Below, piece by piece: positions 1 to 64,000 of a stretch of DNA of 64,000 bases. The notes below the pieces were generated by a model. It was given only the letters and a program-made list of their open reading frames with translations, was not told the DNA's origin and ran no database searches. Made by a program: the position numbers and the translations under genes. This DNA comes from Nocardia aurea (lineage in GTDB: Bacteria > Actinomycetota > Actinomycetes > Mycobacteriales > Mycobacteriaceae): positions 496,001-560,000 of the forward strand of contig NZ_QCYJ01000021.1 in the NCBI RefSeq assembly GCF_003123685.1, read 5' to 3'. Positions within the stretch are counted from its first letter, which is position 1; each line of letters opens with the position of its first letter.

Positions 1-2
1 GC

Positions 3-3000
3 GGCGGAGCCCTGGAATACATCGGACGCGTCGACTTCCAGATCAAGATCAGGGGTCAGCGCATCGAACTGGGTGAGATCGACGCCGCGCTGATCGCCTA
101 TCCGACGGTGTCCGCCGCGGTGACGGTGGTCCGCGGCGGGCCGGGCGGTCAGCCCGCGCTCGCGGCCTACGTGGTGGCGGAGACCGGAAGCACCGTCGAC
201 CCGGTCGACCTGCGCGCCCGGGTGTCGACCGTGCTGCCCGCGCATATGGTGCCCGCCGTGATCACGGTGCTGGACACGATGCCGCTCGCCTCGACCGGCA
301 AGGTGGATCGCAAGGCCTTGCCCGAACCCGATTTCGACAGTGCCGTCACCGATCTCGTCGCGCTGTCGGGCGAACTGGAACACACCGTGGCCGCCGCGTT
401 CGCCGAGGTGCTCGGCATCTCCGCGGTGGGCGCGACCACGTCGTTCTTCGCGCACGGCGGCGATTCCATCATGGTGATCCAGCTGGCGTCGCGGTTGAAG
501 TCGGCCGGTGTGCTCGTGACGGCCAGGGATATCTTCGAGCGCAAGACGGTGCGGGAGCTGGCGCGGGTGGCGGGCGCCGCTGAGCGTCGCGCGCTCGAGG
601 AGTTGCCGGGCGGCGGTATCGGCGAGATTCCGGCGACACCGATCGTGTCCTGGTACCTCGAACGACTCGGTACCGCGGACCGGTTCGCGCAATCGGTCCT
701 GGTCCGGCTGCCCGGTGCGGCCCGCGTCGAAGACGTGACGGCCGTCGTACAAGCGGTGCTCGACCAGCACGACATGTTGCGGGCCAGACTGCGCGACGGG
801 CGTCTCGAGGTCCTGCCCGCCGCCGATGCCGCGGGCTCGGTGCTGGTCCGGACGTTCGGCGAGGCGCAGGCTCCCGGTGGGGATGCCTTCACCGCCGTAC
901 TCGAGACCGCGGCCGCCGAGGCGGCCGGACGTCTGGATCCGGCGGCGGGACGGATGGCGCAGGTCGTCTGCCTGCTGCCCGAACCGGGTGTCGATTCCGA
1001 CGGCCGCGCCCTGATCGTCATCCACCACTTGGCCGTGGACGGCGTCTCGTGGCGAATCCTGGTGCCGGACTTCATGACCGCGTGGCAGCAGCACACGCTC
1101 GGCCAGGGCATCTCGCTGCCCGCGCAGGGCACATCCATGCGCCGCTGGGCGCACGCTCTCGTCGAGGCCGCCACCGCGCGAGCGGGCGAGATCGACCTGT
1201 GGGAGCGCACGAGCGGCGCCGTCGATCCGCAGCTGGGTTCGGCCGCGTTCGACCCGGCACTCGATATCCAGTCCACGGTCCGCCAGGTGACGATATCCGT
1301 GCCGACGACGGTGACCTCGGCCCTGTTGCACGCGGTGCCGGAAGCCGTCCACGGCAGTGTCGACGACGCGTTGCTCGCCGGACTGGCGGTCGCCGTGGCA
1401 CGCTGGCGCGCTCGGCGCGGCGTCACGCACACCGGCCTCAAGGTGCTCGTGGAGGGCCACGGACGTGAGGAGCGGATCGCCGAAGGCGCCGACCTGTCGC
1501 GCACCGTCGGCTGGTTCACCAACGCCTACCCCGTCGCGCTGGAAGTGGGCGACACCGGAACCGATATCCGCGCGACGGTGAAATCGGTGAAGGAGCAGTT
1601 GCGCGCGATCCCGGACAAGGGGATCGGGTACGGCCTGTTGCGGTACCTGAATCCGGACACCGCGGGCAGGCTCGCGGCGGCGGCCGAGCCGCAGATCAGT
1701 TTCAACAATCTCGGTCGGGTCGGCGTCGACGTGACGACCCTGTCCGAATACGCCTGGAGTCCCGCGGACGAGGAATTCGACCGCAGGGCGGCGTTCGACC
1801 AGGACATGCCCGCCGCGGCGGCCGTCACGATCGACGTCCACGTCGAGGAGACCGAATCGGGTCCGCGACTGTCCGCCTACGTCGGTTACGCCTCGCGTCT
1901 GTTCGAGCACGACGACGTGGTGGCACTCGCCGACGAGTGGGTCGCCGCGCTGACCGCGATCGCCGCCGAATCGGAACTGGACCGCGATTGGGGTCTGTCT
2001 CCGGCCGACGTCCCGCTCATCGAACTCGCTCAATCCGATCTCGACATCTTCGCGGACAGGTACGGTCCGCTCGCCGACGTGTGGTCACCCGCCCCGCTCC
2101 AGGCGGGCCTGCTGTTCCACGCCGACCTCGCCGTGGGCGGGCTCGACGTGTACACGGCGCAGTCGGTGCTCACGCTGGAGGGCGCGCTCGATCAGGACCG
2201 GCTCGAGCGCGCGGTGTCCGCCTTGCTCGGGCGCTATCCGAATCTGCGGGCGGCCTTCACCCGGACGACGCAGGGCGTCGCCGCGCAGATCGTTCCCGCC
2301 GACATCGCGATCTGCTGCGCCAAGGCGGACGCGAGCGGGGACGAGGCGGCGGTGCGGGCGCTGGTCGAGACCGAGCGCACCCGCGCGTTCGATCCCGCGC
2401 GGCCGCCGTTGCTGCGGTTGCTGACGGTCACCGCCGGACCGCGTGACTTCCGTCTGGTGCTGACAGCACACCATCTCCTGCTCGACGGTTGGTCGTTGCC
2501 GCTGCTGTGGCGAGAGTTGATCGGGCTGTACGCGGTCGACGCTCGGCACGAACTGCTCCCCGCCCCGGCGAGCTACCGCGACTACCTGGCCTGGCTCGAC
2601 GGTCGCGACCTGTCGGAAAGCCTCGACGTGTGGCGCGAGATGTTGCGCGATGTCGACGAGCCGACGCTGGTGTCGGATTCGGCGATCGGGACGACGGCGG
2701 ATGTCCCCGTCGATCTCGAGGTCGTCCTCGATCGCCGCGTCACCGCGGAACTGGAGGAATTCGCCCGTTCCCGCTCGGTGACGATGGCGACGATGGTGCA
2801 GTTCGCGTGGGCGGTCGTCCTCGGGAACCTGCTCGGCGTGGAGCGAGTGGTGTTCGGCAGCACCGTATCCGGGCGTCCCGCCGAGCTGCCCGGCGTGGAA
2901 TCCATGATCGGTCTGTTCATCAATACGGTGCCGGTGGCGGTGCGGGTTCGTCGCGACCGGACGATCGAGCAGTCGCTGGCGGACCTGCAGGCCGACAACA

Positions 3001-6000
3001 CCCGTCTGCTCGATCACCACTACGTCGAACTCTCGCGAATCATGTCGGCCACCGGCGCGGCGGCGCTGTTCGACACCCTCGTCGTTTTCGAGTCGTACCC
3101 GGTCGACAGCAGCGGGCTGGGCGAGGTCGATATCGACGGCATACGGGTGGTCGGCGCGACGGGAACCGACGCCGCGCACTACCCGATCACCGTGCAGGCG
3201 CATCTGCTCGAAGAACTGCACCTGCGGGTCCGCTATCAGCGCGCGTCCGTCGATGACGGCACGGCCGCGGGTCTCGCCGCGCGTCTGGAAACCGTATTGC
3301 GCGCCGTCACCACCGATCCCTCGGCACTGCTCCGCGAGGTCGACCTGCTGTCGGCCGACGAGCGCCGCGCATCGGTTCCCGCGTCGGGCGCCGACGGTGT
3401 GGCGCCGCGCGTGCTCGGCGATGTGTTGCGCGCGGGTGATCCGCAGGCTCCCGCGATCGTGTCGGAGTCGCGGACGGTGTCGTTCGACGAGTTGGACGGA
3501 TGGTCGTCACGACTGTCGCGTTTGTTGATCTCGGAGGGTGTCGGACCCGGCGACGTGGTCGGCCTCGTGATGGGCCGCGGCGTGGAACTGGTCACCGGCA
3601 TGTGGGCGGTCGCGAAGGCGGGCGCGGGTTTCGTCCTCGTCGATCCCCGGTATCCGATGGATCGCGTCGCGGGGATGCTGCGGGACGCGGACGTGCGCAC
3701 GGTGCTGTCGGCGTCGGTGGACGCGAGTGCGGTGCCACAGGACGTTCGGGTGGTGGTGCTGGACGATCCGGCCCTGGAATCGGAATTGGACAGGTACTCA
3801 CCCGCTCCGGTGTCCGATGCCGACCGGGTGCGACCCTGCCGGGTCTCCGACGTGGCGTACGTGCTGTTCACCTCCGGATCGACCGGTGTGCCGAAGGGGG
3901 TGATGGTGACACACGAGGGTTTGGCGAATTTCGCTGTCGAACAGCGTGATCGGTACGGCATCGACAGTTCCGCGCGGGTTCTCGCCGTCGCCGCTCCCGG
4001 TTTCGACGCGGTGGTGCTGGAACTGTTGATGGCGCACGCGTGTGGCGCGGCGCTCGTGGTCGCGCCCCCGCAGGTGTTCGCGGGTGTCGAACTGGCCGAA
4101 CTGATCGCCCGCGAGCGGGTGTCACACGCCTTCGTGACGCCCAGCGTGCTGGCGACGATGTCGCCGGAGGGGCTGGACTGCCTTCGGGTGCTCGTCGCCG
4201 GCGGCGAGGCGGTGACGGCCGAACTGGTGGCGGCATGGGGTGTCGGTCGGTCGCTGTTCAACGGATACGGGCCGACCGAGACCACGATCATGGCGATGAT
4301 CTCGGATCGACTGTCCCCGGCGGACCGCGTCGTGATCGGTGGTCCCGTTCGCGGCATGCGCTGTGTGGTCCTGGATCGGTGGTTGCGTCCGGTTCCCGAG
4401 GGCGTGGTCGGCGAGTTGTACGTCTCGGGGCCGGGTACGGCACGCGGGTACGCGGGCCGCGGCGGGGCGACGGCGGCCGCGTTCGTCGCGGCGCCGTTCG
4501 GCCACGGCGAGCGGATGTACCGCACCGGTGACGTCGTCCGGTGGTGTGACGGCGGAGTACTGGAATTCGTCGGGCGCGGCGACTTCCAGGTGAAGGTACG
4601 CGGTCAGCGGGTGGAGCCCGGTGAGATCGAAGCGACCCTGCTCGACCACCCCGCGGTGCGTCAGGCCGTGGTCGTGCTCCGTGCGGACGACCGCGGTGTC
4701 GACCGGTTGGCCGCCTATCTCGTGGCCGACGCCGACACCGATACCGCCGAGGTGGCGGCCGCCGCGCGGACGCGACTGCCCGGACACATGGTTCCCGAGG
4801 TCTTCGTCGTCCTGGCGGCGCTTCCGCTGACCAACACCGGCAAACTCGATCGCCGATCGCTGCCCGCACCGGATTTCGTGGATCGCCGCGAGTGGGTCGC
4901 TCCGCGCACCGATGTCGAATGCGTGGTGGCCCAGGTGTTCGAGGACGTGCTCGGCGTCGAGAGGGTCGGCGTGCTCGACGGCTTCTTCGAACTCGGCGGC
5001 AATTCGCTGTCGGCGACGCGGGCGGCCGCTCGGCTGGGTGCGGCCCTCGGGACGCGCGTGGGCGTGCGCGACCTGTTCGAAGCGCCGTCGGTCGGCGTGC
5101 TCGCCACGCGCCTGGCCACCCTCGACCGGGTCGAGCGGGCGCCACTGACCAGGCGTGCGCGCCCGGATCTGATTCCGCTTTCCCCCGCGCAGCAACGCAT
5201 GTGGTTCTTCAACCAGTTCGACACCTCGGTGGCGGCCTACAACGTGCCGCTGCTGGTTCGGCTGCGAGGCGAACTCGATATTGACGCGATGCGGCGCGCG
5301 TGCGACATGGTCGTCGCGCGGCACGAATCGCTGCGCACCAGGTACCCGATGACGGGGGGAACCCCGCACCAGGTGATCGTCGACGCGGCGGAGATCACGC
5401 ACGTGCTCGACCCGGTCGTCGTGGACGAAACGCAATTGATGGCACGGGCCGCGGCCGCGGTCTCGGTGAGTTTCGATGTGACCCAGGCGCCCCCGGTCCG
5501 GCTGGATCTGTTCACCCTGAGCGCGACCGATCACGTCCTGGCGATCACCGTGCACCACATCTGCGCGGACGGGCAGTCGATGATGCCGCTCGCCCGGGAT
5601 GTGGCCGCGGCCTATGTGGCGAGCACGCACGGCACCGAACCCCTGTGGCCCGAACTCGCGGTGCAGTACGCGGACTACTCGATGTGGCGTCGGGAAATGC
5701 TCGGCGACGAGAACGATCCCGATTCGGTGATCTCCGACCAACTGCGGTATTGGCGGGACACGCTCGCCGGCCTGCCCGAACTGCTCGAGCTGCCGACCGA
5801 CCTGCCCCGTCCGGCGATCGCCTCCATGCGCGGTGAAGCGGTCGACTTCGAGATCTCCTCGGCGCTGTGGTCGCGGATCGACGGAATCGCGCGGCAGGCG
5901 AACGCGACGGTGTTCATGGTGCTGCACGCCGCGCTCACCGTCCTGCTGTCGCGGCTCGCCGGTGTCGACGACATCGCCGTCGGCACACCGGTTTCCGGCC

Positions 6001-9000
6001 GCGGTGAACGCGAACTCGACGATCTCGTCGGTATGTTCGTGAACACCGTCGTGCTGCGGTCGCGGGTCGCGTCGCGGCAGCCGTTCGCGGAGTTGCTCGC
6101 CGCGACGCGCGATGCCGACCTGGCCGCGTTCGCCCATGCGGACGTGACTTTCGACCAGGTGGTGGAGATGCTCAATCCGCCTCGGTCGACGGCGCACCTG
6201 CCGGTGTACCAGGTGACCTTGGACGTGCAGAATCTGCGCGCCGCCGCGCTGACGCTGCCCGACCTGGTCATCGAGCCGATCGAGCACGGATACGAACAGG
6301 CCCAGGCGGATCTGAACGTCAAACTGGTCGATCGCTACGACGACAACGGCGCCCGGGCGGGGATGTCGGGCCGTCTGACCTACGCCAGTGATCTGTTCGT
6401 CGAGGAGACGATGCATCGCTTCGTCGACGCGTTCGTCCGGATCCTGGAGACCGTGACCGAGGATCCGACCGTCGTCGTCGGTGATATAGGCCTGGTCGAC
6501 ACCGCGCAACAGCTCGAGATCCTCGGTGCGGCGGGCACCGACGGCATCGCGGTGCCGGAAGTGACTCTGGCGCGGCTGTTCTCGGACAGCGTCGGCGCGC
6601 ACCCGGATGCGGTCGCGGTGAGCGACGGCGTCGCGCGGCTGACCTACGCGGAGCTGGATCGTCGTGCCGAGGCCGTGGCCGCGCGGTTGACCGAATGCGG
6701 CGCGGGACCGGAAACGCTGGTGGCCGTGGCGCTGTCGCGCTCGGTGGATCTGGTCGTCGGACTGCTCGGCGTGATCAAGGCGGGAGCGGGATATCTGCCG
6801 CTCGATCTCGCCTACCCGCGCGAGCGGGTGCGGTTCGTCCTCGACGACGCCGCGCCCGTGGTGGTGCTCACCGCCGCGGCGACGGCGTCGGACGTGCCGG
6901 AATACTCGGCTCCGGTGGTGTTGGTCGAGGACTGCGTGGAGGTCGGACCGCGGACACGGCGCGCCGCCGCGCCCGAGGCCGGACCGGACAATGTCGCCTA
7001 CGTCATCTACACCTCGGGATCGACGGGCAGGCCGAAGGGGGTCGTGGTGAGCCACCGCCAGGCGGTCACCCTGTTCACCAGGGCCGCCGAGCGATTCGAT
7101 CTCGGTCGCGACGACGTGTGGACGATGTTCCATTCGTACGCCTTCGATTTCGCGGTCTGGGAGATGTGGGGGCCGCTGGTCTCCGGCGGCCGCGTGGTGG
7201 TCGTCGACCACGACACCTCGCGGGCGCCGGACGCGCTGGTCCGGATACTGGTGCGGGAGCGGGTGACGGTGCTGAGCCAGACGCCGTCGGCGTTCTACGG
7301 TTTCGCCGACGCCGAGCGTCGCTACCGGGAATCCGGCAGCGCGGCGGGAGAACTCGCGCTGCGGTACGTGGTGCTCGGTGGCGAGGCGCTCGACACGTCG
7401 AGGCTCACCGAATGGTTCGCCGCGCACGAGCCGGACGCGCCGCGCGTGGTGAATATGTACGGAATCACCGAGACCACCGTGCACGTCACCTATTCCGAAC
7501 TCGGCGGCGCGAACTCGGCCGCGGTGGATTATTCGGCGGCGGACGGTCCGGCGGCGGACAACGCGGGAATCGGCACGCCCCTGCCGGGCCTGCGCGCCTA
7601 CGTGCTCGACGATCGGCTCCGTCCCACCCCGATCGGGGTCGTGGGGGAGATGTACATCGCGGGTGACCAACTCTCCCGCGGCTACCTCGGCGCCCGCTCG
7701 TTGAGTGCGAGCCGTTTCGTGGCGAATCCGTTCGGGCCCGCGGGCTCCCGGCTGTACCGTTCCGGCGACACCGCGCGTTGGCGACGTGCGGCGGACGGAC
7801 TGGAGTTGTCCTACGCGGGGCGCGCGGACGCGCAGGTGCAGTTGCGCGGCTTCCGTATCGAATTGGGTGAGGTGGAATCGGCGCTGCTGCGCCATCCCGC
7901 CGTGACCCAGGCCGCGGCCGCGGTGCATCGTCACGAACTCGGCGTGGATCAGTTGATCGGTTACGCGGTGGTGGACGGGCACGACATCGATCCCGGCGAG
8001 ATCCGCGCGACGGCGGCGCGGGTGCTGACGAGTTACATGGTGCCGTCGGTGGTGATGGTGCTGCCCGAACTGCCGCTGACGATCAACGGCAAACTCGATC
8101 GCAAGGCATTGCCCGGACCCGATTTCGGCGAGTCGGTCATCGAATTCGTCGCTCCGCGTACCCGGACCGAGAAGGTGCTCTGCGAGGTCTACGAGAAGGT
8201 GCTCGGTGTCGCGCGGGTCGGGGCGACGAACGGATTCTTCGATCTGGGCGGTAATTCGCTGCTCGCGACGAGCGTGGTGATCGAATTGCGCTCGCGCGGC
8301 GTGACGATCTCGCTGCCGTGGATGTTCGACGACGCCACGCCGGAGGCACTGGCGCGCAGGGCGGACGAGGCGGAGGGCGGTTCCGGCCTCCAGGTGCTGC
8401 TTCCGCTGCGCGCAGGCGGGTCCAAGCCCGCCATCTTCGGTGTCCACCCCGCGGGCGGCCTCGCCTGGTTCTACGGCGGCGTGGTCGAACACCTGGACCG
8501 GGACCGGCCGGTGTTCGGGTTGCAGGATCCGCACGTCGTCGCGGGCGAACCGTGCGCGGATTCGGTGGACGCGCTCGCCGAGCGGTATGTGGCCGAGATT
8601 CGCCGGGCGCAGCCGAACGGGCCGTATCACCTGCTCGGCTGGTCGCTCGGCGGTGAGATCGCCCATGCCATGGCGGTGCGGCTGCAGCGCGAGGGCGACC
8701 AGGTCGGCACCCTGGCCGTGCTCGACAGTGTCGTCGGCTGGGCCGACGGGCAGCCCGACCCCGCCATCGTCGCCACCAACGGCCACGCGCCGGGCGAGCT
8801 GATGGCGGACCTGCTCGGCGGCTGGCGGGAACTGTTCGACCTCGGTGACGCGGTGTCGGCACAGACCCACGAGCAGGCGTGGGGCGTCATCCGCGATCAG
8901 ATCGTCGCCACCGGGATGTTCACCGCCGACCAAGTGGATCGGTTGATGACCAGTTTCGAGACGGCGAGCGACATCGCGCGCGATTACCGTCCCGAGGTCT

Positions 9001-9227
9001 TCGACGGCGACATGGTCGTATTCACAGCGGGCCGGGACCGCGGCGACCACGACGCGATCGCCAGGACGTGGCGGCCCTACGCCACCGGCGAGGTCCATAA
9101 CACGGTGGTGGACGCGCGCCACCTCGAACTGACCCACCCGGCCGCGCTGGCCGTCGTCGGCCCGATCCTGGAGCGGTTCATGACGGGCGTCGAGGAGGCG
9201 GCGATGTCCGCGACATCACGGGAGTAG
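3..9227 (+). CDS. Non-ribosomal peptide synthetase, 3' part (A-T-E-C-A-T-C-A-T-TE)
   Basis: The gene is open at the left edge, and the first complete codon is at base 3. The order of domains is: the tail of an adenylation domain ([10 protein letters not shown] near 297); a carrier with GGDS (Ser codon 465); an epimerisation domain (HHLAVDG at 1023, GWFTNAYP near 1509); a condensation domain (HHLLLDG at 2469); a full A domain (TSGSTG near 3873); a carrier (Ser codon 5004); a condensation domain (HHICADG near 5550); a full A domain (about 6570-8130); a carrier (Ser codon 8256); and a type I thioesterase (GWSLGG, Ser codon 8643). All three carrier serines and the TE serine are present. A hand alignment of the last A domain to PheA gives pocket residues D-F-W-S-V-G-M-V-H, close to the known threonine code. 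The middle domain reads roughly D-A-L-F-V-G-G-I-M, which I cannot assign. The E domain implies a D-residue from the first module. The TE resembles EntF-type release domains. It converges on the PucR gene. Confidence 0.97.
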
Positions 9228-9248
9228 CGCCCGGCGACGAGAAGCCGG

Positions 9249-9285
9249 GTCGCCCGCACCGTTATGCGCGATAGGTGCGGGCGAC
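9249..9285. terminator. Hairpin between convergent NRPS and PucR genes
   Basis: A perfect 12-bp inverted repeat (GTCGCCCGCACC / GGTGCGGGCGAC) has a 13-nt loop. It spans the stop codon of the minus-strand regulator and lies 21 nt after the NRPS stop. It is probably a bidirectional terminator. There is no strong U-tract, as is common in actinobacteria. Confidence 0.55.
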
Positions 9286-10479
9286 CAGGGCCGATCGTAG
9301 GTACCAGAGTCCGGACGGCTGTGACGGGTCGAATCCGGTCAACTGGCCGATCCGTTTGAGCCGGTAGTCGACGGTGTTGGTGTGCACATGCAGGACCCGG
9401 GCGGTGCGCTGCCGGTTGAGGTTGTTGGCGATGTGGCGCTGCAAGGTCTCGAGGAGTTCGGGGTGCGCGTCCAGCGGATCGAGGAGGGAGCCGAGATATT
9501 CGCGGCCGGGGCCGGGGCGGGTCAGCTGGTATTCGAGCGCCAACTCGTCGAAGCGGTACATACCGGGCACGGCTTGGAGTCGCTGCACCATGTCGAGGAG
9601 TTCGTGCGCCTGGTCCGCGGCATCGGGGATCTGCGCGGGGGCCGCGTCGATCATCGTCGCGGTGATGCCGACCTGGGCCGCGTGCGACAACTGGGTGATC
9701 AGCGCGTCGAGTTCGGCGCTGTCGAAGGTGGCCGACGGTACGAGTACGGTGCCGCCGTCCACGCTGAGCAACGACAACGCGTTGTTACCGCACCGGGTCG
9801 CGAGTTCGGCCTGTACCCGCCGGAGTTTGCGGCGTGCGACCACCTGGCTGTCCACCGCCGGATTGTGTTCCTCGCGATGCGGCGGAATCGCCACCGCAAC
9901 CACCGCGTAGGAATCCGCGATGGCGATGCCGCATTCGCGTGCCATGGTCGATGTGCTGTGTCCCCCGAGCAGCGCCGAGGTCAGCGTGTGCACCGCGGTG
10001 TGGTGTTCGCTGACGACCGAGCGCAGTTCGCGCACGTAGGCCACCGAGATGGCGGAGGTGATCTGGTCGAGCATCTCCAGCACGGCCTTGGCGCCGACGA
10101 CGAGGTTGTCGTAGTCCTTGATCGAGGCGCCCGAGACGACGAGGTCGAGCCCCATCTTGAACCCCTCGTGGATCGAGTGGTGGATGGTGTCGATCGGTAC
10201 ACCTTCGCGTGCCCATCCCGCCGCGGCGTCCTGGAGCCGCTGGAGTTTGGTGGGGATGTCCTTGCCGTCGAGCATGCTGATCGCGAACTCCAGGCAGACC
10301 CGGGTGATCGCGGTGACGTCGCCGGTGATGGCGTCTCCGGGTAGCGTTCCGCAGGGCACCACGTTCTCCACGAAGTGGCCCACCATCTGGCGTGACAGCG
10401 TGCGTATGTCCTGCAGCGGTGACGACATCGGCTTACCCGACAGGGTAAGACTCGGTCGCGCCGAGCTATCGACGGCCAT
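9262..10479 (-). CDS. PucR/CdaR-family transcriptional regulator
   Basis: This is a 405-residue DNA-binding regulator. The C-terminus has the family's helix-turn-helix signature (RQRTARVLHVHTNTVDYRLK, followed by RIGQLTGFDP). The middle holds the degenerate GGDEF-like region typical of CdaR/PucR proteins, and the N-terminal half is a helical sensor-like region. I chose the ATG at 10479 because a strong GGAAGGAG site lies just upstream. The open frame continues to 10671, but the added stretch looks non-coding. The gene converges on the NRPS and diverges from the acyl-carrier/aminolipid operon, so it may control either. A perfect inverted repeat at 10505-10529 sits 26 nt before its start and could be an autoregulatory operator. 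The effector is unknown. Confidence 0.85.
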   Translation of the reverse strand: MAVDSSARPSLTLSGKPMSSPLQDIRTLSRQMVGHFVENVVPCGTLPGDAITGDVTAITRVCLEFAISMLDGKDIPTKLQRLQDAAAGWAREGVPIDTIHHSIHEGFKMGLDLVVSGASIKDYDNLVVGAKAVLEMLDQITSAISVAYVRELRSVVSEHHTAVHTLTSALLGGHSTSTMARECGIAIADSYAVVAVAIPPHREEHNPAVDSQVVARRKLRRVQAELATRCGNNALSLLSVDGGTVLVPSATFDSAELDALITQLSHAAQVGITATMIDAAPAQIPDAADQAHELLDMVQRLQAVPGMYRFDELALEYQLTRPGPGREYLGSLLDPLDAHPELLETLQRHIANNLNRQRTARVLHVHTNTVDYRLKRIGQLTGFDPSQPSGLWYLRSALVARTYRA

Positions 10480-10504
10480 TGACGACTCCTTCCGCCCCCT
10501 GAAA

Positions 10505-10529
10505 TTAGTGTGCAACGCATTCACACTAA
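10505..10529. promoter_or_regulatory. Inverted repeat upstream of the PucR gene
   Basis: TTAGTGTG and CACACTAA form a perfect 8-bp inverted repeat with a 9-nt spacer. The spacing suits a dimeric regulator. The position directly before the PucR start suggests an operator. No experimental or database support is available to me. Confidence 0.45.
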
Positions 10530-11137
10530 CTGTGGCGAGGGGGGAATGGATCGATTCGGGTGGTTCTGAGAGTCCGAGAGTGGAACTGTCTCGAGGAGTC
10601 TTCGTCCGCGTCGACGCGCCCCTGTCTACCGATCGGTAATGAGAGGCGTCACATTTGCCTGCCGGACACATGGTTTGCCGCCTGTTTCGAACCGCTCCGG
10701 AACCCTCTTCTCGATAGTAAAAACACCGTTAACAAATTGTAATTCCCCTGGTAGCTGTGGTACCTCCAATTTTCTGATTTAAATACCGAGGAGTTGGTTT
10801 TTGGTATCCACCCTACGGTGCGATGAACTGACCGTGAACAGCGCGGTTTCCGATAATCGGAACTCCTCGCGTCCTCGGGTGCTTGGTGTCCCGAAATAAA
10901 GATGCCCCCAATTCATTGGGGAGAGTGTCTGGGACGCGTTGCGTCCATGTGTCCGACGCAAAGTGATGGCGTGACGCATCACATTCGGTCGAAAAGATAG
11001 CCACACACTTGCTTCTCGTTGAGAGATGCTGTCCGCCAGCACATTTGGAATTGCAGACATTTGATCTGCGGTGTACAGATTGGGACATGGCGCAACTGTG
11101 ATCGCTGACAGGTGCGTGAAGTGACGAGATATGACGC
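10530..11137. other. Long non-coding leader upstream of the ACP/aminolipid operon
   Basis: About 0.6 kb without a credible gene. Base composition is clearly more A+T-rich than the flanks around 10685-10800. It holds small inverted repeats, such as GGACGC-gtt-GCGTCC near 10932 and GTGATG/CATCAC near 10963, and three copies of a GACGCA word (about 10955, 10972 and 11133). The open frames on the minus strand here lack coding-like composition and run antisense into the ACP gene. It probably carries the operon promoter and its regulatory sites, but I cannot place -10/-35 elements with confidence. Confidence 0.4.
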
Positions 11138-11311
11138 ATGACAGTCTCGGTTGTTGATTCCGGAGGGCAAGTGATCGCAGTCTCGAGTGGCGTTGAATCA
11201 TGCATCGACCAGGGATTATTCGTGTTTCTTCCCGCGTCGGGCACCGCCGTCGCAGGTGTAGTGCCCGCCGCGGAATCGGTGGGCTCCGAGGTAGCCGGAG
11301 GGGGAAAATAA
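11138..11311 (+). CDS. Possible small leader peptide (57 aa) ahead of the ACP
   Basis: An ATG at 11138 opens a 57-codon frame, closed upstream by an in-frame TGA two codons earlier. An internal GTG at 11171 has a better ribosome site (GGAGGGCAA directly before it) and would give 46 residues. The TAA ends 2 nt before the ACP start, the kind of spacing seen for coupled genes. The peptide has one Cys (VESCIDQGLF) and an Ala/Val/Gly-rich second half. Third-position GC (about 60%) is lower than in the neighbours, so it may be regulatory or non-coding. I recognise no family. Confidence 0.3.
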   Translation: MTVSVVDSGGQVIAVSSGVESCIDQGLFVFLPASGTAVAGVVPAAESVGSEVAGGGK

Positions 11312-11313
11312 TC

Positions 11314-11565
11314 GTGTCCGATGAAATTACCGAGCGCGTCGGGGAACTCTTCCGCGCCGGACTTCAGGTGGCATACATAGATGTCGACACGCCATTGCTG
11401 GACTATGGCCTGGACTCCGTGCGATCCGCCGAAATCGTGATCGAACTCGAGCGCGCCTTCGGTGTCGAGCTGCTCGACGAAGAGGTCGCCACGCTCCATA
11501 CCGCGCGTGACGTGATCGACTGTGTTTCGGCGAAGTACCGCAGTCCCACCGAGGTCGGGGCATAG
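11314..11565 (+). CDS. Acyl carrier protein 1
   Basis: This is an 83-residue carrier protein of normal length. The phosphopantetheine site is GLDSVRSAE, with the Ser that would carry the 4'-phosphopantetheine arm. I chose the GTG at 11314 because GGAGGGGG lies about 9 nt upstream; a longer frame from 11200 lacks a good site. It opens the operon and lies 5 nt before the four-domain fusion gene. That fusion contains an acyl-ACP-reductase-like domain, so this ACP is a natural acyl donor to it. A second, related ACP lies at 18487. Confidence 0.9.
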   Translation: MSDEITERVGELFRAGLQVAYIDVDTPLLDYGLDSVRSAEIVIELERAFGVELLDEEVATLHTARDVIDCVSAKYRSPTEVGA

Positions 11566-11570
11566 GGTCC

Positions 11571-14500
11571 GTGGCATCGATAGCGCGACAGATCACGGCC
11601 CGAGTCCCCGGGGAACCGGACGTGACGCGGGAACTGTTCGACGATTTCGCCCGGCACAATCGTCCCGGGCTGGCGCGGTTGCTTCGCGCGTGTCACCTGG
11701 ACGTGGTGTACGCGGGCGCGGAGGGCGATCACCTGATCGGGGTCGACGGCACCCGCGTCCTCGACCTGGTCGGAGGCTTCGGAGCTGCGCTTTTCGGCCA
11801 TAATCACCCGGCGCTGGTGCGTGTGGCGACGGCCCGGTTGAACCAACAGCACCCCTTCGTGTCCCAGGGCAGCATTCGGCCGGGGGCCGCGCGTCTGGCC
11901 AGAAGACTCTCCGAACTGGTGGGGTCGACGACCGGTCGGGACTACGTGGTGACCCTCGGATCGACCGGTGCCGACGCGGTCGAGGCCGCGGTGCGACATG
12001 CCGCGGTGGCACACGCGCGACGTCTCGCCGACCTCAGGACCGAACTGCGGCGGGCGCTGCGCCGGGTACGTCGCGACGGCCTGGACACGGTGCGTCCGTT
12101 CACGGCGACTGGGACGGTGCCCGCGCTCGGCGATGTCGCGAACCTGTCGACCGCGGAAATCCTCGAGGATTCGCTGCGTGTCATCGATGCGGTCGAGGCC
12201 AGGGGACCGGTGTACCTTTCGCTGGCCAACGCGTTCCACGGGAAGTCCGCGGGCGCCTTCGCGTTGACCGAACAGGCCGACACACCTGCGGATCTCATCG
12301 TTCCCGGCCCGGAACGACACCGGCTCGCGGACTGGTCGCCCGACGCTGTCGGGCGCGCGTTCGCCGCGGAACTGCGCACCGTGTATCGAATCACGGTGGA
12401 CGGCGCGGGCAGGCCCTCGATGTCTCAGACATCGGTCTCGCCGATCGCCGCGGTCTTCGCCGAGCCGATCCAGGGCGAGGGCGGCGTGCGCGAAGTTCCC
12501 GTCGAAACCTTGGCCGCGTTGCGCGCGCTGGCCGACCGGCATTCGGCGGCGCTGGTCTTCGACGAGATCCAGTGCGGTATGGGACGGACGGGAACTTTTC
12601 TCGCCTCGGCGCCCTCGGGGGTCACGGCGGATTACTACCTGCTGTCGAAATCGCTCGGCGGTGGCTTGATGAAGATCTCGGCCCTGCTGGTCGACCGGGC
12701 CGCGTCGGTCTCCGATTTCGGTCGCTATCACACGTCCACGTTCGCCGACGACGAACTGTCCTGCGCGGTCGCCGAAGCCGCGCTCGACCTGTTGCACGAC
12801 AACCAGATCCGCATCTCCGATGCCGGTGCGCGGCTGCGTGCGCGGCTCGACGCGATCGCGAGCCGGTGGCCGCGTGTCATCGCGGGCGTGCGTGGACGCG
12901 GCCTGCTCCAGGGCATCGAAATCCTGCCGCCGACACCGGAATCGGCACTGCTGCGCGAGATCTGCGACCCCGACATGTTCGGCTACGTGGTGGCGGGCTA
13001 TCTGCTGCACACCCATCGGATCCGCATGCTGCCGACGCTGTCCGCGCCGACCACCCTGCGTATCCAGCCTTCGGCCTTCCTGTCCGAAGCGGATATGGTC
13101 CGGGTCGAGAACGCGCTCGACGAACTCGCCGCCCTGCTGCACCGTGGCGATCTGGCCACTCTGCTCGCGCATCTCGCGGTGCCCGCCGAGACGAGTTGGC
13201 CGGTGCCGGAGGAGAAATCGCCGTCGCCACGGCGGCTGCCGGAGGTCGCCAGAGCGTGGGACGCGCCGAACCGGGTCGTCTTCCTGGCCAATCTGCCCGA
13301 AGCGGCGGACCTGCGCAGATTCGCGCCCGAACTCGCCGAATGGTCCGACGAGCAGTTCGCGGCGCTGTTCGAGCGATTGCGCGGCGTGGCCGAACCGTTC
13401 GAACTCACCAGGCAACTGGTCACCTCGCCGACCGGCGCTACCGTCGAGGTCTGCCTGATCGCGGTTCCGATCTCGGCCGAGCAGATCATCGAATGCCAAC
13501 GGGCCGGGCACCGGGCCTGGCTGCGCGATCTGGTGCTGGAAGGCGTCGAACAGGCGATCACCCTCGGCGCGTCGGTCATCGGACTCGGCGGCTACACCTC
13601 GATCGTCACCAACGCCTCCCGCGATGTGGTCGAGGACGCCGTCACGGTGACGTCGGGAAACTCGCTCACCGCCGCGTGCGCCTTCGAGGTGGTGCGCAGT
13701 GAGCTGGAACGACTGGCGCCGGGGCAGCGCCGCGTCGGAATACTCGGCGCGCTCGGCAATATCGGCGCGGTGATGGCGGAATTGATCGCGCCGCTCGCCG
13801 ATTCGGTGGTCCTGGTCGGCAGGCCGGGATCGGCCAGGCGGTTGCGCAAGGTCGCCGCCGACCTCGCGGGCGTGACCGGCCCCGGTGTGCTGGAGATCAG
13901 CGAGGACCTCACCGTGCTGCGCGAATGCCATATCGTGCTGACCGCGACGAATTCCGCTGTGCCACCGCTGACTCCGGATCTGCTCGCCACCGATCACTCG
14001 GTGCTGGTCTACGATCTGGCCGTCCCGGGTGACGTGCATCCGGACGTCGCCGATCTGCCCGGCGTCACGCTGGTCTCCGGCGGCCGCATGGCGCTTCCGC
14101 TCGGCCAGACCCCTCCCTTTCCCGAAACCGGTCTGCCCGCCGGTGTCGTCTACGCGTGCATGGCCGAAACCCTGCTTCTCGGTTTCGAGCCGGGGACGGT
14201 CAGTCCCTCCTACGGCGGACTGACCGTCGCGGGTGTCAGGGCGGCCCGCGAGTTGGCGGCACGCCACGAGGTACGCCCGGTTCTGCTTCCGACAGGAGCC
14301 CCCATCGTGTCCGACAGTCCGATACTCGCGCCGATGTTTCTCGGCGCGCCCGATTTCGTCCCCGAACGAGCCGGCGGCAAGGCCGCTACCCTGCACGAAC
14401 TCGTCGCGGCGGGTTTCGAGGTGCCGCCGGGGTTCGTCCTGCCCGCCGATCTGGACCTCGACGAGGTCACCGACGACGACCTCACCCGCTGGGTGCAGGC

Positions 14501-17500
14501 GGTCGGCGGTTTCCCGGTCGCCGCGCGCTCGAGCGGGGTGCTGGAAGATCTCGACGACGCCAGTTTCGCCGGACAATACGAGTCGTACCTGGACATCGCC
14601 GACGTGACCGCGCTGCGCGGCCACATCACCGAGTGCCGGGATTCGGTGCACAACGACCGTGTCCGGACCTATCTGGCCAAACACGGCTACACCGAGGCGA
14701 CGGCGTCGGTGGCCGTGCTCGTGCAGCGCATGGTCGATGCCCGTTACGCCGGTGTGGGTTTCAGCATCGACGCGCTCAGCGGCAACGAGGACCAGGCGAT
14801 CGTGGAATCCTGTGCCGGACTGGGGGAGCGACTGGTCTCGGGCCACGTGACGCCGACGCGGTACACGCTGCGGCTGGTCGACGGCAGTGTCGTCGATCGG
14901 GACGCGGGCGGTGAGGATATCGACCTCGAGCCGACGGCGACGACCGGATTGGCCGCCCTGATGCTGGCGGTGCAGGCCTTCCGGCACCGGCCCCAGGACA
15001 TCGAATGGGCCATCGACGGCGCGGGCAAGTTGTGGTTGCTCCAGTCCCGTGCCATCACCGCCATCGGTTGGCGCACCGATATCGATCAGTTCTCCGACGC
15101 CGATCTGCGCGACGGCGGCGTCTCGGCCCGCGTCTGCACCCCGCTGATGTTCTCCCTGTACGACAACGCCTTCCAGTATTCGATGCAGGCGTTCTTCCAG
15201 CGGCTCAAACTGGCCGATCCCGGAGTCGAACCGGACTGGATGGCCATGTACTACGGCCGCGCCTACTGGAATGTCAGTGCGGTCAAGCAGTGCTTCTTCA
15301 AGATTCCCGGTTTCGACGAACAGCATTTCGACGACGACCTCGGCGTGCTGAACGAATACGGCGCCGACGGTCCGCACCGCACGCCGACCAACGCCAAGAC
15401 CATCGCCAGGGCGCTGCCCGCGGCGGTCGCGGTGCAGCAGAGCTACCGCGATCAGCTCGCGGCGGTCGACGCGTTCGCGGCGGAATGGCCCGCGAAATAC
15501 GCGGGATGGCGGACCCGGGTGCGCGATCTGGCACAGACCGACGAGGCGACTTTCGCCACCGACCTCGCCGACTGCCTGCTGACCTTCCACGCCGTCACCG
15601 AACGCACCTACTTCACCACCATCTACAACAACTCCAGTGTGCAAACCGATTTCAAGCAGGCGCTGGACAAGGTCGACGCCGCGACCGGCGGTACGACATC
15701 GGCCATCGACCTGATGGGCGGACTGGCCGATATCAGCCACATGCAGTTGCAGCGGGCGATCGTCGTCCTGCACGGTGTGGCCCGTGACCACGGCCTCGAC
15801 AGCGCCGAATGGGATGCTGCGCTGGCGGAATTCCTCGCCGAACAGGGCTTCCACGCCGACGCCGAACTGGATCTGACCTGCCCGCGCTGGTCGGAATCGC
15901 CCGAGCGAGTGCGCTCGATGATCTCGATCATGCTCGATCACGGCACCCCGCCCGCGGATCCCGATGTGTCGCTGGTGGATCAGCGCAAACGCTACGAGGA
16001 CGAATTCGCGGCGGTCCGGGCCAGGGTGCGGGCCAAGCCGCTGGTGCGGATGAAATTCGCCAAGGGCCTGGACAAGAACGTCGACCGGATGCGGCGGTAT
16101 CTGGTCGCGCGGGAACGGATGCGCGAATTCTCCTCGCAGTGCTACGCGATCGTGCGCGCCTATGTCGTCGAGGCCGGTGTCCGCCTCGCCGCGGCGGGCA
16201 CGCTCGACAGCGCCGACGACGTATTCCAGCTGACCATCCACGAACTGAGCGATCTGGTCTCGGGTCGGGTCGAAGTGGCCGAACTGGCCGACGCCATCGC
16301 CTATCGCGGCGCGATGTACGCCGGCTACCGCGATCTCGTCCCGCCGCACGAACTCGGCGGTGGCGTGACGGTCGGTGCGGTCCGTGACATCGGCGACGGC
16401 GATCTGACCGGACTCGGGTGCAGCCCGGGCGTCGCCGAGGGCACCGCGCGGGTGATCACCTCGCTGGCCGATATCGAACAATTGCGCGAGGGCGATATCC
16501 TCGTCACCCGCTTCACCGATCCCGGATGGACACCCGCCCTGGGCCTGGTGGCCGCCGTGGTGACCGAGGTCGGCGGCATGCTGTCCCACGCCGCGGTGAT
16601 CGGCCGCGAGTACGGCATCCCCGCCGTGCTGAACGTCGCGGGCGCGACGACGGCGATCCGCTCCGGACAACGCGTCCGCGTCGACGGCCGCGCCGGTGTG
16701 ATCTCGGTACTGGAAACCACGGATCCTCCGGAATCCCCGGAAGACGTTGTCCCACAGCAGAGCAGGATCGAATCGCGATCCGCACCGACCCGGGCTCCGG
16801 ACGGGCCACCGGAGGAGACGACAGGCACCGGTCTCACCGCGCCGACCTCCGACACTGTGGAAGAACTTGCGGCGGAACGTGTTCCCGCCATGGCGGGTAG
16901 CGCCGCCGCCGCGTCGACCGTTACCGCGCGGACCACGACGCGACCGGTGACGGCACTACCCGAACCCGCCCCCGCGTCCTCGGGAGACGCCGTCCGACCG
17001 GCACCGAGAAGGGATGAGAAACTGACCGCACGCAAGCGCCTGATCTGCATCGCGGGGGCCGACGGCTCCGGCAAGACCACGCAGGTCGCCAGGATCGCCG
17101 CGGAATTCGAGGCACAGGGCCAGAGTGTCGCCGCGGTGACCATCTGGGACGCTTTCCTCGATCCGAAGGTCTCCTCGAAACTGCCGTGGCGCAACCCCTC
17201 GGAGATCTACGGCTACCTCAAGATCCTGTCGCCGCTGAGCCGGGCGCACTTCCTTTTCCACGCGATGCAGCTGTCCTTCGACCTCGCCTCGGCGCGCGGC
17301 GTCGACATCATGCTCGCCAACGCCTACTGGTACAAGTACTACGCCACCGAGGTCGCCCACGGCGGCGATCCGACGGTGCTGCGTCAGCTCACCGCGGGAT
17401 TCCCGGAACCGGATCGCACCTTCTATCTGACCCTCAGTCCGCAGGACGCGTTGGGCCGCAAGCAATTGCGCAGCGACTACGAGAGCGGCTACGGCGACGA

Positions 17501-17648
17501 GAAGGCGTTCCTGGACTTCCAGCAGCAGAGCCACGAGGCGCTGGAGGCGCTGTCCTCGGAACTGGGCTGGGTGCGGCTGGACGGCACCGACGCGCCCGCC
17601 GCCATCACCAAGGACATCCTCGCGCAGTTGCGGGAGGACGACCGATGA
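11571..17648 (+). CDS. Four-enzyme fusion: class III aminotransferase / acyl-ACP-reductase-like / PEP-synthase-like / P-loop kinase
   Basis: A 2025-residue protein from a GTG. Residues about 25-540 are a PLP class III aminotransferase, with the VFDEIQCGMGRTG stretch and PLP lysine K360 in LLSKSLGGG. Residues about 555-910 resemble cyanobacterial acyl-ACP reductase: GLGGYTSI, SGNSLTA, the GALGNIG nucleotide loop, and C863 in YACMAETLLLGFE at the place of the catalytic Cys. Residues about 911-1716 resemble PEP synthase/rifampin phosphotransferase: ARSSGVLEDLDDASFAG in the ATP-binding part and phospho-carrier H1673 in GGMLSHAAVIGREYGIP. After a Pro/Thr/Ala-rich linker (about 1720-1820), residues 1822-2025 are a dTMP-kinase-like P-loop domain (GADGSGKTT, K1835). 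Plausible steps are reduction of acyl-ACP to aldehyde, transamination to an amine, and phosphoryl transfer. Each domain keeps its key residues. The next gene overlaps its stop by 4 nt. Confidence 0.9.
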   Translation: MASIARQITARVPGEPDVTRELFDDFARHNRPGLARLLRACHLDVVYAGAEGDHLIGVDGTRVLDLVGGFGAALFGHNHPALVRVATARLNQQHPFVSQGSIRPGAARLARRLSELVGSTTGRDYVVTLGSTGADAVEAAVRHAAVAHARRLADLRTELRRALRRVRRDGLDTVRPFTATGTVPALGDVANLSTAEILEDSLRVIDAVEARGPVYLSLANAFHGKSAGAFALTEQADTPADLIVPGPERHRLADWSPDAVGRAFAAELRTVYRITVDGAGRPSMSQTSVSPIAAVFAEPIQGEGGVREVPVETLAALRALADRHSAALVFDEIQCGMGRTGTFLASAPSGVTADYYLLSKSLGGGLMKISALLVDRAASVSDFGRYHTSTFADDELSCAVAEAALDLLHDNQIRISDAGARLRARLDAIASRWPRVIAGVRGRGLLQGIEILPPTPESALLREICDPDMFGYVVAGYLLHTHRIRMLPTLSAPTTLRIQPSAFLSEADMVRVENALDELAALLHRGDLATLLAHLAVPAETSWPVPEEKSPSPRRLPEVARAWDAPNRVVFLANLPEAADLRRFAPELAEWSDEQFAALFERLRGVAEPFELTRQLVTSPTGATVEVCLIAVPISAEQIIECQRAGHRAWLRDLVLEGVEQAITLGASVIGLGGYTSIVTNASRDVVEDAVTVTSGNSLTAACAFEVVRSELERLAPGQRRVGILGALGNIGAVMAELIAPLADSVVLVGRPGSARRLRKVAADLAGVTGPGVLEISEDLTVLRECHIVLTATNSAVPPLTPDLLATDHSVLVYDLAVPGDVHPDVADLPGVTLVSGGRMALPLGQTPPFPETGLPAGVVYACMAETLLLGFEPGTVSPSYGGLTVAGVRAARELAARHEVRPVLLPTGAPIVSDSPILAPMFLGAPDFVPERAGGKAATLHELVAAGFEVPPGFVLPADLDLDEVTDDDLTRWVQAVGGFPVAARSSGVLEDLDDASFAGQYESYLDIADVTALRGHITECRDSVHNDRVRTYLAKHGYTEATASVAVLVQRMVDARYAGVGFSIDALSGNEDQAIVESCAGLGERLVSGHVTPTRYTLRLVDGSVVDRDAGGEDIDLEPTATTGLAALMLAVQAFRHRPQDIEWAIDGAGKLWLLQSRAITAIGWRTDIDQFSDADLRDGGVSARVCTPLMFSLYDNAFQYSMQAFFQRLKLADPGVEPDWMAMYYGRAYWNVSAVKQCFFKIPGFDEQHFDDDLGVLNEYGADGPHRTPTNAKTIARALPAAVAVQQSYRDQLAAVDAFAAEWPAKYAGWRTRVRDLAQTDEATFATDLADCLLTFHAVTERTYFTTIYNNSSVQTDFKQALDKVDAATGGTTSAIDLMGGLADISHMQLQRAIVVLHGVARDHGLDSAEWDAALAEFLAEQGFHADAELDLTCPRWSESPERVRSMISIMLDHGTPPADPDVSLVDQRKRYEDEFAAVRARVRAKPLVRMKFAKGLDKNVDRMRRYLVARERMREFSSQCYAIVRAYVVEAGVRLAAAGTLDSADDVFQLTIHELSDLVSGRVEVAELADAIAYRGAMYAGYRDLVPPHELGGGVTVGAVRDIGDGDLTGLGCSPGVAEGTARVITSLADIEQLREGDILVTRFTDPGWTPALGLVAAVVTEVGGMLSHAAVIGREYGIPAVLNVAGATTAIRSGQRVRVDGRAGVISVLETTDPPESPEDVVPQQSRIESRSAPTRAPDGPPEETTGTGLTAPTSDTVEELAAERVPAMAGSAAAASTVTARTTTRPVTALPEPAPASSGDAVRPAPRRDEKLTARKRLICIAGADGSGKTTQVARIAAEFEAQGQSVAAVTIWDAFLDPKVSSKLPWRNPSEIYGYLKILSPLSRAHFLFHAMQLSFDLASARGVDIMLANAYWYKYYATEVAHGGDPTVLRQLTAGFPEPDRTFYLTLSPQDALGRKQLRSDYESGYGDEKAFLDFQQQSHEALEALSSELGWVRLDGTDAPAAITKDILAQLREDDR

Positions 17649-18490
17649 CCCGCCGCGTCGCCATCGTCGGTATCGACGGCGCGGGCAAGTCCTCGGTCAT
17701 GGCCCGGTTGCGTGAACTCGCACCGACCGGGGATCCCGATGCCTTCGCCGCCATGACCTGCCCGGATTTCCACAACACCCGTGATGTCCCGCTCACCGAG
17801 TTGTCCACGCAGCTCAAGGCCTTCAGCGTCGGATGCGACGAGATCTCCAGCCTGGAGATGAAGGCGACGGCCATGTATTTGCAGATGACGCTGTTCGGTC
17901 CGGTGGAGCGGCATTTCCTCGATACCTGGTCTCCGGATGTGCTGGTGTTCGAACGTCATCCGCTGATCGAACTCCAGGTCTACGGACCGCTGTACGTGGC
18001 GCTGGCCGGGCCGGATTGGAACGGTCACGACCGCGAACACGAGATCGCGGCGGTGCTGGAGCGGCATCGACCAGGAACATTCGACGACATTCTGGCCTGG
18101 CAGCACAGCCAGGCGGCGCGATTGGGCAGCGCGCGCGACATCTGGTCGCTGCTGTCGGAGATCGCCGATCTGGTCGGACGCGATATCACGGCGTCGGTCG
18201 CCGGATTCGCGGCCCGGTTCCGCACGACCCTGCCCGATGCCGTGCTCTGGCTCGATGTTCCGCCCGAGCAGGCCGCGGTCCGATGCGCGCGGCGATCCGG
18301 CGAGGGCATGGAGGAGGCGCACGAGACGGCGGAGCGTCTGGCGATGCTGCGCGAGGGATACCTGCGGGTTCGCGACACCCTGGCCTCGGCATTCCCCGAG
18401 ATCGGATTCCATCGCATCGACACCGCAGACGGCGTCGATCTGGACGAGTCGGTTCGCGCCTGCGTGAGGGAAGGAAAACTCTTCGGATGA
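17645..18490 (+). CDS. P-loop nucleoside/nucleotide-kinase-like protein
   Basis: A 281-residue P-loop protein that starts with the Walker A sequence VGIDGAGKSS. A DxxxxFER segment (DVLVFERHPL) and a lid-like Arg-rich stretch (AAVRCARRSGEGMEE) follow. It looks like a distant thymidylate-kinase relative and is probably a paralogue of the kinase domain fused to the preceding protein. The ATG overlaps that gene's stop (ATGA). The real substrate is unlikely to be dTMP, given the carrier-protein and lipid-enzyme context. Phosphorylation of a pathway intermediate is an inference. Confidence 0.75.
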   Translation: MTRRVAIVGIDGAGKSSVMARLRELAPTGDPDAFAAMTCPDFHNTRDVPLTELSTQLKAFSVGCDEISSLEMKATAMYLQMTLFGPVERHFLDTWSPDVLVFERHPLIELQVYGPLYVALAGPDWNGHDREHEIAAVLERHRPGTFDDILAWQHSQAARLGSARDIWSLLSEIADLVGRDITASVAGFAARFRTTLPDAVLWLDVPPEQAAVRCARRSGEGMEEAHETAERLAMLREGYLRVRDTLASAFPEIGFHRIDTADGVDLDESVRACVREGKLFG

Positions 18491-18738
18491 GTGCACAAAC
18501 CCGTTCCACCGCCGAGATCGAGTCACGGGTCCGTGCCATCGTCGGCGAGGTGCTGTGGGTCGCCGCGGACGACATCCGCGCCGCCGCGCCGCTCATCGAT
18601 TACGGCCTCGACTCACCGACCGCTATCGAGTTGACCATCCAGCTGGAGCAGGCGTTCGGCATCGAGATCCCCGAGGACGCCGCGTCGCGATTGAACACCG
18701 TCGACGACATCGTCGCCTACGTCCGGGACGACTCGTGA
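18487..18738 (+). CDS. Acyl carrier protein 2
   Basis: An 83-residue carrier protein with the attachment motif GLDSPTAIE. It overlaps the preceding kinase stop (ATGA), and the following fatty acyl-AMP ligase overlaps its own stop (GTGA). FAALs load acyl chains onto a dedicated carrier, and the adjacent position makes this ACP the likely partner. It has the same length as ACP 1 and shares the IDYGLDS/LDYGLDS surroundings, so the pair probably arose by duplication. Confidence 0.9.
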   Translation: MSAQTRSTAEIESRVRAIVGEVLWVAADDIRAAAPLIDYGLDSPTAIELTIQLEQAFGIEIPEDAASRLNTVDDIVAYVRDDS

Positions 18739-20462
18739 GCGCCCTGCGGCCCCGGCATCCGAGCATCGTGCACGCGCTGTTCGCGAACGCCGAACGGGGA
18801 GCACAGGCGCCGTCGACGATCTTCGCCCCCGAACGCGTCGGTGACAGCGCGGCCGACGATATCCGTTGGCGCCACGACGCGCTCGCGGCGGCGGCCTGCC
18901 GGTCGGCCGCGGCACTGGCGAGCGCCGGGGTGCGGCCGGGTGACCGGGTGATGCTGTGTCTGCCCACCTCACCGGAATTCGTGACCGCGTTCTTCGGTGC
19001 GCTGGTACTCGGCGCGGTGCCGACCGCGGTCGCCACGCCGGGCGGATTCGGTTCGTCGGACCTGTTCTACGACAAATTCCGCAGATTGGCGGCCTACCTG
19101 GAACCGAAGGCGGTGATCGCCTCGGCGGGTGTGCTCGAAGCGGCCGAACTCGGCGCCGACGTCACGGCGCTCGACAGCGCGTCGCTGCACGGATCGGCCG
19201 TCTCGCCGACGTCGCCCGCCGTCGCGCCCCGGTTTCCCGAACCCGGCGATATCGCCTTCATCCAGTCGACCTCCGGTTCCACCGGAACCCCGAAGGGCGT
19301 GCAGATCACCCACGCCAATCTGGCCGCCAACTGCGAGCAGATCGCGCTGGCCGCGTCGATGGATATCGGCGACACCTGGGTCGGCTGGCTGCCCCTGCAC
19401 CACGACATGGGGCTGATCGGAGGATTCCTCACCCCCGTCTTCACCGCCAACGACGCGGTGGTGATGCCGCCGAGCCGATTCCTGCGCAAACCGGGCGACT
19501 GGCTGCGCGCGGTCGGCCGGTATCGCGGGACATTCACCGCCGCACCGAATTTCGCCTACGGATACGCCGCGGCCAGGGTCACCGACGAGGAGATGGCCGG
19601 GGTCGACCTGTCGAGCTGGCGCTTCCTGTTCTGCGGCGCCGAGCCGATCCACGCCCCCACGGTGCAGCGTTTCGTCGATCGTTTCACGGCGTGGGGACTG
19701 CCGGAGGACGCGCTCGTGCCCTGCTACGGCATGGCGGAAGCGTCACTGGCCGTGACGGTTTCCCGTCCGCACGCACCGGTCGCCTTCGACTCGATCTCGC
19801 GGCGCGCGCTCACCGCGGACGGGCTGGTCGCCGATGTCGACGTCGATGATCCGGACGCGATGCAGATCGTCGATTGCGGCGAGCCGGTGCTCGGCACCGA
19901 GGTGCGGATCGTCGACGGCGACAACCTGCCGGTCACCGAGGATGTGGTCGGACGCATCCAGTTCCGCGGTCCGTCGACCACGGTGGGCTACTTCCGGCTG
20001 CCGGAGGCGACCGCGTCGTCGCACGCCGAGGACTGGTGGGACACCGGCGATATCGGATATCTGCGCGCGGGCCGGTTGCGGGTCACCGGTAGGCAGAAGG
20101 ATCTGATCATCATCAGAGGCGCGAACTACCTGCCCACCGATTTCGAGATCGCCGCCGAGGCGGTGCCCGGTGTGCGGCCCGGCGGAGCCGCAGCGGTCGG
20201 CTACGCCGATGCCGACGGATTGTCGGAGGACCTGTACCTGATCGTGGAATCGGCCGTCGACCCGGCCGAATACGACGAGTTGCGGCGCGCGGTCCGGGTC
20301 GCGGTCAGCAAGCGCACCGGGATACTCGCCGCCGACGTGCTGGTGGTGCCGCCGCGAAGTATTCCCAAGACGACCAGCGGCAAGGTACAGCGGGCCCGGG
20401 CCCGCGCGCTGTTCGTCGAACGCGCCGTGCCGGAACCGGTCGGAGCCGGGGGAGCCGGATGA
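18735..20462 (+). CDS. Fatty acyl-AMP ligase (FAAL)
   Basis: A 575-residue ANL-superfamily enzyme from a GTG that overlaps the ACP stop. It has the P-loop TSGSTGTPKGVQITH, the FAAL-typical GWLPLHHDMGLIGG, a CYGMAE aromatic/acidic motif, DTGDIGYL, and a C-terminal lysine region (KTTSGKVQRAR). FAALs activate a fatty acid as acyl-AMP and pass it to an ACP rather than to CoA. Together with ACP 2 it should provide the priming acyl chain of the pathway. Chain length cannot be read from the sequence. Confidence 0.92.
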   Translation: MSALRPRHPSIVHALFANAERGAQAPSTIFAPERVGDSAADDIRWRHDALAAAACRSAAALASAGVRPGDRVMLCLPTSPEFVTAFFGALVLGAVPTAVATPGGFGSSDLFYDKFRRLAAYLEPKAVIASAGVLEAAELGADVTALDSASLHGSAVSPTSPAVAPRFPEPGDIAFIQSTSGSTGTPKGVQITHANLAANCEQIALAASMDIGDTWVGWLPLHHDMGLIGGFLTPVFTANDAVVMPPSRFLRKPGDWLRAVGRYRGTFTAAPNFAYGYAAARVTDEEMAGVDLSSWRFLFCGAEPIHAPTVQRFVDRFTAWGLPEDALVPCYGMAEASLAVTVSRPHAPVAFDSISRRALTADGLVADVDVDDPDAMQIVDCGEPVLGTEVRIVDGDNLPVTEDVVGRIQFRGPSTTVGYFRLPEATASSHAEDWWDTGDIGYLRAGRLRVTGRQKDLIIIRGANYLPTDFEIAAEAVPGVRPGGAAAVGYADADGLSEDLYLIVESAVDPAEYDELRRAVRVAVSKRTGILAADVLVVPPRSIPKTTSGKVQRARARALFVERAVPEPVGAGGAG

Positions 20463-21853
20463 GCGGGGCGCGCCCGAGAACGCTGACGGGGCCCTCGTCG
20501 CGGCATCCGCTGGGTTTCTACCCCGCCTACCGGTCCGATCCGTTGACGCTGTTCTACGAACAGGCCGTCGCCCACCGGGGCAGTGTGCGGTTGCGGCTGG
20601 CCAACCAGCACGTGCACCTGCTCGTCGATCCCGATCACATCGACCAGGTGCTCGTGACCGGCGCGGCCAAGTACCGCAAGGGCATCAGCTACCAGAGCCT
20701 GAATCACCTGCTCGGGCCCGGTCTGCTGACCAGCGGTGGCGAACTGTGGAAACGTCAGCGCGCGCTGATCAAACCGGCGTTCGGGCGCAGGCATGTCGAC
20801 GCCGAGATCCCGCTCATGGTCGCGTGCGGGCAGCGCATGCTCGAACGCCTCGACGCCCGCGCCGCGGAGGGCGCACCGTTCGATCTGGTGCCCGAGGTGA
20901 TGGGATTCGCGGCCGACGTGGTGTGCCGCGCGGTGATGGGCGCCGAAATCGACGGCATCCTGCCCCAGATCGAGGACGACGTCCGCGACGGGGTGGACTG
21001 GGTGATGCGCCACATGGCCGCGCCGATCCAGCTGCCGCCCGGCCTGCCCACCCCGGCGAACCGCCGATTCCGCGGCGTGCTCGCGCGTCTGCACCGGGTG
21101 GTCGACGACGTCATCGCGGGCAATCGCGATACCGAGGGGGAACAGGCTCATTCCCTGCTCGCCAGGTTGCTGGCCGCCCGCGACGACGCCGGTCACGCCA
21201 TGGACGACGAACAACTGCGCCACGAGGTCCTCACCTTCCTGCTGGCCGGGCACGAGACCACCGGCGGCGCGCTGGCCTGGACGGTCTACGAGCTGTGCCG
21301 CAACCCCGCGGTGCTGGCGCGGGTGCGCGACGAGATCGACACGACGCTGAGCGTCACCGCGATCGAGAACGCCCTGCCCGCACTCGAATCGACCGGGCGC
21401 TGCGTCGACGAGGCCATGCGTCTGCACCCGCCCGCGTGGGCGTTCAGCCGCACCGCGATCGAACCCGACAGTTTCGACACCTTCGATCTGGAACCGGGGG
21501 CGATCGTGGTGATCAGCCCCTTCGTGAACCACCGATTCCCCGATTTCTGGGAATCGCCGCTCACCTTCGATCCCGAGCGTTTCACCAGGGAACGTGCCCG
21601 CGCGCGTCCGCCGTTCCGCTATTTCCCCTTCGGCTGGGGCGCGCACCTGTGCGTCGGCCAGCACATGGCCCTGGTGGAGGTGCGGGTCGGCCTCGCGATG
21701 TTGTTGTCGCGCTACGACATCGAACTGGTGAACGGCCTGCGGGTGCGTGAGAACCCCGAGATCTCCAATACCCCCGATCCGGTGCTGGTTCGGCTCACCC
21801 GCCGACAGCACGCGGCCCCCGCCGAGGACTCCTTGGCCGAGGCCGCGCGATGA
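20459..21853 (+). CDS. Cytochrome P450
   Basis: A 464-residue P450. It has the oxygen-activating I-helix motif AGHETT, the ExxR pair EAMR, and the heme loop FPFGWGAHLCVG, with C398 as proximal ligand. No membrane anchor is visible. The start overlaps the FAAL stop by 4 nt, and the next gene overlaps its own stop. No ferredoxin lies in this operon, so electrons would come from elsewhere. It probably oxidises (hydroxylates or desaturates) the acyl chain or amino-lipid made by the operon; this is an inference from context. Confidence 0.92.
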   Translation: MSGARPRTLTGPSSRHPLGFYPAYRSDPLTLFYEQAVAHRGSVRLRLANQHVHLLVDPDHIDQVLVTGAAKYRKGISYQSLNHLLGPGLLTSGGELWKRQRALIKPAFGRRHVDAEIPLMVACGQRMLERLDARAAEGAPFDLVPEVMGFAADVVCRAVMGAEIDGILPQIEDDVRDGVDWVMRHMAAPIQLPPGLPTPANRRFRGVLARLHRVVDDVIAGNRDTEGEQAHSLLARLLAARDDAGHAMDDEQLRHEVLTFLLAGHETTGGALAWTVYELCRNPAVLARVRDEIDTTLSVTAIENALPALESTGRCVDEAMRLHPPAWAFSRTAIEPDSFDTFDLEPGAIVVISPFVNHRFPDFWESPLTFDPERFTRERARARPPFRYFPFGWGAHLCVGQHMALVEVRVGLAMLLSRYDIELVNGLRVRENPEISNTPDPVLVRLTRRQHAAPAEDSLAEAAR

Positions 21854-24603
21854 AGAGGCAGAACTCTATGAATCCGACAGATACCGGCACCGTGGTGCCC
21901 GCCTCGGTACTGGCCGAATCCGGGACACCGGACGACACCGCGCTGTTCGGCGCCAAGGCCGCGAACCTGGGCAGGCTGCTCGCCGCCGGGTACCGCGTCC
22001 CGCCGTTCGTGGTGGTGCCGACGCGGGCGTGCGCGGAGATCCTGGCCCCGGTGGCCGACGCCGTCGCCGAAATCCTGACGACCCTCGACCACACCGATTC
22101 CGCGTCACTGCGTTCGGTGTCCGCCGATATCCGAGCGTTGATCCTCGATCTGTCACTGCCGGAGTCGGTGTCGGCCGGACTCGAATCCGCGCTCGCCGAA
22201 TTGGCCGACGGGCCGGTACGGCTCGCGGTGCGATCATCGGTCAGCGGTGAGGATTCGGCCACCGACTCCTTCGCCGGGCAGCTCGACACCTTCCTCAACG
22301 TCGCCCCCGAAGCGGTACCTCGTGCCGTGCTCGGCGTCCTCGCCTCGGCGTACTCGGAGCGGTCGCTGTTCTACCGGGCCCACCGCGGGCTCGACAACGG
22401 CGGCGTCGACTGCGCCGTGCTGGTGCAGGTACTGGTCGACAGCGCCGTCGCGGGGGTGGCGTTCAGCTGTAATCCGCAGACCGGCGACCCCGCCGAATCC
22501 GTGGTCTCGGCGGCACTCGGTCTCGGCGAGGGGGTGGTCGCGGGCACGGTCGAATGCGATACCTATTTCCTCGACAACGCCTCGGGCGCCATCGTGTCCA
22601 GGAGTGTGGCGGACAAGCGCCACCGCGTCGTGGCCGACGGTGCGAAGGGCACCGTGGTGGCCGCGATCGAGGGCGGTGACACCGCGCCCGCGTTGACCGA
22701 CGCGCAGGTGACCGAATTGGCGCGCACCGCCGCGCGGCTCGCCGAAACATTCGGCGCCCCACAGGATATCGAATGGGCCTACGACGTCGACGGCACGCTG
22801 TTCCTGTTGCAGGCGCGTCCGGTCACCGCGACCGGCGCGCGCGAGACCATCTTCGACAACGTCAATGTCGCCGAATCGTATCCGGGACTGTCGAGCCCGC
22901 TGACCTTCTCGATTCTGCGCGCGGCCTACGAGCAGGTGTTCCGCGCCTGCCACCGGGATTTCGGCGCGACCGCCGAGATCGTCGACCGCAACGCCGCCGA
23001 TCTCTACCCGTATCTGGTCGGCACCGCACACGGGCGGATCTACTACAACATCAGCAACTGGTATCGGCTCTTCCTCCAGATCCCCGGCATGGAATTCGCG
23101 ATCGAAGGGTGGGAGGCCGCGCTCAATATCGAGAACCGCTACCGGCGTCCCGCCGCTCCCGAACGCGGATTCGCGCGGTTGCGTATGTACGCGCTGCGGG
23201 TGCGAGTCATCGCGATCATCGCCTTCGGCTGGCTGCGGCTGCCACGTCGACTCCGGGCATTCTTCACCGAACTGGCCGCGTTCACCGCCGATCTCGACCA
23301 TCGTCTGGCGCCGGAGACGCCCGCGCGCGAACGTGATCCGGAAGCGCTGCTGCAATGGACCGAGCGCTGCCTGAACGAACTGGTACCCGCCTACTCGGTG
23401 CAGATCTTCAACGATTTCCTCGCCCAGCAACTCTTCCACGTCGTCGGACAACTGCTCGAGCGCAAGGGCCTCGACGAATCCGAGGCCATCACGTTGCGCA
23501 ACGAATTGTTCTGCGGCGAGGAAGGCGTCGACAGCGTCGACCCGGTCCGTTCGGCACTGGAGCTGACAGCGACCATCAGGGCCGACGCGGAACTGCGTGC
23601 ACTGTTCGAGGGACCGCTGGACGCACACGCCGTCTGGAAGACGCTGGCACAGCGCGAATTCGGTACCTTCCGGGCCGCGTACCTGCGTCACATCGCCCTG
23701 TTCGGCGACCGCACCGTCGACGAACTGAAACTCGAGACCGATCCGCTGGGCGAACACCCGCAACGGCTCGTGCCGATGCTGCGCAACTACCTGCGCGGCG
23801 GTCAGAACATCGATGACATGGCCGCGCGCGAGAAGGCGATCCGGCGTGAGGCCGAGGCCACGGCGACGGCTCTGTTCCGCGGCGGCAGCGCCGTCGAACG
23901 GCTCGCGTTCCGGTTCGCGCTGGGCCGGGCCCGCGAACATGTCAAGCAGCGCGAGAACATGAGACTCGGACGCAGCCGTTCCTTCGGCCTGATCAAACGG
24001 GTGTTCCGGGAATTCGGCACGCAATTCCACGAGGCCGGGCTGCTGGAGCGGCCACGCGACATCTTCTGGCTGACCTACGAGGAGATCGCCGCGCTGACCA
24101 GGGGTACCGCCGTCGACACCGATGTCGCCAGGACGGTGCGGACCCGCCACGGCGACCACGAACGCTGGCGGGCCGTGGCGATGCCGTCGCGCATCGTCAC
24201 CACCGGGATCGCCGCGACCGAGATCAACGATCCGGCCCTGGAAGCGCCGCCGACCGACGCCGACACCTCGCAGAAGGTTCTGCGCGGCATCGGTTGCGCG
24301 CCGGGACGGGTCGAGGCCTCCGCGCTTGTCCTGGGCACACCCGATCCCGACGTGGAGATCGACGGACAGATCCTGGTCGCCTCCACCACCGACCCCGGCT
24401 GGGTGTTCCTCATGGTCGCGGCCGGTGGCCTGATCAGTGAACGGGGCAGCGTGCTGTCCCATACCGCGATCATCGGGCGCGAACTCGGAATTCCTACCGT
24501 GGTGGGAGTTCCCGGCGTCACCCGATTGGTCGCCAGCGGCGACCGGCTGGCACTCGACGGCCGCGCAGGCACCGCGACGATCCTGGACGAGGACCCATCA
24601 TGA
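21850..24603 (+). CDS. PEP-synthase / rifampin-phosphotransferase-like protein
   Basis: A 917-residue relative of PEP synthase and rifampin phosphotransferase. The N-terminal ATP-binding part has GAKAANLGRL and AVRSSVSGEDSATDSFAGQ. A long middle region follows (about 330-800). The C-terminal swivelling domain has phospho-carrier H871 in GSVLSHTAIIGRELGIP. Family members transfer a phosphate from ATP through this His to a small molecule. This is the second copy of the module fused in the 2025-residue protein. Start 21850 overlaps the P450 stop; an alternative ATG lies at 21868. The acceptor is unknown: pyruvate is possible, but a hydroxyl or amino group on the pathway product is also plausible. 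Confidence 0.85.
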   Translation: MKRQNSMNPTDTGTVVPASVLAESGTPDDTALFGAKAANLGRLLAAGYRVPPFVVVPTRACAEILAPVADAVAEILTTLDHTDSASLRSVSADIRALILDLSLPESVSAGLESALAELADGPVRLAVRSSVSGEDSATDSFAGQLDTFLNVAPEAVPRAVLGVLASAYSERSLFYRAHRGLDNGGVDCAVLVQVLVDSAVAGVAFSCNPQTGDPAESVVSAALGLGEGVVAGTVECDTYFLDNASGAIVSRSVADKRHRVVADGAKGTVVAAIEGGDTAPALTDAQVTELARTAARLAETFGAPQDIEWAYDVDGTLFLLQARPVTATGARETIFDNVNVAESYPGLSSPLTFSILRAAYEQVFRACHRDFGATAEIVDRNAADLYPYLVGTAHGRIYYNISNWYRLFLQIPGMEFAIEGWEAALNIENRYRRPAAPERGFARLRMYALRVRVIAIIAFGWLRLPRRLRAFFTELAAFTADLDHRLAPETPARERDPEALLQWTERCLNELVPAYSVQIFNDFLAQQLFHVVGQLLERKGLDESEAITLRNELFCGEEGVDSVDPVRSALELTATIRADAELRALFEGPLDAHAVWKTLAQREFGTFRAAYLRHIALFGDRTVDELKLETDPLGEHPQRLVPMLRNYLRGGQNIDDMAAREKAIRREAEATATALFRGGSAVERLAFRFALGRAREHVKQRENMRLGRSRSFGLIKRVFREFGTQFHEAGLLERPRDIFWLTYEEIAALTRGTAVDTDVARTVRTRHGDHERWRAVAMPSRIVTTGIAATEINDPALEAPPTDADTSQKVLRGIGCAPGRVEASALVLGTPDPDVEIDGQILVASTTDPGWVFLMVAAGGLISERGSVLSHTAIIGRELGIPTVVGVPGVTRLVASGDRLALDGRAGTATILDEDPS

Positions 24604-25907
24604 CCGCATCACCGGTATCCCCGCCCGTGGCGGGCCACGGCGAGAACTTCAGTCTGGAGCACTATCTCGACAGTGGGGCACACACCTTCGAGCAGCGTTT
24701 CGACGATTTCCGGCCCTATGTCACCAATGCCAGGGGCACCGGATTCGTGCTGCGCGAGATCACCGGCCCCGCCGGACCCGTGGTGCGGGTCCGCGATCCC
24801 GACGGCGGCGAGATCCGCGAGCTGATCATGCTCGGCTCCAACAACTATCTCGGCCTGGGCAACGAGCCGGAGATCATCGAGGCGGCCGTCGCGGCGACCC
24901 GCGAATTCGGTATCGGCTGCGGCGGGCCGCCGCTGCTCAACGGCACCACCTCGCTGCATCGGCGACTCGAGGACCGCCTCGCCGAGACCAAGGGATGTGA
25001 GGCGGCCCTGGTCTTCTCCTCCGGCTATGCCGCCAATGTCGGGTGGGTGACCGGGCTGCTGCGCAACGGCGACATCCTGCTCTACGACGAGCAGAGCCAC
25101 GCGAGCCTCTACGACGGCATCCAACTGGGCAGGGTTCGCTCGATGGCCTTCGAGCACAACGATATGGGCCATCTGCGCCACCGCCTGATGCAGGTGCGCT
25201 GGCGCAATCCCGGTGCGAATATCGTCGTCGCGGTCGAAGGCGTGTACTCGATGGACGGCGATATCGCGGCACTGCCGCAGATCCGCGCGCTGTGCGATTC
25301 GTTCGGCGCCTGGCTGGCGATCGACGACGCGCACGGCACCGGGGTGCTCGGCGCGCGGGGGCACGGCACCGCCGAACATTTCGATATGCCCGACGGCGCG
25401 GTCGAGTTGTATATGGGCACCTTCTCGAAGGTATTCGCGACCACCGGCGGATTCGTGGCCGGATCGCGCGATCTGGTCGACACCCTGCGCTTCTTCGCCA
25501 GGTCCTACATGTTCTCCGCGTCGCTGTCACCGGCGGTGGTCGCCTCGGTACTGGCGTCGATCGATTTCATCGATGAGCATCCCGAGCGCATTCGCCGATT
25601 GCACGACAACACCGACTATTTCGTGCGCGAACTGCGCCGCATGGGTTTCGCTGTCGACCCGCAGACGGCCATCATCCCGATTCTGGTGCCGCAGCGGCTC
25701 GCGGTCGCCGAGGTGGTGGCGGCCCTGCATCGGGCGGGCGTGTTCGTCAACGGCGTCGAATTCCCCGCGGTGCCCCGCGAACAACAGCGACTGCGAATCT
25801 CCATGATGGCCACGCTCACCCGTGACCAGCTCGATTTCGCGCTCGAACAGATAGCCGCCGTCGCGCGGAACTTCGGATTCCATCCAGAACAGGAGGGCGA
25901 CGCATGA
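24600..25907 (+). CDS. Alpha-oxoamine synthase (AONS/KBL/SPT family)
   Basis: A 435-residue fold-type I PLP enzyme. Family marks are MLGSNNYLGL, GCGGPPLLNGT, the cofactor Asp/His of IDDAHGTGVLG, and PLP lysine K277 in MGTFSKVFATTGG. The family decarboxylatively condenses an amino acid with an acyl thioester, giving an alpha-amino ketone (for example serine palmitoyltransferase, 8-amino-7-oxononanoate synthase). No biotin genes are nearby. FAAL, ACPs, a lipid-kinase-like gene and an SDR share the operon, so a sphingoid-type long-chain amino ketone is a good guess. Start and stop both overlap the neighbours by 4 nt. Confidence 0.88.
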   Translation: MTASPVSPPVAGHGENFSLEHYLDSGAHTFEQRFDDFRPYVTNARGTGFVLREITGPAGPVVRVRDPDGGEIRELIMLGSNNYLGLGNEPEIIEAAVAATREFGIGCGGPPLLNGTTSLHRRLEDRLAETKGCEAALVFSSGYAANVGWVTGLLRNGDILLYDEQSHASLYDGIQLGRVRSMAFEHNDMGHLRHRLMQVRWRNPGANIVVAVEGVYSMDGDIAALPQIRALCDSFGAWLAIDDAHGTGVLGARGHGTAEHFDMPDGAVELYMGTFSKVFATTGGFVAGSRDLVDTLRFFARSYMFSASLSPAVVASVLASIDFIDEHPERIRRLHDNTDYFVRELRRMGFAVDPQTAIIPILVPQRLAVAEVVAALHRAGVFVNGVEFPAVPREQQRLRISMMATLTRDQLDFALEQIAAVARNFGFHPEQEGDA

Positions 25908-27298
25908 CCGAGATCGCGACGGGTGGTTCGGCGCCCGAACGGCTGCTGGTCCTCGCGGCCCTCGCCGCACCGAGTGCCGACGAACGGGTCGAACTCGCGA
26001 AACTGGCGCACGAGGTGACGGACTGGCCGGAATTCCTGGCCCTGGCCCGCCTCAACGCGACGGTGCCGCTGGTGCAACGCCGACTGGAGGCCGAGGAACT
26101 GTTCGGACTCGTGCCGGAACCGGTCGCCACCGAATTCCGTACCGTGACAGATCATATCGGCGCGGTGAACGACCGCAGACTGGCGGGCGCACTGGAACTG
26201 CTGCGGCGCTTCGACGAACGCGGGGTGCGCTGCGTCGTTCTCAAGGGGATGCTGTTCTCCGCCGAGATCTATCACGATCCGCGCTACAAACGCATGAACG
26301 ACCTCGACATCCTGATCGAACTGGATCAGGTCGAGACCGCGATCGAGATCTACCGGGAACTGGGGCTTTTCGCTACCTCGGAGTTGCTGGGCAAGGCCCC
26401 CAAGGTGCGCGCGGAACGGTCGCATCATCTGCCGTCGTTCGTCTCGCGCGACGGCGCGCTCGTCGTCGGCACGCACTGGGGCCTGATCACCCCGCTGACC
26501 CCGTACACCATCGACTACGCCGCCATCTGGGAGCGGGTGCGGCGCATAGATTTCTACGGCGTGCCCGCCTGGGCGATGGCCGACGAGGACAATCTGCATC
26601 ACCTGGGCATCCACCTGCCCTACTACAAGACCGGGGTGCGCGAACTCGGCGACATCTGGAACCTCGCGCGTCACGCGACCGACCTGGACTACGGCCTGCT
26701 CGAACGTGAGATCAGCCGGGCGGGGACCGAAAGCCTGATGTACCACGCGTTGTCGCTGTCGCACCGGCTGGTGCCGTCACCGGATTTCGCCCGTCTGCTC
26801 ACCGGGCTGCGGCCGCGAATCACCCGATTCACCCGCTACGACACCGCGCGCAAGATCGCCGACATCTCCGCCCTGCTTCGCAGTCGCTCGACCCACACCT
26901 CCCGAATCGAGAAGGCGTACACCGAATTCAACATGACCGCGGTCGCGCACGAGAAGCGCGAGAGTTTCGCCCGGCTCTGGAAGGATCTGCTGGCTGTGCC
27001 CGGCGACGAAGCGGCGCGGATGAGTTCGCTGCGCGCGCCGGGTCCGCTCTCGGCGGTCGGCGCGCGGGTTTCGGCACCGTATCGACTGACCAGGGTGTTC
27101 CAGCGGGACCTCGGCCGCTGGCTGTTTCCCGCTGCCCTGGCGAAGACGGTCGTCGATCTGGGCGCCGCCTACGGAGCCGAGGCGACGCGCAGGGTGCGCG
27201 GACGCGGACGGGCGGTGCGCCCCGGGATCGAGGACTACGCGGCCGAACTCGGCCTGACCCGCGCCGACCTGCAAGCCGTTCTGGACAGTCAGGAATGA
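25904..27298 (+). CDS. Nucleotidyltransferase-like protein (NTP_transf_5 type)
   Basis: A 464-residue protein. The KGMLFSAEIYHDPRYKRMND stretch, followed at once by LDILIE, matches the pattern of the uncharacterised nucleotidyltransferase family PF14907: a basic/Gly start, then a paired-Asp MNDLDIL motif. Members of this group occur in natural product and capsule clusters, and their reaction is mostly unknown. It overlaps both neighbours by 4 nt. A head-group transfer (for example adenylyl or cytidylyl) to a phosphorylated lipid would fit, but that is inference. Confidence 0.7.
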   Translation: MTEIATGGSAPERLLVLAALAAPSADERVELAKLAHEVTDWPEFLALARLNATVPLVQRRLEAEELFGLVPEPVATEFRTVTDHIGAVNDRRLAGALELLRRFDERGVRCVVLKGMLFSAEIYHDPRYKRMNDLDILIELDQVETAIEIYRELGLFATSELLGKAPKVRAERSHHLPSFVSRDGALVVGTHWGLITPLTPYTIDYAAIWERVRRIDFYGVPAWAMADEDNLHHLGIHLPYYKTGVRELGDIWNLARHATDLDYGLLEREISRAGTESLMYHALSLSHRLVPSPDFARLLTGLRPRITRFTRYDTARKIADISALLRSRSTHTSRIEKAYTEFNMTAVAHEKRESFARLWKDLLAVPGDEAARMSSLRAPGPLSAVGARVSAPYRLTRVFQRDLGRWLFPAALAKTVVDLGAAYGAEATRRVRGRGRAVRPGIEDYAAELGLTRADLQAVLDSQE

Positions 27299-28044
27299 CG
27301 GGCGCGGTAGGGCAGCACCCGCGCACGGTTCTGTGGGATCTGGACGGCACCCTCGTCGGCCTGCGCAAACGCACCTTCAAGACGGTGATGCCGCTGACGG
27401 CGGCGCTGTCGTTCCGCGATCTGACACCGCCGCACCGGTTCCTGCGGATCCTGCCCGGGATCATGAGACAGGTGCGCGGCAACGACACCGAGCACACCAA
27501 TACCGACCTCATGGTCGAATTGCTGGCGCGTGGACTCGGCGTCCCGGCCGAGATCGCCCGGCTGCGGCTCGGCCGCTTGACCGAGGTGGATTTCGCCCGG
27601 CTGCGGGCGTGTTTCCCGGCGCTTCCCGCCGCCGTGGCGACGGTGGCGGACCTGCGCGCTGCGGGCGTCGCACAGGTGGTCGCGACCAATCCGCTCTGGC
27701 CGTTGGCCTCGGCGACCACCCGATTGGGCTGGGGCGGACACGATCCGGCCGATTTCGACTTCATCACCAGCGGCGAGACCATGCGGCGGTCGAAGCCGCG
27801 GGTCGAGTTCTACCACGAACTGCTCGAACGTTTGGCCGTCGAGCCGCGACAGTGCGTGATGATCGGCAACGACGCCGCCAACGATGCCCCCGCGGCCCGC
27901 GCGGGTATCCCGGTCTTCCTGATCGGCGCGGCGAAAAGCGCCGTGCCCGAGGAATGTTCGCGGACCGGACTGGTATCCACGGGCAATTGGCCCCGGCTGC
28001 GCGAATGGCTGGGTATCGAGGAGAGGTCATGCTCGTCGTCCTGA
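27295..28044 (+). CDS. HAD-superfamily hydrolase
   Basis: A 249-residue HAD protein. Motif I is VLWDLDGTLVG with both aspartates. The fourth motif is MIGNDAANDAPAA, and a cap-like insert lies between them. ATN in VVATNPLW may be motif II. It is probably a phosphatase acting on a pathway intermediate. The start overlaps the preceding stop. The next gene starts 16 nt before this one ends, behind a GAGGAGAGG site inside the gene. Confidence 0.85.
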   Translation: MTGAVGQHPRTVLWDLDGTLVGLRKRTFKTVMPLTAALSFRDLTPPHRFLRILPGIMRQVRGNDTEHTNTDLMVELLARGLGVPAEIARLRLGRLTEVDFARLRACFPALPAAVATVADLRAAGVAQVVATNPLWPLASATTRLGWGGHDPADFDFITSGETMRRSKPRVEFYHELLERLAVEPRQCVMIGNDAANDAPAARAGIPVFLIGAAKSAVPEECSRTGLVSTGNWPRLREWLGIEERSCSSS

Positions 28045-28982
28045 ATCCCCAATCCAACGCCGGTACCGCGCCGCGGCGCTGGGAACCGGTGGAACAGCTA
28101 CTGCGACAGCGGTATCCGGCGCTGACCGTGGAACTGCCCGCCGACGCCGAACAGGCGACGAAACTGGTCAGAGCGCATATCGACAACCACGCGGACCGCA
28201 CGCCGGGACCCATCGTCGCGGCGGGCGGCGACGGCATGGTGAACCTGGTGCTCAATGCCGTCATGGATCCGGAAACCGATCGTCCGCGTCGCGGGGCCGA
28301 GGAGATAGCGCTCGGCGCGGTCGGACTCGGCAGCTCCAACGACTTCCACAAACCGCTCCGCTCGGAGTCGATGATCGCCGACGTCGCGGTCCGCGTCGAC
28401 GCGGACCGCGCGGAACGGGTCGATGTCGGCAAGGTGAGCATGCTGCTGCCCGACGGCACGCGCGCGGTGCGGTACTTCCTGCTCAACGCCAGCATGGGCC
28501 TGGTCGCCGCGGGTAACGACTCGTTCAACCACGCGAGCGGTGTCGTCGGTTGGCTGAAGTCCAGGAATGTGGAGGCCGCCATCGTCGCGACCGCGCTGGC
28601 CAATATCGCCACGCACACGCCGCTTCGGGTCGAGATACGCGGCACCGATTGGGAACACCGGACGCCGATCACGAATATCGCGGTGATCAAGAGCGTGCAT
28701 TTCGCGGGCGGCATGTACTACGACACCCCGGTGACCCGTGCCGACGGCCACTTCGATGTGAATATCTGGGACGCCGTGGGACGAGCGCGCGTCCTCGCCC
28801 TCATCGCGGGGCTCTACCGTGGCAAATTCAGCACGTCGACGGCGGCGATCTGCCATCGCGACACCGCCGTCGAACTGCGTCCAGACCGTCCCGCCCCGTT
28901 GGAATTGGACGGTGAGATCACCGTGGTCGAATCCGCGCGCCTGGAAGTGCTGCCGCGGGTACTGAAGGTGTGCGCGGCATGA
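28029..28982 (+). CDS. Diacylglycerol-kinase-like lipid kinase
   Basis: A 317-residue protein of the DAGK catalytic family. It starts LVVLNPQSNAG and has AAGGDGMVNLVLNAV (the family GGDGT loop with Met for Thr) and GLGSSNDF (usually GTANDFA). The family includes bacterial lipid kinases (YegS), sphingosine kinases and DAG kinase, which phosphorylate a lipid hydroxyl with ATP. Together with the oxoamine synthase and SDR it suggests phosphorylation of a long-chain amino alcohol. ATG at 28029 is favoured by the GAGGAGAGG site. Confidence 0.8.
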   Translation: MLVVLNPQSNAGTAPRRWEPVEQLLRQRYPALTVELPADAEQATKLVRAHIDNHADRTPGPIVAAGGDGMVNLVLNAVMDPETDRPRRGAEEIALGAVGLGSSNDFHKPLRSESMIADVAVRVDADRAERVDVGKVSMLLPDGTRAVRYFLLNASMGLVAAGNDSFNHASGVVGWLKSRNVEAAIVATALANIATHTPLRVEIRGTDWEHRTPITNIAVIKSVHFAGGMYYDTPVTRADGHFDVNIWDAVGRARVLALIAGLYRGKFSTSTAAICHRDTAVELRPDRPAPLELDGEITVVESARLEVLPRVLKVCAA

Positions 28983-29755
28983 GCGTCGTGCTGGTCACCG
29001 GCGCCGCCAACGGAATGGGCGCGGCGACCGCGAAATATCTGGCGGGCCTGGGCTATACGGTCGAGGCGTGCGATCGCCTCGACGGCGACGGTCACGCCAC
29101 CGTGGATGTCAGGGATACCGAGGCCGTCGATGCCTGGGTCGGGTCGGTACTCGACCGGCACGGCCGTATCGACGCGGTGGTCACCTTCGCGGCGTACGGG
29201 GTCGTCGGCTCGGTCGAGGAGACCGGGCCGGACGAGGCCGCCGACCTGTTCGACACGAACGTCCTCGGCACCCACCGCGTCGTGCGGGCCGCCATGCCGA
29301 CCATGCGCGCCCAGGGCGCGGGCCGGGTGGTCGTGGTGAGTTCGGGCGCGGGAGCGATCGCCGAGCCCTACGGCGGCTGGTACTCGGCGACCAAAGCGGC
29401 GGTGGAGCGTCTCGGCGAGGCGCTGCGGATGGAGGTCTCACAGTTCGGCGTGCGGGTCTCGGTTCTGGCCCCGGGGTGGACGGTCACCCCGATCATCGAT
29501 TCGTCGCTGCGGGTCACCCGGCCGATCGCCGACTACGACGCGGATCGCGGCGCGGTGCTGACGAGGGTGAGCGGATATCTCGCGCAGGGACAGCAGGCCG
29601 AGGAAGTTGCCAGAAAAGTGCAGGAGATCCTGTCCGCCGCGAGACCGCGCCAGACCTATCTGTGCGGCAACGACGTTCGGCTCTCCTTCTGGACCAGGCG
29701 ACTGGTGTCCGGACGGATGTACGAACGCCTGGTCCGGGGCTATTACGGGATTTGA
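28979..29755 (+). CDS. Short-chain dehydrogenase/reductase
   Basis: A 258-residue classical SDR with the nucleotide loop TGAANGMG and the YSATK catalytic pair. The usual NNAG is replaced by TFAAYG. The ATG at 28979 overlaps the lipid-kinase stop. A GTG at 28970 would add three residues. As the last gene of the coupled operon, it may reduce the ketone made by the oxoamine synthase, as 3-ketosphinganine reductases do; this is an inference. Confidence 0.85.
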   Translation: MSVVLVTGAANGMGAATAKYLAGLGYTVEACDRLDGDGHATVDVRDTEAVDAWVGSVLDRHGRIDAVVTFAAYGVVGSVEETGPDEAADLFDTNVLGTHRVVRAAMPTMRAQGAGRVVVVSSGAGAIAEPYGGWYSATKAAVERLGEALRMEVSQFGVRVSVLAPGWTVTPIIDSSLRVTRPIADYDADRGAVLTRVSGYLAQGQQAEEVARKVQEILSAARPRQTYLCGNDVRLSFWTRRLVSGRMYERLVRGYYGI

Positions 29756-29933
29756 CGCCGGAAATGCCCCGTTATGCCGGTAATATCAGCCCGCCGGAAC
29801 GGCCCCACGAAACCGGGGGCTTGCTCGGCACGCGTCGTGCCCTGGATTGTTGGGAGCAGTGTCCTCTCCCGCCGTCGTCCGCCGGGGTGCGCGCGGTAGG
29901 ACACGCGACGACGACCAACGATAGGGGCAGGCG

Positions 29934-30410
29934 ATGCGACCGGCTCTGAGATGTCTTGTCTGGGAACTGGACAACACACTGTGGGACGGAGTGGTGTGCG
30001 ATGCCACCAGTTCCGCGCCCAGGCCCGAGGCGCTGCGCACCATGGCGATACTGAGCGACCGCGGCATCTGGCACGCGGTCGCCAGCCGCAGCGATCGAGA
30101 GGAAACGGTCGGCAAGCTGTACCGGGAGGGTGTGCACGAGAGGTTCGCCGCCTTCGAGATCGGCTGGGGCCGGAAATCCGCGGCGATCGTCAGGATCGCG
30201 CGCACGCTGGGTCTACGACTGGATACCGTCGCCTTCATCGACGCCGAACCGGTCGAACGCGCTGAGGTGGCTCGCGCGCTCCCGGACGTCCGGTGCTACG
30301 CCGCCCGCAATGTCGACGTGATCACCGCCCTTCCCGATTTCCGTCCGGTCCTGCGGCTCGGACCCGACCCGACACCGCCGCTGGGTTTCGCGCGCGTCCC
30401 CGCGTTCTGA
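29934..30410 (+). CDS. HAD-IIIC-like protein with Glu in place of the nucleophilic Asp
   Basis: A 158-residue protein resembling the catalytic half of FkbH/HAD-IIIC phosphatases (LVWELDNTLWDGVV, GIWHAVASRS, FIDAEP). The family motif is DxDxT. Here the first Asp is Glu (E11), which usually abolishes phosphoryl transfer. It lies 178 nt after the SDR with its own weak site (GGGGCAGGCG), so it may be a separate unit or a late operon member. A scaffold or carrier-related role is possible. The intergenic stretch before it shows no clear gene. Confidence 0.7.
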   Translation: MRPALRCLVWELDNTLWDGVVCDATSSAPRPEALRTMAILSDRGIWHAVASRSDREETVGKLYREGVHERFAAFEIGWGRKSAAIVRIARTLGLRLDTVAFIDAEPVERAEVARALPDVRCYAARNVDVITALPDFRPVLRLGPDPTPPLGFARVPAF

Positions 30411-30419
30411 CCGGACTGC

Positions 30420-31299
30420 CTACACCTCGGGCAGCACCGCGATCTCCAGGGTCGGCAATCTCGCCGGATCGGCGACGACGTCGTACCCGCTGATCCGATC
30501 ACCGTCGAAGGTCATCCGCAGGGCCAGCAGCAGCCGTCCACCCGGCGCGACGACGACACCCGGCGCGCCGTCGACCCACGCGGCGACCGCGAACCCGGCC
30601 CGCGTCCGCAGGAACACCGTCTCCTCGGCGACCGCGTCGGCGCCGCGCACCTCGGCCGCCATGCCGGGGCGCAGGGCCGCGAGGTCGGCGGTACGCACCA
30701 CATCCGGCGCGAGAACGGCGACCAGGGCCTCGAGATCGCCGCTGCGGGCCGCCGCGAGGAACGCCTCGACGACCCGGCGCTCGCGGACGCGCTCGGGATC
30801 GGCCGCCGGCTGCCGGGCCGTGCACGCGCCGCCGGGCACGGCTGGCCAGTTTCTTCGCGGTCGCGGCGCTGCGGTCGACGAGGGGACCGATCCGATCGAA
30901 GGGCACCGCGAACAGATCGTGCAGGACGAAGGCGACCCGCTCGTGGGGCTCCAGCGTCGCGAGGACCACGAGCAACGCGCGTCCGACCGAATCCACGAGG
31001 ACCGCTTCGGCTTCCGGATCGACACCGGTCGTGTCATCGAGTTCGGCGACCCGTTCCAGCGGATCCTCGCGCCGAGTGGCCCGCGCGCGCAGCATGTCGA
31101 GGCAGATCCTGGACACCACCGTGGTCAGCCATGCGCTCAGGTTCGCGATGGCGGCGGAGTCGGCGGAAGCGAGCCGTAGCCAGCTCTCCTGGACCGCGTC
31201 CTCGGCCTCGGCCGCCGAACCGGGCAGGCGGTAGGCGACGGCGCGCAAACGGTCACGTTCGGCCTCGAAACGCCGCGCTTGCACGTCCTGTTCGATCAC
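30420..31299 (-). pseudogene. ECF41-type sigma factor with SnoaL-like tail, frameshifted
   Basis: From a GTG at 31299 one frame codes sigma region 2 (EAEDAVQESWLRL) and region 4 (LEPHERVAFVLHDLFAVPFD, then SAATAKKLASRARRRV). The SnoaL-like C-terminal domain (VVEAFLAAARSGDLEALVAV and, at the end, VADPARL) continues in another frame and stops at 30420. The switch falls at about 30803-30810, where removing one G restores a smooth RVHGPAAGADPERV reading. In ECF41 factors the SnoaL tail sits on the same chain and controls activity. So this is a broken gene, an assembly error, or a truncated, possibly deregulated factor. It diverges from a DoxX-like gene, a common type of partner. Confidence 0.75.
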
Positions 31300-31427
31300 C
31301 GGTCACCTTTTCCGCTCGGCATCCGTCTCCGATACGACGGGCGCGACCGCGCTCGGGCCACGGGGGTGTCGAGCACGCACCCACGATGGCAGATCCCACA
31401 CTGTCGACCACCGGAGGGTATCCAGTC

Positions 31428-31775
31428 ATGTCCATCGCCTATATCGTCGTCACCGTTCTCGCGGCTCTGGCCGCGGCCTTCGCCGCCGGATACGACGTGG
31501 TCGCCGCCGACCGCGTCCGTGAGACCATGCTCGGCTACGGTCTGCCGTTGTGGAGTCTCGCTCCGCTGGCCGTGATCAAGGCGGTCGGTGCGCTGGGATT
31601 GCTTGCCGGCCTGCTCTACCCCGGCCTCGGATTGGCCGCCGCCATCGGTCTCGTGCTGTATTTCGTGCTGGCGGTCGCCACCATCGTGCGGGCGCGCGCC
31701 TATGCCGACATCGGTTATCCGCTCCCGTATCTCGCGCTCGCGGCAGGCTCGCTCGCCCTGTTCGCCTATGCCTGA
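31428..31775 (+). CDS. DoxX-like integral membrane protein
   Basis: A 115-residue protein with four hydrophobic segments (about 2-24, 43-63, 65-88, 99-114), the size and layout of the DoxX-like family. The ATG at 31428 has GGAGGGTA 8 nt upstream. It diverges from the sigma gene, so it is a likely target of that factor. It converges closely on the GMC oxidoreductase gene. The function of the family is not well defined. Confidence 0.8.
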   Translation: MSIAYIVVTVLAALAAAFAAGYDVVAADRVRETMLGYGLPLWSLAPLAVIKAVGALGLLAGLLYPGLGLAAAIGLVLYFVLAVATIVRARAYADIGYPLPYLALAAGSLALFAYA

Positions 31776-31785
31776 CCCGGGCCGG

Positions 31786-33369
31786 TCACTCGAGCAGGAA
31801 ATCGGCGGCGCGCGAGCCGACGAAGACGCTCGGCGCGTGGGTGTGACCGCGGATCAGCAGCGGCATGACCGACGCGTCGGCGACGCGAAGTCCCTGTACG
31901 CCACGCACTTCCAAACGCGGGGTGACCACACTGGCCGGGTCGGTGCCCATACGGCAGGTACCGGCCGGGTGGTAGAGGGTGTGGGCGTAGCCGCGCAGAG
32001 CGAGTTCGATGGTGGCTTCGATGTCGACGGGCGCCTCCGGCGGGTAGATCACCGGTCCCAGCACCGTTTTCAGCGCGCGCGTTTCGGCGAGCCGCGCGCA
32101 GACGCGCAGACCCGCGCGCATCGCCTCGTGATCGGCGCCCGCGCTGTCGGACAGGTAGCGCGGGTCGATCGTCGGCGCCGCGGTGGGTTCGGCGCTCGCG
32201 AGCCCGATCCGGCCGCGACTGTGTGGTCGCAGCAGTACGCAGGCCAGGATGACGCCGTGTTCGGTCGGGTCGCGCAGGCCTTCGTAGTAGAAGGGCGCGG
32301 GCGCGTAGACCAGTTCCAGATCGGGCAGGTCCAGATCCGGGGCACTGCGCACGAAACCGTAGGCCTCACCGACATTGGAGGTCAGCATGCCGCGGTGCCG
32401 GATCAGGTAATCCAGGAGTTGCCGCGGCTTCTCGGCGCCGAACAGGGAATCACCGTCGACGCCGTAGCCGATTCCGGCGACCAGGTGATCCTGGAGATTG
32501 GCACCCACTTCCGGTGCGTTGTACACCGGGCGGATACCGTGGCGCGCCAATTCGTCGATATCGCCGATCCCCGAGAGCATCAGCAGTTGCGGGGTATTGA
32601 CGGCGCCGCCGCAGAGGACGACCTCGCGGCGCGCGGAAACGGTGAATGTCTGTCCACCCGTGACGTATTCGACACCGGTGGCGCGGGTGCCGTCGAAGAG
32701 CACGCGGGTGGCGAGCGCGTCGCCGAGCACCGTCAGATTCTCGCGGCGCATGGCCGGTCGAAGGAACGCGTCGGCGGCGCTCCAGCGGCGACCGCCGCGC
32801 TGGGTCACCATGGTCTGGCTGAAACCGTTGGGCTGCGGCCTGTTCGGTGGTTCCACCGGGTAACCCAGTTCCCGCGCGGCAGCCAGATACGCGGCGGTCG
32901 ACGCGCGCGGGCTGCGCTGTTCGGAGATGTGGAGCGGTCCGGCCGCGCCCTCGTCGGGATACTGCGCGTTCTCGACGTTCTCGACGCGGCGGAACGCGTC
33001 GATGGCGGCGGCGAAATTCCATTCCTCGCCCGCGAGCAGGGCCCATTCGTCGTAGTCCGCGCGGAAACCGCGCACCCACATCATCGCGTTCATCGAGGAG
33101 GAACCCCCGAACATCCGCCCGCGCGGCCAGTAGATCCGCCGGTCGTCCAAACGCGGCTGCGGTTCGGTCAGATAGTTCCAATCCAGTTCGGAGCGGAACA
33201 GTTTGGCGAAGGCCGCCGGAATGTGGGCGAATTTGTTCTTGTCCGGCGGACCGGCCTCGAGGACGACCACCCGGACGCCGGGCGCGGCGCTGAGCCGATC
33301 CGCGAGCACGGCGCCGGCCGAACCCGAACCGACGATGACGTAATCCGCGACAATCTCACCCTGGTGCAC
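31786..33369 (-). CDS. GMC-family FAD oxidoreductase
   Basis: A 527-residue flavoprotein. The N-terminal FAD loop is VIVGSGSAGAVLADRL, followed by GRMFGGSSSMNAMMWVRG (the GMC signature 1 region) and LCGGAVNTPQLLMLSGIG (signature 2). The C-terminal His regions are TLYHPAGTCRMG and RGHTHAP. Such enzymes oxidise alcohols (choline-dehydrogenase-like). I chose the GTG at 33369 for its GGAGTGGGG site 6 nt away; the frame is open to 33408. It lies downstream of the TetR gene on the same strand and may belong to the same alcohol/aldehyde oxidation cluster. Confidence 0.9.
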   Translation of the reverse strand: MHQGEIVADYVIVGSGSAGAVLADRLSAAPGVRVVVLEAGPPDKNKFAHIPAAFAKLFRSELDWNYLTEPQPRLDDRRIYWPRGRMFGGSSSMNAMMWVRGFRADYDEWALLAGEEWNFAAAIDAFRRVENVENAQYPDEGAAGPLHISEQRSPRASTAAYLAAARELGYPVEPPNRPQPNGFSQTMVTQRGGRRWSAADAFLRPAMRRENLTVLGDALATRVLFDGTRATGVEYVTGGQTFTVSARREVVLCGGAVNTPQLLMLSGIGDIDELARHGIRPVYNAPEVGANLQDHLVAGIGYGVDGDSLFGAEKPRQLLDYLIRHRGMLTSNVGEAYGFVRSAPDLDLPDLELVYAPAPFYYEGLRDPTEHGVILACVLLRPHSRGRIGLASAEPTAAPTIDPRYLSDSAGADHEAMRAGLRVCARLAETRALKTVLGPVIYPPEAPVDIEATIELALRGYAHTLYHPAGTCRMGTDPASVVTPRLEVRGVQGLRVADASVMPLLIRGHTHAPSVFVGSRAADFLLE

Positions 33370-33472
33370 AGTCCCCACTCCGATTCGACCCGACCTACGC
33401 CAGAACATACGAGCATCGGGCGGTGCGGTGGGTTCGAATCGGCCGAACGTGACCGAAGTTGCCGCGACAGTG

Positions 33473-34051
33473 CTAGTGCAGGATCAGCAGCGCGGATTTC
33501 TCGATGCGGTCGGCGATCTCGGAATAGGATCCGTACCCCATCCCCGCCCGGACCAATGCCCCCGCGTAGAGCAGTTCCAGTGATTCCACGACGTCGGGAT
33601 CGGCGTCGGAGCCCAGCGCGGTGATGATGCGTCGGCGGATCTCGGCGCCGATGCGGATGCGCAGGTGTTCGACGTCGGGATCGCGCCCGAGCAGGGCGCT
33701 GGTGACCGCGCCGGACAACTCCTGTTCGTCGGCGACGAGCATCGCGATATCGCGCAGCTCGGCGACCACCCGGACGGTCGGGTCGGGATCCTCGCTGACG
33801 GGGGAGGGCGCCGCCATCAGCCGTCGCCAGAAGATCTCGGCGACCAGATGTTCCTTGGAGGAGAAATAGGTGTAGGCCGTCGCGGTTCCCACCCCGGCGG
33901 CGGCCGCCACCAGCCGAATCGTCATGCCCGCGAACCCCTCGCGGGCCAGCACCTCCACCGCCGCCTTGGTGAGTTTGTCGACGGTATCGGCTTGTTTGCC
34001 GGTGAGGCGACGACGGGTCGCCTCGCGGATGATGGACTCGGGCTCGGACAT
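33473..34051 (-). CDS. TetR-family regulator
   Basis: A 192-residue TetR protein. The N-terminal helix-turn-helix (MTIRLVAAAAGVGTATAYTY, then FSSKEHLV) follows an extension of about 40 residues. The ATG at 34051 is chosen because translation upstream is only the opposite-frame tail of the flavoprotein gene. A TGTCTGGATA word lies just upstream of its start, and matching words lie in the divergent promoter region at 36.6-36.85 kb. It probably controls the surrounding oxidoreductase genes. Confidence 0.88.
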   Translation of the reverse strand: MSEPESIIREATRRRLTGKQADTVDKLTKAAVEVLAREGFAGMTIRLVAAAAGVGTATAYTYFSSKEHLVAEIFWRRLMAAPSPVSEDPDPTVRVVAELRDIAMLVADEQELSGAVTSALLGRDPDVEHLRIRIGAEIRRRIITALGSDADPDVVESLELLYAGALVRAGMGYGSYSEIADRIEKSALLILH

Positions 34052-34052
34052 A

Positions 34053-34062
34053 TGTCTGGATA
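34053..34062. promoter_or_regulatory. Operator-like word TGTCTGGATA
   Basis: It sits directly before the TetR start and differs by one base from TGTCTGGACA at 36632-36641. Sharing with the divergent promoters suggests binding by the local TetR protein. Confidence 0.4.
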
Positions 34063-34070
34063 CTACCTGG

Positions 34071-35537
34071 TCAGCTCTTCGCGGCCGCGATGCCCGCACG
34101 CCGTCCGTAGAAACTGCCGTCGCCGAGTGACGCGCCGCTGACATAGCCGCCGGTCGCGATCCCCGACGTGCACCGTCCCGCGGCGAACAGGCCGGGAATG
34201 GGGTCGCCCGCCACGTGCAGGACCCGGGAATCCAGATCGGTGCGAAGTCCGCCCAGGGTGAACCCCGCGGTGAAACCGCGCAGGTCGAAGGCAGCCAGCG
34301 AACCACGCAGCGGGCGTACCCATTCCGGCTTCTTTCCCAGCAGCGGATCCGAGCCCTCGGCGGCGTGGCGGTTGTAGCACTCCACCGTGGATTGCAGCGC
34401 CAGCGTCGGCAGGCCCATATCGGCCTCCAATTCGGCGACGGTCTCGGCCGCCCACTTCGGCGGTTGCCGGAAGAAGGGGGTGGCGCTCACCGTCGCCAGC
34501 GCCTGTTCGTAGGACTGTTCGTCCAGGATCAGATACGCCTGGTTGTCCTGCTGCATCAGCGTGAGCTGCCCGATCCGGCCGCCGTAGGTGTCCTCGGGGA
34601 CGTAGCGCTGACCGCGGCCGTTGACCAGGATTCCCCTGGCCAGCATCTGCGGATCGGCGAAGAAGGCCACCTCGGTCGCGTCCATGTGGGCGAGATCGGC
34701 GCCGAGGGCCTGTGCCAGCCGGATCCCGATGCCGTCATGTTCCTCGATGGCCGCCGCCGGTCGGCCGATCAGCCGTGGCGCGTAGCCCTCGATCATCTTC
34801 TCCTGGTAGGCGAAACTGCCGGTGGCGAGCACCACGCCGCGTTCGGCACGTACGGTGATCTCCTCCCCGAAGCGGGTCGCGCGCAGACCGACGACCCGGC
34901 CGTCCTCGTCGACTACCAACCTGCGGATGCGGGTGTCGAATTCGGCGCGCACGCCGAGGGATTCGGCGGTTTCGGCCAGCGGCTTCATCAGCATGTATCC
35001 GCCGCTGCGCTGCCCGATCCGCTTGTCGGCCATCTGCGGGACATGGCCGCGCGGAGCGGGTTTCGCGATGGCGTTGAACGGCGCGGCGTTCTCGCCGCCG
35101 GAGTACATGAGCCCTTCGTCGTGCGGGGGTTCCCAGCCGGGCTCGCCCCAGAACGCCTCGCGGAAGGGCACCCCGTTGGCCACCAGCCAGGAGTAGTGCT
35201 CGACGCTGCCTCGGCAGTAGTCGGCGATCTTCTCCTTGTCCGCGCCGGCCCCGATCGCGGCGAGCAGGAATTTCTCCATGTTCTCGGGGGTGTCCTCGAA
35301 GCCGAGGGCCTGCTGCAACGGGGTACCGCCGCCGAGGTAGATGAACCCGCCCGCCATCGCGGCCGCGCCGCCCCAGCCGCCGGTGCGTTCCAGGATCAGC
35401 ACACTCGCGCCCGCGCGAGCGGCCTCGATCGCGGCGCACACGCCCGCGATGCCGTATCCGGCGACGACGACGTCGGCGGTATGCGTCCAGTCGGTGACCT
35501 CGGCGGCGGGCAGCGGGCGAAGGGAGGTGTCGGCCAT
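34071..35537 (-). CDS. KstD/fumarate-reductase-type FAD-dependent dehydrogenase
   Basis: A 488-residue flavoprotein with the dinucleotide loop VVVAGYGIAGVCAAIEAARA. An internal GVVLATGSFAYQ and a C-terminal FAD segment (GLFAAGRCTSGIATGGYVSG) mark the FAD_binding_2 family. The family includes 3-ketosteroid dehydrogenases and fumarate reductases. The P450, SDR, ALDH and KstR-like boxes nearby favour a steroid- or terpenoid-type substrate over fumarate. It lies 19 nt before the TetR gene and 51 nt after the HIBADH-like gene in the same transcript. Confidence 0.85.
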   Translation of the reverse strand: MADTSLRPLPAAEVTDWTHTADVVVAGYGIAGVCAAIEAARAGASVLILERTGGWGGAAAMAGGFIYLGGGTPLQQALGFEDTPENMEKFLLAAIGAGADKEKIADYCRGSVEHYSWLVANGVPFREAFWGEPGWEPPHDEGLMYSGGENAAPFNAIAKPAPRGHVPQMADKRIGQRSGGYMLMKPLAETAESLGVRAEFDTRIRRLVVDEDGRVVGLRATRFGEEITVRAERGVVLATGSFAYQEKMIEGYAPRLIGRPAAAIEEHDGIGIRLAQALGADLAHMDATEVAFFADPQMLARGILVNGRGQRYVPEDTYGGRIGQLTLMQQDNQAYLILDEQSYEQALATVSATPFFRQPPKWAAETVAELEADMGLPTLALQSTVECYNRHAAEGSDPLLGKKPEWVRPLRGSLAAFDLRGFTAGFTLGGLRTDLDSRVLHVAGDPIPGLFAAGRCTSGIATGGYVSGASLGDGSFYGRRAGIAAAKS

Positions 35538-35588
35538 CTGTCGGGAGTCCTTACTTCTCGGTTGTTTCGGTCGGTGCGGCCACGTCGC

Positions 35589-36479
35589 TCATGCGGGCGA
35601 TCCGCCGGAGCGCTTCTTGGTGGCGATCGGGCCGGTGCCGACGCCCAGGCCGATTCCGAGGCCGTCGATCGCGAGTTCGGCGAAGGGCAGCGCGACACCG
35701 AGGCGTTCGCCGAGTTCCATCGCCAGCGACAGATCCTTCTCCCCGAGGTCGCGGGCATGGCTGAGGATCGGCAGCCAGAAATCGCCCTCCTCGATCGCGG
35801 CCGTGGTGTCGCGCAGCATGATGGCTCCCGCGCCGCCGGTCACCGCGTCGGAGTGGCGTACCACCTTGCCGAGTGCGGCGATGTCGAGACCGGCCGCCTC
35901 GGCCAGGCGCTGCGCCTCGGTCGCGGCGGTGAAGGCCGCGAAGTGAAGCAGGTTGCGCGCCAACTTCATTCGTGTGCCCGCGCCGACCGGGCCCGCGTGC
36001 ACGATCAGATCGGCGAACGCGCCGAACGGCTCGCGCACCCGCTGGAAGGCGGTCTCGGTGCCGCCGACCATCACGGCGAGGACGCCGCGATTGGCGCCCG
36101 GCGCACCGCCGCTGACCGGAGCGTCCACGAATTCGACGTCGTGTGAGGCGCAGATTCCGGCGAGTTCCTCCGCGGTGGCGTCGCTGATCGTGGAATGTAT
36201 GGCGATCACCGAACCCGGTTTCGCGGTCCGCAGAATGCCGTCGGGTCCGTCGACGACACCGCGCACCTGCGCGTCGTCGACCACCGCGATGCTGATGACC
36301 TCGGCCTGCTCGGCCACCGCCGCCGGTGTGTCGGCCGCGTTCGCCCCCGCGTCGGTGTAGGTGACGACGACTTCGGGACGCATATCGCAGACGGTGAGCC
36401 CGCCCGGCCGGTCCAGCAGTCGTTTCGCCATGGGCGCGCCCATATTGCCCAGCCCGATGAAACCCACGCGATCGGTCAT
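35589..36479 (-). CDS. 3-Hydroxyisobutyrate-dehydrogenase-like NAD(P) oxidoreductase
   Basis: A 296-residue beta-hydroxyacid dehydrogenase. The N-terminal Rossmann loop is GFIGLGNMGAPMAKRL. The substrate-binding signature is DAPVSGGAPGANRGVLAVMV, and the catalytic-lysine region is GAGTRMKLARNLL. The ATG at 36479 overlaps the stop of a 46-codon frame upstream (ATGA), which has the better ribosome site. Translation is therefore probably coupled to that small frame. It is the first full-length gene of the minus-strand operon. Confidence 0.9.
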   Translation of the reverse strand: MTDRVGFIGLGNMGAPMAKRLLDRPGGLTVCDMRPEVVVTYTDAGANAADTPAAVAEQAEVISIAVVDDAQVRGVVDGPDGILRTAKPGSVIAIHSTISDATAEELAGICASHDVEFVDAPVSGGAPGANRGVLAVMVGGTETAFQRVREPFGAFADLIVHAGPVGAGTRMKLARNLLHFAAFTAATEAQRLAEAAGLDIAALGKVVRHSDAVTGGAGAIMLRDTTAAIEEGDFWLPILSHARDLGEKDLSLAMELGERLGVALPFAELAIDGLGIGLGVGTGPIATKKRSGGSPA

Positions 36480-36616
36480 GCCGGTGACCCCTGCCTGCCG
36501 TCGGAGATCTGCCCGGAGCTCGAGCATGTCTGGTCGGACCTCGCGGGCGCGTACGGCGCGCCGCCGGTCGGTGCCGCGTCGGCGACGATGGCGGATCTTC
36601 CCGTGAATCGGGTCAT
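36476..36616 (-). pseudogene. 46-codon SDR N-terminal remnant, coupled to the HIBADH-like gene
   Basis: The ATG at 36616 has a perfect AGGAG 7 nt upstream, behind a good promoter. The peptide begins MTRFTGRSAIVADAAP, very like the start of an SDR (MTxFxGRxAIVTGAA), and then degenerates. It ends in a TGA that overlaps the next gene's ATG. It looks like a deleted SDR gene whose start and Shine-Dalgarno now serve as a translational lead for the downstream enzyme. A functional leader peptide is the alternative. Confidence 0.45.
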
Positions 36617-36631
36617 GCGGGACTCCTGAAC

Positions 36632-36641
36632 TGTCTGGACA
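36632..36641. promoter_or_regulatory. Operator-like word TGTCTGGACA
   Basis: It lies just downstream of the -10 element of the minus-strand operon and is followed by the palindrome ACACGTGT (36639-36646). Its reverse complement, TGTCCAGACA, occurs at 36822-36831 in front of the P450 gene. Confidence 0.45.
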
Positions 36642-36651
36642 CGTGTACGGA

Positions 36652-36681
36652 AATATAGGCTCGTCGCGTCGAATGGCGCAA
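36652..36681 (-). promoter_or_regulatory. Sigma-70-type promoter of the minus-strand oxidoreductase operon
   Basis: On the minus strand, TTGCGC (36681-36676) and TATATT (36657-36652) are separated by 18 nt. The inferred start of transcription falls near the TGTCTGGACA word at 36632-36641, so a bound repressor would block it. Confidence 0.5.
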
Positions 36682-36693
36682 GAACAGGTTTCA
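36680..36693. promoter_or_regulatory. Weak KstR-like box
   Basis: AAGAACAGGTTTCA fits the KstR pattern TNNAACNNGTTNNA at all fixed positions except the first. It abuts the -35 element of the minus-strand promoter. Alone it is weak evidence. It gains weight from the better box at 39140. Confidence 0.3.
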
Positions 36694-36821
36694 GAATGTC
36701 CCCCCGTGGTCGAGTGGAATCGATGTGGGACAGTTGCCGATCATCCGGGTTCGCGCCGGTAGATCGCCGGACTCGATCGGGAGTAAAAGCGAGCATTGTC
36801 TCGGACCGGTTGCGCTGGTAG

Positions 36822-36850
36822 TGTCCAGACACATGTCCAGCTATGTGTCT
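36822..36850. promoter_or_regulatory. Compound inverted repeat before the P450 gene
   Basis: TGTCCAGACA (36822-36831) overlaps a perfect 8-bp inverted repeat, AGACACAT-8-ATGTGTCT (36827-36850). The position, about 55-80 nt before the P450 start, suits an operator in the divergent promoter region. The 287 nt from 36617 to 36903 hold no credible gene. Confidence 0.45.
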
Positions 36851-36903
36851 CCTAGTGGCTCGGCGGAGCGTCGCTGCGTAGCGAACGCGTTCTCGATTTT
36901 CGG

Positions 36904-38117
36904 ATGTGCCCGATGACCGCCGCGTCGTTGGAGCCGCTGACCTTCGATCCGTACGATTACCGCTTCCACGACGACCCGTACCCCACGTATCAGCGACTTC
37001 GCACCGAAGCGCCGCTCTACCACAACGCCGATATCGGTTTCTACGCGCTGTCGAGGCATGCCGACGTCACCGCCGGATTCCGGGACCACCATCGGCTCTC
37101 CAGCGCCAACGGCGTCTCGCTCGACCCGGCCGCGTGGGGGCCGCACGCGCACAAGGTGATGTCCTTCCTCGCCATGGACGACCCGCGTCACGTCCGGATG
37201 CGCAAACTCGTCTTCAAGGGGTTCACGCCCAAACGCGTCGCGGCGATGGAAGACAGCATCAGGGATCTGACCGTCTCGTATCTGGAACCCGCACTGGCCG
37301 AACGCCGTTTCGACTGGATCGACGAGGTCGCGGGCAAGCTGCCGATGGATGTGATCTCCGAACTGATGGGCGTGCCGGTCGCCGACCGGGCCGAGATCCG
37401 TCGACTCGCCGATCTGGTGGTGCACCGGGAGGACGGGGTGCTCGACGTGCCCATGGCCGCCGCGCACGCCTCCATCACCCTGATCACCTACTACACCGAA
37501 CTGGTCGCCGACCGGCGCAGGAAACCCGCCGACGACCTGACCTCGGCGCTGCTCGACGCGGAGATGAACGGCGACAGGCTGACCGACGAGGAGATCATCG
37601 GCTTCCTGTTCCTCATGGTCGTCGCGGGGAACGAGACCACGACCAAACTCCTCGGCAATGCCCTGTACTGGGCCGGAATGAATCCGGGGGAGTACGCCGA
37701 GGTGACGGCCGACCGGGATCTGGTCTCGGACTGGGTCGAGGAGACCCTGCGCTACGACGCGTCCAGTCAGATCCTCGCGCGCACCGCGACCGTCGATATC
37801 GAATACCCGTACGGCACGATTCCGGCGAATTCCAAGGTGCTGCTGCTCATCGGATCGGCCAATCGCGATACCGACGCCTTCGACGACGCGGACAGTTACC
37901 GGATCGGCCGTCCGGGCAAAGCCGCGCTCACGAGTTTCGGCGCGGGCGTCCACTTCTGCCTCGGCGCCCATCTGGCCCGTCTCGAAGCGAATATCGCGCT
38001 GGGTGAATTCGCCGCGCGGGTCCGGCGCTACGAGGTAGAAACAGCGGGCATCGAGCGGGTGCATTCCACCAGCGTCCGCGGATTCGCCAAATTACCGATC
38101 GTTGTGGAGGCAGGCTG

Positions 38118-38118
<1 letters not shown>
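36904..38118 (+). CDS. Cytochrome P450 (CYP, bacterial class I)
   Basis: A 404-residue soluble P450. The I-helix motif is VAGNETTTK (Asn for the more common His), ExxR is ETLR, and the heme loop is FGAGVHFCLGAHLAR with C352. The start is uncertain between ATG 36904 and ATG 36913, and neither has a strong ribosome site. A 3Fe-4S ferredoxin gene lies two genes downstream and is the likely electron donor. The adjacent SDR and ALDH suggest stepwise oxidation of a hydrophobic substrate to alcohol, aldehyde or ketone, and acid. Confidence 0.92.
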
Positions 38119-39112
<994 letters not shown>

Positions 39113-39139
39113 CGCTCGGATTCTCGGTAGGCGCGAACC

Positions 39140-39153
39140 GAGAACGTGTTCTA
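39140..39153. promoter_or_regulatory. KstR-like operator before the aldehyde dehydrogenase
   Basis: GAGAACGTGTTCTA is near-identical to the KstR operator core (TAGAACGTGTTCTA); only the first fixed T of TNNAACNNGTTNNA differs. It lies 58 nt before the ALDH start. KstR represses cholesterol-catabolism genes in Mycobacteriales, so this cluster may belong to that regulon. Confidence 0.55.
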
Positions 39154-39210
39154 ATTTCATTGCGCGGCCGCCCCCGCATCCCGGATGTCGAGCCCCAACG
39201 GAGAGAGTCG

Positions 39211-40821
39211 ATGAGTACAACCGAAACCCGACCCGGTCCCGTGGCGACGCTGCCCGCCCGGATCACCCCGGAACTGATCGCCGGGCTGACCACGCTGGTC
39301 ACCGCCACCCCGGCGGACGGCGCCGATGCCCTGCCCGCCTACGACATGATCGAGGTGTACACCGGCGCGACGGTCGGACAGTTGCCGCAGTCACGGCCCG
39401 AGGACGTACACGCCGCCTACGAGAAATCCCGTGCGGCACAGCGGGAATGGGCCTCCTGGCCGTTGAAGCGCAGGCTGGCGGTCTTCGAGCGCGCGCACGA
39501 ACTGCTGGTGCGCGAATGCGAGACCGTCGCCGATCTGATCCAGATCGGCTGCGGGAAGACCAGGCGCATGGCGGTCGAGGAATCCTGTGACGTCCCCATG
39601 GTCATCAGCCACTACCTCAAGACCGCGCGCCGCGTCCTGCGTTCCACGCGCCGCGGCGGCCCGGTGCCGCTGTTCACCACCTCCACCGAGGAACATCGCC
39701 CGAAAGGCGTCGTCGCGGTCATCGCGCCGTGGAATTTCCCGTTCGCCATCGCCCTGTCGGATTCGGTGCCCGCGCTCATCGCGGGCAACGGCGTCGTGCT
39801 CAAGCCGGACAACAAGACCGCGCTATGCGCCCTGTTCGGTGTCGAACTGCTGCGGAAGGCGGGGTTGCCGGAGGGACTGTTCCAGGTGGTCTGCGGCGAG
39901 GGGCCCGACATCGGCCCGACGCTGATCGACAACGCCGATTTCGTCATGTTCACCGGATCGACCGCCACCGGGCGCGTGGTCGGCGAGAGCGCGGGCCGCA
40001 ATCTCATCGGATGCAGCCTCGAACTCGGCGGCAAGAATCCGATGATCGTGCTCCCGGACGCGAATCTCGACGAGGTGATACCCGGCGCGGTATTCGGCGT
40101 CTTCGCGAATTCGGGCCAGGCCTGCATGCATATCGAGCGCATCTACGTACACGAGAGCATTCACGACGAATTCCTGCGCCGATTGGTCCGGGCGGCGACC
40201 GATCTGAACGCCACCATGGGCGCGGCCTACGACTACACACCCGAATTCGGATCGCTGGTCTCCCCGCACCATCTGGCTCGGGTCGCGGCCCACGTCGACG
40301 ACGCGCGGGACAAGGGCGCGACCGTACTGGTCGGCGGCCAGGCCCGTCCCGATATCGGCCCCGCCTTCTACGAGGCCACGGTGCTCACCGATGTCACCCC
40401 CGATATGGCGCACGCGACGCTGGAGACCTTCGGGCCGGTGGTGAGCGTCTACCCGTTCACCGACGAACAGGAAGCGATCCGATTGGCCAACGACACCGAA
40501 TACGGGCTGAACGCCAGTGTCTGGAGCCGCGACCTGTCGCGGGCCGGGCGCATCGCCGGGCAGTTGCAGGCGGGCAGCATCAATATCAACGACGGTTTCG
40601 TCACCAGCTACGCGTCCAAGGGCAGCCCGTCGGGCGGGGTGAAGCAATCCGGTGTCGGATCACGCCACGGGGACAGCGGGTTGCTGAAATACACCGATTC
40701 GATCAACGTCGGCGTGCAGAAACGTCAGGTACTCGCCGCGCGGTCGGGTCAGCCCTACGACCGCCAGCTCCGGATCACCCTCGCCACGCTCCGTTTCATG
40801 CGCCGCACCCGACTGCGCTGA
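39211..40821 (+). CDS. Aldehyde dehydrogenase (succinic-semialdehyde-dehydrogenase-like)
   Basis: A 536-residue NAD(P)-dependent ALDH. It has IAPWNFPF, the NAD-contact stretch FTGSTATGRVV, the catalytic Glu in LELGGKNPMIVL, and the catalytic Cys in FANSGQACMHIERIYV. The N-terminus carries about 45 extra residues. The ATG at 39211 has GGAGAGAG upstream. It lies 98 nt after the ferredoxin and has its own KstR-like box, so it can be transcribed separately. Confidence 0.92.
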   Translation: MSTTETRPGPVATLPARITPELIAGLTTLVTATPADGADALPAYDMIEVYTGATVGQLPQSRPEDVHAAYEKSRAAQREWASWPLKRRLAVFERAHELLVRECETVADLIQIGCGKTRRMAVEESCDVPMVISHYLKTARRVLRSTRRGGPVPLFTTSTEEHRPKGVVAVIAPWNFPFAIALSDSVPALIAGNGVVLKPDNKTALCALFGVELLRKAGLPEGLFQVVCGEGPDIGPTLIDNADFVMFTGSTATGRVVGESAGRNLIGCSLELGGKNPMIVLPDANLDEVIPGAVFGVFANSGQACMHIERIYVHESIHDEFLRRLVRAATDLNATMGAAYDYTPEFGSLVSPHHLARVAAHVDDARDKGATVLVGGQARPDIGPAFYEATVLTDVTPDMAHATLETFGPVVSVYPFTDEQEAIRLANDTEYGLNASVWSRDLSRAGRIAGQLQAGSININDGFVTSYASKGSPSGGVKQSGVGSRHGDSGLLKYTDSINVGVQKRQVLAARSGQPYDRQLRITLATLRFMRRTRLR

Positions 40822-40901
40822 TCCGGCTCCCCGGCGGGACTCCTCGTCGACGATCGGCCCGAGGACGCGCGGGCCGTCTCGCCGATCGCGTCGGCGGCGA
40901 A

Positions 40902-41447
40902 TCAATCGAGTTCGCGGGCCATCTCACGCAGTGTCGCGACACGGGATTCGAGATAGGCCAGTTCGGTCTCGTCGACCACGGTGCGCTGGATGCCCGCCTC
41001 GACGAGGAAGGCTCCCTGGCGGTGGTCGTCGATCACGTCGACATCGATGACGACGGCCGCGTAATCCTCGGCCCCCGGCATCGGATCGGCCACCACCCGC
41101 GCGGTACCGCGTGCGCACAGCGCCACGTCGCCACCGCCGATGATGGTCAGCGCCACCTCGGCATTGCTACGCAGCCGCAGCAGCGAACCGCGATTTCTTC
41201 GCAGGCTCAACAGGATTCGGCGATCACCCGCGCGGACCGGCCACGAGACCGGAATGGCGTGCAACGACGGCGCCGCCGTCACCAGCACCGCGATGGTGTC
41301 CAGCGGCCATTCCGGCAGTACCCTCAGTTCGGGATGCCCGACCGGTGCGGTCGGTGGATCGGCGGGGATCTGTCGATATTCCCGGGCCTCGGCCACCGCA
41401 TCCCCCGCCATCACGCGCTCGCTCCGGACTCCGATCGAATCACCCAT
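40902..41447 (-). CDS. Pyridoxamine-5'-phosphate-oxidase-like protein
   Basis: A protein of about 181 residues with the split-barrel pattern of PNPOx-like flavin/F420 proteins (HAIPVSWPVRAGDRRILLSL, then ALCARGTARVV). The start is uncertain: ATG 41447 has a weak site, and ATG 41411 has a GGAG-like site and would give 169 residues. The cofactor and substrate cannot be told. It stands alone between convergent or divergent neighbours. Confidence 0.6.
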   Translation of the reverse strand: MGDSIGVRSERVMAGDAVAEAREYRQIPADPPTAPVGHPELRVLPEWPLDTIAVLVTAAPSLHAIPVSWPVRAGDRRILLSLRRNRGSLLRLRSNAEVALTIIGGGDVALCARGTARVVADPMPGAEDYAAVVIDVDVIDDHRQGAFLVEAGIQRTVVDETELAYLESRVATLREMARELD

Positions 41448-41764
41448 CGCACCAGTGTATGCCGCCGTACCGACAGTCGCCCGGCGTGCGAGCCGGGTGC
41501 GGTGCGGGCCTGCTCGCGTGCGCGACGAGCGCGCGAGATCCGCGGCACCGGGGTTCGGCCGTCCACTGTGAGACGACATGGAAAACGGGCCTCGCCGATT
41601 GGGATTCGTACGGCGTGTCCTGGCGCGTCGAAACTTACTTCGACCTGCGGTATGTCGATCCGGCCGATGTGCTGTAACTTACTGCCCGGGAAGAGGGTTG
41701 ACCGTGTGCAGCGGTCGACATGCTGAACCGCAGTGTGGTTCATGACGCAGTGGGAGTGTTTGTC
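41448..41764. other. Intergenic region upstream of the secreted protein
   Basis: About 317 nt with no credible gene. It holds an imperfect 7-bp inverted repeat, GTTGACC-9-GGTCGAC (41697-41719), and two AACTTACT words (about 41634 and 41686). Both are possible regulatory sites for the gene at 41765. No clear promoter could be placed. Confidence 0.3.
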
Positions 41765-42715
41765 TTGGCAGGTCGGCATCGACGGGTACAGAACTCCGCG
41801 GCACGCAATGCCGTGAAGCCCATGGTGAGCGCGGTGCCGATCGTGCTAGCGGTGGTATGCGCGGGCACCGCGAACGCCGATCCGGTACCGACACCGCCCG
41901 GCGTCAGCCAGCCCGAACAGCCGATTCAGCCGAGGGCGATCCCCGCGTCGCCGTCGCAGCCCGGCGTCACCATCACCCCTTCGGTCACCCCGCGGCCCGC
42001 GGGCCCCGAGGCGGGCCCGGCCATCGTCGAGCAGGATGCCCCCGCAGATCCGGACGCTCCGGTCGACGCGGTCGATCCGGAGGCCGACGCCGGGATTCAG
42101 CACGCCGAACCCGCCCCCGCGCGGTCCGCCCCCGCGCCGCAGAACACCCCGTCGTCTCCGCAGGCCCTCCAGGAAGCGCCGGAACCGCCCGACACCATGA
42201 CCATCTCGCCCGAGCCCGCCCACACGTTGCGTGTCGGCGCGTTCAGCGCACCGGTTCCGCGTGAGGTTCCCGCCGACATGCTGGCCGGGCTGAACAGCGG
42301 CATCGCCGGTATCGAAGCCCAGTGGTCGGCGGCGTCGCAGTCGGTGGGTATCGACGCGAACCGCGCGGGCACCATCGCCGGGGGCGCGCTGCTCGGCGCC
42401 GCTGTCGCCGGCGTGCCCGCCGCGGTCGTCGGCGGAGTCGGCGGCGGCCTGATCGGCGCCGGTGTCGGCTTCGGGGTGGGCGTGGCCGGGACCGCCGCGG
42501 GCGGTGCCATCGCCACCGCTGCCTCGGCGGTGCCGTCCGGCGGTGTGGCCGCACTCCCCGTACTCGGCGCGACGGCGATCGCCGCGGTCCCGATCGCCGC
42601 GGGCGCGATGGCGGTCGGCGCGGGTGTCGGCGCCGTCGTCGGCGCGGCCGCGGTCGGCATTCCGGCCGCAGTGGTCGGCGGCCTCATCGGCGGCGCGGTG
42701 GCGTCCCAGATCTGA
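41765..42715 (+). CDS. Secreted Pro/Ala-rich protein with Gly/Ala-rich C-terminus
   Basis: A protein of about 316 residues from a TTG with GGAG 8 nt upstream; the frame is open from an ATG at 41720. The N-terminus has basic residues, a hydrophobic core (VPIVLAVVCAG) and a TANA-DP cleavage site, that is, a Sec signal peptide. The next 140 residues are Pro/Ala-rich and disordered. The last 120 or so are Gly/Ala/Val-rich with glycine-zipper-like repeats (for example VVGGVGGGLIGAGVGFGVGV), which could insert in or cross the outer mycomembrane. I recognise no characterised family. Confidence 0.7.
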   Translation: MAGRHRRVQNSAARNAVKPMVSAVPIVLAVVCAGTANADPVPTPPGVSQPEQPIQPRAIPASPSQPGVTITPSVTPRPAGPEAGPAIVEQDAPADPDAPVDAVDPEADAGIQHAEPAPARSAPAPQNTPSSPQALQEAPEPPDTMTISPEPAHTLRVGAFSAPVPREVPADMLAGLNSGIAGIEAQWSAASQSVGIDANRAGTIAGGALLGAAVAGVPAAVVGGVGGGLIGAGVGFGVGVAGTAAGGAIATAASAVPSGGVAALPVLGATAIAAVPIAAGAMAVGAGVGAVVGAAAVGIPAAVVGGLIGGAVASQI

Positions 42716-42736
42716 TTCGGGATCACCGCACCCGTC

Positions 42737-43981
42737 TCAGTCGAATGGTGCCTGCGTGTGCATGACCCAGCGCCCTTTGCTGTTTCGCTTGGCGTTGCGC
42801 AGTCCGGTATCGGCGGCGTCGAGCAGCGATTCCGCGTCGGCGTGGGCCAGTGAGGTGACCACGGCCCCGATACTGGCCGAGATCTCGATCTCGAGCCCGT
42901 CGACGATGACGGGCTCGTCGAAGGCGGCGAGCATGCGGTCGGCGAACAGGGAGACCGTGTCGCCGTCGGTCGGCGGCTCGATGAGGGCCACGAATTCGTC
43001 GCCGCCGAGGCGGCACACGAAACAGCCGCTCTCGTGGACGGCGCGGTAGAGGCGGTCCGCCGCTTCCGACAGCACCCGGTCGCCCACGCGGTGGCCGTAG
43101 TGGTCGTTGACGTGTTTGAAATGGTCGAGATCGGCGAAGCACAAACCGGTTCGAGTGTCCGTGTCCGCGTCGGCGATCAGCTCCTCGATCCGTTCGAGCA
43201 GGAAGCGCCGGTTCGGCAGTCCGGTCAGCGGATCGTGCCTGGCCTGTCTGTGCAATTCCTCCTGGAGCAGATGCCGTTCGGTGACGTCCGCGCCGATGGC
43301 GAGCAGGCAATCGGACCTGCCGTGCGAACCCCTGACGTAGGTGATGGCGAAGGTCATCCATCCGATGCTGCCGTCGGCGCGGACCAGCCGTTGGTCGAGT
43401 GTGACGGTGCCTTCCCCCGCGGGGACGAGTTTCTCGTACAGCAGGGTGCGAATGGTGTCGCGGTCGTCGGGGTGGGCGAAATCGTAGACCGAGATGCCAC
43501 GCAGATTCTCGACGGGAATGCCGATCATATCGGCGAGGGCGGGGTTCGCGTCGACCAGTGTGCCGTCGGTGTCACCGATGGCTATCGCCACGCCGGTGCT
43601 GTCGAACAGGACGCGGAACCTCGCATCCTGTTCGCTCACCTCGTCGACCTTGCGCTGGTGGCCCTGGCCGAGCCCGGCCAGCAGGCCGCTGAGCCGGATA
43701 CCGGCGTCGGGGTGCGCGCTCGCCTCGGCGAGTGCGTGCAGGACCGGCGCGGACAGGATCGGGACCATGGGGTCGGTGAAGTTCGCCGCCCAGAGCGCCG
43801 CGCCCACCCCGACGCCGACGGTCGCGTCGAACGGTTCGGCGTCCAACGCCGCGGCCAGCCGATCCACGAGGCCGGATAGTCGAAGACCATCGGTGCCCGC
43901 CTCGATGGGCTCGATGCCACCGGTGGCAAGGGCCTGTCGCCAAGTCCGCGCCAGCGCGGCACGGTCGATGTCGTCCACCAC
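42737..43981 (-). CDS. PAS-GGDEF diguanylate cyclase
   Basis: A 414-residue protein: an N-terminal helical region of about 120 residues, a PAS domain (about 125-245), and a GGDEF domain with the intact CRLGGDEFVAL active loop. No RxxD inhibitory site is seen at the usual place five residues before GGDEF. No EAL domain and no membrane segment are present. It should make cyclic-di-GMP in response to a signal read by the PAS domain. It converges on the secreted-protein gene. Confidence 0.9.
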   Translation of the reverse strand: MVDDIDRAALARTWRQALATGGIEPIEAGTDGLRLSGLVDRLAAALDAEPFDATVGVGVGAALWAANFTDPMVPILSAPVLHALAEASAHPDAGIRLSGLLAGLGQGHQRKVDEVSEQDARFRVLFDSTGVAIAIGDTDGTLVDANPALADMIGIPVENLRGISVYDFAHPDDRDTIRTLLYEKLVPAGEGTVTLDQRLVRADGSIGWMTFAITYVRGSHGRSDCLLAIGADVTERHLLQEELHRQARHDPLTGLPNRRFLLERIEELIADADTDTRTGLCFADLDHFKHVNDHYGHRVGDRVLSEAADRLYRAVHESGCFVCRLGGDEFVALIEPPTDGDTVSLFADRMLAAFDEPVIVDGLEIEISASIGAVVTSLAHADAESLLDAADTGLRNAKRNSKGRWVMHTQAPFD

Positions 43982-44100
43982 ATCCCCTCGGAGCTTCGCT
44001 TACCCGCGGCTTCCGGTCGCCGAGGGCGGTGTGCTGCGTCTTTCGACCATAGTCGGTCGCCGGAACCGCCGTACGGAAGTCCCGGTCAGGGCAACGACGA

Positions 44101-45216
44101 TCAGGTCATCCGGTTCTCGACGAAGATCGACGCGCCCTTGTATCTGAGGGTCGTGAGCTGCCAGACCCACGTGGCTCGCACGCACCCCGACATATCCTCG
44201 ACCTGGGTGCCGACCATAACAGCGACGTCGCGTTCCGGCAGCGCGTCGCACAGGGCCCCGATCCGGTCGCGCAGCATGACGAACTCGAGCAACCGTTCGC
44301 GCACGATGCCCGCGGCCGCCTCGACGGCGTCGGCGAGGCGGGCACCCGGCGTGTTCAGCAGCCACACCGAGACGAGATTGAAATCCGACCCGTCGCGGAT
44401 GCATTCCTTCTCGAAGGAGAACAGATCGTTCATCAACGCGCCGATATCGGCGGTCAGCCGCCGGAGCCGGGCCAGGGGTTCGCCGAGCCCGGCGGCTCGG
44501 ATCCGATCCCATCGCAGGTACTCGTCGCGGCCGAATTCGCACAGCGCGATCGCGGGATACATCCCGGAGACATCGCCTCTGAGGTCGATGTACTCCGTCA
44601 CGCCGAGTACTCCGCCGCGGGCGCGCGCGTTCTGGTCCCTGATGGCCGTATTCAGATGGGCGCGCGTGGACTCCAGGAATTCGTCGAGCCACGCCGCGTC
44701 GGCGGAATCGGCCAGCAGCGTGAGGAATTCGGCAGATGCCATCTCCACCGGATCGGGATCGGCCGCGGCGGAGCGTGTCTCGAGCAGAGCGGACAGACGT
44801 CGAAGGGTTCGGGTCGCGCGTTGCTGGTCGACGGCGGTCAGGTTCGCGAATTTCTCGCGACCCACGGTGTCGTTGAGCCAGAACAGGATCGCGTTGTAGA
44901 TCCCGATGGTCGTCATGCGCTCCGGGGAGATCGTGTTCGGATGCAGGTAGGGGGTCATGCTGTTGTAGTGCGTGCCCGTGGACTCGAGCCAGATGCCGTA
45001 TCGGCGGCAGAAGCTCTCGGTCTCGGCGAGCGCGACGGCTGCGAACCGGTTCGGTCGGAAATCCGCGCAGAACGCGGCGATATCGAAATCGGCCGTACTG
45101 AACAACCGCTGTAACGACCATCCGTCGCCGTGCAGTAACTCCTCGTACTCTGCCCGCATCGCCTCGAGCTTCGCCTCGACCTCGGGTAGGCACTCGACCA
45201 CCACGAACCCCCTCAT
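44101..45216 (-). CDS. Class I terpene synthase (family 2)
   Basis: A protein of about 371 residues. The second metal site is intact (NDLFSFEKE, the NDxxSxxKE type) and is followed by the C-terminal RY pair (LRYKGAS). The first Asp-rich motif is atypical: FWLNDTVGRE, with N-D where D-D is usual. The start is either ATG 45216 (GGAAG 9 nt upstream) or ATG 45243. There is no long disordered N-terminus of the kind that targets terpene cyclases to family 2B encapsulins. No prenyl transferase or methyltransferase gene is adjacent. The product is unknown. Confidence 0.8.
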   Translation of the reverse strand: MRGFVVVECLPEVEAKLEAMRAEYEELLHGDGWSLQRLFSTADFDIAAFCADFRPNRFAAVALAETESFCRRYGIWLESTGTHYNSMTPYLHPNTISPERMTTIGIYNAILFWLNDTVGREKFANLTAVDQQRATRTLRRLSALLETRSAAADPDPVEMASAEFLTLLADSADAAWLDEFLESTRAHLNTAIRDQNARARGGVLGVTEYIDLRGDVSGMYPAIALCEFGRDEYLRWDRIRAAGLGEPLARLRRLTADIGALMNDLFSFEKECIRDGSDFNLVSVWLLNTPGARLADAVEAAAGIVRERLLEFVMLRDRIGALCDALPERDVAVMVGTQVEDMSGCVRATWVWQLTTLRYKGASIFVENRMT

Positions 45217-45280
45217 CACATCCGCTTCCACAAAGGTAGCCATGAAACAGACTGGACGCACGTTCAAAGGGGGTGTCGGG

Positions 45281-46597
45281 TCAGCGGGTCGGTGCGGACG
45301 CCACCGGGTCGGGAAGCCCGAAGCGGGCGCGGACGGTGGATTCCGGGTAATCGGTGGTCACCGCGCCCTCGGCCCGCAACAGCGGAACGACCTGTTCGAC
45401 GAAGGTGCGCAGGTCGTGGGGGAGGGTCGGCGGCTGGATCGTGAAACCGTCGACCACGTCGTCGCGCCACCAGTCCAGGATCTGTTCGGCCACCTCGGCG
45501 GGGGTGCCGAGCACGAGCCGATGGCCGCCGTCGACGCGACGTGCGAGTTGACGCAACGTCGACGGTTCGGCGGACACGAGATCGTGCAGCGAACGGGTGA
45601 AACCGACGGGGCCCTGCTGGTTCTCCTCGGAGTGGAACAACTCCGGTACGACGATGCCGTCCGGATCGAACGGCAGACCGTGCCGGTCGGCGAAGGAGCG
45701 CACCAGCGAGAGCTCGTCGGCGTGACCGTTGAGGCGCTCGTGGCGACGCAGTGCCTCGTCGGTGCTGTCCGCGACGATCGGGACGAGACCGGGCAGCACG
45801 CGCACCGTCTCCGGATCGCGATCGTGCGCCGCGGCCCGCTCTCGCAGCTGCGCCCCGAACTCGCGTGCGGCATGCTTGCCGAGCAGTGCGGCGTACACCA
45901 GGTCGGCGTGACGGCCCGCGAGATCTATCCCCGCGTCGGACGCCCCGGCCTGGGCGATGAGCGGATGCCCCTGCGGCCCGAGCGGCACATTGAGCGGGCC
46001 GCGGATATCGAAGAATTCGCCGTGGTGGTCGATCGGGCGCGCCGACTCGCCGGACCACAGCGGGTCGCCGAGTGCCGCCGGGGTGTCGACGGCATCGTGG
46101 TCCCAGCTGCGCCACAGCTGCTTGACCACCGAGACGAACTCCTCGGCACGGCGATACCGCTCCGCGCGACCCGGCAGCGGAGCCGATCCGAAATTGGCGG
46201 CGATATCCGGATTGAAGCTGGACACCACATTCCAGATCACCCGGCCGCCGGAGATGTGATCCATACTCGACAGCCGCCGCGCCAGGTTGTACGGCGAGTT
46301 GTAGGAGCTCGACGCCGTCACCACGAACCCGATATCGGGTACCCGGGCGGCGAGCGCGGTGAACAGCACGATCGGGTCGAGCGAGTGCAGCGGCCTGCTG
46401 GTGTCGGCGCGCTGCAACGCGGGATGGTCGGAGAGGAACACGGCGTCGAAGCCGCCCTCGCGCGCCAGCCGGGCCACCTCGACGTAATGGTCGAAGGAGA
46501 GGAACCGGTCCCACGCCGCGTCCGGGGCCAGCCACGAATTGCCGTGGTAGCCGGTGCTGTTCACACCGACATTGAGGAACAGTCTGCGAGAGGGCAT
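45281..46597 (-). CDS. LLM-class FMN-dependent monooxygenase (NtaA/SnaA/DszA type)
   Basis: A 438-residue luciferase-like monooxygenase of the two-component group, with FDAVFLSDHPAL, the SSYNSPYNLARRL stretch, RVIWNVVSSFNPDIAANFG and RAERYRRAEEFV. ATG 46597 has a GGAG site. FMNH2 must come from a separate reductase that is not in the window. Family members cleave C-S or C-N bonds (dibenzothiophene sulfone, nitrilotriacetate, sulfonates). It is last in an operon behind two ABC genes, and a TauD-type dioxygenase diverges from that operon. Sulfur scavenging is likely. Confidence 0.88.
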   Translation of the reverse strand: MPSRRLFLNVGVNSTGYHGNSWLAPDAAWDRFLSFDHYVEVARLAREGGFDAVFLSDHPALQRADTSRPLHSLDPIVLFTALAARVPDIGFVVTASSSYNSPYNLARRLSSMDHISGGRVIWNVVSSFNPDIAANFGSAPLPGRAERYRRAEEFVSVVKQLWRSWDHDAVDTPAALGDPLWSGESARPIDHHGEFFDIRGPLNVPLGPQGHPLIAQAGASDAGIDLAGRHADLVYAALLGKHAAREFGAQLRERAAAHDRDPETVRVLPGLVPIVADSTDEALRRHERLNGHADELSLVRSFADRHGLPFDPDGIVVPELFHSEENQQGPVGFTRSLHDLVSAEPSTLRQLARRVDGGHRLVLGTPAEVAEQILDWWRDDVVDGFTIQPPTLPHDLRTFVEQVVPLLRAEGAVTTDYPESTVRARFGLPDPVASAPTR

Positions 46598-46634
46598 GTC
46601 GATTCTCCGTTCGGACAGGGATGGGTGGGCGCGG

Positions 46635-48476
46635 TCAGCCGCCGACGTCGCTCGGCACACGCTGGTGCACTGCGACCGAATCCCGCGCCCAGACCGCGTG
46701 CAGGCGCGCGTAGCGACCGTCGCGCGCGAGCAGTTCGGCGTGCGTGCCCTGTTCGACCACGGTCCCGTCGTGGAACAGCAGCACACGATCGGCGGTTTCG
46801 GCGGTGTGCATCCGGTGCGCGATGGTCACCGTGGTCCGGCCGTGGGTCAGCCTGGCCAGCGCGTGCTGCACCCGTACGTCGGTACCCGCGTCCACCCCGC
46901 TGGTCGCTTCGTCCAGAACCAGCAGATCCGGGTTGACCATGGCGGTCCTGGCCAGCGCGACGAGTTGGCGTTCACCCGCCGAGAGCGCTTCGCCGCGTTG
47001 ACCGACGCGGGTGTCGAGCCCCTGGGGCAGTCCGCGAATCCAGCCGGTGAGGCCGAGTCGCGCCAGCACCGCGAGCACGTCGGCCCGCGAGGCTCCCGCA
47101 CGTCCGAGGGCGATGTTCTCCTCGACGGTGCGATCGAACAGGAAGGCTTCCTGCGGGACGATGGCGACGCGTCGCGTGAGCGCGTCGTCGGAGATCTCCG
47201 CGATATCGACATCCCACAGCGTCGCCGTGCCCGACCCCGGCAGCAGCTGCCTGGTCACCAGTTTCGCGAAAGTGCTCTTACCCGAACCGGTCTCGCCGAC
47301 CAAGGCGACGTGCTCGCCCGCGGAGATGCGCAGGTCGACATCGTGCAGCGCGGGTCTGCCGGTGACGTAGGCGAATCCGACCTCGCGGAATTCGACGGTG
47401 GCGGGTCCTTCCGGCAGGGTGGTGCGGCTGCCCGTCCCCGACACCTGCTCCAGATCGAGTATCTCGACCACGCGGCGCAGGCCCGCTTCGGCATTGCGCG
47501 CGTCGGCGAGACTGCTGACCGCGAACTGCATCGGCCGGACGAAGAACGTGACCAGGAACAGGAAGGCCACGACATCGCCCGCGCTCAGCCCGAACCCGAC
47601 CCCGAACACCCCGACCCCGGCGGCGGTGCCCGCGACGAGTACCGCGGTGGTGATCAGTCCGCTGGCGACCTCGCCGATGGAGATGTTGAAACCCATCGGC
47701 CACAGCGTGCGGCACTGTGCGTCGCGCACCCCGTCGATCTGCGCGGCGGCGCGTTCGCCCATGCGCTCCTCGATGCCGTATCCGCGGATGGTGTCGATGC
47801 CGACGAGTACCTCGAGCAGCCCCGCGTAGAGTTCGCCGATGCGTCGACGCACGGTGTCGAACCGTCGGCCCACCCACCGCTGCAAACTGTGTCCGGCCAG
47901 CGGGACACCGAGACCGATCAGTAGGACGAGTACGGCGGGCGGCCAGGAGTAGACCAGCATCACCGCCAGCGCCAGCAGCATCTGGGCGATGTTCTGCACC
48001 AACGTGATTCCGCCGGACTGCGCGTACAGGGTGACGACGTCGACATCGTTGGTGACGCGCGCGACCAGCGCGCCGCCGGACTCGGCCCTCGGGTCGGCGG
48101 GCGAGAGCCGCAGGATGCGCGCGAACGCCGCGACCCGCAGTTCGTACAGCGCCTGTTCGACGGCGCGGATCAGCCGGTGGTTCATCAGCGCGGAGGCGAG
48201 CATCGCCAGCAGGACCGCCGTGACCCCGACGGCCACCGCGCCGGTCACCACACGCGACCGGGTCGCGGCGTCGGCGTCGGAGAGCAGGGCGTGGTCGAGC
48301 GCGTACTGGATGGTGACGGGAATGACGATGCGGCCCGACGCCGCGACCGTCGCGAGCAGCAGGATCAGAACCAGGGAACGGCCGGAGAACGTCGTGTCGC
48401 GACGCACCCGCCGCAGCAGAGCGGCGGTGCCGTAGGTGCGTTCGGGGGTGGCCCGCTCGTACTCGGAGGTGCTCAC
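46635..48476 (-). CDS. ABC half-transporter (exporter type), canonical catalytic site
   Basis: A 613-residue TMD-NBD protein. Hydrophobic segments fill residues 30-320. The NBD has Walker A GETGSGKST, signature LSAGE (variant) and Walker B LLVLDEATSG with the catalytic Glu. The ATG overlaps the stop of the next ABC gene (ATGA). The pair looks like a heterodimer in which this subunit supplies the active Walker site. Confidence 0.92.
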   Translation of the reverse strand: MSTSEYERATPERTYGTAALLRRVRRDTTFSGRSLVLILLLATVAASGRIVIPVTIQYALDHALLSDADAATRSRVVTGAVAVGVTAVLLAMLASALMNHRLIRAVEQALYELRVAAFARILRLSPADPRAESGGALVARVTNDVDVVTLYAQSGGITLVQNIAQMLLALAVMLVYSWPPAVLVLLIGLGVPLAGHSLQRWVGRRFDTVRRRIGELYAGLLEVLVGIDTIRGYGIEERMGERAAAQIDGVRDAQCRTLWPMGFNISIGEVASGLITTAVLVAGTAAGVGVFGVGFGLSAGDVVAFLFLVTFFVRPMQFAVSSLADARNAEAGLRRVVEILDLEQVSGTGSRTTLPEGPATVEFREVGFAYVTGRPALHDVDLRISAGEHVALVGETGSGKSTFAKLVTRQLLPGSGTATLWDVDIAEISDDALTRRVAIVPQEAFLFDRTVEENIALGRAGASRADVLAVLARLGLTGWIRGLPQGLDTRVGQRGEALSAGERQLVALARTAMVNPDLLVLDEATSGVDAGTDVRVQHALARLTHGRTTVTIAHRMHTAETADRVLLFHDGTVVEQGTHAELLARDGRYARLHAVWARDSVAVHQRVPSDVGG

Positions 48477-50521
48477 CGCGCCTGCAGAACGGTGCGGCCG
48501 GGTCCGGACCGGTGGCCGGGTGGCGGTGGGTTCGCGCAGACCGTGTCGAATTCGCGCCCGTCACCGTCGCCGGGTCGCGTCGGGAATCGCCCGTCGGCGG
48601 CATCTGTTTCGTGCACCTCGCCGCCGTCTTCGTCCGCCCGGTACGCACCGAGCAGCGCGCTGTATCCCGGCTCGGTGTCGAGCAGTTCCTCGTGTGCGCC
48701 GACCGCGCGAATCCGCCCGCCCTCGAGGAAGACCACGGTGTCGGCCAGGGCGATGGTGGCGGCGCGGTGTCCGACCAGCACGACGGTGGTACGGCGATCA
48801 TCGCCCGCGTACTCCGCGCGCAGGGCGTCGACCACCTCGCGTTCCACCAGCGGGTCGAGAGCGGAGGTGGCGTCGTCGAGCAGCAGCAGGCCGGGACGTC
48901 GGAAAACCGCCCTGGCCAACGCGATCCGCTGGCGCTGTCCGCCGGAGAGTTGCACGTCCTCGCCGAGGACGGTGTCGGCGCCGTGCGGCAGTTCGCCGAC
49001 GAATTCCGCCGCACCCGCGATATGCAGCGCCCGGTCGAGTTCGGTGTCCGCGTCGTCGACGCTCCGCGGCCGGGCCGGCTGCGGTGTCGTCCCGTCGACG
49101 AATCCGGTGGGCCGCGCGTCGAGGACGACGTTGGCCCGCACGGTATCGGCGAACAGGAACGCGTTCTGGGTGACGAGCGCGGTACGTCGGCGCACCGCCT
49201 CCGGCGCGACGAGTCGGGTGTCGACGCCGTCTACCGACACCGTGCCGCGGTCGGCCTCCAACAGGTGGGCGAGCAGCGCGAGCAGCGTGGTCTTGCCCGC
49301 GCCGGTCGCCCCGGCGACGGCGACGACCGCACCCGGGCGGACGGCGAGCGTGAGATCCCGCACGGCGTCGCGATCGGCGTGCGCCCGCCCGCCGCCCGCG
49401 TCGCGATAGCCGAAGTCGACGTCGGCGAGTTCGAGCGCCACCCCGTCGGGCCGTCCCGAGGGCGTGGACCGGCCGTGGGCGGGTCGCTCGGTCGCGGTGA
49501 GAATCTGCTCGACCCTGGTGTGCCCGGCGACCCCGAGCGGCAGCACACCGAGGAATCGGGCGATGACATTGAGTGGAATGGCCGTGGTGATGAGCAGATA
49601 GATGACCTCGACCAGGGCGCCGACTCCGAGGTGGCCCGCGTCGACACGGGCCACCCCGACGGCCAGGATCACCAGCGCGGCCAGCGGCGGCATGAGTTCG
49701 ATCGCCGGATCGAAGATCGCGCCGGCGTTGCCCATGCGCCGGTTGGCCGCGCGTGAGGCGTCGGCGGCCCGCGCGAACCGATCGATCTCGCGTTCGGTGA
49801 TGCCGAGGGTCCGGATCACCTGGCGTCCGGCGACCGCCTCGTGCGCGAGTCCGCTGACGACGGCGCGCTGCTGTTGGGCGGCGCGCGCCCGGGGCGCGAG
49901 CACCCGCTGATACAGCAGGTTCGCGGCGAAGACCAGCGGGATGAGGATCGCCGCGATCAGCGCCAGCCAGGGGTCGGCCAGCGCGATATCGGCCATGACC
50001 AGCAGCAACATGCCCGTCATGCCGACCGCGAAGGGAAAGTGCTGCATCGGGTCCCACGCGGTCTCGGCGTCGGAGACAGCGCGCGACACCAGTTCGCCCG
50101 CCGAATGCCTGCGGTGCCACGAGACGCCGAGCCGCAGGTACGCGGCGGTGACGGCCTTCCTGGTCGCGGCCTCGTTGTGGTACTGCACGATGCCGGTCGC
50201 GACGCCGCGGGAGATGATCGTCAGGATGCGCAGCAGCGAGACCACGAGGACGAACAGCGCTCCCGTCGCGGCCGCGCCCACCAGGAATCGCTGCTCGGCG
50301 AAGCCCGCGACGACCACGTGTTCGGTACTCCAGCCGATCGCCTTCGCGGCCAGCACCATGCACACCGCGTTGGTGAGTCCGGAGCCGATCGCTATCGCGG
50401 CCGCTCCCGGCATGCGGGCACATCCGCGCGCCATCATCGCCAGGCCGGTACGCAGGGTGCGGACGTCGCCGCCGGTCCCGGTATCCGCTCCGGCGAGCAA
50501 TGCGCCTCTGCCGTAGCTCAT
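48473..50521 (-). CDS. ABC half-transporter (exporter type), degenerate catalytic site
   Basis: A 682-residue TMD-NBD protein. It has Walker A GATGAGKTT, canonical signature LSGGQRQR, and Walker B LLLLDDATSALD, in which the catalytic Glu is Asp. ATG 50521 has a strong AGGAGG site. It is the first gene of a three-gene minus-strand operon (this gene, its partner, LLM monooxygenase). Exporter-type architecture does not rule out import, and the substrate is unknown. Confidence 0.92.
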   Translation of the reverse strand: MSYGRGALLAGADTGTGGDVRTLRTGLAMMARGCARMPGAAAIAIGSGLTNAVCMVLAAKAIGWSTEHVVVAGFAEQRFLVGAAATGALFVLVVSLLRILTIISRGVATGIVQYHNEAATRKAVTAAYLRLGVSWHRRHSAGELVSRAVSDAETAWDPMQHFPFAVGMTGMLLLVMADIALADPWLALIAAILIPLVFAANLLYQRVLAPRARAAQQQRAVVSGLAHEAVAGRQVIRTLGITEREIDRFARAADASRAANRRMGNAGAIFDPAIELMPPLAALVILAVGVARVDAGHLGVGALVEVIYLLITTAIPLNVIARFLGVLPLGVAGHTRVEQILTATERPAHGRSTPSGRPDGVALELADVDFGYRDAGGGRAHADRDAVRDLTLAVRPGAVVAVAGATGAGKTTLLALLAHLLEADRGTVSVDGVDTRLVAPEAVRRRTALVTQNAFLFADTVRANVVLDARPTGFVDGTTPQPARPRSVDDADTELDRALHIAGAAEFVGELPHGADTVLGEDVQLSGGQRQRIALARAVFRRPGLLLLDDATSALDPLVEREVVDALRAEYAGDDRRTTVVLVGHRAATIALADTVVFLEGGRIRAVGAHEELLDTEPGYSALLGAYRADEDGGEVHETDAADGRFPTRPGDGDGREFDTVCANPPPPGHRSGPGRTVLQAR

Positions 50522-50580
50522 GATCGGGAAACCTCCTGCATTTCGAACACACACGCCAGGACAACAGTGCGCGAAATTCG

Positions 50581-50593
50581 TTGCCTAGGGCAA
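50581..50593. promoter_or_regulatory. Palindrome TTGCCTAGGGCAA in the divergent ABC/TauD promoter region
   Basis: TTGCC and GGCAA form a perfect inverted repeat around TAG, midway between the divergent starts at 50521 and 50758. This suits an operator that controls both units. Confidence 0.4.
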
Positions 50594-50757
50594 TGAACTG
50601 GATCAGGATGATCGAAAATTCTGCTCGGAAACACCGTCAAGGGAAACTTCAAGAATGGTGTAGACAATCTTGCCGATCGCAACCCGTCAGGGATTTCGCC
50701 GTCCGTCCTAGCCTGGTCAGGACATGTTCTCCCCGAGCGAATCAGGTGGTGGGTCCG

Positions 50758-51699
50758 ATGACAATCGCGGCGACAGAACAGATTTCGACGGAATCGACGA
50801 TCACGGTCGCGCCGCAGTCCGGGTATACCGGCGCTGAGATATCCGGTGTCGACCTTTCCGAGGAACTTTCCGATCAGGTGATCGCGGAAATTCGGCAGGC
50901 ATTGTTGAAGTGGAAGGTGGTGTTCTTCCGGGATCAGACGATCGGGCACGCGGAACAGATCGCCTTCGCCCGCCGGTTCGGAAAGGTCACTCCGGCCCAT
51001 CCGTACGAGGAGAACCCGCCGGAGGGTTTCCCGGAGATCCTGCCGATCGACAGCCGTCGCTACGGCACGCAGTACGGGCGCAAGCGGACCTCCTACGACA
51101 GCAGTTGGCATACCGACGTCACCGCGCTGATCAATCCGCCCGCCTTCTCCATCCTGCGCGCCGACATCCTGCCCCCGTACGGCGGCGACACCGCGTGGAC
51201 GAATCTGGTGGCCGCCTACGAGAATCTGCCCGCCGAGGTGCGCGCCTTCGCCGACGTCCTCGACGCCGAGCACACCTTCGAGAACCGGGCGACCCAGGGC
51301 AGTGCGCGGGCGGCGGTGATCGACGGCAAGCCGTTGCGCACCTTCCATCCGGTGGTGCGCGTGCATCCGGAGACGGGGGAGCGGGCGCTGTTCGTCAGCC
51401 CCGGTTTCACCCGCAAGACGAAGACGGTGCGCAATCTCGGCCCTCGCCTGAGCTCCCACCTGCTCGACGCGCTGTGGGAGGAAGCCACTCGCACCGAGTA
51501 CACGGTGCGCTTCCGCTGGGCGCCGGGCAGCGTCGCGTTCTGGGACAACCGTGCCACCGCGCATCTCGCCATTCCCGACGCGGGCCACCTCGGCTACGAC
51601 CGGGTGCTCTACCGGGTGACCATCGAGGGCGATGTCCCCCGGGGTGTGGACGGGCGGCTCTCCGAATCGCTCGAGGGCGAGGCCTTCCTCGGCGCCTGA
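50758..51699 (+). CDS. TauD/AtsK-type Fe(II)/2-oxoglutarate dioxygenase
   Basis: A 313-residue protein. The iron ligands are H118 and D120 in SWHTDVT, with a distal His in RATAHLAIPD. The 2-oxoglutarate-binding Arg lies in the C-terminal region (YDRVLYRVTIEG). ATG 50758 has AGGTGG upstream. The closest well-known relatives hydroxylate taurine, alkyl sulfonates or alkyl sulfate esters, releasing sulfite or sulfate. Its neighbours (LLM monooxygenase, cysteine desulfurase) support a sulfur role. The exact substrate is not readable. Confidence 0.9.
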   Translation: MTIAATEQISTESTITVAPQSGYTGAEISGVDLSEELSDQVIAEIRQALLKWKVVFFRDQTIGHAEQIAFARRFGKVTPAHPYEENPPEGFPEILPIDSRRYGTQYGRKRTSYDSSWHTDVTALINPPAFSILRADILPPYGGDTAWTNLVAAYENLPAEVRAFADVLDAEHTFENRATQGSARAAVIDGKPLRTFHPVVRVHPETGERALFVSPGFTRKTKTVRNLGPRLSSHLLDALWEEATRTEYTVRFRWAPGSVAFWDNRATAHLAIPDAGHLGYDRVLYRVTIEGDVPRGVDGRLSESLEGEAFLGA

Positions 51700-51757
51700 C
51701 CGCCACGCTCGGCGAAGAATACTGAACGGCAGGGGGATTCGGGCACGCCATCGATAC

Positions 51758-51784
51758 GCGGCCACCGGCATCGCCGGTGGCCGC
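51758..51784 (+). terminator. Strong hairpin after the dioxygenase gene
   Basis: GCGGCCACCGGC / GCCGGTGGCCGC is a perfect 12-bp stem with a 3-nt loop, 58 nt after the dioxygenase stop. It probably separates that gene from the encapsulin operon. Confidence 0.6.
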
Positions 51785-51820
51785 TCGGCGTGTCCGGGGC
51801 GCCACCGACTCGGCGTGTCC
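51784..51820. repeat. 12-bp direct repeat upstream of the encapsulin operon
   Basis: CTCGGCGTGTCC occurs at 51784-51795 and 51809-51820, a centre-to-centre distance of 25 nt. It lies about 120-160 nt before the shell gene start, so it could be a regulator-binding site. Confidence 0.3.
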
Positions 51821-51941
51821 AGTTGGAGTGACTCTCGCGACACGACGCGTCGGAGATCGGATCCAGCGCGACAACCGGGGTCTGCGGCGCTAGCATTGGC
51901 CCAGCCGATAACGGTGGATTTGCCGAGCCGAGGTGGTTCGA

Positions 51942-52874
51942 ATGACAAGTGCAAGGCCGCAACCGGTTGCCCTCAGCGACGACGCCGCGAGGACACTGGC
52001 CAATGCGACGAAATCCGTTCCCCAGATGGAGTCGATCAGCCCCCGCTGGCTCGTTCATCTGCTGAACTGGGTTCCGGTGGAAGCGGGTATCTTCCGGCGC
52101 AACCGGGTCACCCACGAGAACACCGTCGATATCCAATGCGACAATTTCGATGAGTCCCCCCTGCCGGACACCTTCGTCGATTACGACCGTGAACCCAGGG
52201 AGTACCGCCTCAAGGCGGTGCACACCATCATGGATGTGCACACTCGCGTCTCCGATCTGTACTCGAGCCCGCACGATCAGATCGCCCAGCAGCTGCGGCT
52301 CACGATCGAGGCGATCAAGGAGCATCAGGAAGGCGAATTGATCAACAGTCCGGACTACGGACTGATCGCCAATACCGCGGAGAAACAGCGGATCTCCACG
52401 CTCGGTGGACCGCCGACCCCGGACGATCTGGATAATCTCATCGCCCGCGTGTGGAAGGAGCCCGCGTTCTTCCTCACCCACCCGCAGGGAATCGCGGCCT
52501 TCGGCAGAGAATGCACCCGGCGCGGGGTTCCGCCGCCGACGGTGAGTCTGTTCGGGTCCCAATTCATCACCTGGCGCGGCATTCCCATCATTCCGTCGGA
52601 CAAGGTTCCGGTCGAAGGCGGGAAGACGAAATTCCTGCTGATCCGTACCGGTGAGTCCAGGCAGGGCGTGATCGGTCTCTACCAGCCGGGCCTTTCCGGC
52701 GAGCAGGGCCTCGGTCTCTCGGTGAAATTCATGGGAATAGATCGCAGCGCGATCGCCTCGTATCTGGTGTCGCTGTACTGCTCGCTCGCGGTACTCACCG
52801 ACGACGCGGTGGCCGTGCTCGAGGGAGCCGAGGTGGACAAGTTCCATGACTACGCCCCGACCTACCGCAGCTGA
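51942..52874 (+). CDS. Family 2A encapsulin shell protein (MMP-I/SrpI type)
   Basis: A 310-residue HK97-fold shell protein. Long stretches match what I recall of mycobacterial major membrane protein I: SPRWLVHLLNWVPVEAGI, RVSDLYSSPHDQIAQQLRLT, the INSPDYGL segment, PAFFLTHPQGIAAFGRE and GSQFITWRGIPIIPSDKVPV. Family 2A shells self-assemble into a nanocompartment that encloses a cysteine desulfurase. That cargo gene follows, overlapping by 29 nt. ATG 51942 is preferred over GTG 51933 because GAGGTGG is well spaced and the homologue starts MTSA. No cyclic-nucleotide-binding insert of the 2B type is seen. Confidence 0.95.
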   Translation: MTSARPQPVALSDDAARTLANATKSVPQMESISPRWLVHLLNWVPVEAGIFRRNRVTHENTVDIQCDNFDESPLPDTFVDYDREPREYRLKAVHTIMDVHTRVSDLYSSPHDQIAQQLRLTIEAIKEHQEGELINSPDYGLIANTAEKQRISTLGGPPTPDDLDNLIARVWKEPAFFLTHPQGIAAFGRECTRRGVPPPTVSLFGSQFITWRGIPIIPSDKVPVEGGKTKFLLIRTGESRQGVIGLYQPGLSGEQGLGLSVKFMGIDRSAIASYLVSLYCSLAVLTDDAVAVLEGAEVDKFHDYAPTYRS

Positions 52875-54834
52875 TCAGTCGGGCGCGTCGGAGCAGGCCG
52901 AATACGCCGCTGCGCCGGGTCCGCTGTTACCGGACGAATCGACCCTGAATCGGCTGGCCGCGCAGATCTTCGCGGCCATGCCGTCCGCGTCGCCGGGTGT
53001 GACGGCACTCGCCGCCACACCCACGGCTCCGGCGCCCCGAGCGGGTACGTCGCCGTCCGCGACTCCGGTCGGCGGGGCCGCCGCGCCCCCGGGCGGGGCG
53101 ACACCGGAGCCGACCGTGCCCGGCTGGGAGATCGACCCGGCCGGGCCGCCCGCGCGGACGGCACCGGTGTACACCTCCCCGGCGACCGCCGTCCCGTCCG
53201 CTGCCGTGAATGGCATGCGCGAGCCGAGTTCTTCGGTACCGCAATCACTTTCGTCACCGCGTGGTCATTCGGGAACACCCGCCACCGGCATCCCCGCCGC
53301 CGGTGCGGCCGTGCCCGCGCCGACATACGCGACCGCGGCGACCGTCGCGCCGGAATCCGCGGCCCCGACCGTCGCGGATCCGTCGACCGGTGTGATCGGT
53401 TCCTACGCCGAATACTTCACGCCGCCGCTGCCCGCGTTCACCGAACTGCTCCCACCGACCCGGGCGCTGGATTCGGCGGGGTCGGTGCCGATCGCGGGTG
53501 CGCCCGCTTTCTATTTCCTCGACCGGCCGACAGAACAGGCCAAAGCCCCCGCGCCGTCGTCGCCGTTCTACTTCCTGGAATCGAACGCGGGCCGAATCGC
53601 GCCCGACCCGCGTCCGCCGTTCGACGTGTACGCCGTCCGCAACGATTTCCCGATTCTGCGGGAGCGGGTCAACGGTCATCCGCTCGTGTGGTTCGACAAT
53701 GCGGCGACCACGCAGAAGCCGCGCGCGGTCATCGACCGTCTCGCGTATTTCTACGAGCACGAGAATTCGAATATCCACCGGGCCGCGCATGAGTTGGCGG
53801 CGCGTTCCACCGATGCCTACGAGAACGCACGCGATATCGTCGCGCGTTTTCTCGGTGCGTCGTCCTCGGAGGAGATCATCTTCGTCCGAGGCGCCACCGA
53901 GGGGATCAACCTGATCGCACAGACCTGGGGTCGCGCCAATATTCGCGAAGGCGACGAGATCGTCATCTCACATCTCGAGCATCACGCGAATATCGTGCCG
54001 TGGCAGATGCTCGCGGCGGAGACCGGCGCGGTACTGAAGGTGATCCCGGTCGACGAGAACGGGGATCTGCTTCTCGACGAATACACCCGTCTGCTGTCCG
54101 ACCGCACGAAACTCGTTTCGGTCGCCCACGTGTCGAACGCGCTCGGTACGGTGACCCCGGTACGCGCCATCGTGGACCAGGCCCACCGTGCCGGAGCGAT
54201 CGCGGTGATCGACGGCGCTCAATCGGTGCCGCACACGCGTGTCGACCTGCGTTCGCTGAACGCCGACTATTTCGTGTTCTCCGGGCACAAGTTGTACGGG
54301 CCGACGGGTATCGGCGTGGTCTACGGGAAATCCGAAGTGCTGCAAGATGTTCCGCCCTGGCAGGGGGGTGGCAACATGATCAGCGACGTGACACTGGAAC
54401 GCGCGTTGTTCCAGCCGCCGCCGGGACGTTTCGAGGCGGGCACCGGCAATATCGCCGATGCCGTCGGTCTCGGCAGCGCGATCGAATACGTGGAACGTAT
54501 CGGCATGGAGAATATCGCCCGCTACGAGCACGATCTCCTCGAATACGCGACACCGCTGCTCGCGGCCGTTCCGGGTGTGCGGTTGGTCGGCACCGCACGG
54601 GAGAAGGCCAGCGTCCTGTCATTCGTGATGGCGGGATTCGAGCCGCTCGAAGTCGGAAAGGCATTGAACGAGAAGGGGATAGCGGTGCGCGCCGGGCACC
54701 ACTGCGCGCAGCCGATCCTGCGCCGCTACGGTCTGGAGGCAACGGTGCGTCCCTCCTTCGCCTTCTACAACACCTGCGAGGAGATCGACCGGATGATCGC
54801 GACCCTCATCCAACTCGCTCGTTCTCGGCGGTAG
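52846..54834 (+). CDS. Encapsulin-cargo cysteine desulfurase with long disordered N-terminus
   Basis: A 662-residue protein. Residues about 260-662 are a SufS-type PLP cysteine desulfurase: FDNAATTQKP, HLEHHANIVPW, PLP lysine K482 in FSGHKLYGPTG, and catalytic C620 in RAGHHCAQPILR. Residues 1-255 are low-complexity Pro/Ala/Thr sequence with short conserved islands: a helix-like LNRLAAQIFAAM near 35, SYAEYFTPPLPAF near 190, and two FYFL words at about 221 and 240. Such N-terminal islands dock the enzyme inside family 2A shells. The enzyme takes sulfur from L-cysteine to give a persulfide and alanine. Its start lies inside the shell gene, so both are made together. Confidence 0.95.
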   Translation: MTTPRPTAADQSGASEQAEYAAAPGPLLPDESTLNRLAAQIFAAMPSASPGVTALAATPTAPAPRAGTSPSATPVGGAAAPPGGATPEPTVPGWEIDPAGPPARTAPVYTSPATAVPSAAVNGMREPSSSVPQSLSSPRGHSGTPATGIPAAGAAVPAPTYATAATVAPESAAPTVADPSTGVIGSYAEYFTPPLPAFTELLPPTRALDSAGSVPIAGAPAFYFLDRPTEQAKAPAPSSPFYFLESNAGRIAPDPRPPFDVYAVRNDFPILRERVNGHPLVWFDNAATTQKPRAVIDRLAYFYEHENSNIHRAAHELAARSTDAYENARDIVARFLGASSSEEIIFVRGATEGINLIAQTWGRANIREGDEIVISHLEHHANIVPWQMLAAETGAVLKVIPVDENGDLLLDEYTRLLSDRTKLVSVAHVSNALGTVTPVRAIVDQAHRAGAIAVIDGAQSVPHTRVDLRSLNADYFVFSGHKLYGPTGIGVVYGKSEVLQDVPPWQGGGNMISDVTLERALFQPPPGRFEAGTGNIADAVGLGSAIEYVERIGMENIARYEHDLLEYATPLLAAVPGVRLVGTAREKASVLSFVMAGFEPLEVGKALNEKGIAVRAGHHCAQPILRRYGLEATVRPSFAFYNTCEEIDRMIATLIQLARSRR

Positions 54835-54864
54835 AAACCTGCGATAGCTGAAAGGTAGCGAAGG

Positions 54865-54899
54865 GCCCGTTCTCGCCTCGTATCGAAGCGAGAACGGGC
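54865..54899 (+). terminator. Terminator of the encapsulin operon
   Basis: GCCCGTTCTCGC / GCGAGAACGGGC is a perfect 12-bp stem with an 11-nt loop, followed by TCTTTCGTT. It starts 31 nt after the desulfurase stop. Confidence 0.75.
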
Positions 54900-55045
54900 T
54901 CTTTCGTTGTCCGACTCGAGTCGGGCTGTCGCGGTCGCCCCGAGGTGTCCTCGGGCCGCCGCCGCAAGTCGTCCGCAAGTCGACCTTCAGTGGCATCGGG
55001 AGGCTGGTGACAGGTATCCACCGATAGCCGAGAGAGAGTCGAATC

Positions 55046-55432
55046 ATGGTGACCGATCGCCAGCTCAGAACCATCAATGCCATTCACCGCGGCGTGATGA
55101 CGCTCAGCCGGGGCACCCTCGGCACGGTCTTCAAAGGTATGCCCACGATCGCGCTCACCACGATCGGCCGTCGATCCGGGCGATCGCATACCGTCATCCT
55201 CACCGCGCCGATCCTCGACGGGGACACGATCGTCATCGTGGCCTCCCGCGGTGGCGCACCGACCGACCCCGCGTGGCTGCACAACCTGCGTGCGAATCCC
55301 GCCGTCGAGGTCTCGGTCAAGCGCGGCCCCGTTCGGCCGATGATCGCGCGCGAGCTGCCGTCGGAGGAACGCGACGAACTCTGGCGCGAGATCGTCGCCG
55401 TCCAGCCGGGGTACGCCGCTATCAGTCGATGA
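55046..55432 (+). CDS. DDN-family F420-dependent nitroreductase-like protein, tail frameshifted
   Basis: A 128-residue split-barrel protein of the deazaflavin (F420)-dependent nitroreductase family (ALTTIGRRSGRSHTVILTAP, then PAWLHNLRANPAVEV). ATG 55046 has GAGAGAG upstream. The reading ends at 55432 as GYAAISR. The family's usual ending (Y-Q-x-x-T-x-R-x-IPVVVL) is found in another frame up to 55476 as YQSMTTRTIPIVVL. A single lost base near 55417-55420 explains this. The last 20 or so residues are therefore missing, or there is a sequencing error. Confidence 0.8.
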   Translation: MVTDRQLRTINAIHRGVMTLSRGTLGTVFKGMPTIALTTIGRRSGRSHTVILTAPILDGDTIVIVASRGGAPTDPAWLHNLRANPAVEVSVKRGPVRPMIARELPSEERDELWREIVAVQPGYAAISR

Positions 55433-55480
55433 CCACTCGGACCATTCCGATCGTGGTGTTGACCGCCGCCGCATGACGGT

Positions 55481-56287
55481 TCAGACCGCTTTGTTCGAAC
55501 CGGCGTCCACCAGGACGTCGGTCCCGGTGGTACTGGCCGAACGCGGTGAGCACAGCAGCACGATCGCGTCGGCGACCTCCTGTGGCGCGATGAGCCGACC
55601 GGTCGTCAACCGCATCATCCGCGCCGCGCCGCCGCCGAGGACGTCGGCGCGATCGGTGCCCGTCGCCGCCGCGATGACATCGGCGGCGCCGCCGTCCTCG
55701 GTCCACCAGGGTGTGACGACCGGCCCGGGCGAGACGGTGTTCACCCGGATGCCCCGCGGCCCGAATTCCTCCGAGAGGGCCTTGGTGAGATTGCGGACAC
55801 CCGCTTTCGCCACCCCGTAGTCGACATTCGTGCCACTGGGCACGTGGGCCATGGTCGAGGAGATGTTGACGATCGCGCCCCCGCCTCGTGCCAGCAGGCG
55901 CGGGATCGCGGCACCCACCGCCCGCACCGTCGTCATGAGATTGAAGTCCAGCATCGCCTGCCAGTCGGCGTCGTCGAGGTCGTGGAAGGAGAACCGCGGC
56001 AGAACCGCCCCCTTCGGCGGGCCACCGGCGTTGTTGACGAGGATGTCGAGTCCGCCGAACAGCTGTTCGGCCCGCTCGACGGCCCATGCGGGACCGTCCG
56101 GGGTGGACAGATCGACGGCGACGTGAGCGAACCGATCACCGGCGAGTTCGTCGAGTTCGGGGGTCGAACGCCGCGACGCGGCGACGACGAGTGCCCCTTC
56201 GGCGTGAAGGGTGCGCGCGGTGGCGAGCCCGATTCCCTTCGACCCGCCGGTGACCACCGCGACCTTGTTCTGCAACTGAAGATCCAT
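55481..56287 (-). CDS. Short-chain dehydrogenase/reductase
   Basis: A 268-residue classical SDR with TGGSKGIG, NNAG and YGVAK. The C-terminal end (TGTDVLVDAGSNKAV) is typical of 3-oxoacyl-reductase-like enzymes. ATG 56287 begins MDLQLQNKVAVVTGG; no strong ribosome site is seen. It diverges from a TetR gene and is a probable target of it. The substrate is unknown. Confidence 0.9.
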   Translation of the reverse strand: MDLQLQNKVAVVTGGSKGIGLATARTLHAEGALVVAASRRSTPELDELAGDRFAHVAVDLSTPDGPAWAVERAEQLFGGLDILVNNAGGPPKGAVLPRFSFHDLDDADWQAMLDFNLMTTVRAVGAAIPRLLARGGGAIVNISSTMAHVPSGTNVDYGVAKAGVRNLTKALSEEFGPRGIRVNTVSPGPVVTPWWTEDGGAADVIAAATGTDRADVLGGGAARMMRLTTGRLIAPQEVADAIVLLCSPRSASTTGTDVLVDAGSNKAV

Positions 56288-56363
56288 GAGCAGAAGTCTC
56301 GTTCGGCGCCGGACGGTGCGCTGGCGGCTTCCGGTCGCGGCGTTGGGGCCCGGGGGTGAGACA

Positions 56364-56392
56364 TTGACATAATGCAACATGATTTCTATCTT
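56364..56392 (+). promoter_or_regulatory. Promoter of a probably leaderless TetR transcript
   Basis: TTGACA (56364-56369), 17 nt, then TATCTT (56387-56392). The expected start of transcription, about 7 nt later, coincides with the ATG at 56399. Confidence 0.55.
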
Positions 56393-56398
56393 CGTTAC

Positions 56399-57061
56399 AT
56401 GAGGGATGGATTCGACGATGTGGACGAGGCGATCATGGACGCCGCGCTCGAACGCATCGTGCAGGTCGGAATCCGGCGTGCCAGCCTCGAGGACATCGCC
56501 CGTCGAGCGGGTATCAGCAGGGTCACCGTGCACCGCCGGTTCGCGGGTAAGGACAACCTCGTGGAAGCGGTCCTGGCCCGCGAGACCCGGCGGATGCTCG
56601 CCGAGGTCACCGGGATCGCGGCGACGGCCTCCGGCGTCGACGCGCAGATCGAGGAGACGATGCTGCATGTCCTGGTGCAGACCAGAATCCACCGGCTGAT
56701 CACCGAATTGCTTCGCGTCGCCCCCGATGAAGTGCTCGGTTTCTACACCGTCCAGGGCGAACGCCTGGTGGCGATCGGGATCGACTACATCGTCGGGATG
56801 CTCACCCAGGCGCAGGCCGCGGGTCTCGTCGCCCGATACGACCCCCGACCCGTCGCCGAACTCGTTGCCCGCCTGGCACATTCGCTGATGCTCACGCCGG
56901 GCGGCGGCAACGTCGACTTCGCCGATCCGGACAAGGCCCGCGCTTTCGTCCGCACCGCCATCGTGCCGTTGATGAAACACGGCATCGCCACACCATCTGA
57001 GGAAGTCAAGGATGACCACTTCGCCGAATCTGCCTACTCGACACCCCGATCAGCCCCGTAG
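56399..57061 (+). CDS. TetR-family regulator
   Basis: A 220-residue TetR protein with the helix-turn-helix LEDIARRAGISRVTVHRRFA near residue 30. I chose ATG 56399 because a good sigma-70-type promoter ends just before it, giving a leaderless message and a normal N-terminal length. ATG 56372 would add nine residues and would fall between the promoter elements. It diverges from an SDR gene and overlaps the MpaB-family gene by 50 nt, so it probably regulates both. Confidence 0.85.
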   Translation: MRDGFDDVDEAIMDAALERIVQVGIRRASLEDIARRAGISRVTVHRRFAGKDNLVEAVLARETRRMLAEVTGIAATASGVDAQIEETMLHVLVQTRIHRLITELLRVAPDEVLGFYTVQGERLVAIGIDYIVGMLTQAQAAGLVARYDPRPVAELVARLAHSLMLTPGGGNVDFADPDKARAFVRTAIVPLMKHGIATPSEEVKDDHFAESAYSTPRSAP

Positions 57062-58235
57062 GCCGCCCGGTCTCGGACCGATCGCCCTGCTGCTCGGCAT
57101 CGGTGAGCCCTCGCCGGACCGGTGGCGTCGACTCGGCGAATCCCTCGTCGTCGGCGACGAACCGATGGATCGGCTTGTCGACTGGATGTACGCCGAGGGC
57201 ATGGCGACCACCCGCCCCCTGTTCGAACAGGCGCTGCGTGCGGGAATCGACAGCGTCCCCGACGCGCCGCGACCCCTGCGCGCGTTCTTCTCCATGGTCG
57301 AGACGACGCCCGACTGGGTCGATCCCGAACTGCTGCGCCGTGGCGAGCGGGTCTTCCGTTCCGGCGGTTCCGACGGTCTCTATTTCGCGCGCGACGTGTC
57401 CTTCCTCGGTGGATATCTCGCCTCGGGTTTCAACAAGACGCTGATCCGCACCGGTGCGCTGGAGAAGGGCCCGGCCCGGCGGTTCGCCGAAACCCTGCAA
57501 TGGGCCATGGATGTGTCCACCGAGAACGGTATGGACCTGTTCGGTCAGGGCTACCGCTCCACGCTGCACGTGCGTTTCATCCACTCGATGGTCCGCCGCC
57601 ACGTCGCCGCCATGCCGGATTGGCGCGGGGACGATTGGGGCCTGCCCATCAATCAGACCGATATGGCGGCCACGCTCGTCGGCGCGCTGCTCGCCCCCTT
57701 CGTCGGAGGCATGGTGCTCGGCATCGTCCCGTCGCGGGCCGACACGGTCGCCGCCGCCCACCTGACCCGCTACGTGGGCTGGCTGATCGGCGTCGAAGAG
57801 CAGTGGCTGCCAACGGGTTTCCGCGACGGCGTGGAGATCCTGTACCACTGCCTGGCCGCCATCACCAACCCCGACGAGACCAGCCGCCAGCTCGCCGTGC
57901 CGATGGCCGACGACCCGTTGCAGTGGTCCTATCCCAACCTGCCCGGCCTGCGCGGTCGCATCGCCCGCGCCCAGCATCTGTCGGTGACCACCGCGTTTCT
58001 CGGCCCGAAGGCGATGCGCACACTCGGCCTGCCCGCCTACGTTCCACCCTGGTACCCGGCGCTGCGCATCCCGGTCAACCTGGTGCGCAGCGCGTTCGTC
58101 CGCTTGTCACCCGGCGGCACCGACCGGGCCGCGATCCAGGGGCGACGCGAACAGGAAGCGTTCCTGCGCAGGCTGATCGGCGAGACGAAGGCCACCATCG
58201 GCGAATCCGCGCCGCCGCTGGAGAAGATCGCTTAG
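57012..58235 (+). CDS. MpaB-family oxygenase (DUF2236)
   Basis: A 407-residue protein of the oxygenase MpaB / DUF2236 group, related to heme b latex-clearing proteins. Visible marks are LYFARDVSFLGGYLASGFNK, HVRFIHSMVRRHV (candidate heme-pocket Arg/His), LPINQTDMAATLV and the helical C-terminal half. The start has an AAGG site inside the TetR gene. The group may cleave C=C bonds or hydroxylate. The true substrate is unknown. Confidence 0.8.
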   Translation: MTTSPNLPTRHPDQPRRPPGLGPIALLLGIGEPSPDRWRRLGESLVVGDEPMDRLVDWMYAEGMATTRPLFEQALRAGIDSVPDAPRPLRAFFSMVETTPDWVDPELLRRGERVFRSGGSDGLYFARDVSFLGGYLASGFNKTLIRTGALEKGPARRFAETLQWAMDVSTENGMDLFGQGYRSTLHVRFIHSMVRRHVAAMPDWRGDDWGLPINQTDMAATLVGALLAPFVGGMVLGIVPSRADTVAAAHLTRYVGWLIGVEEQWLPTGFRDGVEILYHCLAAITNPDETSRQLAVPMADDPLQWSYPNLPGLRGRIARAQHLSVTTAFLGPKAMRTLGLPAYVPPWYPALRIPVNLVRSAFVRLSPGGTDRAAIQGRREQEAFLRRLIGETKATIGESAPPLEKIA

Positions 58236-58336
58236 CCGCGCGATCCGATCCGACAGGGATGGGCGAGGGAGTACTCCCGCCGCCGACGTGCGCGCATCCG
58301 GGTGAGCGGTCGGTCGAGCGGGCCCGTGCCCATCGA

Positions 58337-59197
58337 CTACCCGGGCGTCTTCCTGAGCAGATCGAGTGCGAATTCGGAGTATTCGCGCGCGATCTGCTCA
58401 GGCGTGGAGGGGCCGTCGATCCGGAACCACTGTGACAGCGAGGTGCACATGGTGGCGATCGCCCGCCCCGCGTCGCGCGGGTGTTCGGTCCGCAGGGTGC
58501 CCTCGGCGGCGGCCGCGGCGATCTCCTCGTCGAGCAGATACTGGATCTCGTTGCGGGAGTGCGTGATGCGACGTCGGTTCTCACCCTTGAGACTGCGCAT
58601 CTCGCTCGCGCCGATGAAGGCGAGCGCCCGGCGGTGGGTGTGGTAGAGCGCCAGCGCCTCCACGATCAGCGCGACCCGTTCGACGCTCGTCGCACCGTCG
58701 GCGCGCGCGGCGGCGACCCGCCAGTGCAATTCGTCCATGGTGATGTCGAGGACACGGACGAGCAGTTCCTGTTTGTCGCGATAGCGGTGATAGACGCCGG
58801 GCACGCTCATTCGCGCGCGATGGGCCAGCGAGCGCATGGTCGCCCCGTGGTACCCGGTCTCGACGAACGATTCGATCGCCGCGTCGAGCACCGGATCGAT
58901 CGACAGCGGCGGGAATTCACGCCAGTGCCGCGCGCCGTCCCGCCGCACCGCCGCCCGTACTCCGGCGTCGGATCCGCGACCGCGCGCGACGGGCTCGGCG
59001 CCGCCGACCAGGTCGCGTACATCCACGTGCAGGGCGTCGGCGAGTACCCGGAGTCGCTCGACGCTGACACCGGTCTTCCCGCTTTCGATCGCGCTGATGG
59101 TCGCGGTGCTCAGACCGAGCCTGCGCGCCAGTTCGCGCTGGGAAACCCCGGCCGCGCGCCGCGCGGAACGAATCGACTCGTGAGTATCGGACGCCAT
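58337..59197 (-). CDS. XRE-TetR fusion transcriptional regulator
   Basis: A 286-residue protein with two DNA-binding units. Residues about 8-62 are an XRE/Cro HTH (SQRELARRLGLSTATISAIE). Residues about 100-150 are a TetR HTH (TMRSLAHRARMSVPGVYHRY), followed by a TetR ligand domain. ATG 59197 has GGAGGAG upstream. It diverges from the acyl-CoA dehydrogenase operon. A 12-bp palindrome in the gap is a likely target. Confidence 0.9.
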   Translation of the reverse strand: MASDTHESIRSARRAAGVSQRELARRLGLSTATISAIESGKTGVSVERLRVLADALHVDVRDLVGGAEPVARGRGSDAGVRAAVRRDGARHWREFPPLSIDPVLDAAIESFVETGYHGATMRSLAHRARMSVPGVYHRYRDKQELLVRVLDITMDELHWRVAAARADGATSVERVALIVEALALYHTHRRALAFIGASEMRSLKGENRRRITHSRNEIQYLLDEEIAAAAAEGTLRTEHPRDAGRAIATMCTSLSQWFRIDGPSTPEQIAREYSEFALDLLRKTPG

Positions 59198-59284
59198 CGC
59201 CGGTTCTCCTCCGCTCTGTTCAGGATTACTGAACATTTTGACGTGCACAGCACGAACATGCCAGTGTATTGCCTCAAGAGGACC

Positions 59285-59296
59285 GAACGATCGTTC
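59285..59296. promoter_or_regulatory. Palindromic operator GAACGATCGTTC
   Basis: A perfect 12-bp palindrome in the 151-nt gap between the XRE-TetR gene and the acyl-CoA dehydrogenase, 52 nt before the latter. It is the expected kind of site for the TetR half of the fusion regulator. Confidence 0.55.
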
Positions 59297-59348
59297 TAAT
59301 CGATCGGTGGTCCGCTGCCCACCGCCGCCCACGCTGGAGGAGTTTCCG

Positions 59349-60572
59349 ATGCCGATCGACCTGTCGTATTCACCGGAGACGACCGCGCTGGTCGAGAAGG
59401 TGCGGACCTTCGTCCGCGAGGTCGTGCTCCCGATCGAGGACCAGCACGTCGGCGATATCGCCGCCGCCGGTGGGGACGCGATACGGGTCGAACTGCACGC
59501 GCGGGCGCGGAAGGCGGGCGTCTTCGCCCCGCACGCGCCGGTCGAATACGGCGGACACGGTCTGAACATGTCCGATCGCGCACCGGTCTTCGAGGAGGCG
59601 GGTTATTCGCTGTTCGGTCCGACGGCGCTGAATATCGCGGCCCCGGACGAGGGCAATGTCCACATGCTGGCCCATATTGCCGACGCAACGCAGAAGCAGC
59701 AGTACCTGGAACCGCTGGCACGCGGTGAGGTCAGGTCCGCCTTCGCGATGACCGAACCCGCGCCCGGCGCGGGCTCGGATCCCTCCGCGCTGACGACACG
59801 AGCGGTACGCGCGGACGGCGGCTGGCGGATCTCGGGCCACAAATGGTTCATCACCGGAGCGGACGGCGCGGGATTCTTCATCATCTTCGCCCGTACCTCC
59901 GGCGAACCGGGGGATCGCGGTGGCGCCACCATGTTCCTCACCCCGGCCGACGCGCCCGGCCTCCGGGTCGGCAGGCATATTTCCACCCTGGACAAATCCA
60001 TGCTCGGCGGCCACTGCGAGGTGTTCTTCGACGACCTGTTCGTCCCCGACGCCGGGGTGCTCGGCGAGGTGGACCGCGGCTTCGAATACGCGCAGGTGCG
60101 GCTCGGACCCGCCAGGATGACCCATGTGATGCGCTGGCTCGGCGCGGCCAGGCGCGGGCACGACATCGCCGTCGCCCACGTCGCGCGGCGGCAGGGATTC
60201 GGCGCGAAACTCGGGGATCTGGGCATGGTCCAGCAGATGGTGGCCGACAACGAGATCGACATCGCGGCGACCAGGGCGCTGCTGACCCGTGCGTGCTGGG
60301 AACTGGACGCCGGTGAGACGGCGGCGAATTCCACTTCCGTGGCGAAGACCTTCGCTGCCGAGGCGATCTTCCGGATCGTCGACCGCAGCGTCCAGATGTG
60401 CGGCGGACTCGGGGTTTCCGACGATCTGCCGCTGGCACGACTGTCGCGCGAGGTGCGGCCGTTCCGGGTATACGACGGACCGTCGGAAGTGCACAGGTGG
60501 GCGATCGCCAAACGGGTGATCGGCGCGGCCAAGCGCGCCGCGCGGGAGACCGAATCGAAGGAGACCCCGTGA
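59349..60572 (+). CDS. Acyl-CoA dehydrogenase (ACAD10/11-like)
   Basis: A 407-residue FAD enzyme with FAMTEPAPGAGSDPSA, WFITGADGAGFFIIFAR, MCGGLGVSDDLPLARL and the C-terminal VYDGPSEVHRWAIAKR. ATG 59349 has GGAGGAG upstream. The form with DGPSEVH near the end, and the adjacent APH-type kinase gene, are typical of ACAD10/11 and LvaC enzymes. Those act on phosphorylated hydroxyacyl-CoA rather than on simple acyl-CoA. Confidence 0.9.
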   Translation: MPIDLSYSPETTALVEKVRTFVREVVLPIEDQHVGDIAAAGGDAIRVELHARARKAGVFAPHAPVEYGGHGLNMSDRAPVFEEAGYSLFGPTALNIAAPDEGNVHMLAHIADATQKQQYLEPLARGEVRSAFAMTEPAPGAGSDPSALTTRAVRADGGWRISGHKWFITGADGAGFFIIFARTSGEPGDRGGATMFLTPADAPGLRVGRHISTLDKSMLGGHCEVFFDDLFVPDAGVLGEVDRGFEYAQVRLGPARMTHVMRWLGAARRGHDIAVAHVARRQGFGAKLGDLGMVQQMVADNEIDIAATRALLTRACWELDAGETAANSTSVAKTFAAEAIFRIVDRSVQMCGGLGVSDDLPLARLSREVRPFRVYDGPSEVHRWAIAKRVIGAAKRAARETESKETP

Positions 60573-61618
60573 CTCTGCCGGGTATGGACGTCGCGGCTCT
60601 GCGTGACTACCTCGTCGGCGCCGGTATCGACGTCGCAGGCGAACTGCGGGTCGAACTGATCAGCGGCGGGCGCTCGAATCTGACCTTCAAGGCCTACGAC
60701 GACCGCTCGACCTGGGTGGTGCGCCGTCCGCCGACGAGCGGACTCACCCCGTCCGCGCACGACATGGCGCGCGAGTACACCGTCACCAGTCGACTGGCAG
60801 GGACCTCCGTGCCGGTCGCGGCGGCGGTGGCCTTCGACGCCGACGGCGCCGCGCTGGGCGCGCCCATGACGGTCGTGGAATACGTCGAGGGCAGCGTGAT
60901 CCGCGACCGCGCCGATCTGGCGACGCTCACCGACGCGCAGGTCGAGGCGAGCGCGGCCGCGCTCGTCGCCACCCTGGTCGATCTGCACGCCGTCGACTAT
61001 CGGGCCGCGGGGCTGGAGAATTTCGGTCGCCCACACGAATTCGTCGCCCGCCAGGTCGCGCTGTGGGCCCGGCAATGGGATCGGGTGAAGACCCGAGACC
61101 TCCCGGATTTCGCGGCACTGCACGCGGCATTGTCCGAGGCGATTCCCGCGACGTCGGACGCGTCGATCATCCACGGCGATTTCCGGATCGACAATACGAT
61201 TCTCGATTCGGAGTCGCCGGATATCGTGCGCGCCGTTGTCGACTGGGAGATGTCGACACTGGGTGACCCGCTGACCGATATCGCGCTGATGTGCGTCTAT
61301 CGCACACCGGTATTCGATCTCGTCCTCGGCGCGGACGCGGCATGGACCAGCCCGCGCCTTCCGTCGCCGGAGGTTTTGGCGCAGCGATACGCCACCCTGT
61401 CCGGGCGTGATCTCGCGGACTGGAATTTCTATCTCGCCCTGGCCAATTTCAAACTCGGCGTCATCGGCGAGGGCATCACGCATCGCGCGTTGCACGGTTC
61501 GGACGCGGGCGGGGACGCCCGTCGCGCCGCCGAGGCGACGCCGGAATTCATGGCCGCCGGATTACGCGCGTTGCGAACCGTCTCGCGCACCGGACATCGT
61601 TCGACGGAGTCACTGTGA
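60569..61618 (+). CDS. APH-family kinase (ACAD10-N/LvaA-like)
   Basis: A 349-residue aminoglycoside-phosphotransferase-fold kinase. The catalytic loop is IIHGDFRIDNTILD and the metal motif is VVDWEMSTLGDP. GTG 60569 overlaps the dehydrogenase stop and has AAGGAG upstream. In ACAD10 and in LvaA/LvaC this kinase phosphorylates the hydroxyl of 4-hydroxyacyl-CoA, and the dehydrogenase partner then removes the phosphate. Antibiotic resistance is unlikely here. Confidence 0.88.
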   Translation: MTLPGMDVAALRDYLVGAGIDVAGELRVELISGGRSNLTFKAYDDRSTWVVRRPPTSGLTPSAHDMAREYTVTSRLAGTSVPVAAAVAFDADGAALGAPMTVVEYVEGSVIRDRADLATLTDAQVEASAAALVATLVDLHAVDYRAAGLENFGRPHEFVARQVALWARQWDRVKTRDLPDFAALHAALSEAIPATSDASIIHGDFRIDNTILDSESPDIVRAVVDWEMSTLGDPLTDIALMCVYRTPVFDLVLGADAAWTSPRLPSPEVLAQRYATLSGRDLADWNFYLALANFKLGVIGEGITHRALHGSDAGGDARRAAEATPEFMAAGLRALRTVSRTGHRSTESL

Positions 61619-62382
61619 GCAACGTACTCGACCTGTTCCGCCTCGACGGCAAGGTCGCGATCGTCACCGGCGCGAGCTCGGGTCTGGGCGCGGGATTCGC
61701 CCTGGCGCTGGCCCAGGCGGGCGCGGATCTGGTACTGGCGGCCCGCAGGACCGAACAGTTGCAGACCGTCGCCACCCGGGTGCGCGAACTCGGCAGGCGC
61801 GCACTCGTCGTCGGCGCGGACGTATCCGATCCCGAACGGTGCCAGGCCATGGCCGAGGCGGCGATGACCGAGTACGGCCGCATCGACATCCTGATCAACA
61901 ACGCCGGTATCGGAACGGCGGTCCCGGCCATGCGGGAGCAGCCCGACGAATTCCGCAAGGTCATCGACCTGAATCTCAACGGCGCGTATTGGGCGGCGCA
62001 GGCCTGCGGGCAGCGGATGACGCCGGGTTCGAGCATCGTCAATATCGCCAGCGTGCTCGGCCTGATCAAATCCTATGCGCCACAGGCGGCCTACGCCGCG
62101 AGCAAGGCCGGGCTCATCGGCCTGACCCGAGATCTCGCCCAGCAGTGGTCGGGCCGCCGAGGTATCCGGGTGAACGCCATCGCCCCCGGCTATTTCGCCA
62201 GCGAGATGACCGCCGCCGTGCCCGCCGACCAACTGCTGACCTTCGTGCGACAGACCAGCCCGCTGGGCAGGCTCGGCGAACAGCACGAACTCGACGCGGC
62301 CGTCGTCTTCCTGGCGAGTCCCGCGAGTTCCTACATCACCGGGACGACCCTCGCGGTGGACGGCGGCATGTCAGGGCACTGA
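61615..62382 (+). CDS. Short-chain dehydrogenase/reductase (3-oxoacyl-reductase-like)
   Basis: A 255-residue SDR with TGASSGLG, NNAG, YAASK and the C-terminal ITGTTLAVDGGMSGH. The GTG overlaps the kinase stop. It is the third gene of the operon and probably acts on the 3-hydroxyacyl or 3-oxoacyl intermediate. Confidence 0.92.
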   Translation: MSNVLDLFRLDGKVAIVTGASSGLGAGFALALAQAGADLVLAARRTEQLQTVATRVRELGRRALVVGADVSDPERCQAMAEAAMTEYGRIDILINNAGIGTAVPAMREQPDEFRKVIDLNLNGAYWAAQACGQRMTPGSSIVNIASVLGLIKSYAPQAAYAASKAGLIGLTRDLAQQWSGRRGIRVNAIAPGYFASEMTAAVPADQLLTFVRQTSPLGRLGEQHELDAAVVFLASPASSYITGTTLAVDGGMSGH

Positions 62383-62394
62383 CACCGACGAGAA

Positions 62395-62426
62395 AGTCGG
62401 TCCCGGAACGATATCCGGGACCGACT
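62395..62426. terminator. Bidirectional terminator
   Basis: AGTCGGTCCCGGA / TCCGGGACCGACT is a perfect 13-bp stem with a 6-nt loop, between the convergent SDR and EF-hand genes. Confidence 0.75.
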
Positions 62427-62454
62427 CGCTCGCGGAGCCCGCGTTCGAACCGAC

Positions 62455-62658
62455 TCAGATACGGTCGCGCGCGGCCTGGACCTCGTGCTTGACGATCATC
62501 CCGTCACCGTCGCTGTCGAGAGTGTCGAACATGGCGATGATGTCGTGCGGCTGACGTCCCTCGTTCTGGTAATGCGCGAAGAATTCGTCGCGGGTGACGT
62601 AGCCGTCGCCGTCTCGGTCCATGAGTGCGAAGGCGGCGAGAATGTCGCGATTGTCCAT
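62455..62658 (-). CDS. Small EF-hand calcium-binding protein
   Basis: A 67-residue protein made of two EF-hands. The loops are DRDGDGYVTRDE and DSDGDGMIVKHE; both keep all acidic ligand positions and the closing Glu. No signal peptide is seen, so it is cytoplasmic. ATG 62658 has GGGAGAAG upstream. It resembles the calcium buffers or sensors of actinomycetes (calerythrin/CabD-like). A 25-bp inverted repeat lies 23 nt upstream of the start. Confidence 0.88.
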   Translation of the reverse strand: MDNRDILAAFALMDRDGDGYVTRDEFFAHYQNEGRQPHDIIAMFDTLDSDGDGMIVKHEVQAARDRI

Positions 62659-62681
62659 TCGGTGCTTCTCCCAACTTCTAG

Positions 62682-62706
62682 GCGAAGTGGTCGAATACCA
62701 CTTCGC
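62682..62706. promoter_or_regulatory. Inverted repeat upstream of the EF-hand gene
   Basis: GCGAAGTGGT and ACCACTTCGC form a perfect 10-bp inverted repeat with a 5-nt spacer. It may be an operator or a leader hairpin of the minus-strand gene. Confidence 0.45.
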
Positions 62707-63018
62707 GACAGGTGGTCGAGCCGTAGTGGAAAACTGACGCGTCAAGGGTAGGCGCACAGGGGCGTGATCGGTGGCGAATTCTTCGATATTTCTGCACGCG
62801 GTGCGTCATGACATCGAATGCGTACCCGCGTGAGGCGGTATTTTCGGGCATTGTCACAGATCGCGAAACGCCGTTCGTGAGGCGTCGATCGCGAACGTCG
62901 ATCGCGCCAATCGAATATCGCGCGGGACCGGCGTCCGGCCGGGGAATGGGTGAGCGTTGAGAAGCCGATGCGGATGCGCGGCGAATTCGGCACTTTGTAC
63001 GGCAGGGAGGAAGATCTC
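62707..63018. other. Intergenic region with an 11-bp direct repeat
   Basis: No credible gene. CGTCGATCGCG occurs twice, at 62883-62893 and 62896-62906, separated by AA, about 110 nt before the thioesterase start. A longer frame for the thioesterase opens at a GTG (62950), but the site at 63019 is far better. Confidence 0.35.
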
Positions 63019-63495
63019 ATGACCAGCACCCAGACCAACGGCAGCGGACTCACCGGAACGGTCGCGTCGCGAGCCGGTGAACTGACCGAGGTGTTCGAGC
63101 GGGGCCTGCGGGAGAATCTGGGCGTCGGCGCGTCGCTCGGAATCCGGCAGGAGTACGTGGGCGACGGTCGTACCCGCTACTACCTCGACCCGAATCCGGC
63201 CACCATCAACGCGATGTTCACCGTGCACGGCGGCGTGCTCGCCACCCTGATGGACACCGCGATGGGCAGTGCGGTGTTCACCAGGCTCGCCGACGGCGTC
63301 GCGTACACGACGCTGGAACTGAAAGTGAATTTCATCCGGTCGGTCACGCTCGACGGCAGCAGGCTCACCTGCGATGCCGAGGTGGTGCACGTCGGGCGGC
63401 GCACCGCCACCGCCGAGGGCCGGATCACCGACGCGGGCGGGAAGCTGATCGCGCACGGTTCGACCACGATCCTGGTCCTTCAGCCGGGGAGCTGA
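63019..63495 (+). CDS. PaaI-type hotdog-fold thioesterase
   Basis: A 158-residue hotdog protein. The active-site region is FTVHGGVLATLMDTAMGSAV and the second strand-helix is LELKVNFIRSVTLDG. ATG 63019 has GGAGG upstream. It should hydrolyse acyl-CoA thioesters, and aryl-CoA substrates are common in the family. It is monocistronic and closed by a strong terminator. Confidence 0.9.
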   Translation: MTSTQTNGSGLTGTVASRAGELTEVFERGLRENLGVGASLGIRQEYVGDGRTRYYLDPNPATINAMFTVHGGVLATLMDTAMGSAVFTRLADGVAYTTLELKVNFIRSVTLDGSRLTCDAEVVHVGRRTATAEGRITDAGGKLIAHGSTTILVLQPGS

Positions 63496-63504
63496 CCCGA
63501 CGAG

Positions 63505-63537
63505 AAGGGGCCCGCGACACGATGTCGCGGGCCCCTT
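63505..63537. terminator. Strong bidirectional terminator
   Basis: AAGGGGCCCGCGACA / TGTCGCGGGCCCCTT is a perfect 15-bp stem with a 3-nt loop, between the convergent thioesterase and desaturase-like genes. Confidence 0.85.
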
Positions 63538-63548
63538 CCTTGTCGCGG

Positions 63549-64000
63549 TCAGGCCACGATCCGGCACTGGTCGATGAATCGCACCAGTTCGTCGACCCGA
63601 TCGGTGCGCGCGTCGACCGCGCGGTCGATCACCTTGACCAAATGTTCGTAGGCCTCGGTGTGGTCGTATTCGGCCACGTCCGCGATCTTGAGCGCCCAGC
63701 GCCAATACCCGCGCATGGTGTCGGCGAGCGGCATCCGGAAATGCGCCACCACGTCGCGGATCGGTTCGACGACGGCGTCACCGTGCACGCGCAGATAGCG
63801 CCCGACCACATCGGCCATGAAACTGAAATGCCGTGACTCGTCGCGCGCGAGCCGCGACAGCACCGTCGCCAGCACCGGATCGCCCACCACGTCACGCAGC
63901 TGCTGGTAGTACATCTGCGTCGCCTTCTCCTGCACCAGCGCGTAGGCGAAGAACTGCACCGGATGCTCGTAGGGCAGGTCGAACGGGCGACGACCCTCCA
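63549..64000 (-). CDS. Acyl-ACP-desaturase-like diiron protein, 3' part
   Basis: The C-terminal 150 or so residues of a ferritin-like diiron enzyme; the 5' end lies beyond base 64000. YEHPVQFFAYALVQEKATQM supplies a Glu. RLARDESRHFSFMADVV supplies the second ExxH pair of the acyl-ACP desaturase (DesA) family. The remaining helices (YWRWALKIADVAEYDHTEAY) fit. It probably desaturates acyl-ACP, but partial sequence leaves other diiron oxygenases possible. Confidence 0.8.
   Translation of the reverse strand, partial: EGRRPFDLPYEHPVQFFAYALVQEKATQMYYQQLRDVVGDPVLATVLSRLARDESRHFSFMADVVGRYLRVHGDAVVEPIRDVVAHFRMPLADTMRGYWRWALKIADVAEYDHTEAYEHLVKVIDRAVDARTDRVDELVRFIDQCRIVA

Follow-up and report, generated by a model that had tools for sequence, protein, structure and literature searches.

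What might a bacterium make with a fatty acyl-AMP ligase, two acyl carrier proteins, a fusion of an aminotransferase, a reductase and two phosphotransferases, an alpha-oxoamine synthase and several further kinases? We address this question for a locus of Nocardia aurea lying in a 64,000-nucleotide stretch of DNA that was analysed as a whole (the window). Here, 12 closely packed genes run in the same direction on the + strand, from 11314 to 29755:

11314..11565, +, ACP1, acyl carrier protein and putative partner of the aminotransferase-reductase (PF00550 3e-11; DSV attachment serine)
11571..17648, +, fusion of 2025 aa, by Pfam a class III aminotransferase, an acyl-ACP (thioester) reductase, an RPH-type dikinase (PEPS-A) and a thymidylate-kinase-group P-loop kinase
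17645..18490, +, second P-loop kinase, deoxynucleoside/thymidylate kinase (dNK/TMK) fold (PF02223 4e-6; AlphaFold model)
18487..18738, +, ACP2, acyl carrier protein and proposed acyl donor for AONS (PF00550 3.5e-15; DSP serine)
18735..20462, +, FAAL, fatty acyl-AMP ligase (PF00501 6e-63; best solved relative 3pbk, a fatty acyl-adenylate ligase, 1.1e-87)
20459..21853, +, cytochrome P450 (PF00067 3.4e-72; heme loop FGWGAHLCVG intact)
21850..24603, +, second RPH-type dikinase, PEPS-B (PF01326 and PF00391; 5hv2 4.6e-65)
24600..25907, +, AONS, alpha-oxoamine synthase (PF00155; serine palmitoyltransferase (SPT) 3a2b)
25904..27298, +, NTP_transf_5 nucleotidyltransferase-like protein (PF14907 2.4e-39; LKG and NDLDIL motifs)
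27295..28044, +, HAD-family phosphatase-like protein (PF00702 1.8e-15; DLDGT)
28029..28982, +, DAGK/YegS-type lipid-kinase-like protein (PF00781 1.8e-17 and PF19279 1.3e-14; GGDGM)
28979..29755, +, SDR, short-chain dehydrogenase (PF00106 7.5e-37)

An earlier note had described an operon starting at 11138 and joined by 4-nt overlaps. The operon is real, with ACP1 beginning at about 11314, and such overlaps (ATGA or GTGA; SDR start taken as ATG 28979) occur at 9 of the 11 junctions, the others being a 5-nt gap (ACP1/fusion) and a 16-nt overlap (HAD/DAGK); start codons are inferred, and a codon-usage caller favoured later starts in some genes. Every family it had listed is found by Pfam at this one locus and in one direction. 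Both its PEP-synthase-like proteins and both its P-loop kinases are present too, except that one of each is a domain of the fusion. The predicted catalytic motifs are intact, and dN/dS lies between 0.089 and 0.245 (six genes, three orthologues each), a sign of purifying selection. The NRPS at 3-9227 was considered as a member of the system and rejected: it has a single local match of 44% (G043) in 11 Nocardia clusters and only 38-39% matches, to short clusters, in the named loci.

The same gene order recurs at 10 of 11 further Nocardia loci (G066 ends within the DAGK gene, and in G053 some 1.3 kb of additional DNA separates the NTP_transf_5 and HAD genes) and in one Mycobacterium. The gene set is thus not a chance association. 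In G066 the fusion is split over two overlapping frames. Mycobacterium D16R12 encodes the aminotransferase-reductase, the dikinase and the kinase one after another in reading frames of their own, which fits the fusion domains as working partners. Locus L166 (G1452), a contig of 5 kb, shows the two kinases as neighbouring, unfused genes, with none of the other genes in view. The second kinase gene was found in 28 of 150 Nocardia genomes, a patchy distribution, as compatible with a secondary metabolite as with a lipid. Evenly drawn samples of the order (1 of 397 genomes) and the phylum (1 of 396) yielded it in the own genome only; by chance they contained no other carriers and hence offer no distant context. 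A PucR-type regulator lies near the operon at four related loci.

The operon appears to consist of two arms. In N. mexicana the genes for amine formation, dikinase and kinase are retained, and the 36-kb stretch gives no match to the AONS arm; the two arms therefore look separable, in line with the separate condensation that had been proposed. In actinobacterial clusters both long and short, an ACP1 match immediately precedes the aminotransferase-reductase gene, and neither the short cassettes nor N. mexicana gave a match to ACP2. ACP1, aminotransferase-reductase and FAAL also occur together in Streptomyces, Saccharopolyspora, Actinokineospora, Rhodococcus and Micromonospora.

The prediction that a fatty amine is formed has good support from sequence and from analogy. 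The fusion comprises the aminotransferase (aa ~1-540; CrmG match 1.1e-65), the reductase (~560-905; best solved match PigE, 4ppm, 8.1e-14; cyanobacterial AAR 7.1e-5), PEPS-A (~925-1725) and the P-loop kinase (~1820-2020). Its catalytic residues are present: the PLP lysine (Lys 360) of the aminotransferase, Cys 863 of the reductase, the swivel His and Arg-Glu pair of the dikinase, and a Walker A motif. Across an alignment of 14 sequences that includes the window, K360, C863 and the G-x-x-G-N-I nucleotide loop do not vary; at the position of the loop's third Gly, 5 of these sequences have Cys, but the window has Gly. As in TamH-type enzymes, an N-terminal class III aminotransferase with its PLP lysine is combined with a C-terminal AAR-like domain carrying loop and Cys, and an acyl-adenylating enzyme (FAAL) and ACP1 are encoded in the same operon. 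TamA and TamH together convert C12 acid to C12 amine in vitro (PMC9594044). Architecture, residues and this precedent bear out the earlier reading of ACP loading, aldehyde formation and amination. FAAL would make acyl-AMP from a fatty acid and charge ACP1 (and ACP2); the chain would pass from ACP1 to the reductase-domain cysteine, leave as an aldehyde and become a long-chain amine through the aminotransferase domain in the same protein. Sequence and characterised relatives support both steps.

For the other arm, family membership is the basis of the assignment: AONS may carry out the decarboxylative condensation of an ACP2-bound acyl chain with an amino acid to an alpha-amino ketone that the SDR would reduce, and the P450 may hydroxylate a chain. 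AONS is by sequence a fold-type I PLP enzyme with the TFSK lysine and the stacking His, and its 11 orthologues are 73-91% identical to the window copy. It scores below every curated NCBIfam cut-off (SPT_CFB 366.6/640, other SPT models 327.7/500 and 254.4/670, BioF 364.8/426 bits) and carries GPP where SPT has GSR in a conserved loop, the GPP being invariant in 12 aligned sequences. It cannot, on sequence, be assigned as a serine palmitoyltransferase. The SDR matches KdsR third-best (1.9e-44), with 152 bits against a cut-off of 400, and four of its 9 orthologues are longer proteins to which a methyltransferase domain is attached (Pfam run on two of them).

Both dikinases have the make-up of rifampin phosphotransferase (RPH): an ATP-grasp domain, a C-terminal swivel His and an Arg-Glu pair, with no pyruvate domain. 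PEPS-B retains the His and the pair when compared with 5hv2; PEPS-A (dikinase match 3e-64) aligns to RPH only from residue 107, its shortened first lobe retaining a GGK motif. They fall into two separate paralogue groups (tree support 94/99 for the PEPS-A group, slightly below the tool's mark, and 99/99; 7 of 22 tree rows deviate in composition), and PEPS-B shares its group with the second dikinases from other phyla (99/99). The best NCBIfam models are called 'phosphoenolpyruvate synthase' (PRK06241 group; PEPS-B 653.6 bits near full length, fusion 303.3), though PEP synthase proper was rejected, the pyruvate domain being absent. We know of no function for the models of this group. The rifamycin phosphotransferase model NF041857 gives 291.1 (PEPS-A) and 307.3 bits (PEPS-B) against a cut-off of 999. 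PigC and RedH reach 259 and 259 bits for PEPS-A (NF041857: 291) and 278 and 289 for PEPS-B (307), the PigC cut-off being missed, and another Rph model stays below both (198 and 233 bits). According to the RPH paper, the second transfer by RPH requires the swivel His and Arg-Glu pair, and enzymes of the group are often misannotated as PEP synthase.

The second kinase just passes the PF02223 cut-off (27.1 against 27 bits). Its AlphaFold model (pLDDT 87) supports a dNK/TMK fold, dCK (Z 17.5, rmsd 3.1 over 213 residues) and bacterial TMK (Z up to 16.7) matching it about equally well. Its alignment comprises 22 sequences. A PDB sequence search gave nothing meaningful, and PHROGs gave only a thymidylate kinase family (1.2e-7). 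Thymidylate kinase proper was rejected at 29.5 bits against the NCBIfam dTMP kinase cut-off of 83.25. The NTP_transf_5 protein (model pLDDT 75) shows weak nucleotidyltransferase fold matches (E 0.02-0.11).

Homologous cores were found in genomes of Pseudomonadota, Myxococcota and Spirochaetota, where the aminotransferase-reductase has one or two dikinases next to it, relatives of both Nocardia copies. Of nine non-actinobacterial loci carrying the aminotransferase-reductase, L060 (= L161, a 5.9-kb contig showing no dikinase) was left out; the first dikinase group accompanies the enzyme at 6 of the remaining 8 and the second at 3 of 8. Their neighbours are CarS-like (3/8), UbiA-like (3/8), CDP-alcohol transferase (2/8), PEMT (1/8) and DUF3419 (1/8) genes. 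CarS-like and CDP-alcohol transferase genes both lie near the core in L057 and L059, and a CarS-like gene alone in L159 (L057, L059 and L062 are metagenome-assembled genomes). Of 146 genomes sampled around the L059 genome, itself counted, 17 have a CarS-like gene, as do 6 of 14 control genomes, two of them bacterial; hence such genes are not rare everywhere. MMPL genes are found nearby at L059, L158 and N. mexicana, and at L057 by tblastn only. On the other hand, L158 (3.5 kb visible downstream) and L160 have the aminotransferase-reductase with no dikinase in the visible stretch, and nine short actinobacterial clusters have none within 10 kb, so the amine enzyme is also used for other products.

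From the two RPH-type dikinases, the DAGK-like and dNK/TMK-fold kinases and the CDP-lipid genes near homologous cores, a phosphorylated amino-lipid emerges as the likeliest outcome. That the 12 genes are one operon making such a compound, from a fatty amine and an amino alcohol supplied by the AONS arm, we consider an evenly balanced proposition. Phosphates would be added by the two dikinases and by the kinases, two of them dNK/TMK-like and one DAGK-like; the nucleotidyltransferase-like protein may activate or transfer a nucleotide-linked group, and HAD may remove a phosphate. The order and acceptors of these transfers are inferred, as would be any meeting of both arms in one molecule; the 12 genes include no obvious gene for joining them. 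By Pfam they also include no CarS-like (CDP-lipid synthase), CDP-alcohol transferase, UbiA or acyltransferase gene. The phospho-amino-lipid of the earlier note stands as the likeliest reading of kinase content and CDP-lipid neighbours elsewhere.

Another, rather unlikely, product is a secreted small molecule resembling the tambjamines and no membrane lipid at all, with the fatty amine as its tail and the dikinases as ATP-driven ligases of the PigC/RedH kind, coupling the amine to an aldehyde or ketone from the AONS arm. A TamH-like amine module is indeed present (PMC9594044), the hits of both dikinases to the RedH and PigC models (5e-86 to 9e-77) almost equal those to RPH, and both the patchy occurrence and the nearby PucR-type regulator would suit it. 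NF041857 nevertheless outscores PigC and RedH for both dikinases (the other Rph model does not), the kinases, nucleotidyltransferase and phosphatase would be left without a role, and CDP-lipid genes accompany homologous cores elsewhere. Beyond sub-cut-off superfamily matches to PigE, PigC and RedH, Pfam and NCBIfam found no bipyrrole (MBC) core gene among the 12 proteins.

In a sphingolipid pathway proper, AONS would act as SPT, the SDR as 3-ketosphinganine reductase and the DAGK-like protein as sphingosine kinase, with the fatty amine as a separate branch. This reading could draw on the Sphingobacterium SPT as closest solved AONS relative (3a2b, 2.9e-85), on SPT_CFB as narrowly the top NCBIfam match and on the KdsR match, yet scores far under the curated cut-offs, BioF level with SPT, GPP in place of GSR and the lack of a ceramide-synthase-like gene among the 12 make it quite improbable. 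The combination of amine, AONS and kinase also prompted the idea of an azoxy or other N-N natural product of the elaiomycin, azodyrecin or valanimycin type, which would unite the fatty amine with a unit derived from an amino acid. VlmJ is a DAGK-like kinase. The valanimycin pathway employs it, and the azodyrecin route is proposed to begin by turning a fatty acid into an aldehyde that is transaminated (PMC9379638). The shared genes of such clusters (VlmH/VlmR, VlmA, VlmO/VlmB) are missing from the 12, whose Pfam families differ, and we dropped the idea as highly improbable.

Returning to the phosphorylated amino-lipid, it is conceivable, albeit doubtful, that the locus belongs to an undescribed class of bacterial amino-phospholipids. 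An ancient core of a TamH-type enzyme and one or two RPH-type dikinases would build the backbone in several phyla, and CarS-like and CDP-alcohol transferase or DUF3419 enzymes would add the head group; in Nocardia the core would have become a single protein, supplemented by a sphingoid-like AONS arm and by kinases of its own. If right, RPH-type dikinases, often annotated as PEP synthase, would gain a natural role in lipid assembly, various bacteria would make an overlooked amine-containing lipid, and a single polypeptide would couple fatty-amine synthesis with phosphate transfer. The operon may also be a source of new enzymes for converting fatty acids to amines, possibly of practical use.

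How much of this is new? The gene set had been called undescribed, and among freely accessible papers we found no operon of such content; the aminotransferase-reductase pairing itself is known, TamH having the same domain order, as is its combination with acyl loading (TamH/TamA). New is its position beside RPH-type dikinases near CDP-lipid genes in unrelated phyla. In tambjamine YP1 biosynthesis (Pseudoalteromonas tunicata), too, an acid is activated on an ACP and handed to an N-terminal class III transaminase with a C-terminal thioester reductase and its catalytic cysteine (PMC9594044), but in Nocardia the adenylation enzyme and ACP are separate genes, the enzyme is additionally fused to a dikinase and a kinase, and bipyrrole genes are absent from the 12. 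PigE of prodigiosin biosynthesis, the name given to 4ppm by PMC9594044, has the two domains in reverse order, and the Nocardia fusion misses its NCBIfam cut-off. The cyanobacterial nocuolin A cluster shares FAALs with ACPs, an aminotransferase, an acyl-ACP reductase and a kinase, though as separate genes with PKS/NRPS and an N-monooxygenase, and dikinases go unmentioned in the parts of PMC5333925 that we cite. The dikinases share a superfamily with PigC and miss the PRK06241-group cut-offs (883 and 972). From RPH, whose N-end ATP-grasp, C-end swivel His and Arg-Glu pair they keep, they differ in score, in the missing rifamycin context and in the N-lobe of the fused copy. AONS, finally, shares the PLP lysine and stacking His motifs of the bacterial SPT/BioF/KBL family, from whose described members its sub-cut-off scores and GPP loop set it apart.

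The operon lies at 11314-29755 of the window, within a Nocardia genome of 9.37 Mb, and consists of 12 genes that all run in the same direction. Domain searches bear out the domain content that the earlier note had assigned to these genes, and its description of 4-nt start/stop overlaps holds for nine of the 11 junctions, the remaining two being a gap of 5 nt and an overlap of 16 nt. A gene for a HAD-like protein follows at 29934-30410, 178 nt beyond the operon end. Since, among the loci examined, it is matched only in one related genome (G053) and, rearranged, in N. xishanensis, we do not count it as part of the operon. Two features are found upstream:

window 3-9227, end part of a large NRPS
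window 9262-10671, PucR-type regulator

Four related loci have the regulator close to the operon (85-90% identity), and conservation of the NRPS beside the operon was not found in related loci. The G+C content of 10001-12000, which includes noncoding DNA before ACP1, is 0.61 versus about 0.69 on both sides.

The order ACP1, fusion, kinase, ACP2, FAAL, P450, dikinase, AONS, NTP_transf_5, HAD, DAGK-like, and SDR is unchanged in 10 of the 11 other Nocardia loci examined, according to a scripted comparison of the fetched sequence (which ends in the DAGK gene for G066; the end of G076 was added separately). In G066, the fusion is split over two overlapping frames, so this copy may be broken or misread. 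The fusion and the AONS, for which a search for genome-neighborhood co-occurrence was proposed earlier, lie together in 10 of the 11 loci; the 36 kb examined in N. mexicana show no AONS match. Six genes, with three orthologues each, gave dN/dS values of 0.089-0.245. The second kinase (the separate gene downstream of the fusion) was found at E 1e-60 in 28 of the 150 genomes of the genus, its own genome counted, one of them (G1452) at 45% identity only. Even draws across the order (1/397) and the phylum (1/396) returned its own genome and none besides.

N. mexicana, the eleventh Nocardia locus, is a variant that retains a second dikinase, ACP1, FAAL, and a fusion of 1942 aa, kinase domain included (56% over 222 aa), with the separate kinase on the opposite strand and an MMPL gene close by. 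Matches to the AONS, ACP2, P450, NTP_transf_5, HAD, DAGK-like, and SDR genes were not seen in the 36 kb examined, and the top AONS match in the whole genome reaches 36%. Judged from this gene content, the arm made up of the amine, dikinase, and kinase genes apparently operates without the AONS arm. In Mycobacterium sp. D16R12, which has the same genes as the Nocardia operon, the fusion's parts are consecutive separate reading frames (L053 9941-16587): an aminotransferase-reductase of 904 aa, a dikinase of about 900 aa, and a kinase match beginning past the dikinase end. The parts were therefore fused inside this family of clusters. In G1452, a short contig (L166 3558-5026) encodes the fusion's kinase domain and the second kinase in separate small genes that lie side by side. 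Finally, the SDR gene extends into a second domain in D16R12, N. altamirensis, G092, and G099. Pfam identifies it as a SAM methyltransferase in the two that were scanned, and the window SDR does not have it. The longer SDR genes are:

L142 6629-8245
L143 435-2075
L123 1084-2736
L125 1075-2727

Formation of a fatty amine is the step that the operon very probably performs. The closest PDB relative of the aminotransferase domain is CrmG (1.1e-65) and that of the reductase domain is PigE (4ppm, 8.1e-14), with a cyanobacterial acyl-ACP reductase at 7.1e-5. All 14 aligned sequences keep the PLP lysine, the reductase cysteine, and the nucleotide loop G-x-x-G-N-I unchanged. In Nocardia clusters where both domains are matched, the reductase domain (window 13250-14370) is less conserved than the aminotransferase domain (41-56% versus 57-82%), yet its catalytic residues are invariant in that alignment. 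The domain order equals that of TamH, an N-terminal transaminase followed by a C-terminal thioester reductase, which together with the adenylating, ACP-bearing TamA converts a fatty acid to an amine in one pot, its transaminase using L-Glu and accepting C7-C14 aldehydes; distant homologues of unknown role are reported in Streptomyces (PMC9594044).

A trio of ACP1, aminotransferase-reductase, and FAAL without the dikinases occurs in Streptomyces, Saccharopolyspora, Actinokineospora, Rhodococcus, and Micromonospora. None of the nine trio loci with long flanks (L040-L044, L050, L054, L058, and L061) has a dikinase match above 50 bits within 10 kb, and L043 also lacks a FAAL match. In S. halstedii (L042 4053-14454), S. 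scabiei (L041 4060-14436), and Saccharopolyspora (L058 4289-14406), the trio comes after genes that look similar by their starts. In L042, the one scanned with Pfam, these encode an AurF-like N-oxygenase, a nitronate monooxygenase, an alpha/beta hydrolase, a PPTase, and, slightly below cut-off, a class II tRNA-synthetase-like protein. These three clusters look like the source of another fatty-amine product. The Nocardia genome G012 (L167 29-8806) has a 2925-aa reading frame with an aminotransferase-like stretch and, by eye, a PKS-like start; P450-like, FAAL-like, and MMPL genes come after it.

Both dikinases begin with an ATP-grasp domain and end with the swivel His, and neither contains a pyruvate domain. 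The top NCBIfam models (653.6 bits for the separate dikinase and 303.3 for the fused one, below cut-offs) carry the name PEP synthase, as do the closest PDB chains, 5fbs and 5hv2. We take these chains as RPH despite their titles because their numbering matches that of Listeria RPH, including its Arg666-Glu667 pair (PMC4844700). The Arg-Glu pair and the swivel His are kept in both Nocardia dikinases; the fused one has a shortened first lobe that retains a lysine motif.

Eleven orthologues of the AONS share 73-91% identity with the window copy, and its closest PDB relative is Sphingobacterium SPT. The SPT and BioF models tie, each below its own cut-off, and where SPT has GSR the AONS has GPP in 12/12 sequences. 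The confidently predicted model of the second kinase (pLDDT 87) aligns with dCK (Z 17.5, rmsd 3.1, 213 residues) and, in a tie, with TMK (Z up to 16.7). The model has a deoxynucleoside/thymidylate kinase fold, which does not single out a substrate.

Outside Actinobacteria, the aminotransferase-reductase was traced to eight loci whose flanks could be used (L057, L059, L062, L156-L160), a ninth, L060, being too short. In five of the eight, a stand-alone dikinase adjoins it, and a sixth locus, L057, has one elsewhere in the cluster; L059, L156, and L157 carry a second dikinase. In a tree of 22 dikinases, the Nocardia fusion domain falls in the first group (94/99, slightly below the tool's mark) and the separate dikinase in the second (99/99), which also includes a long-branched, unlinked paralogue from Nocardia whose placement is unsure. 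The neighbors comprise CarS-like CDP-lipid synthases (L057 and L059 by Pfam; L159 by tblastn, 55%), CDP-alcohol transferases (L057, L059), UbiA-like proteins (L157; L156 by tblastn and reading frame; L059 marginally below the Pfam cut-off, 33.4 versus 34.2), a phospholipid methyltransferase (L059), MMPL proteins (L059, L158; L057 by tblastn only), and a DUF3419 protein (L157), which we take to be of the BtaA betaine-lipid family. A CarS-like match is uncommon around L059, yet non-exclusive, as 17 of the 146 genomes sampled around that of L059 (itself counted; E 0.001; 15 above cut-off) have one, and so do six of 14 well-known control genomes, two of the six being bacteria.

It is chiefly for this lipid-gene neighborhood that we favor a lipid product, and we give about even chances to the operon being a phosphorylated amino-lipid pathway. 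The TamH-like domain order would also suit a soluble, tambjamine-like compound, which we regard as rather unlikely beside those lipid neighbors.

The earlier note knew of no described pathway with this gene set. A search of the full text of open papers found no description of an operon of this content; the novelty does not extend to the first step, which is already known from TamA and TamH (PMC9594044). What is new is the wiring of the genes, the dikinase core shared across phyla, and the lipid genes that surround it.
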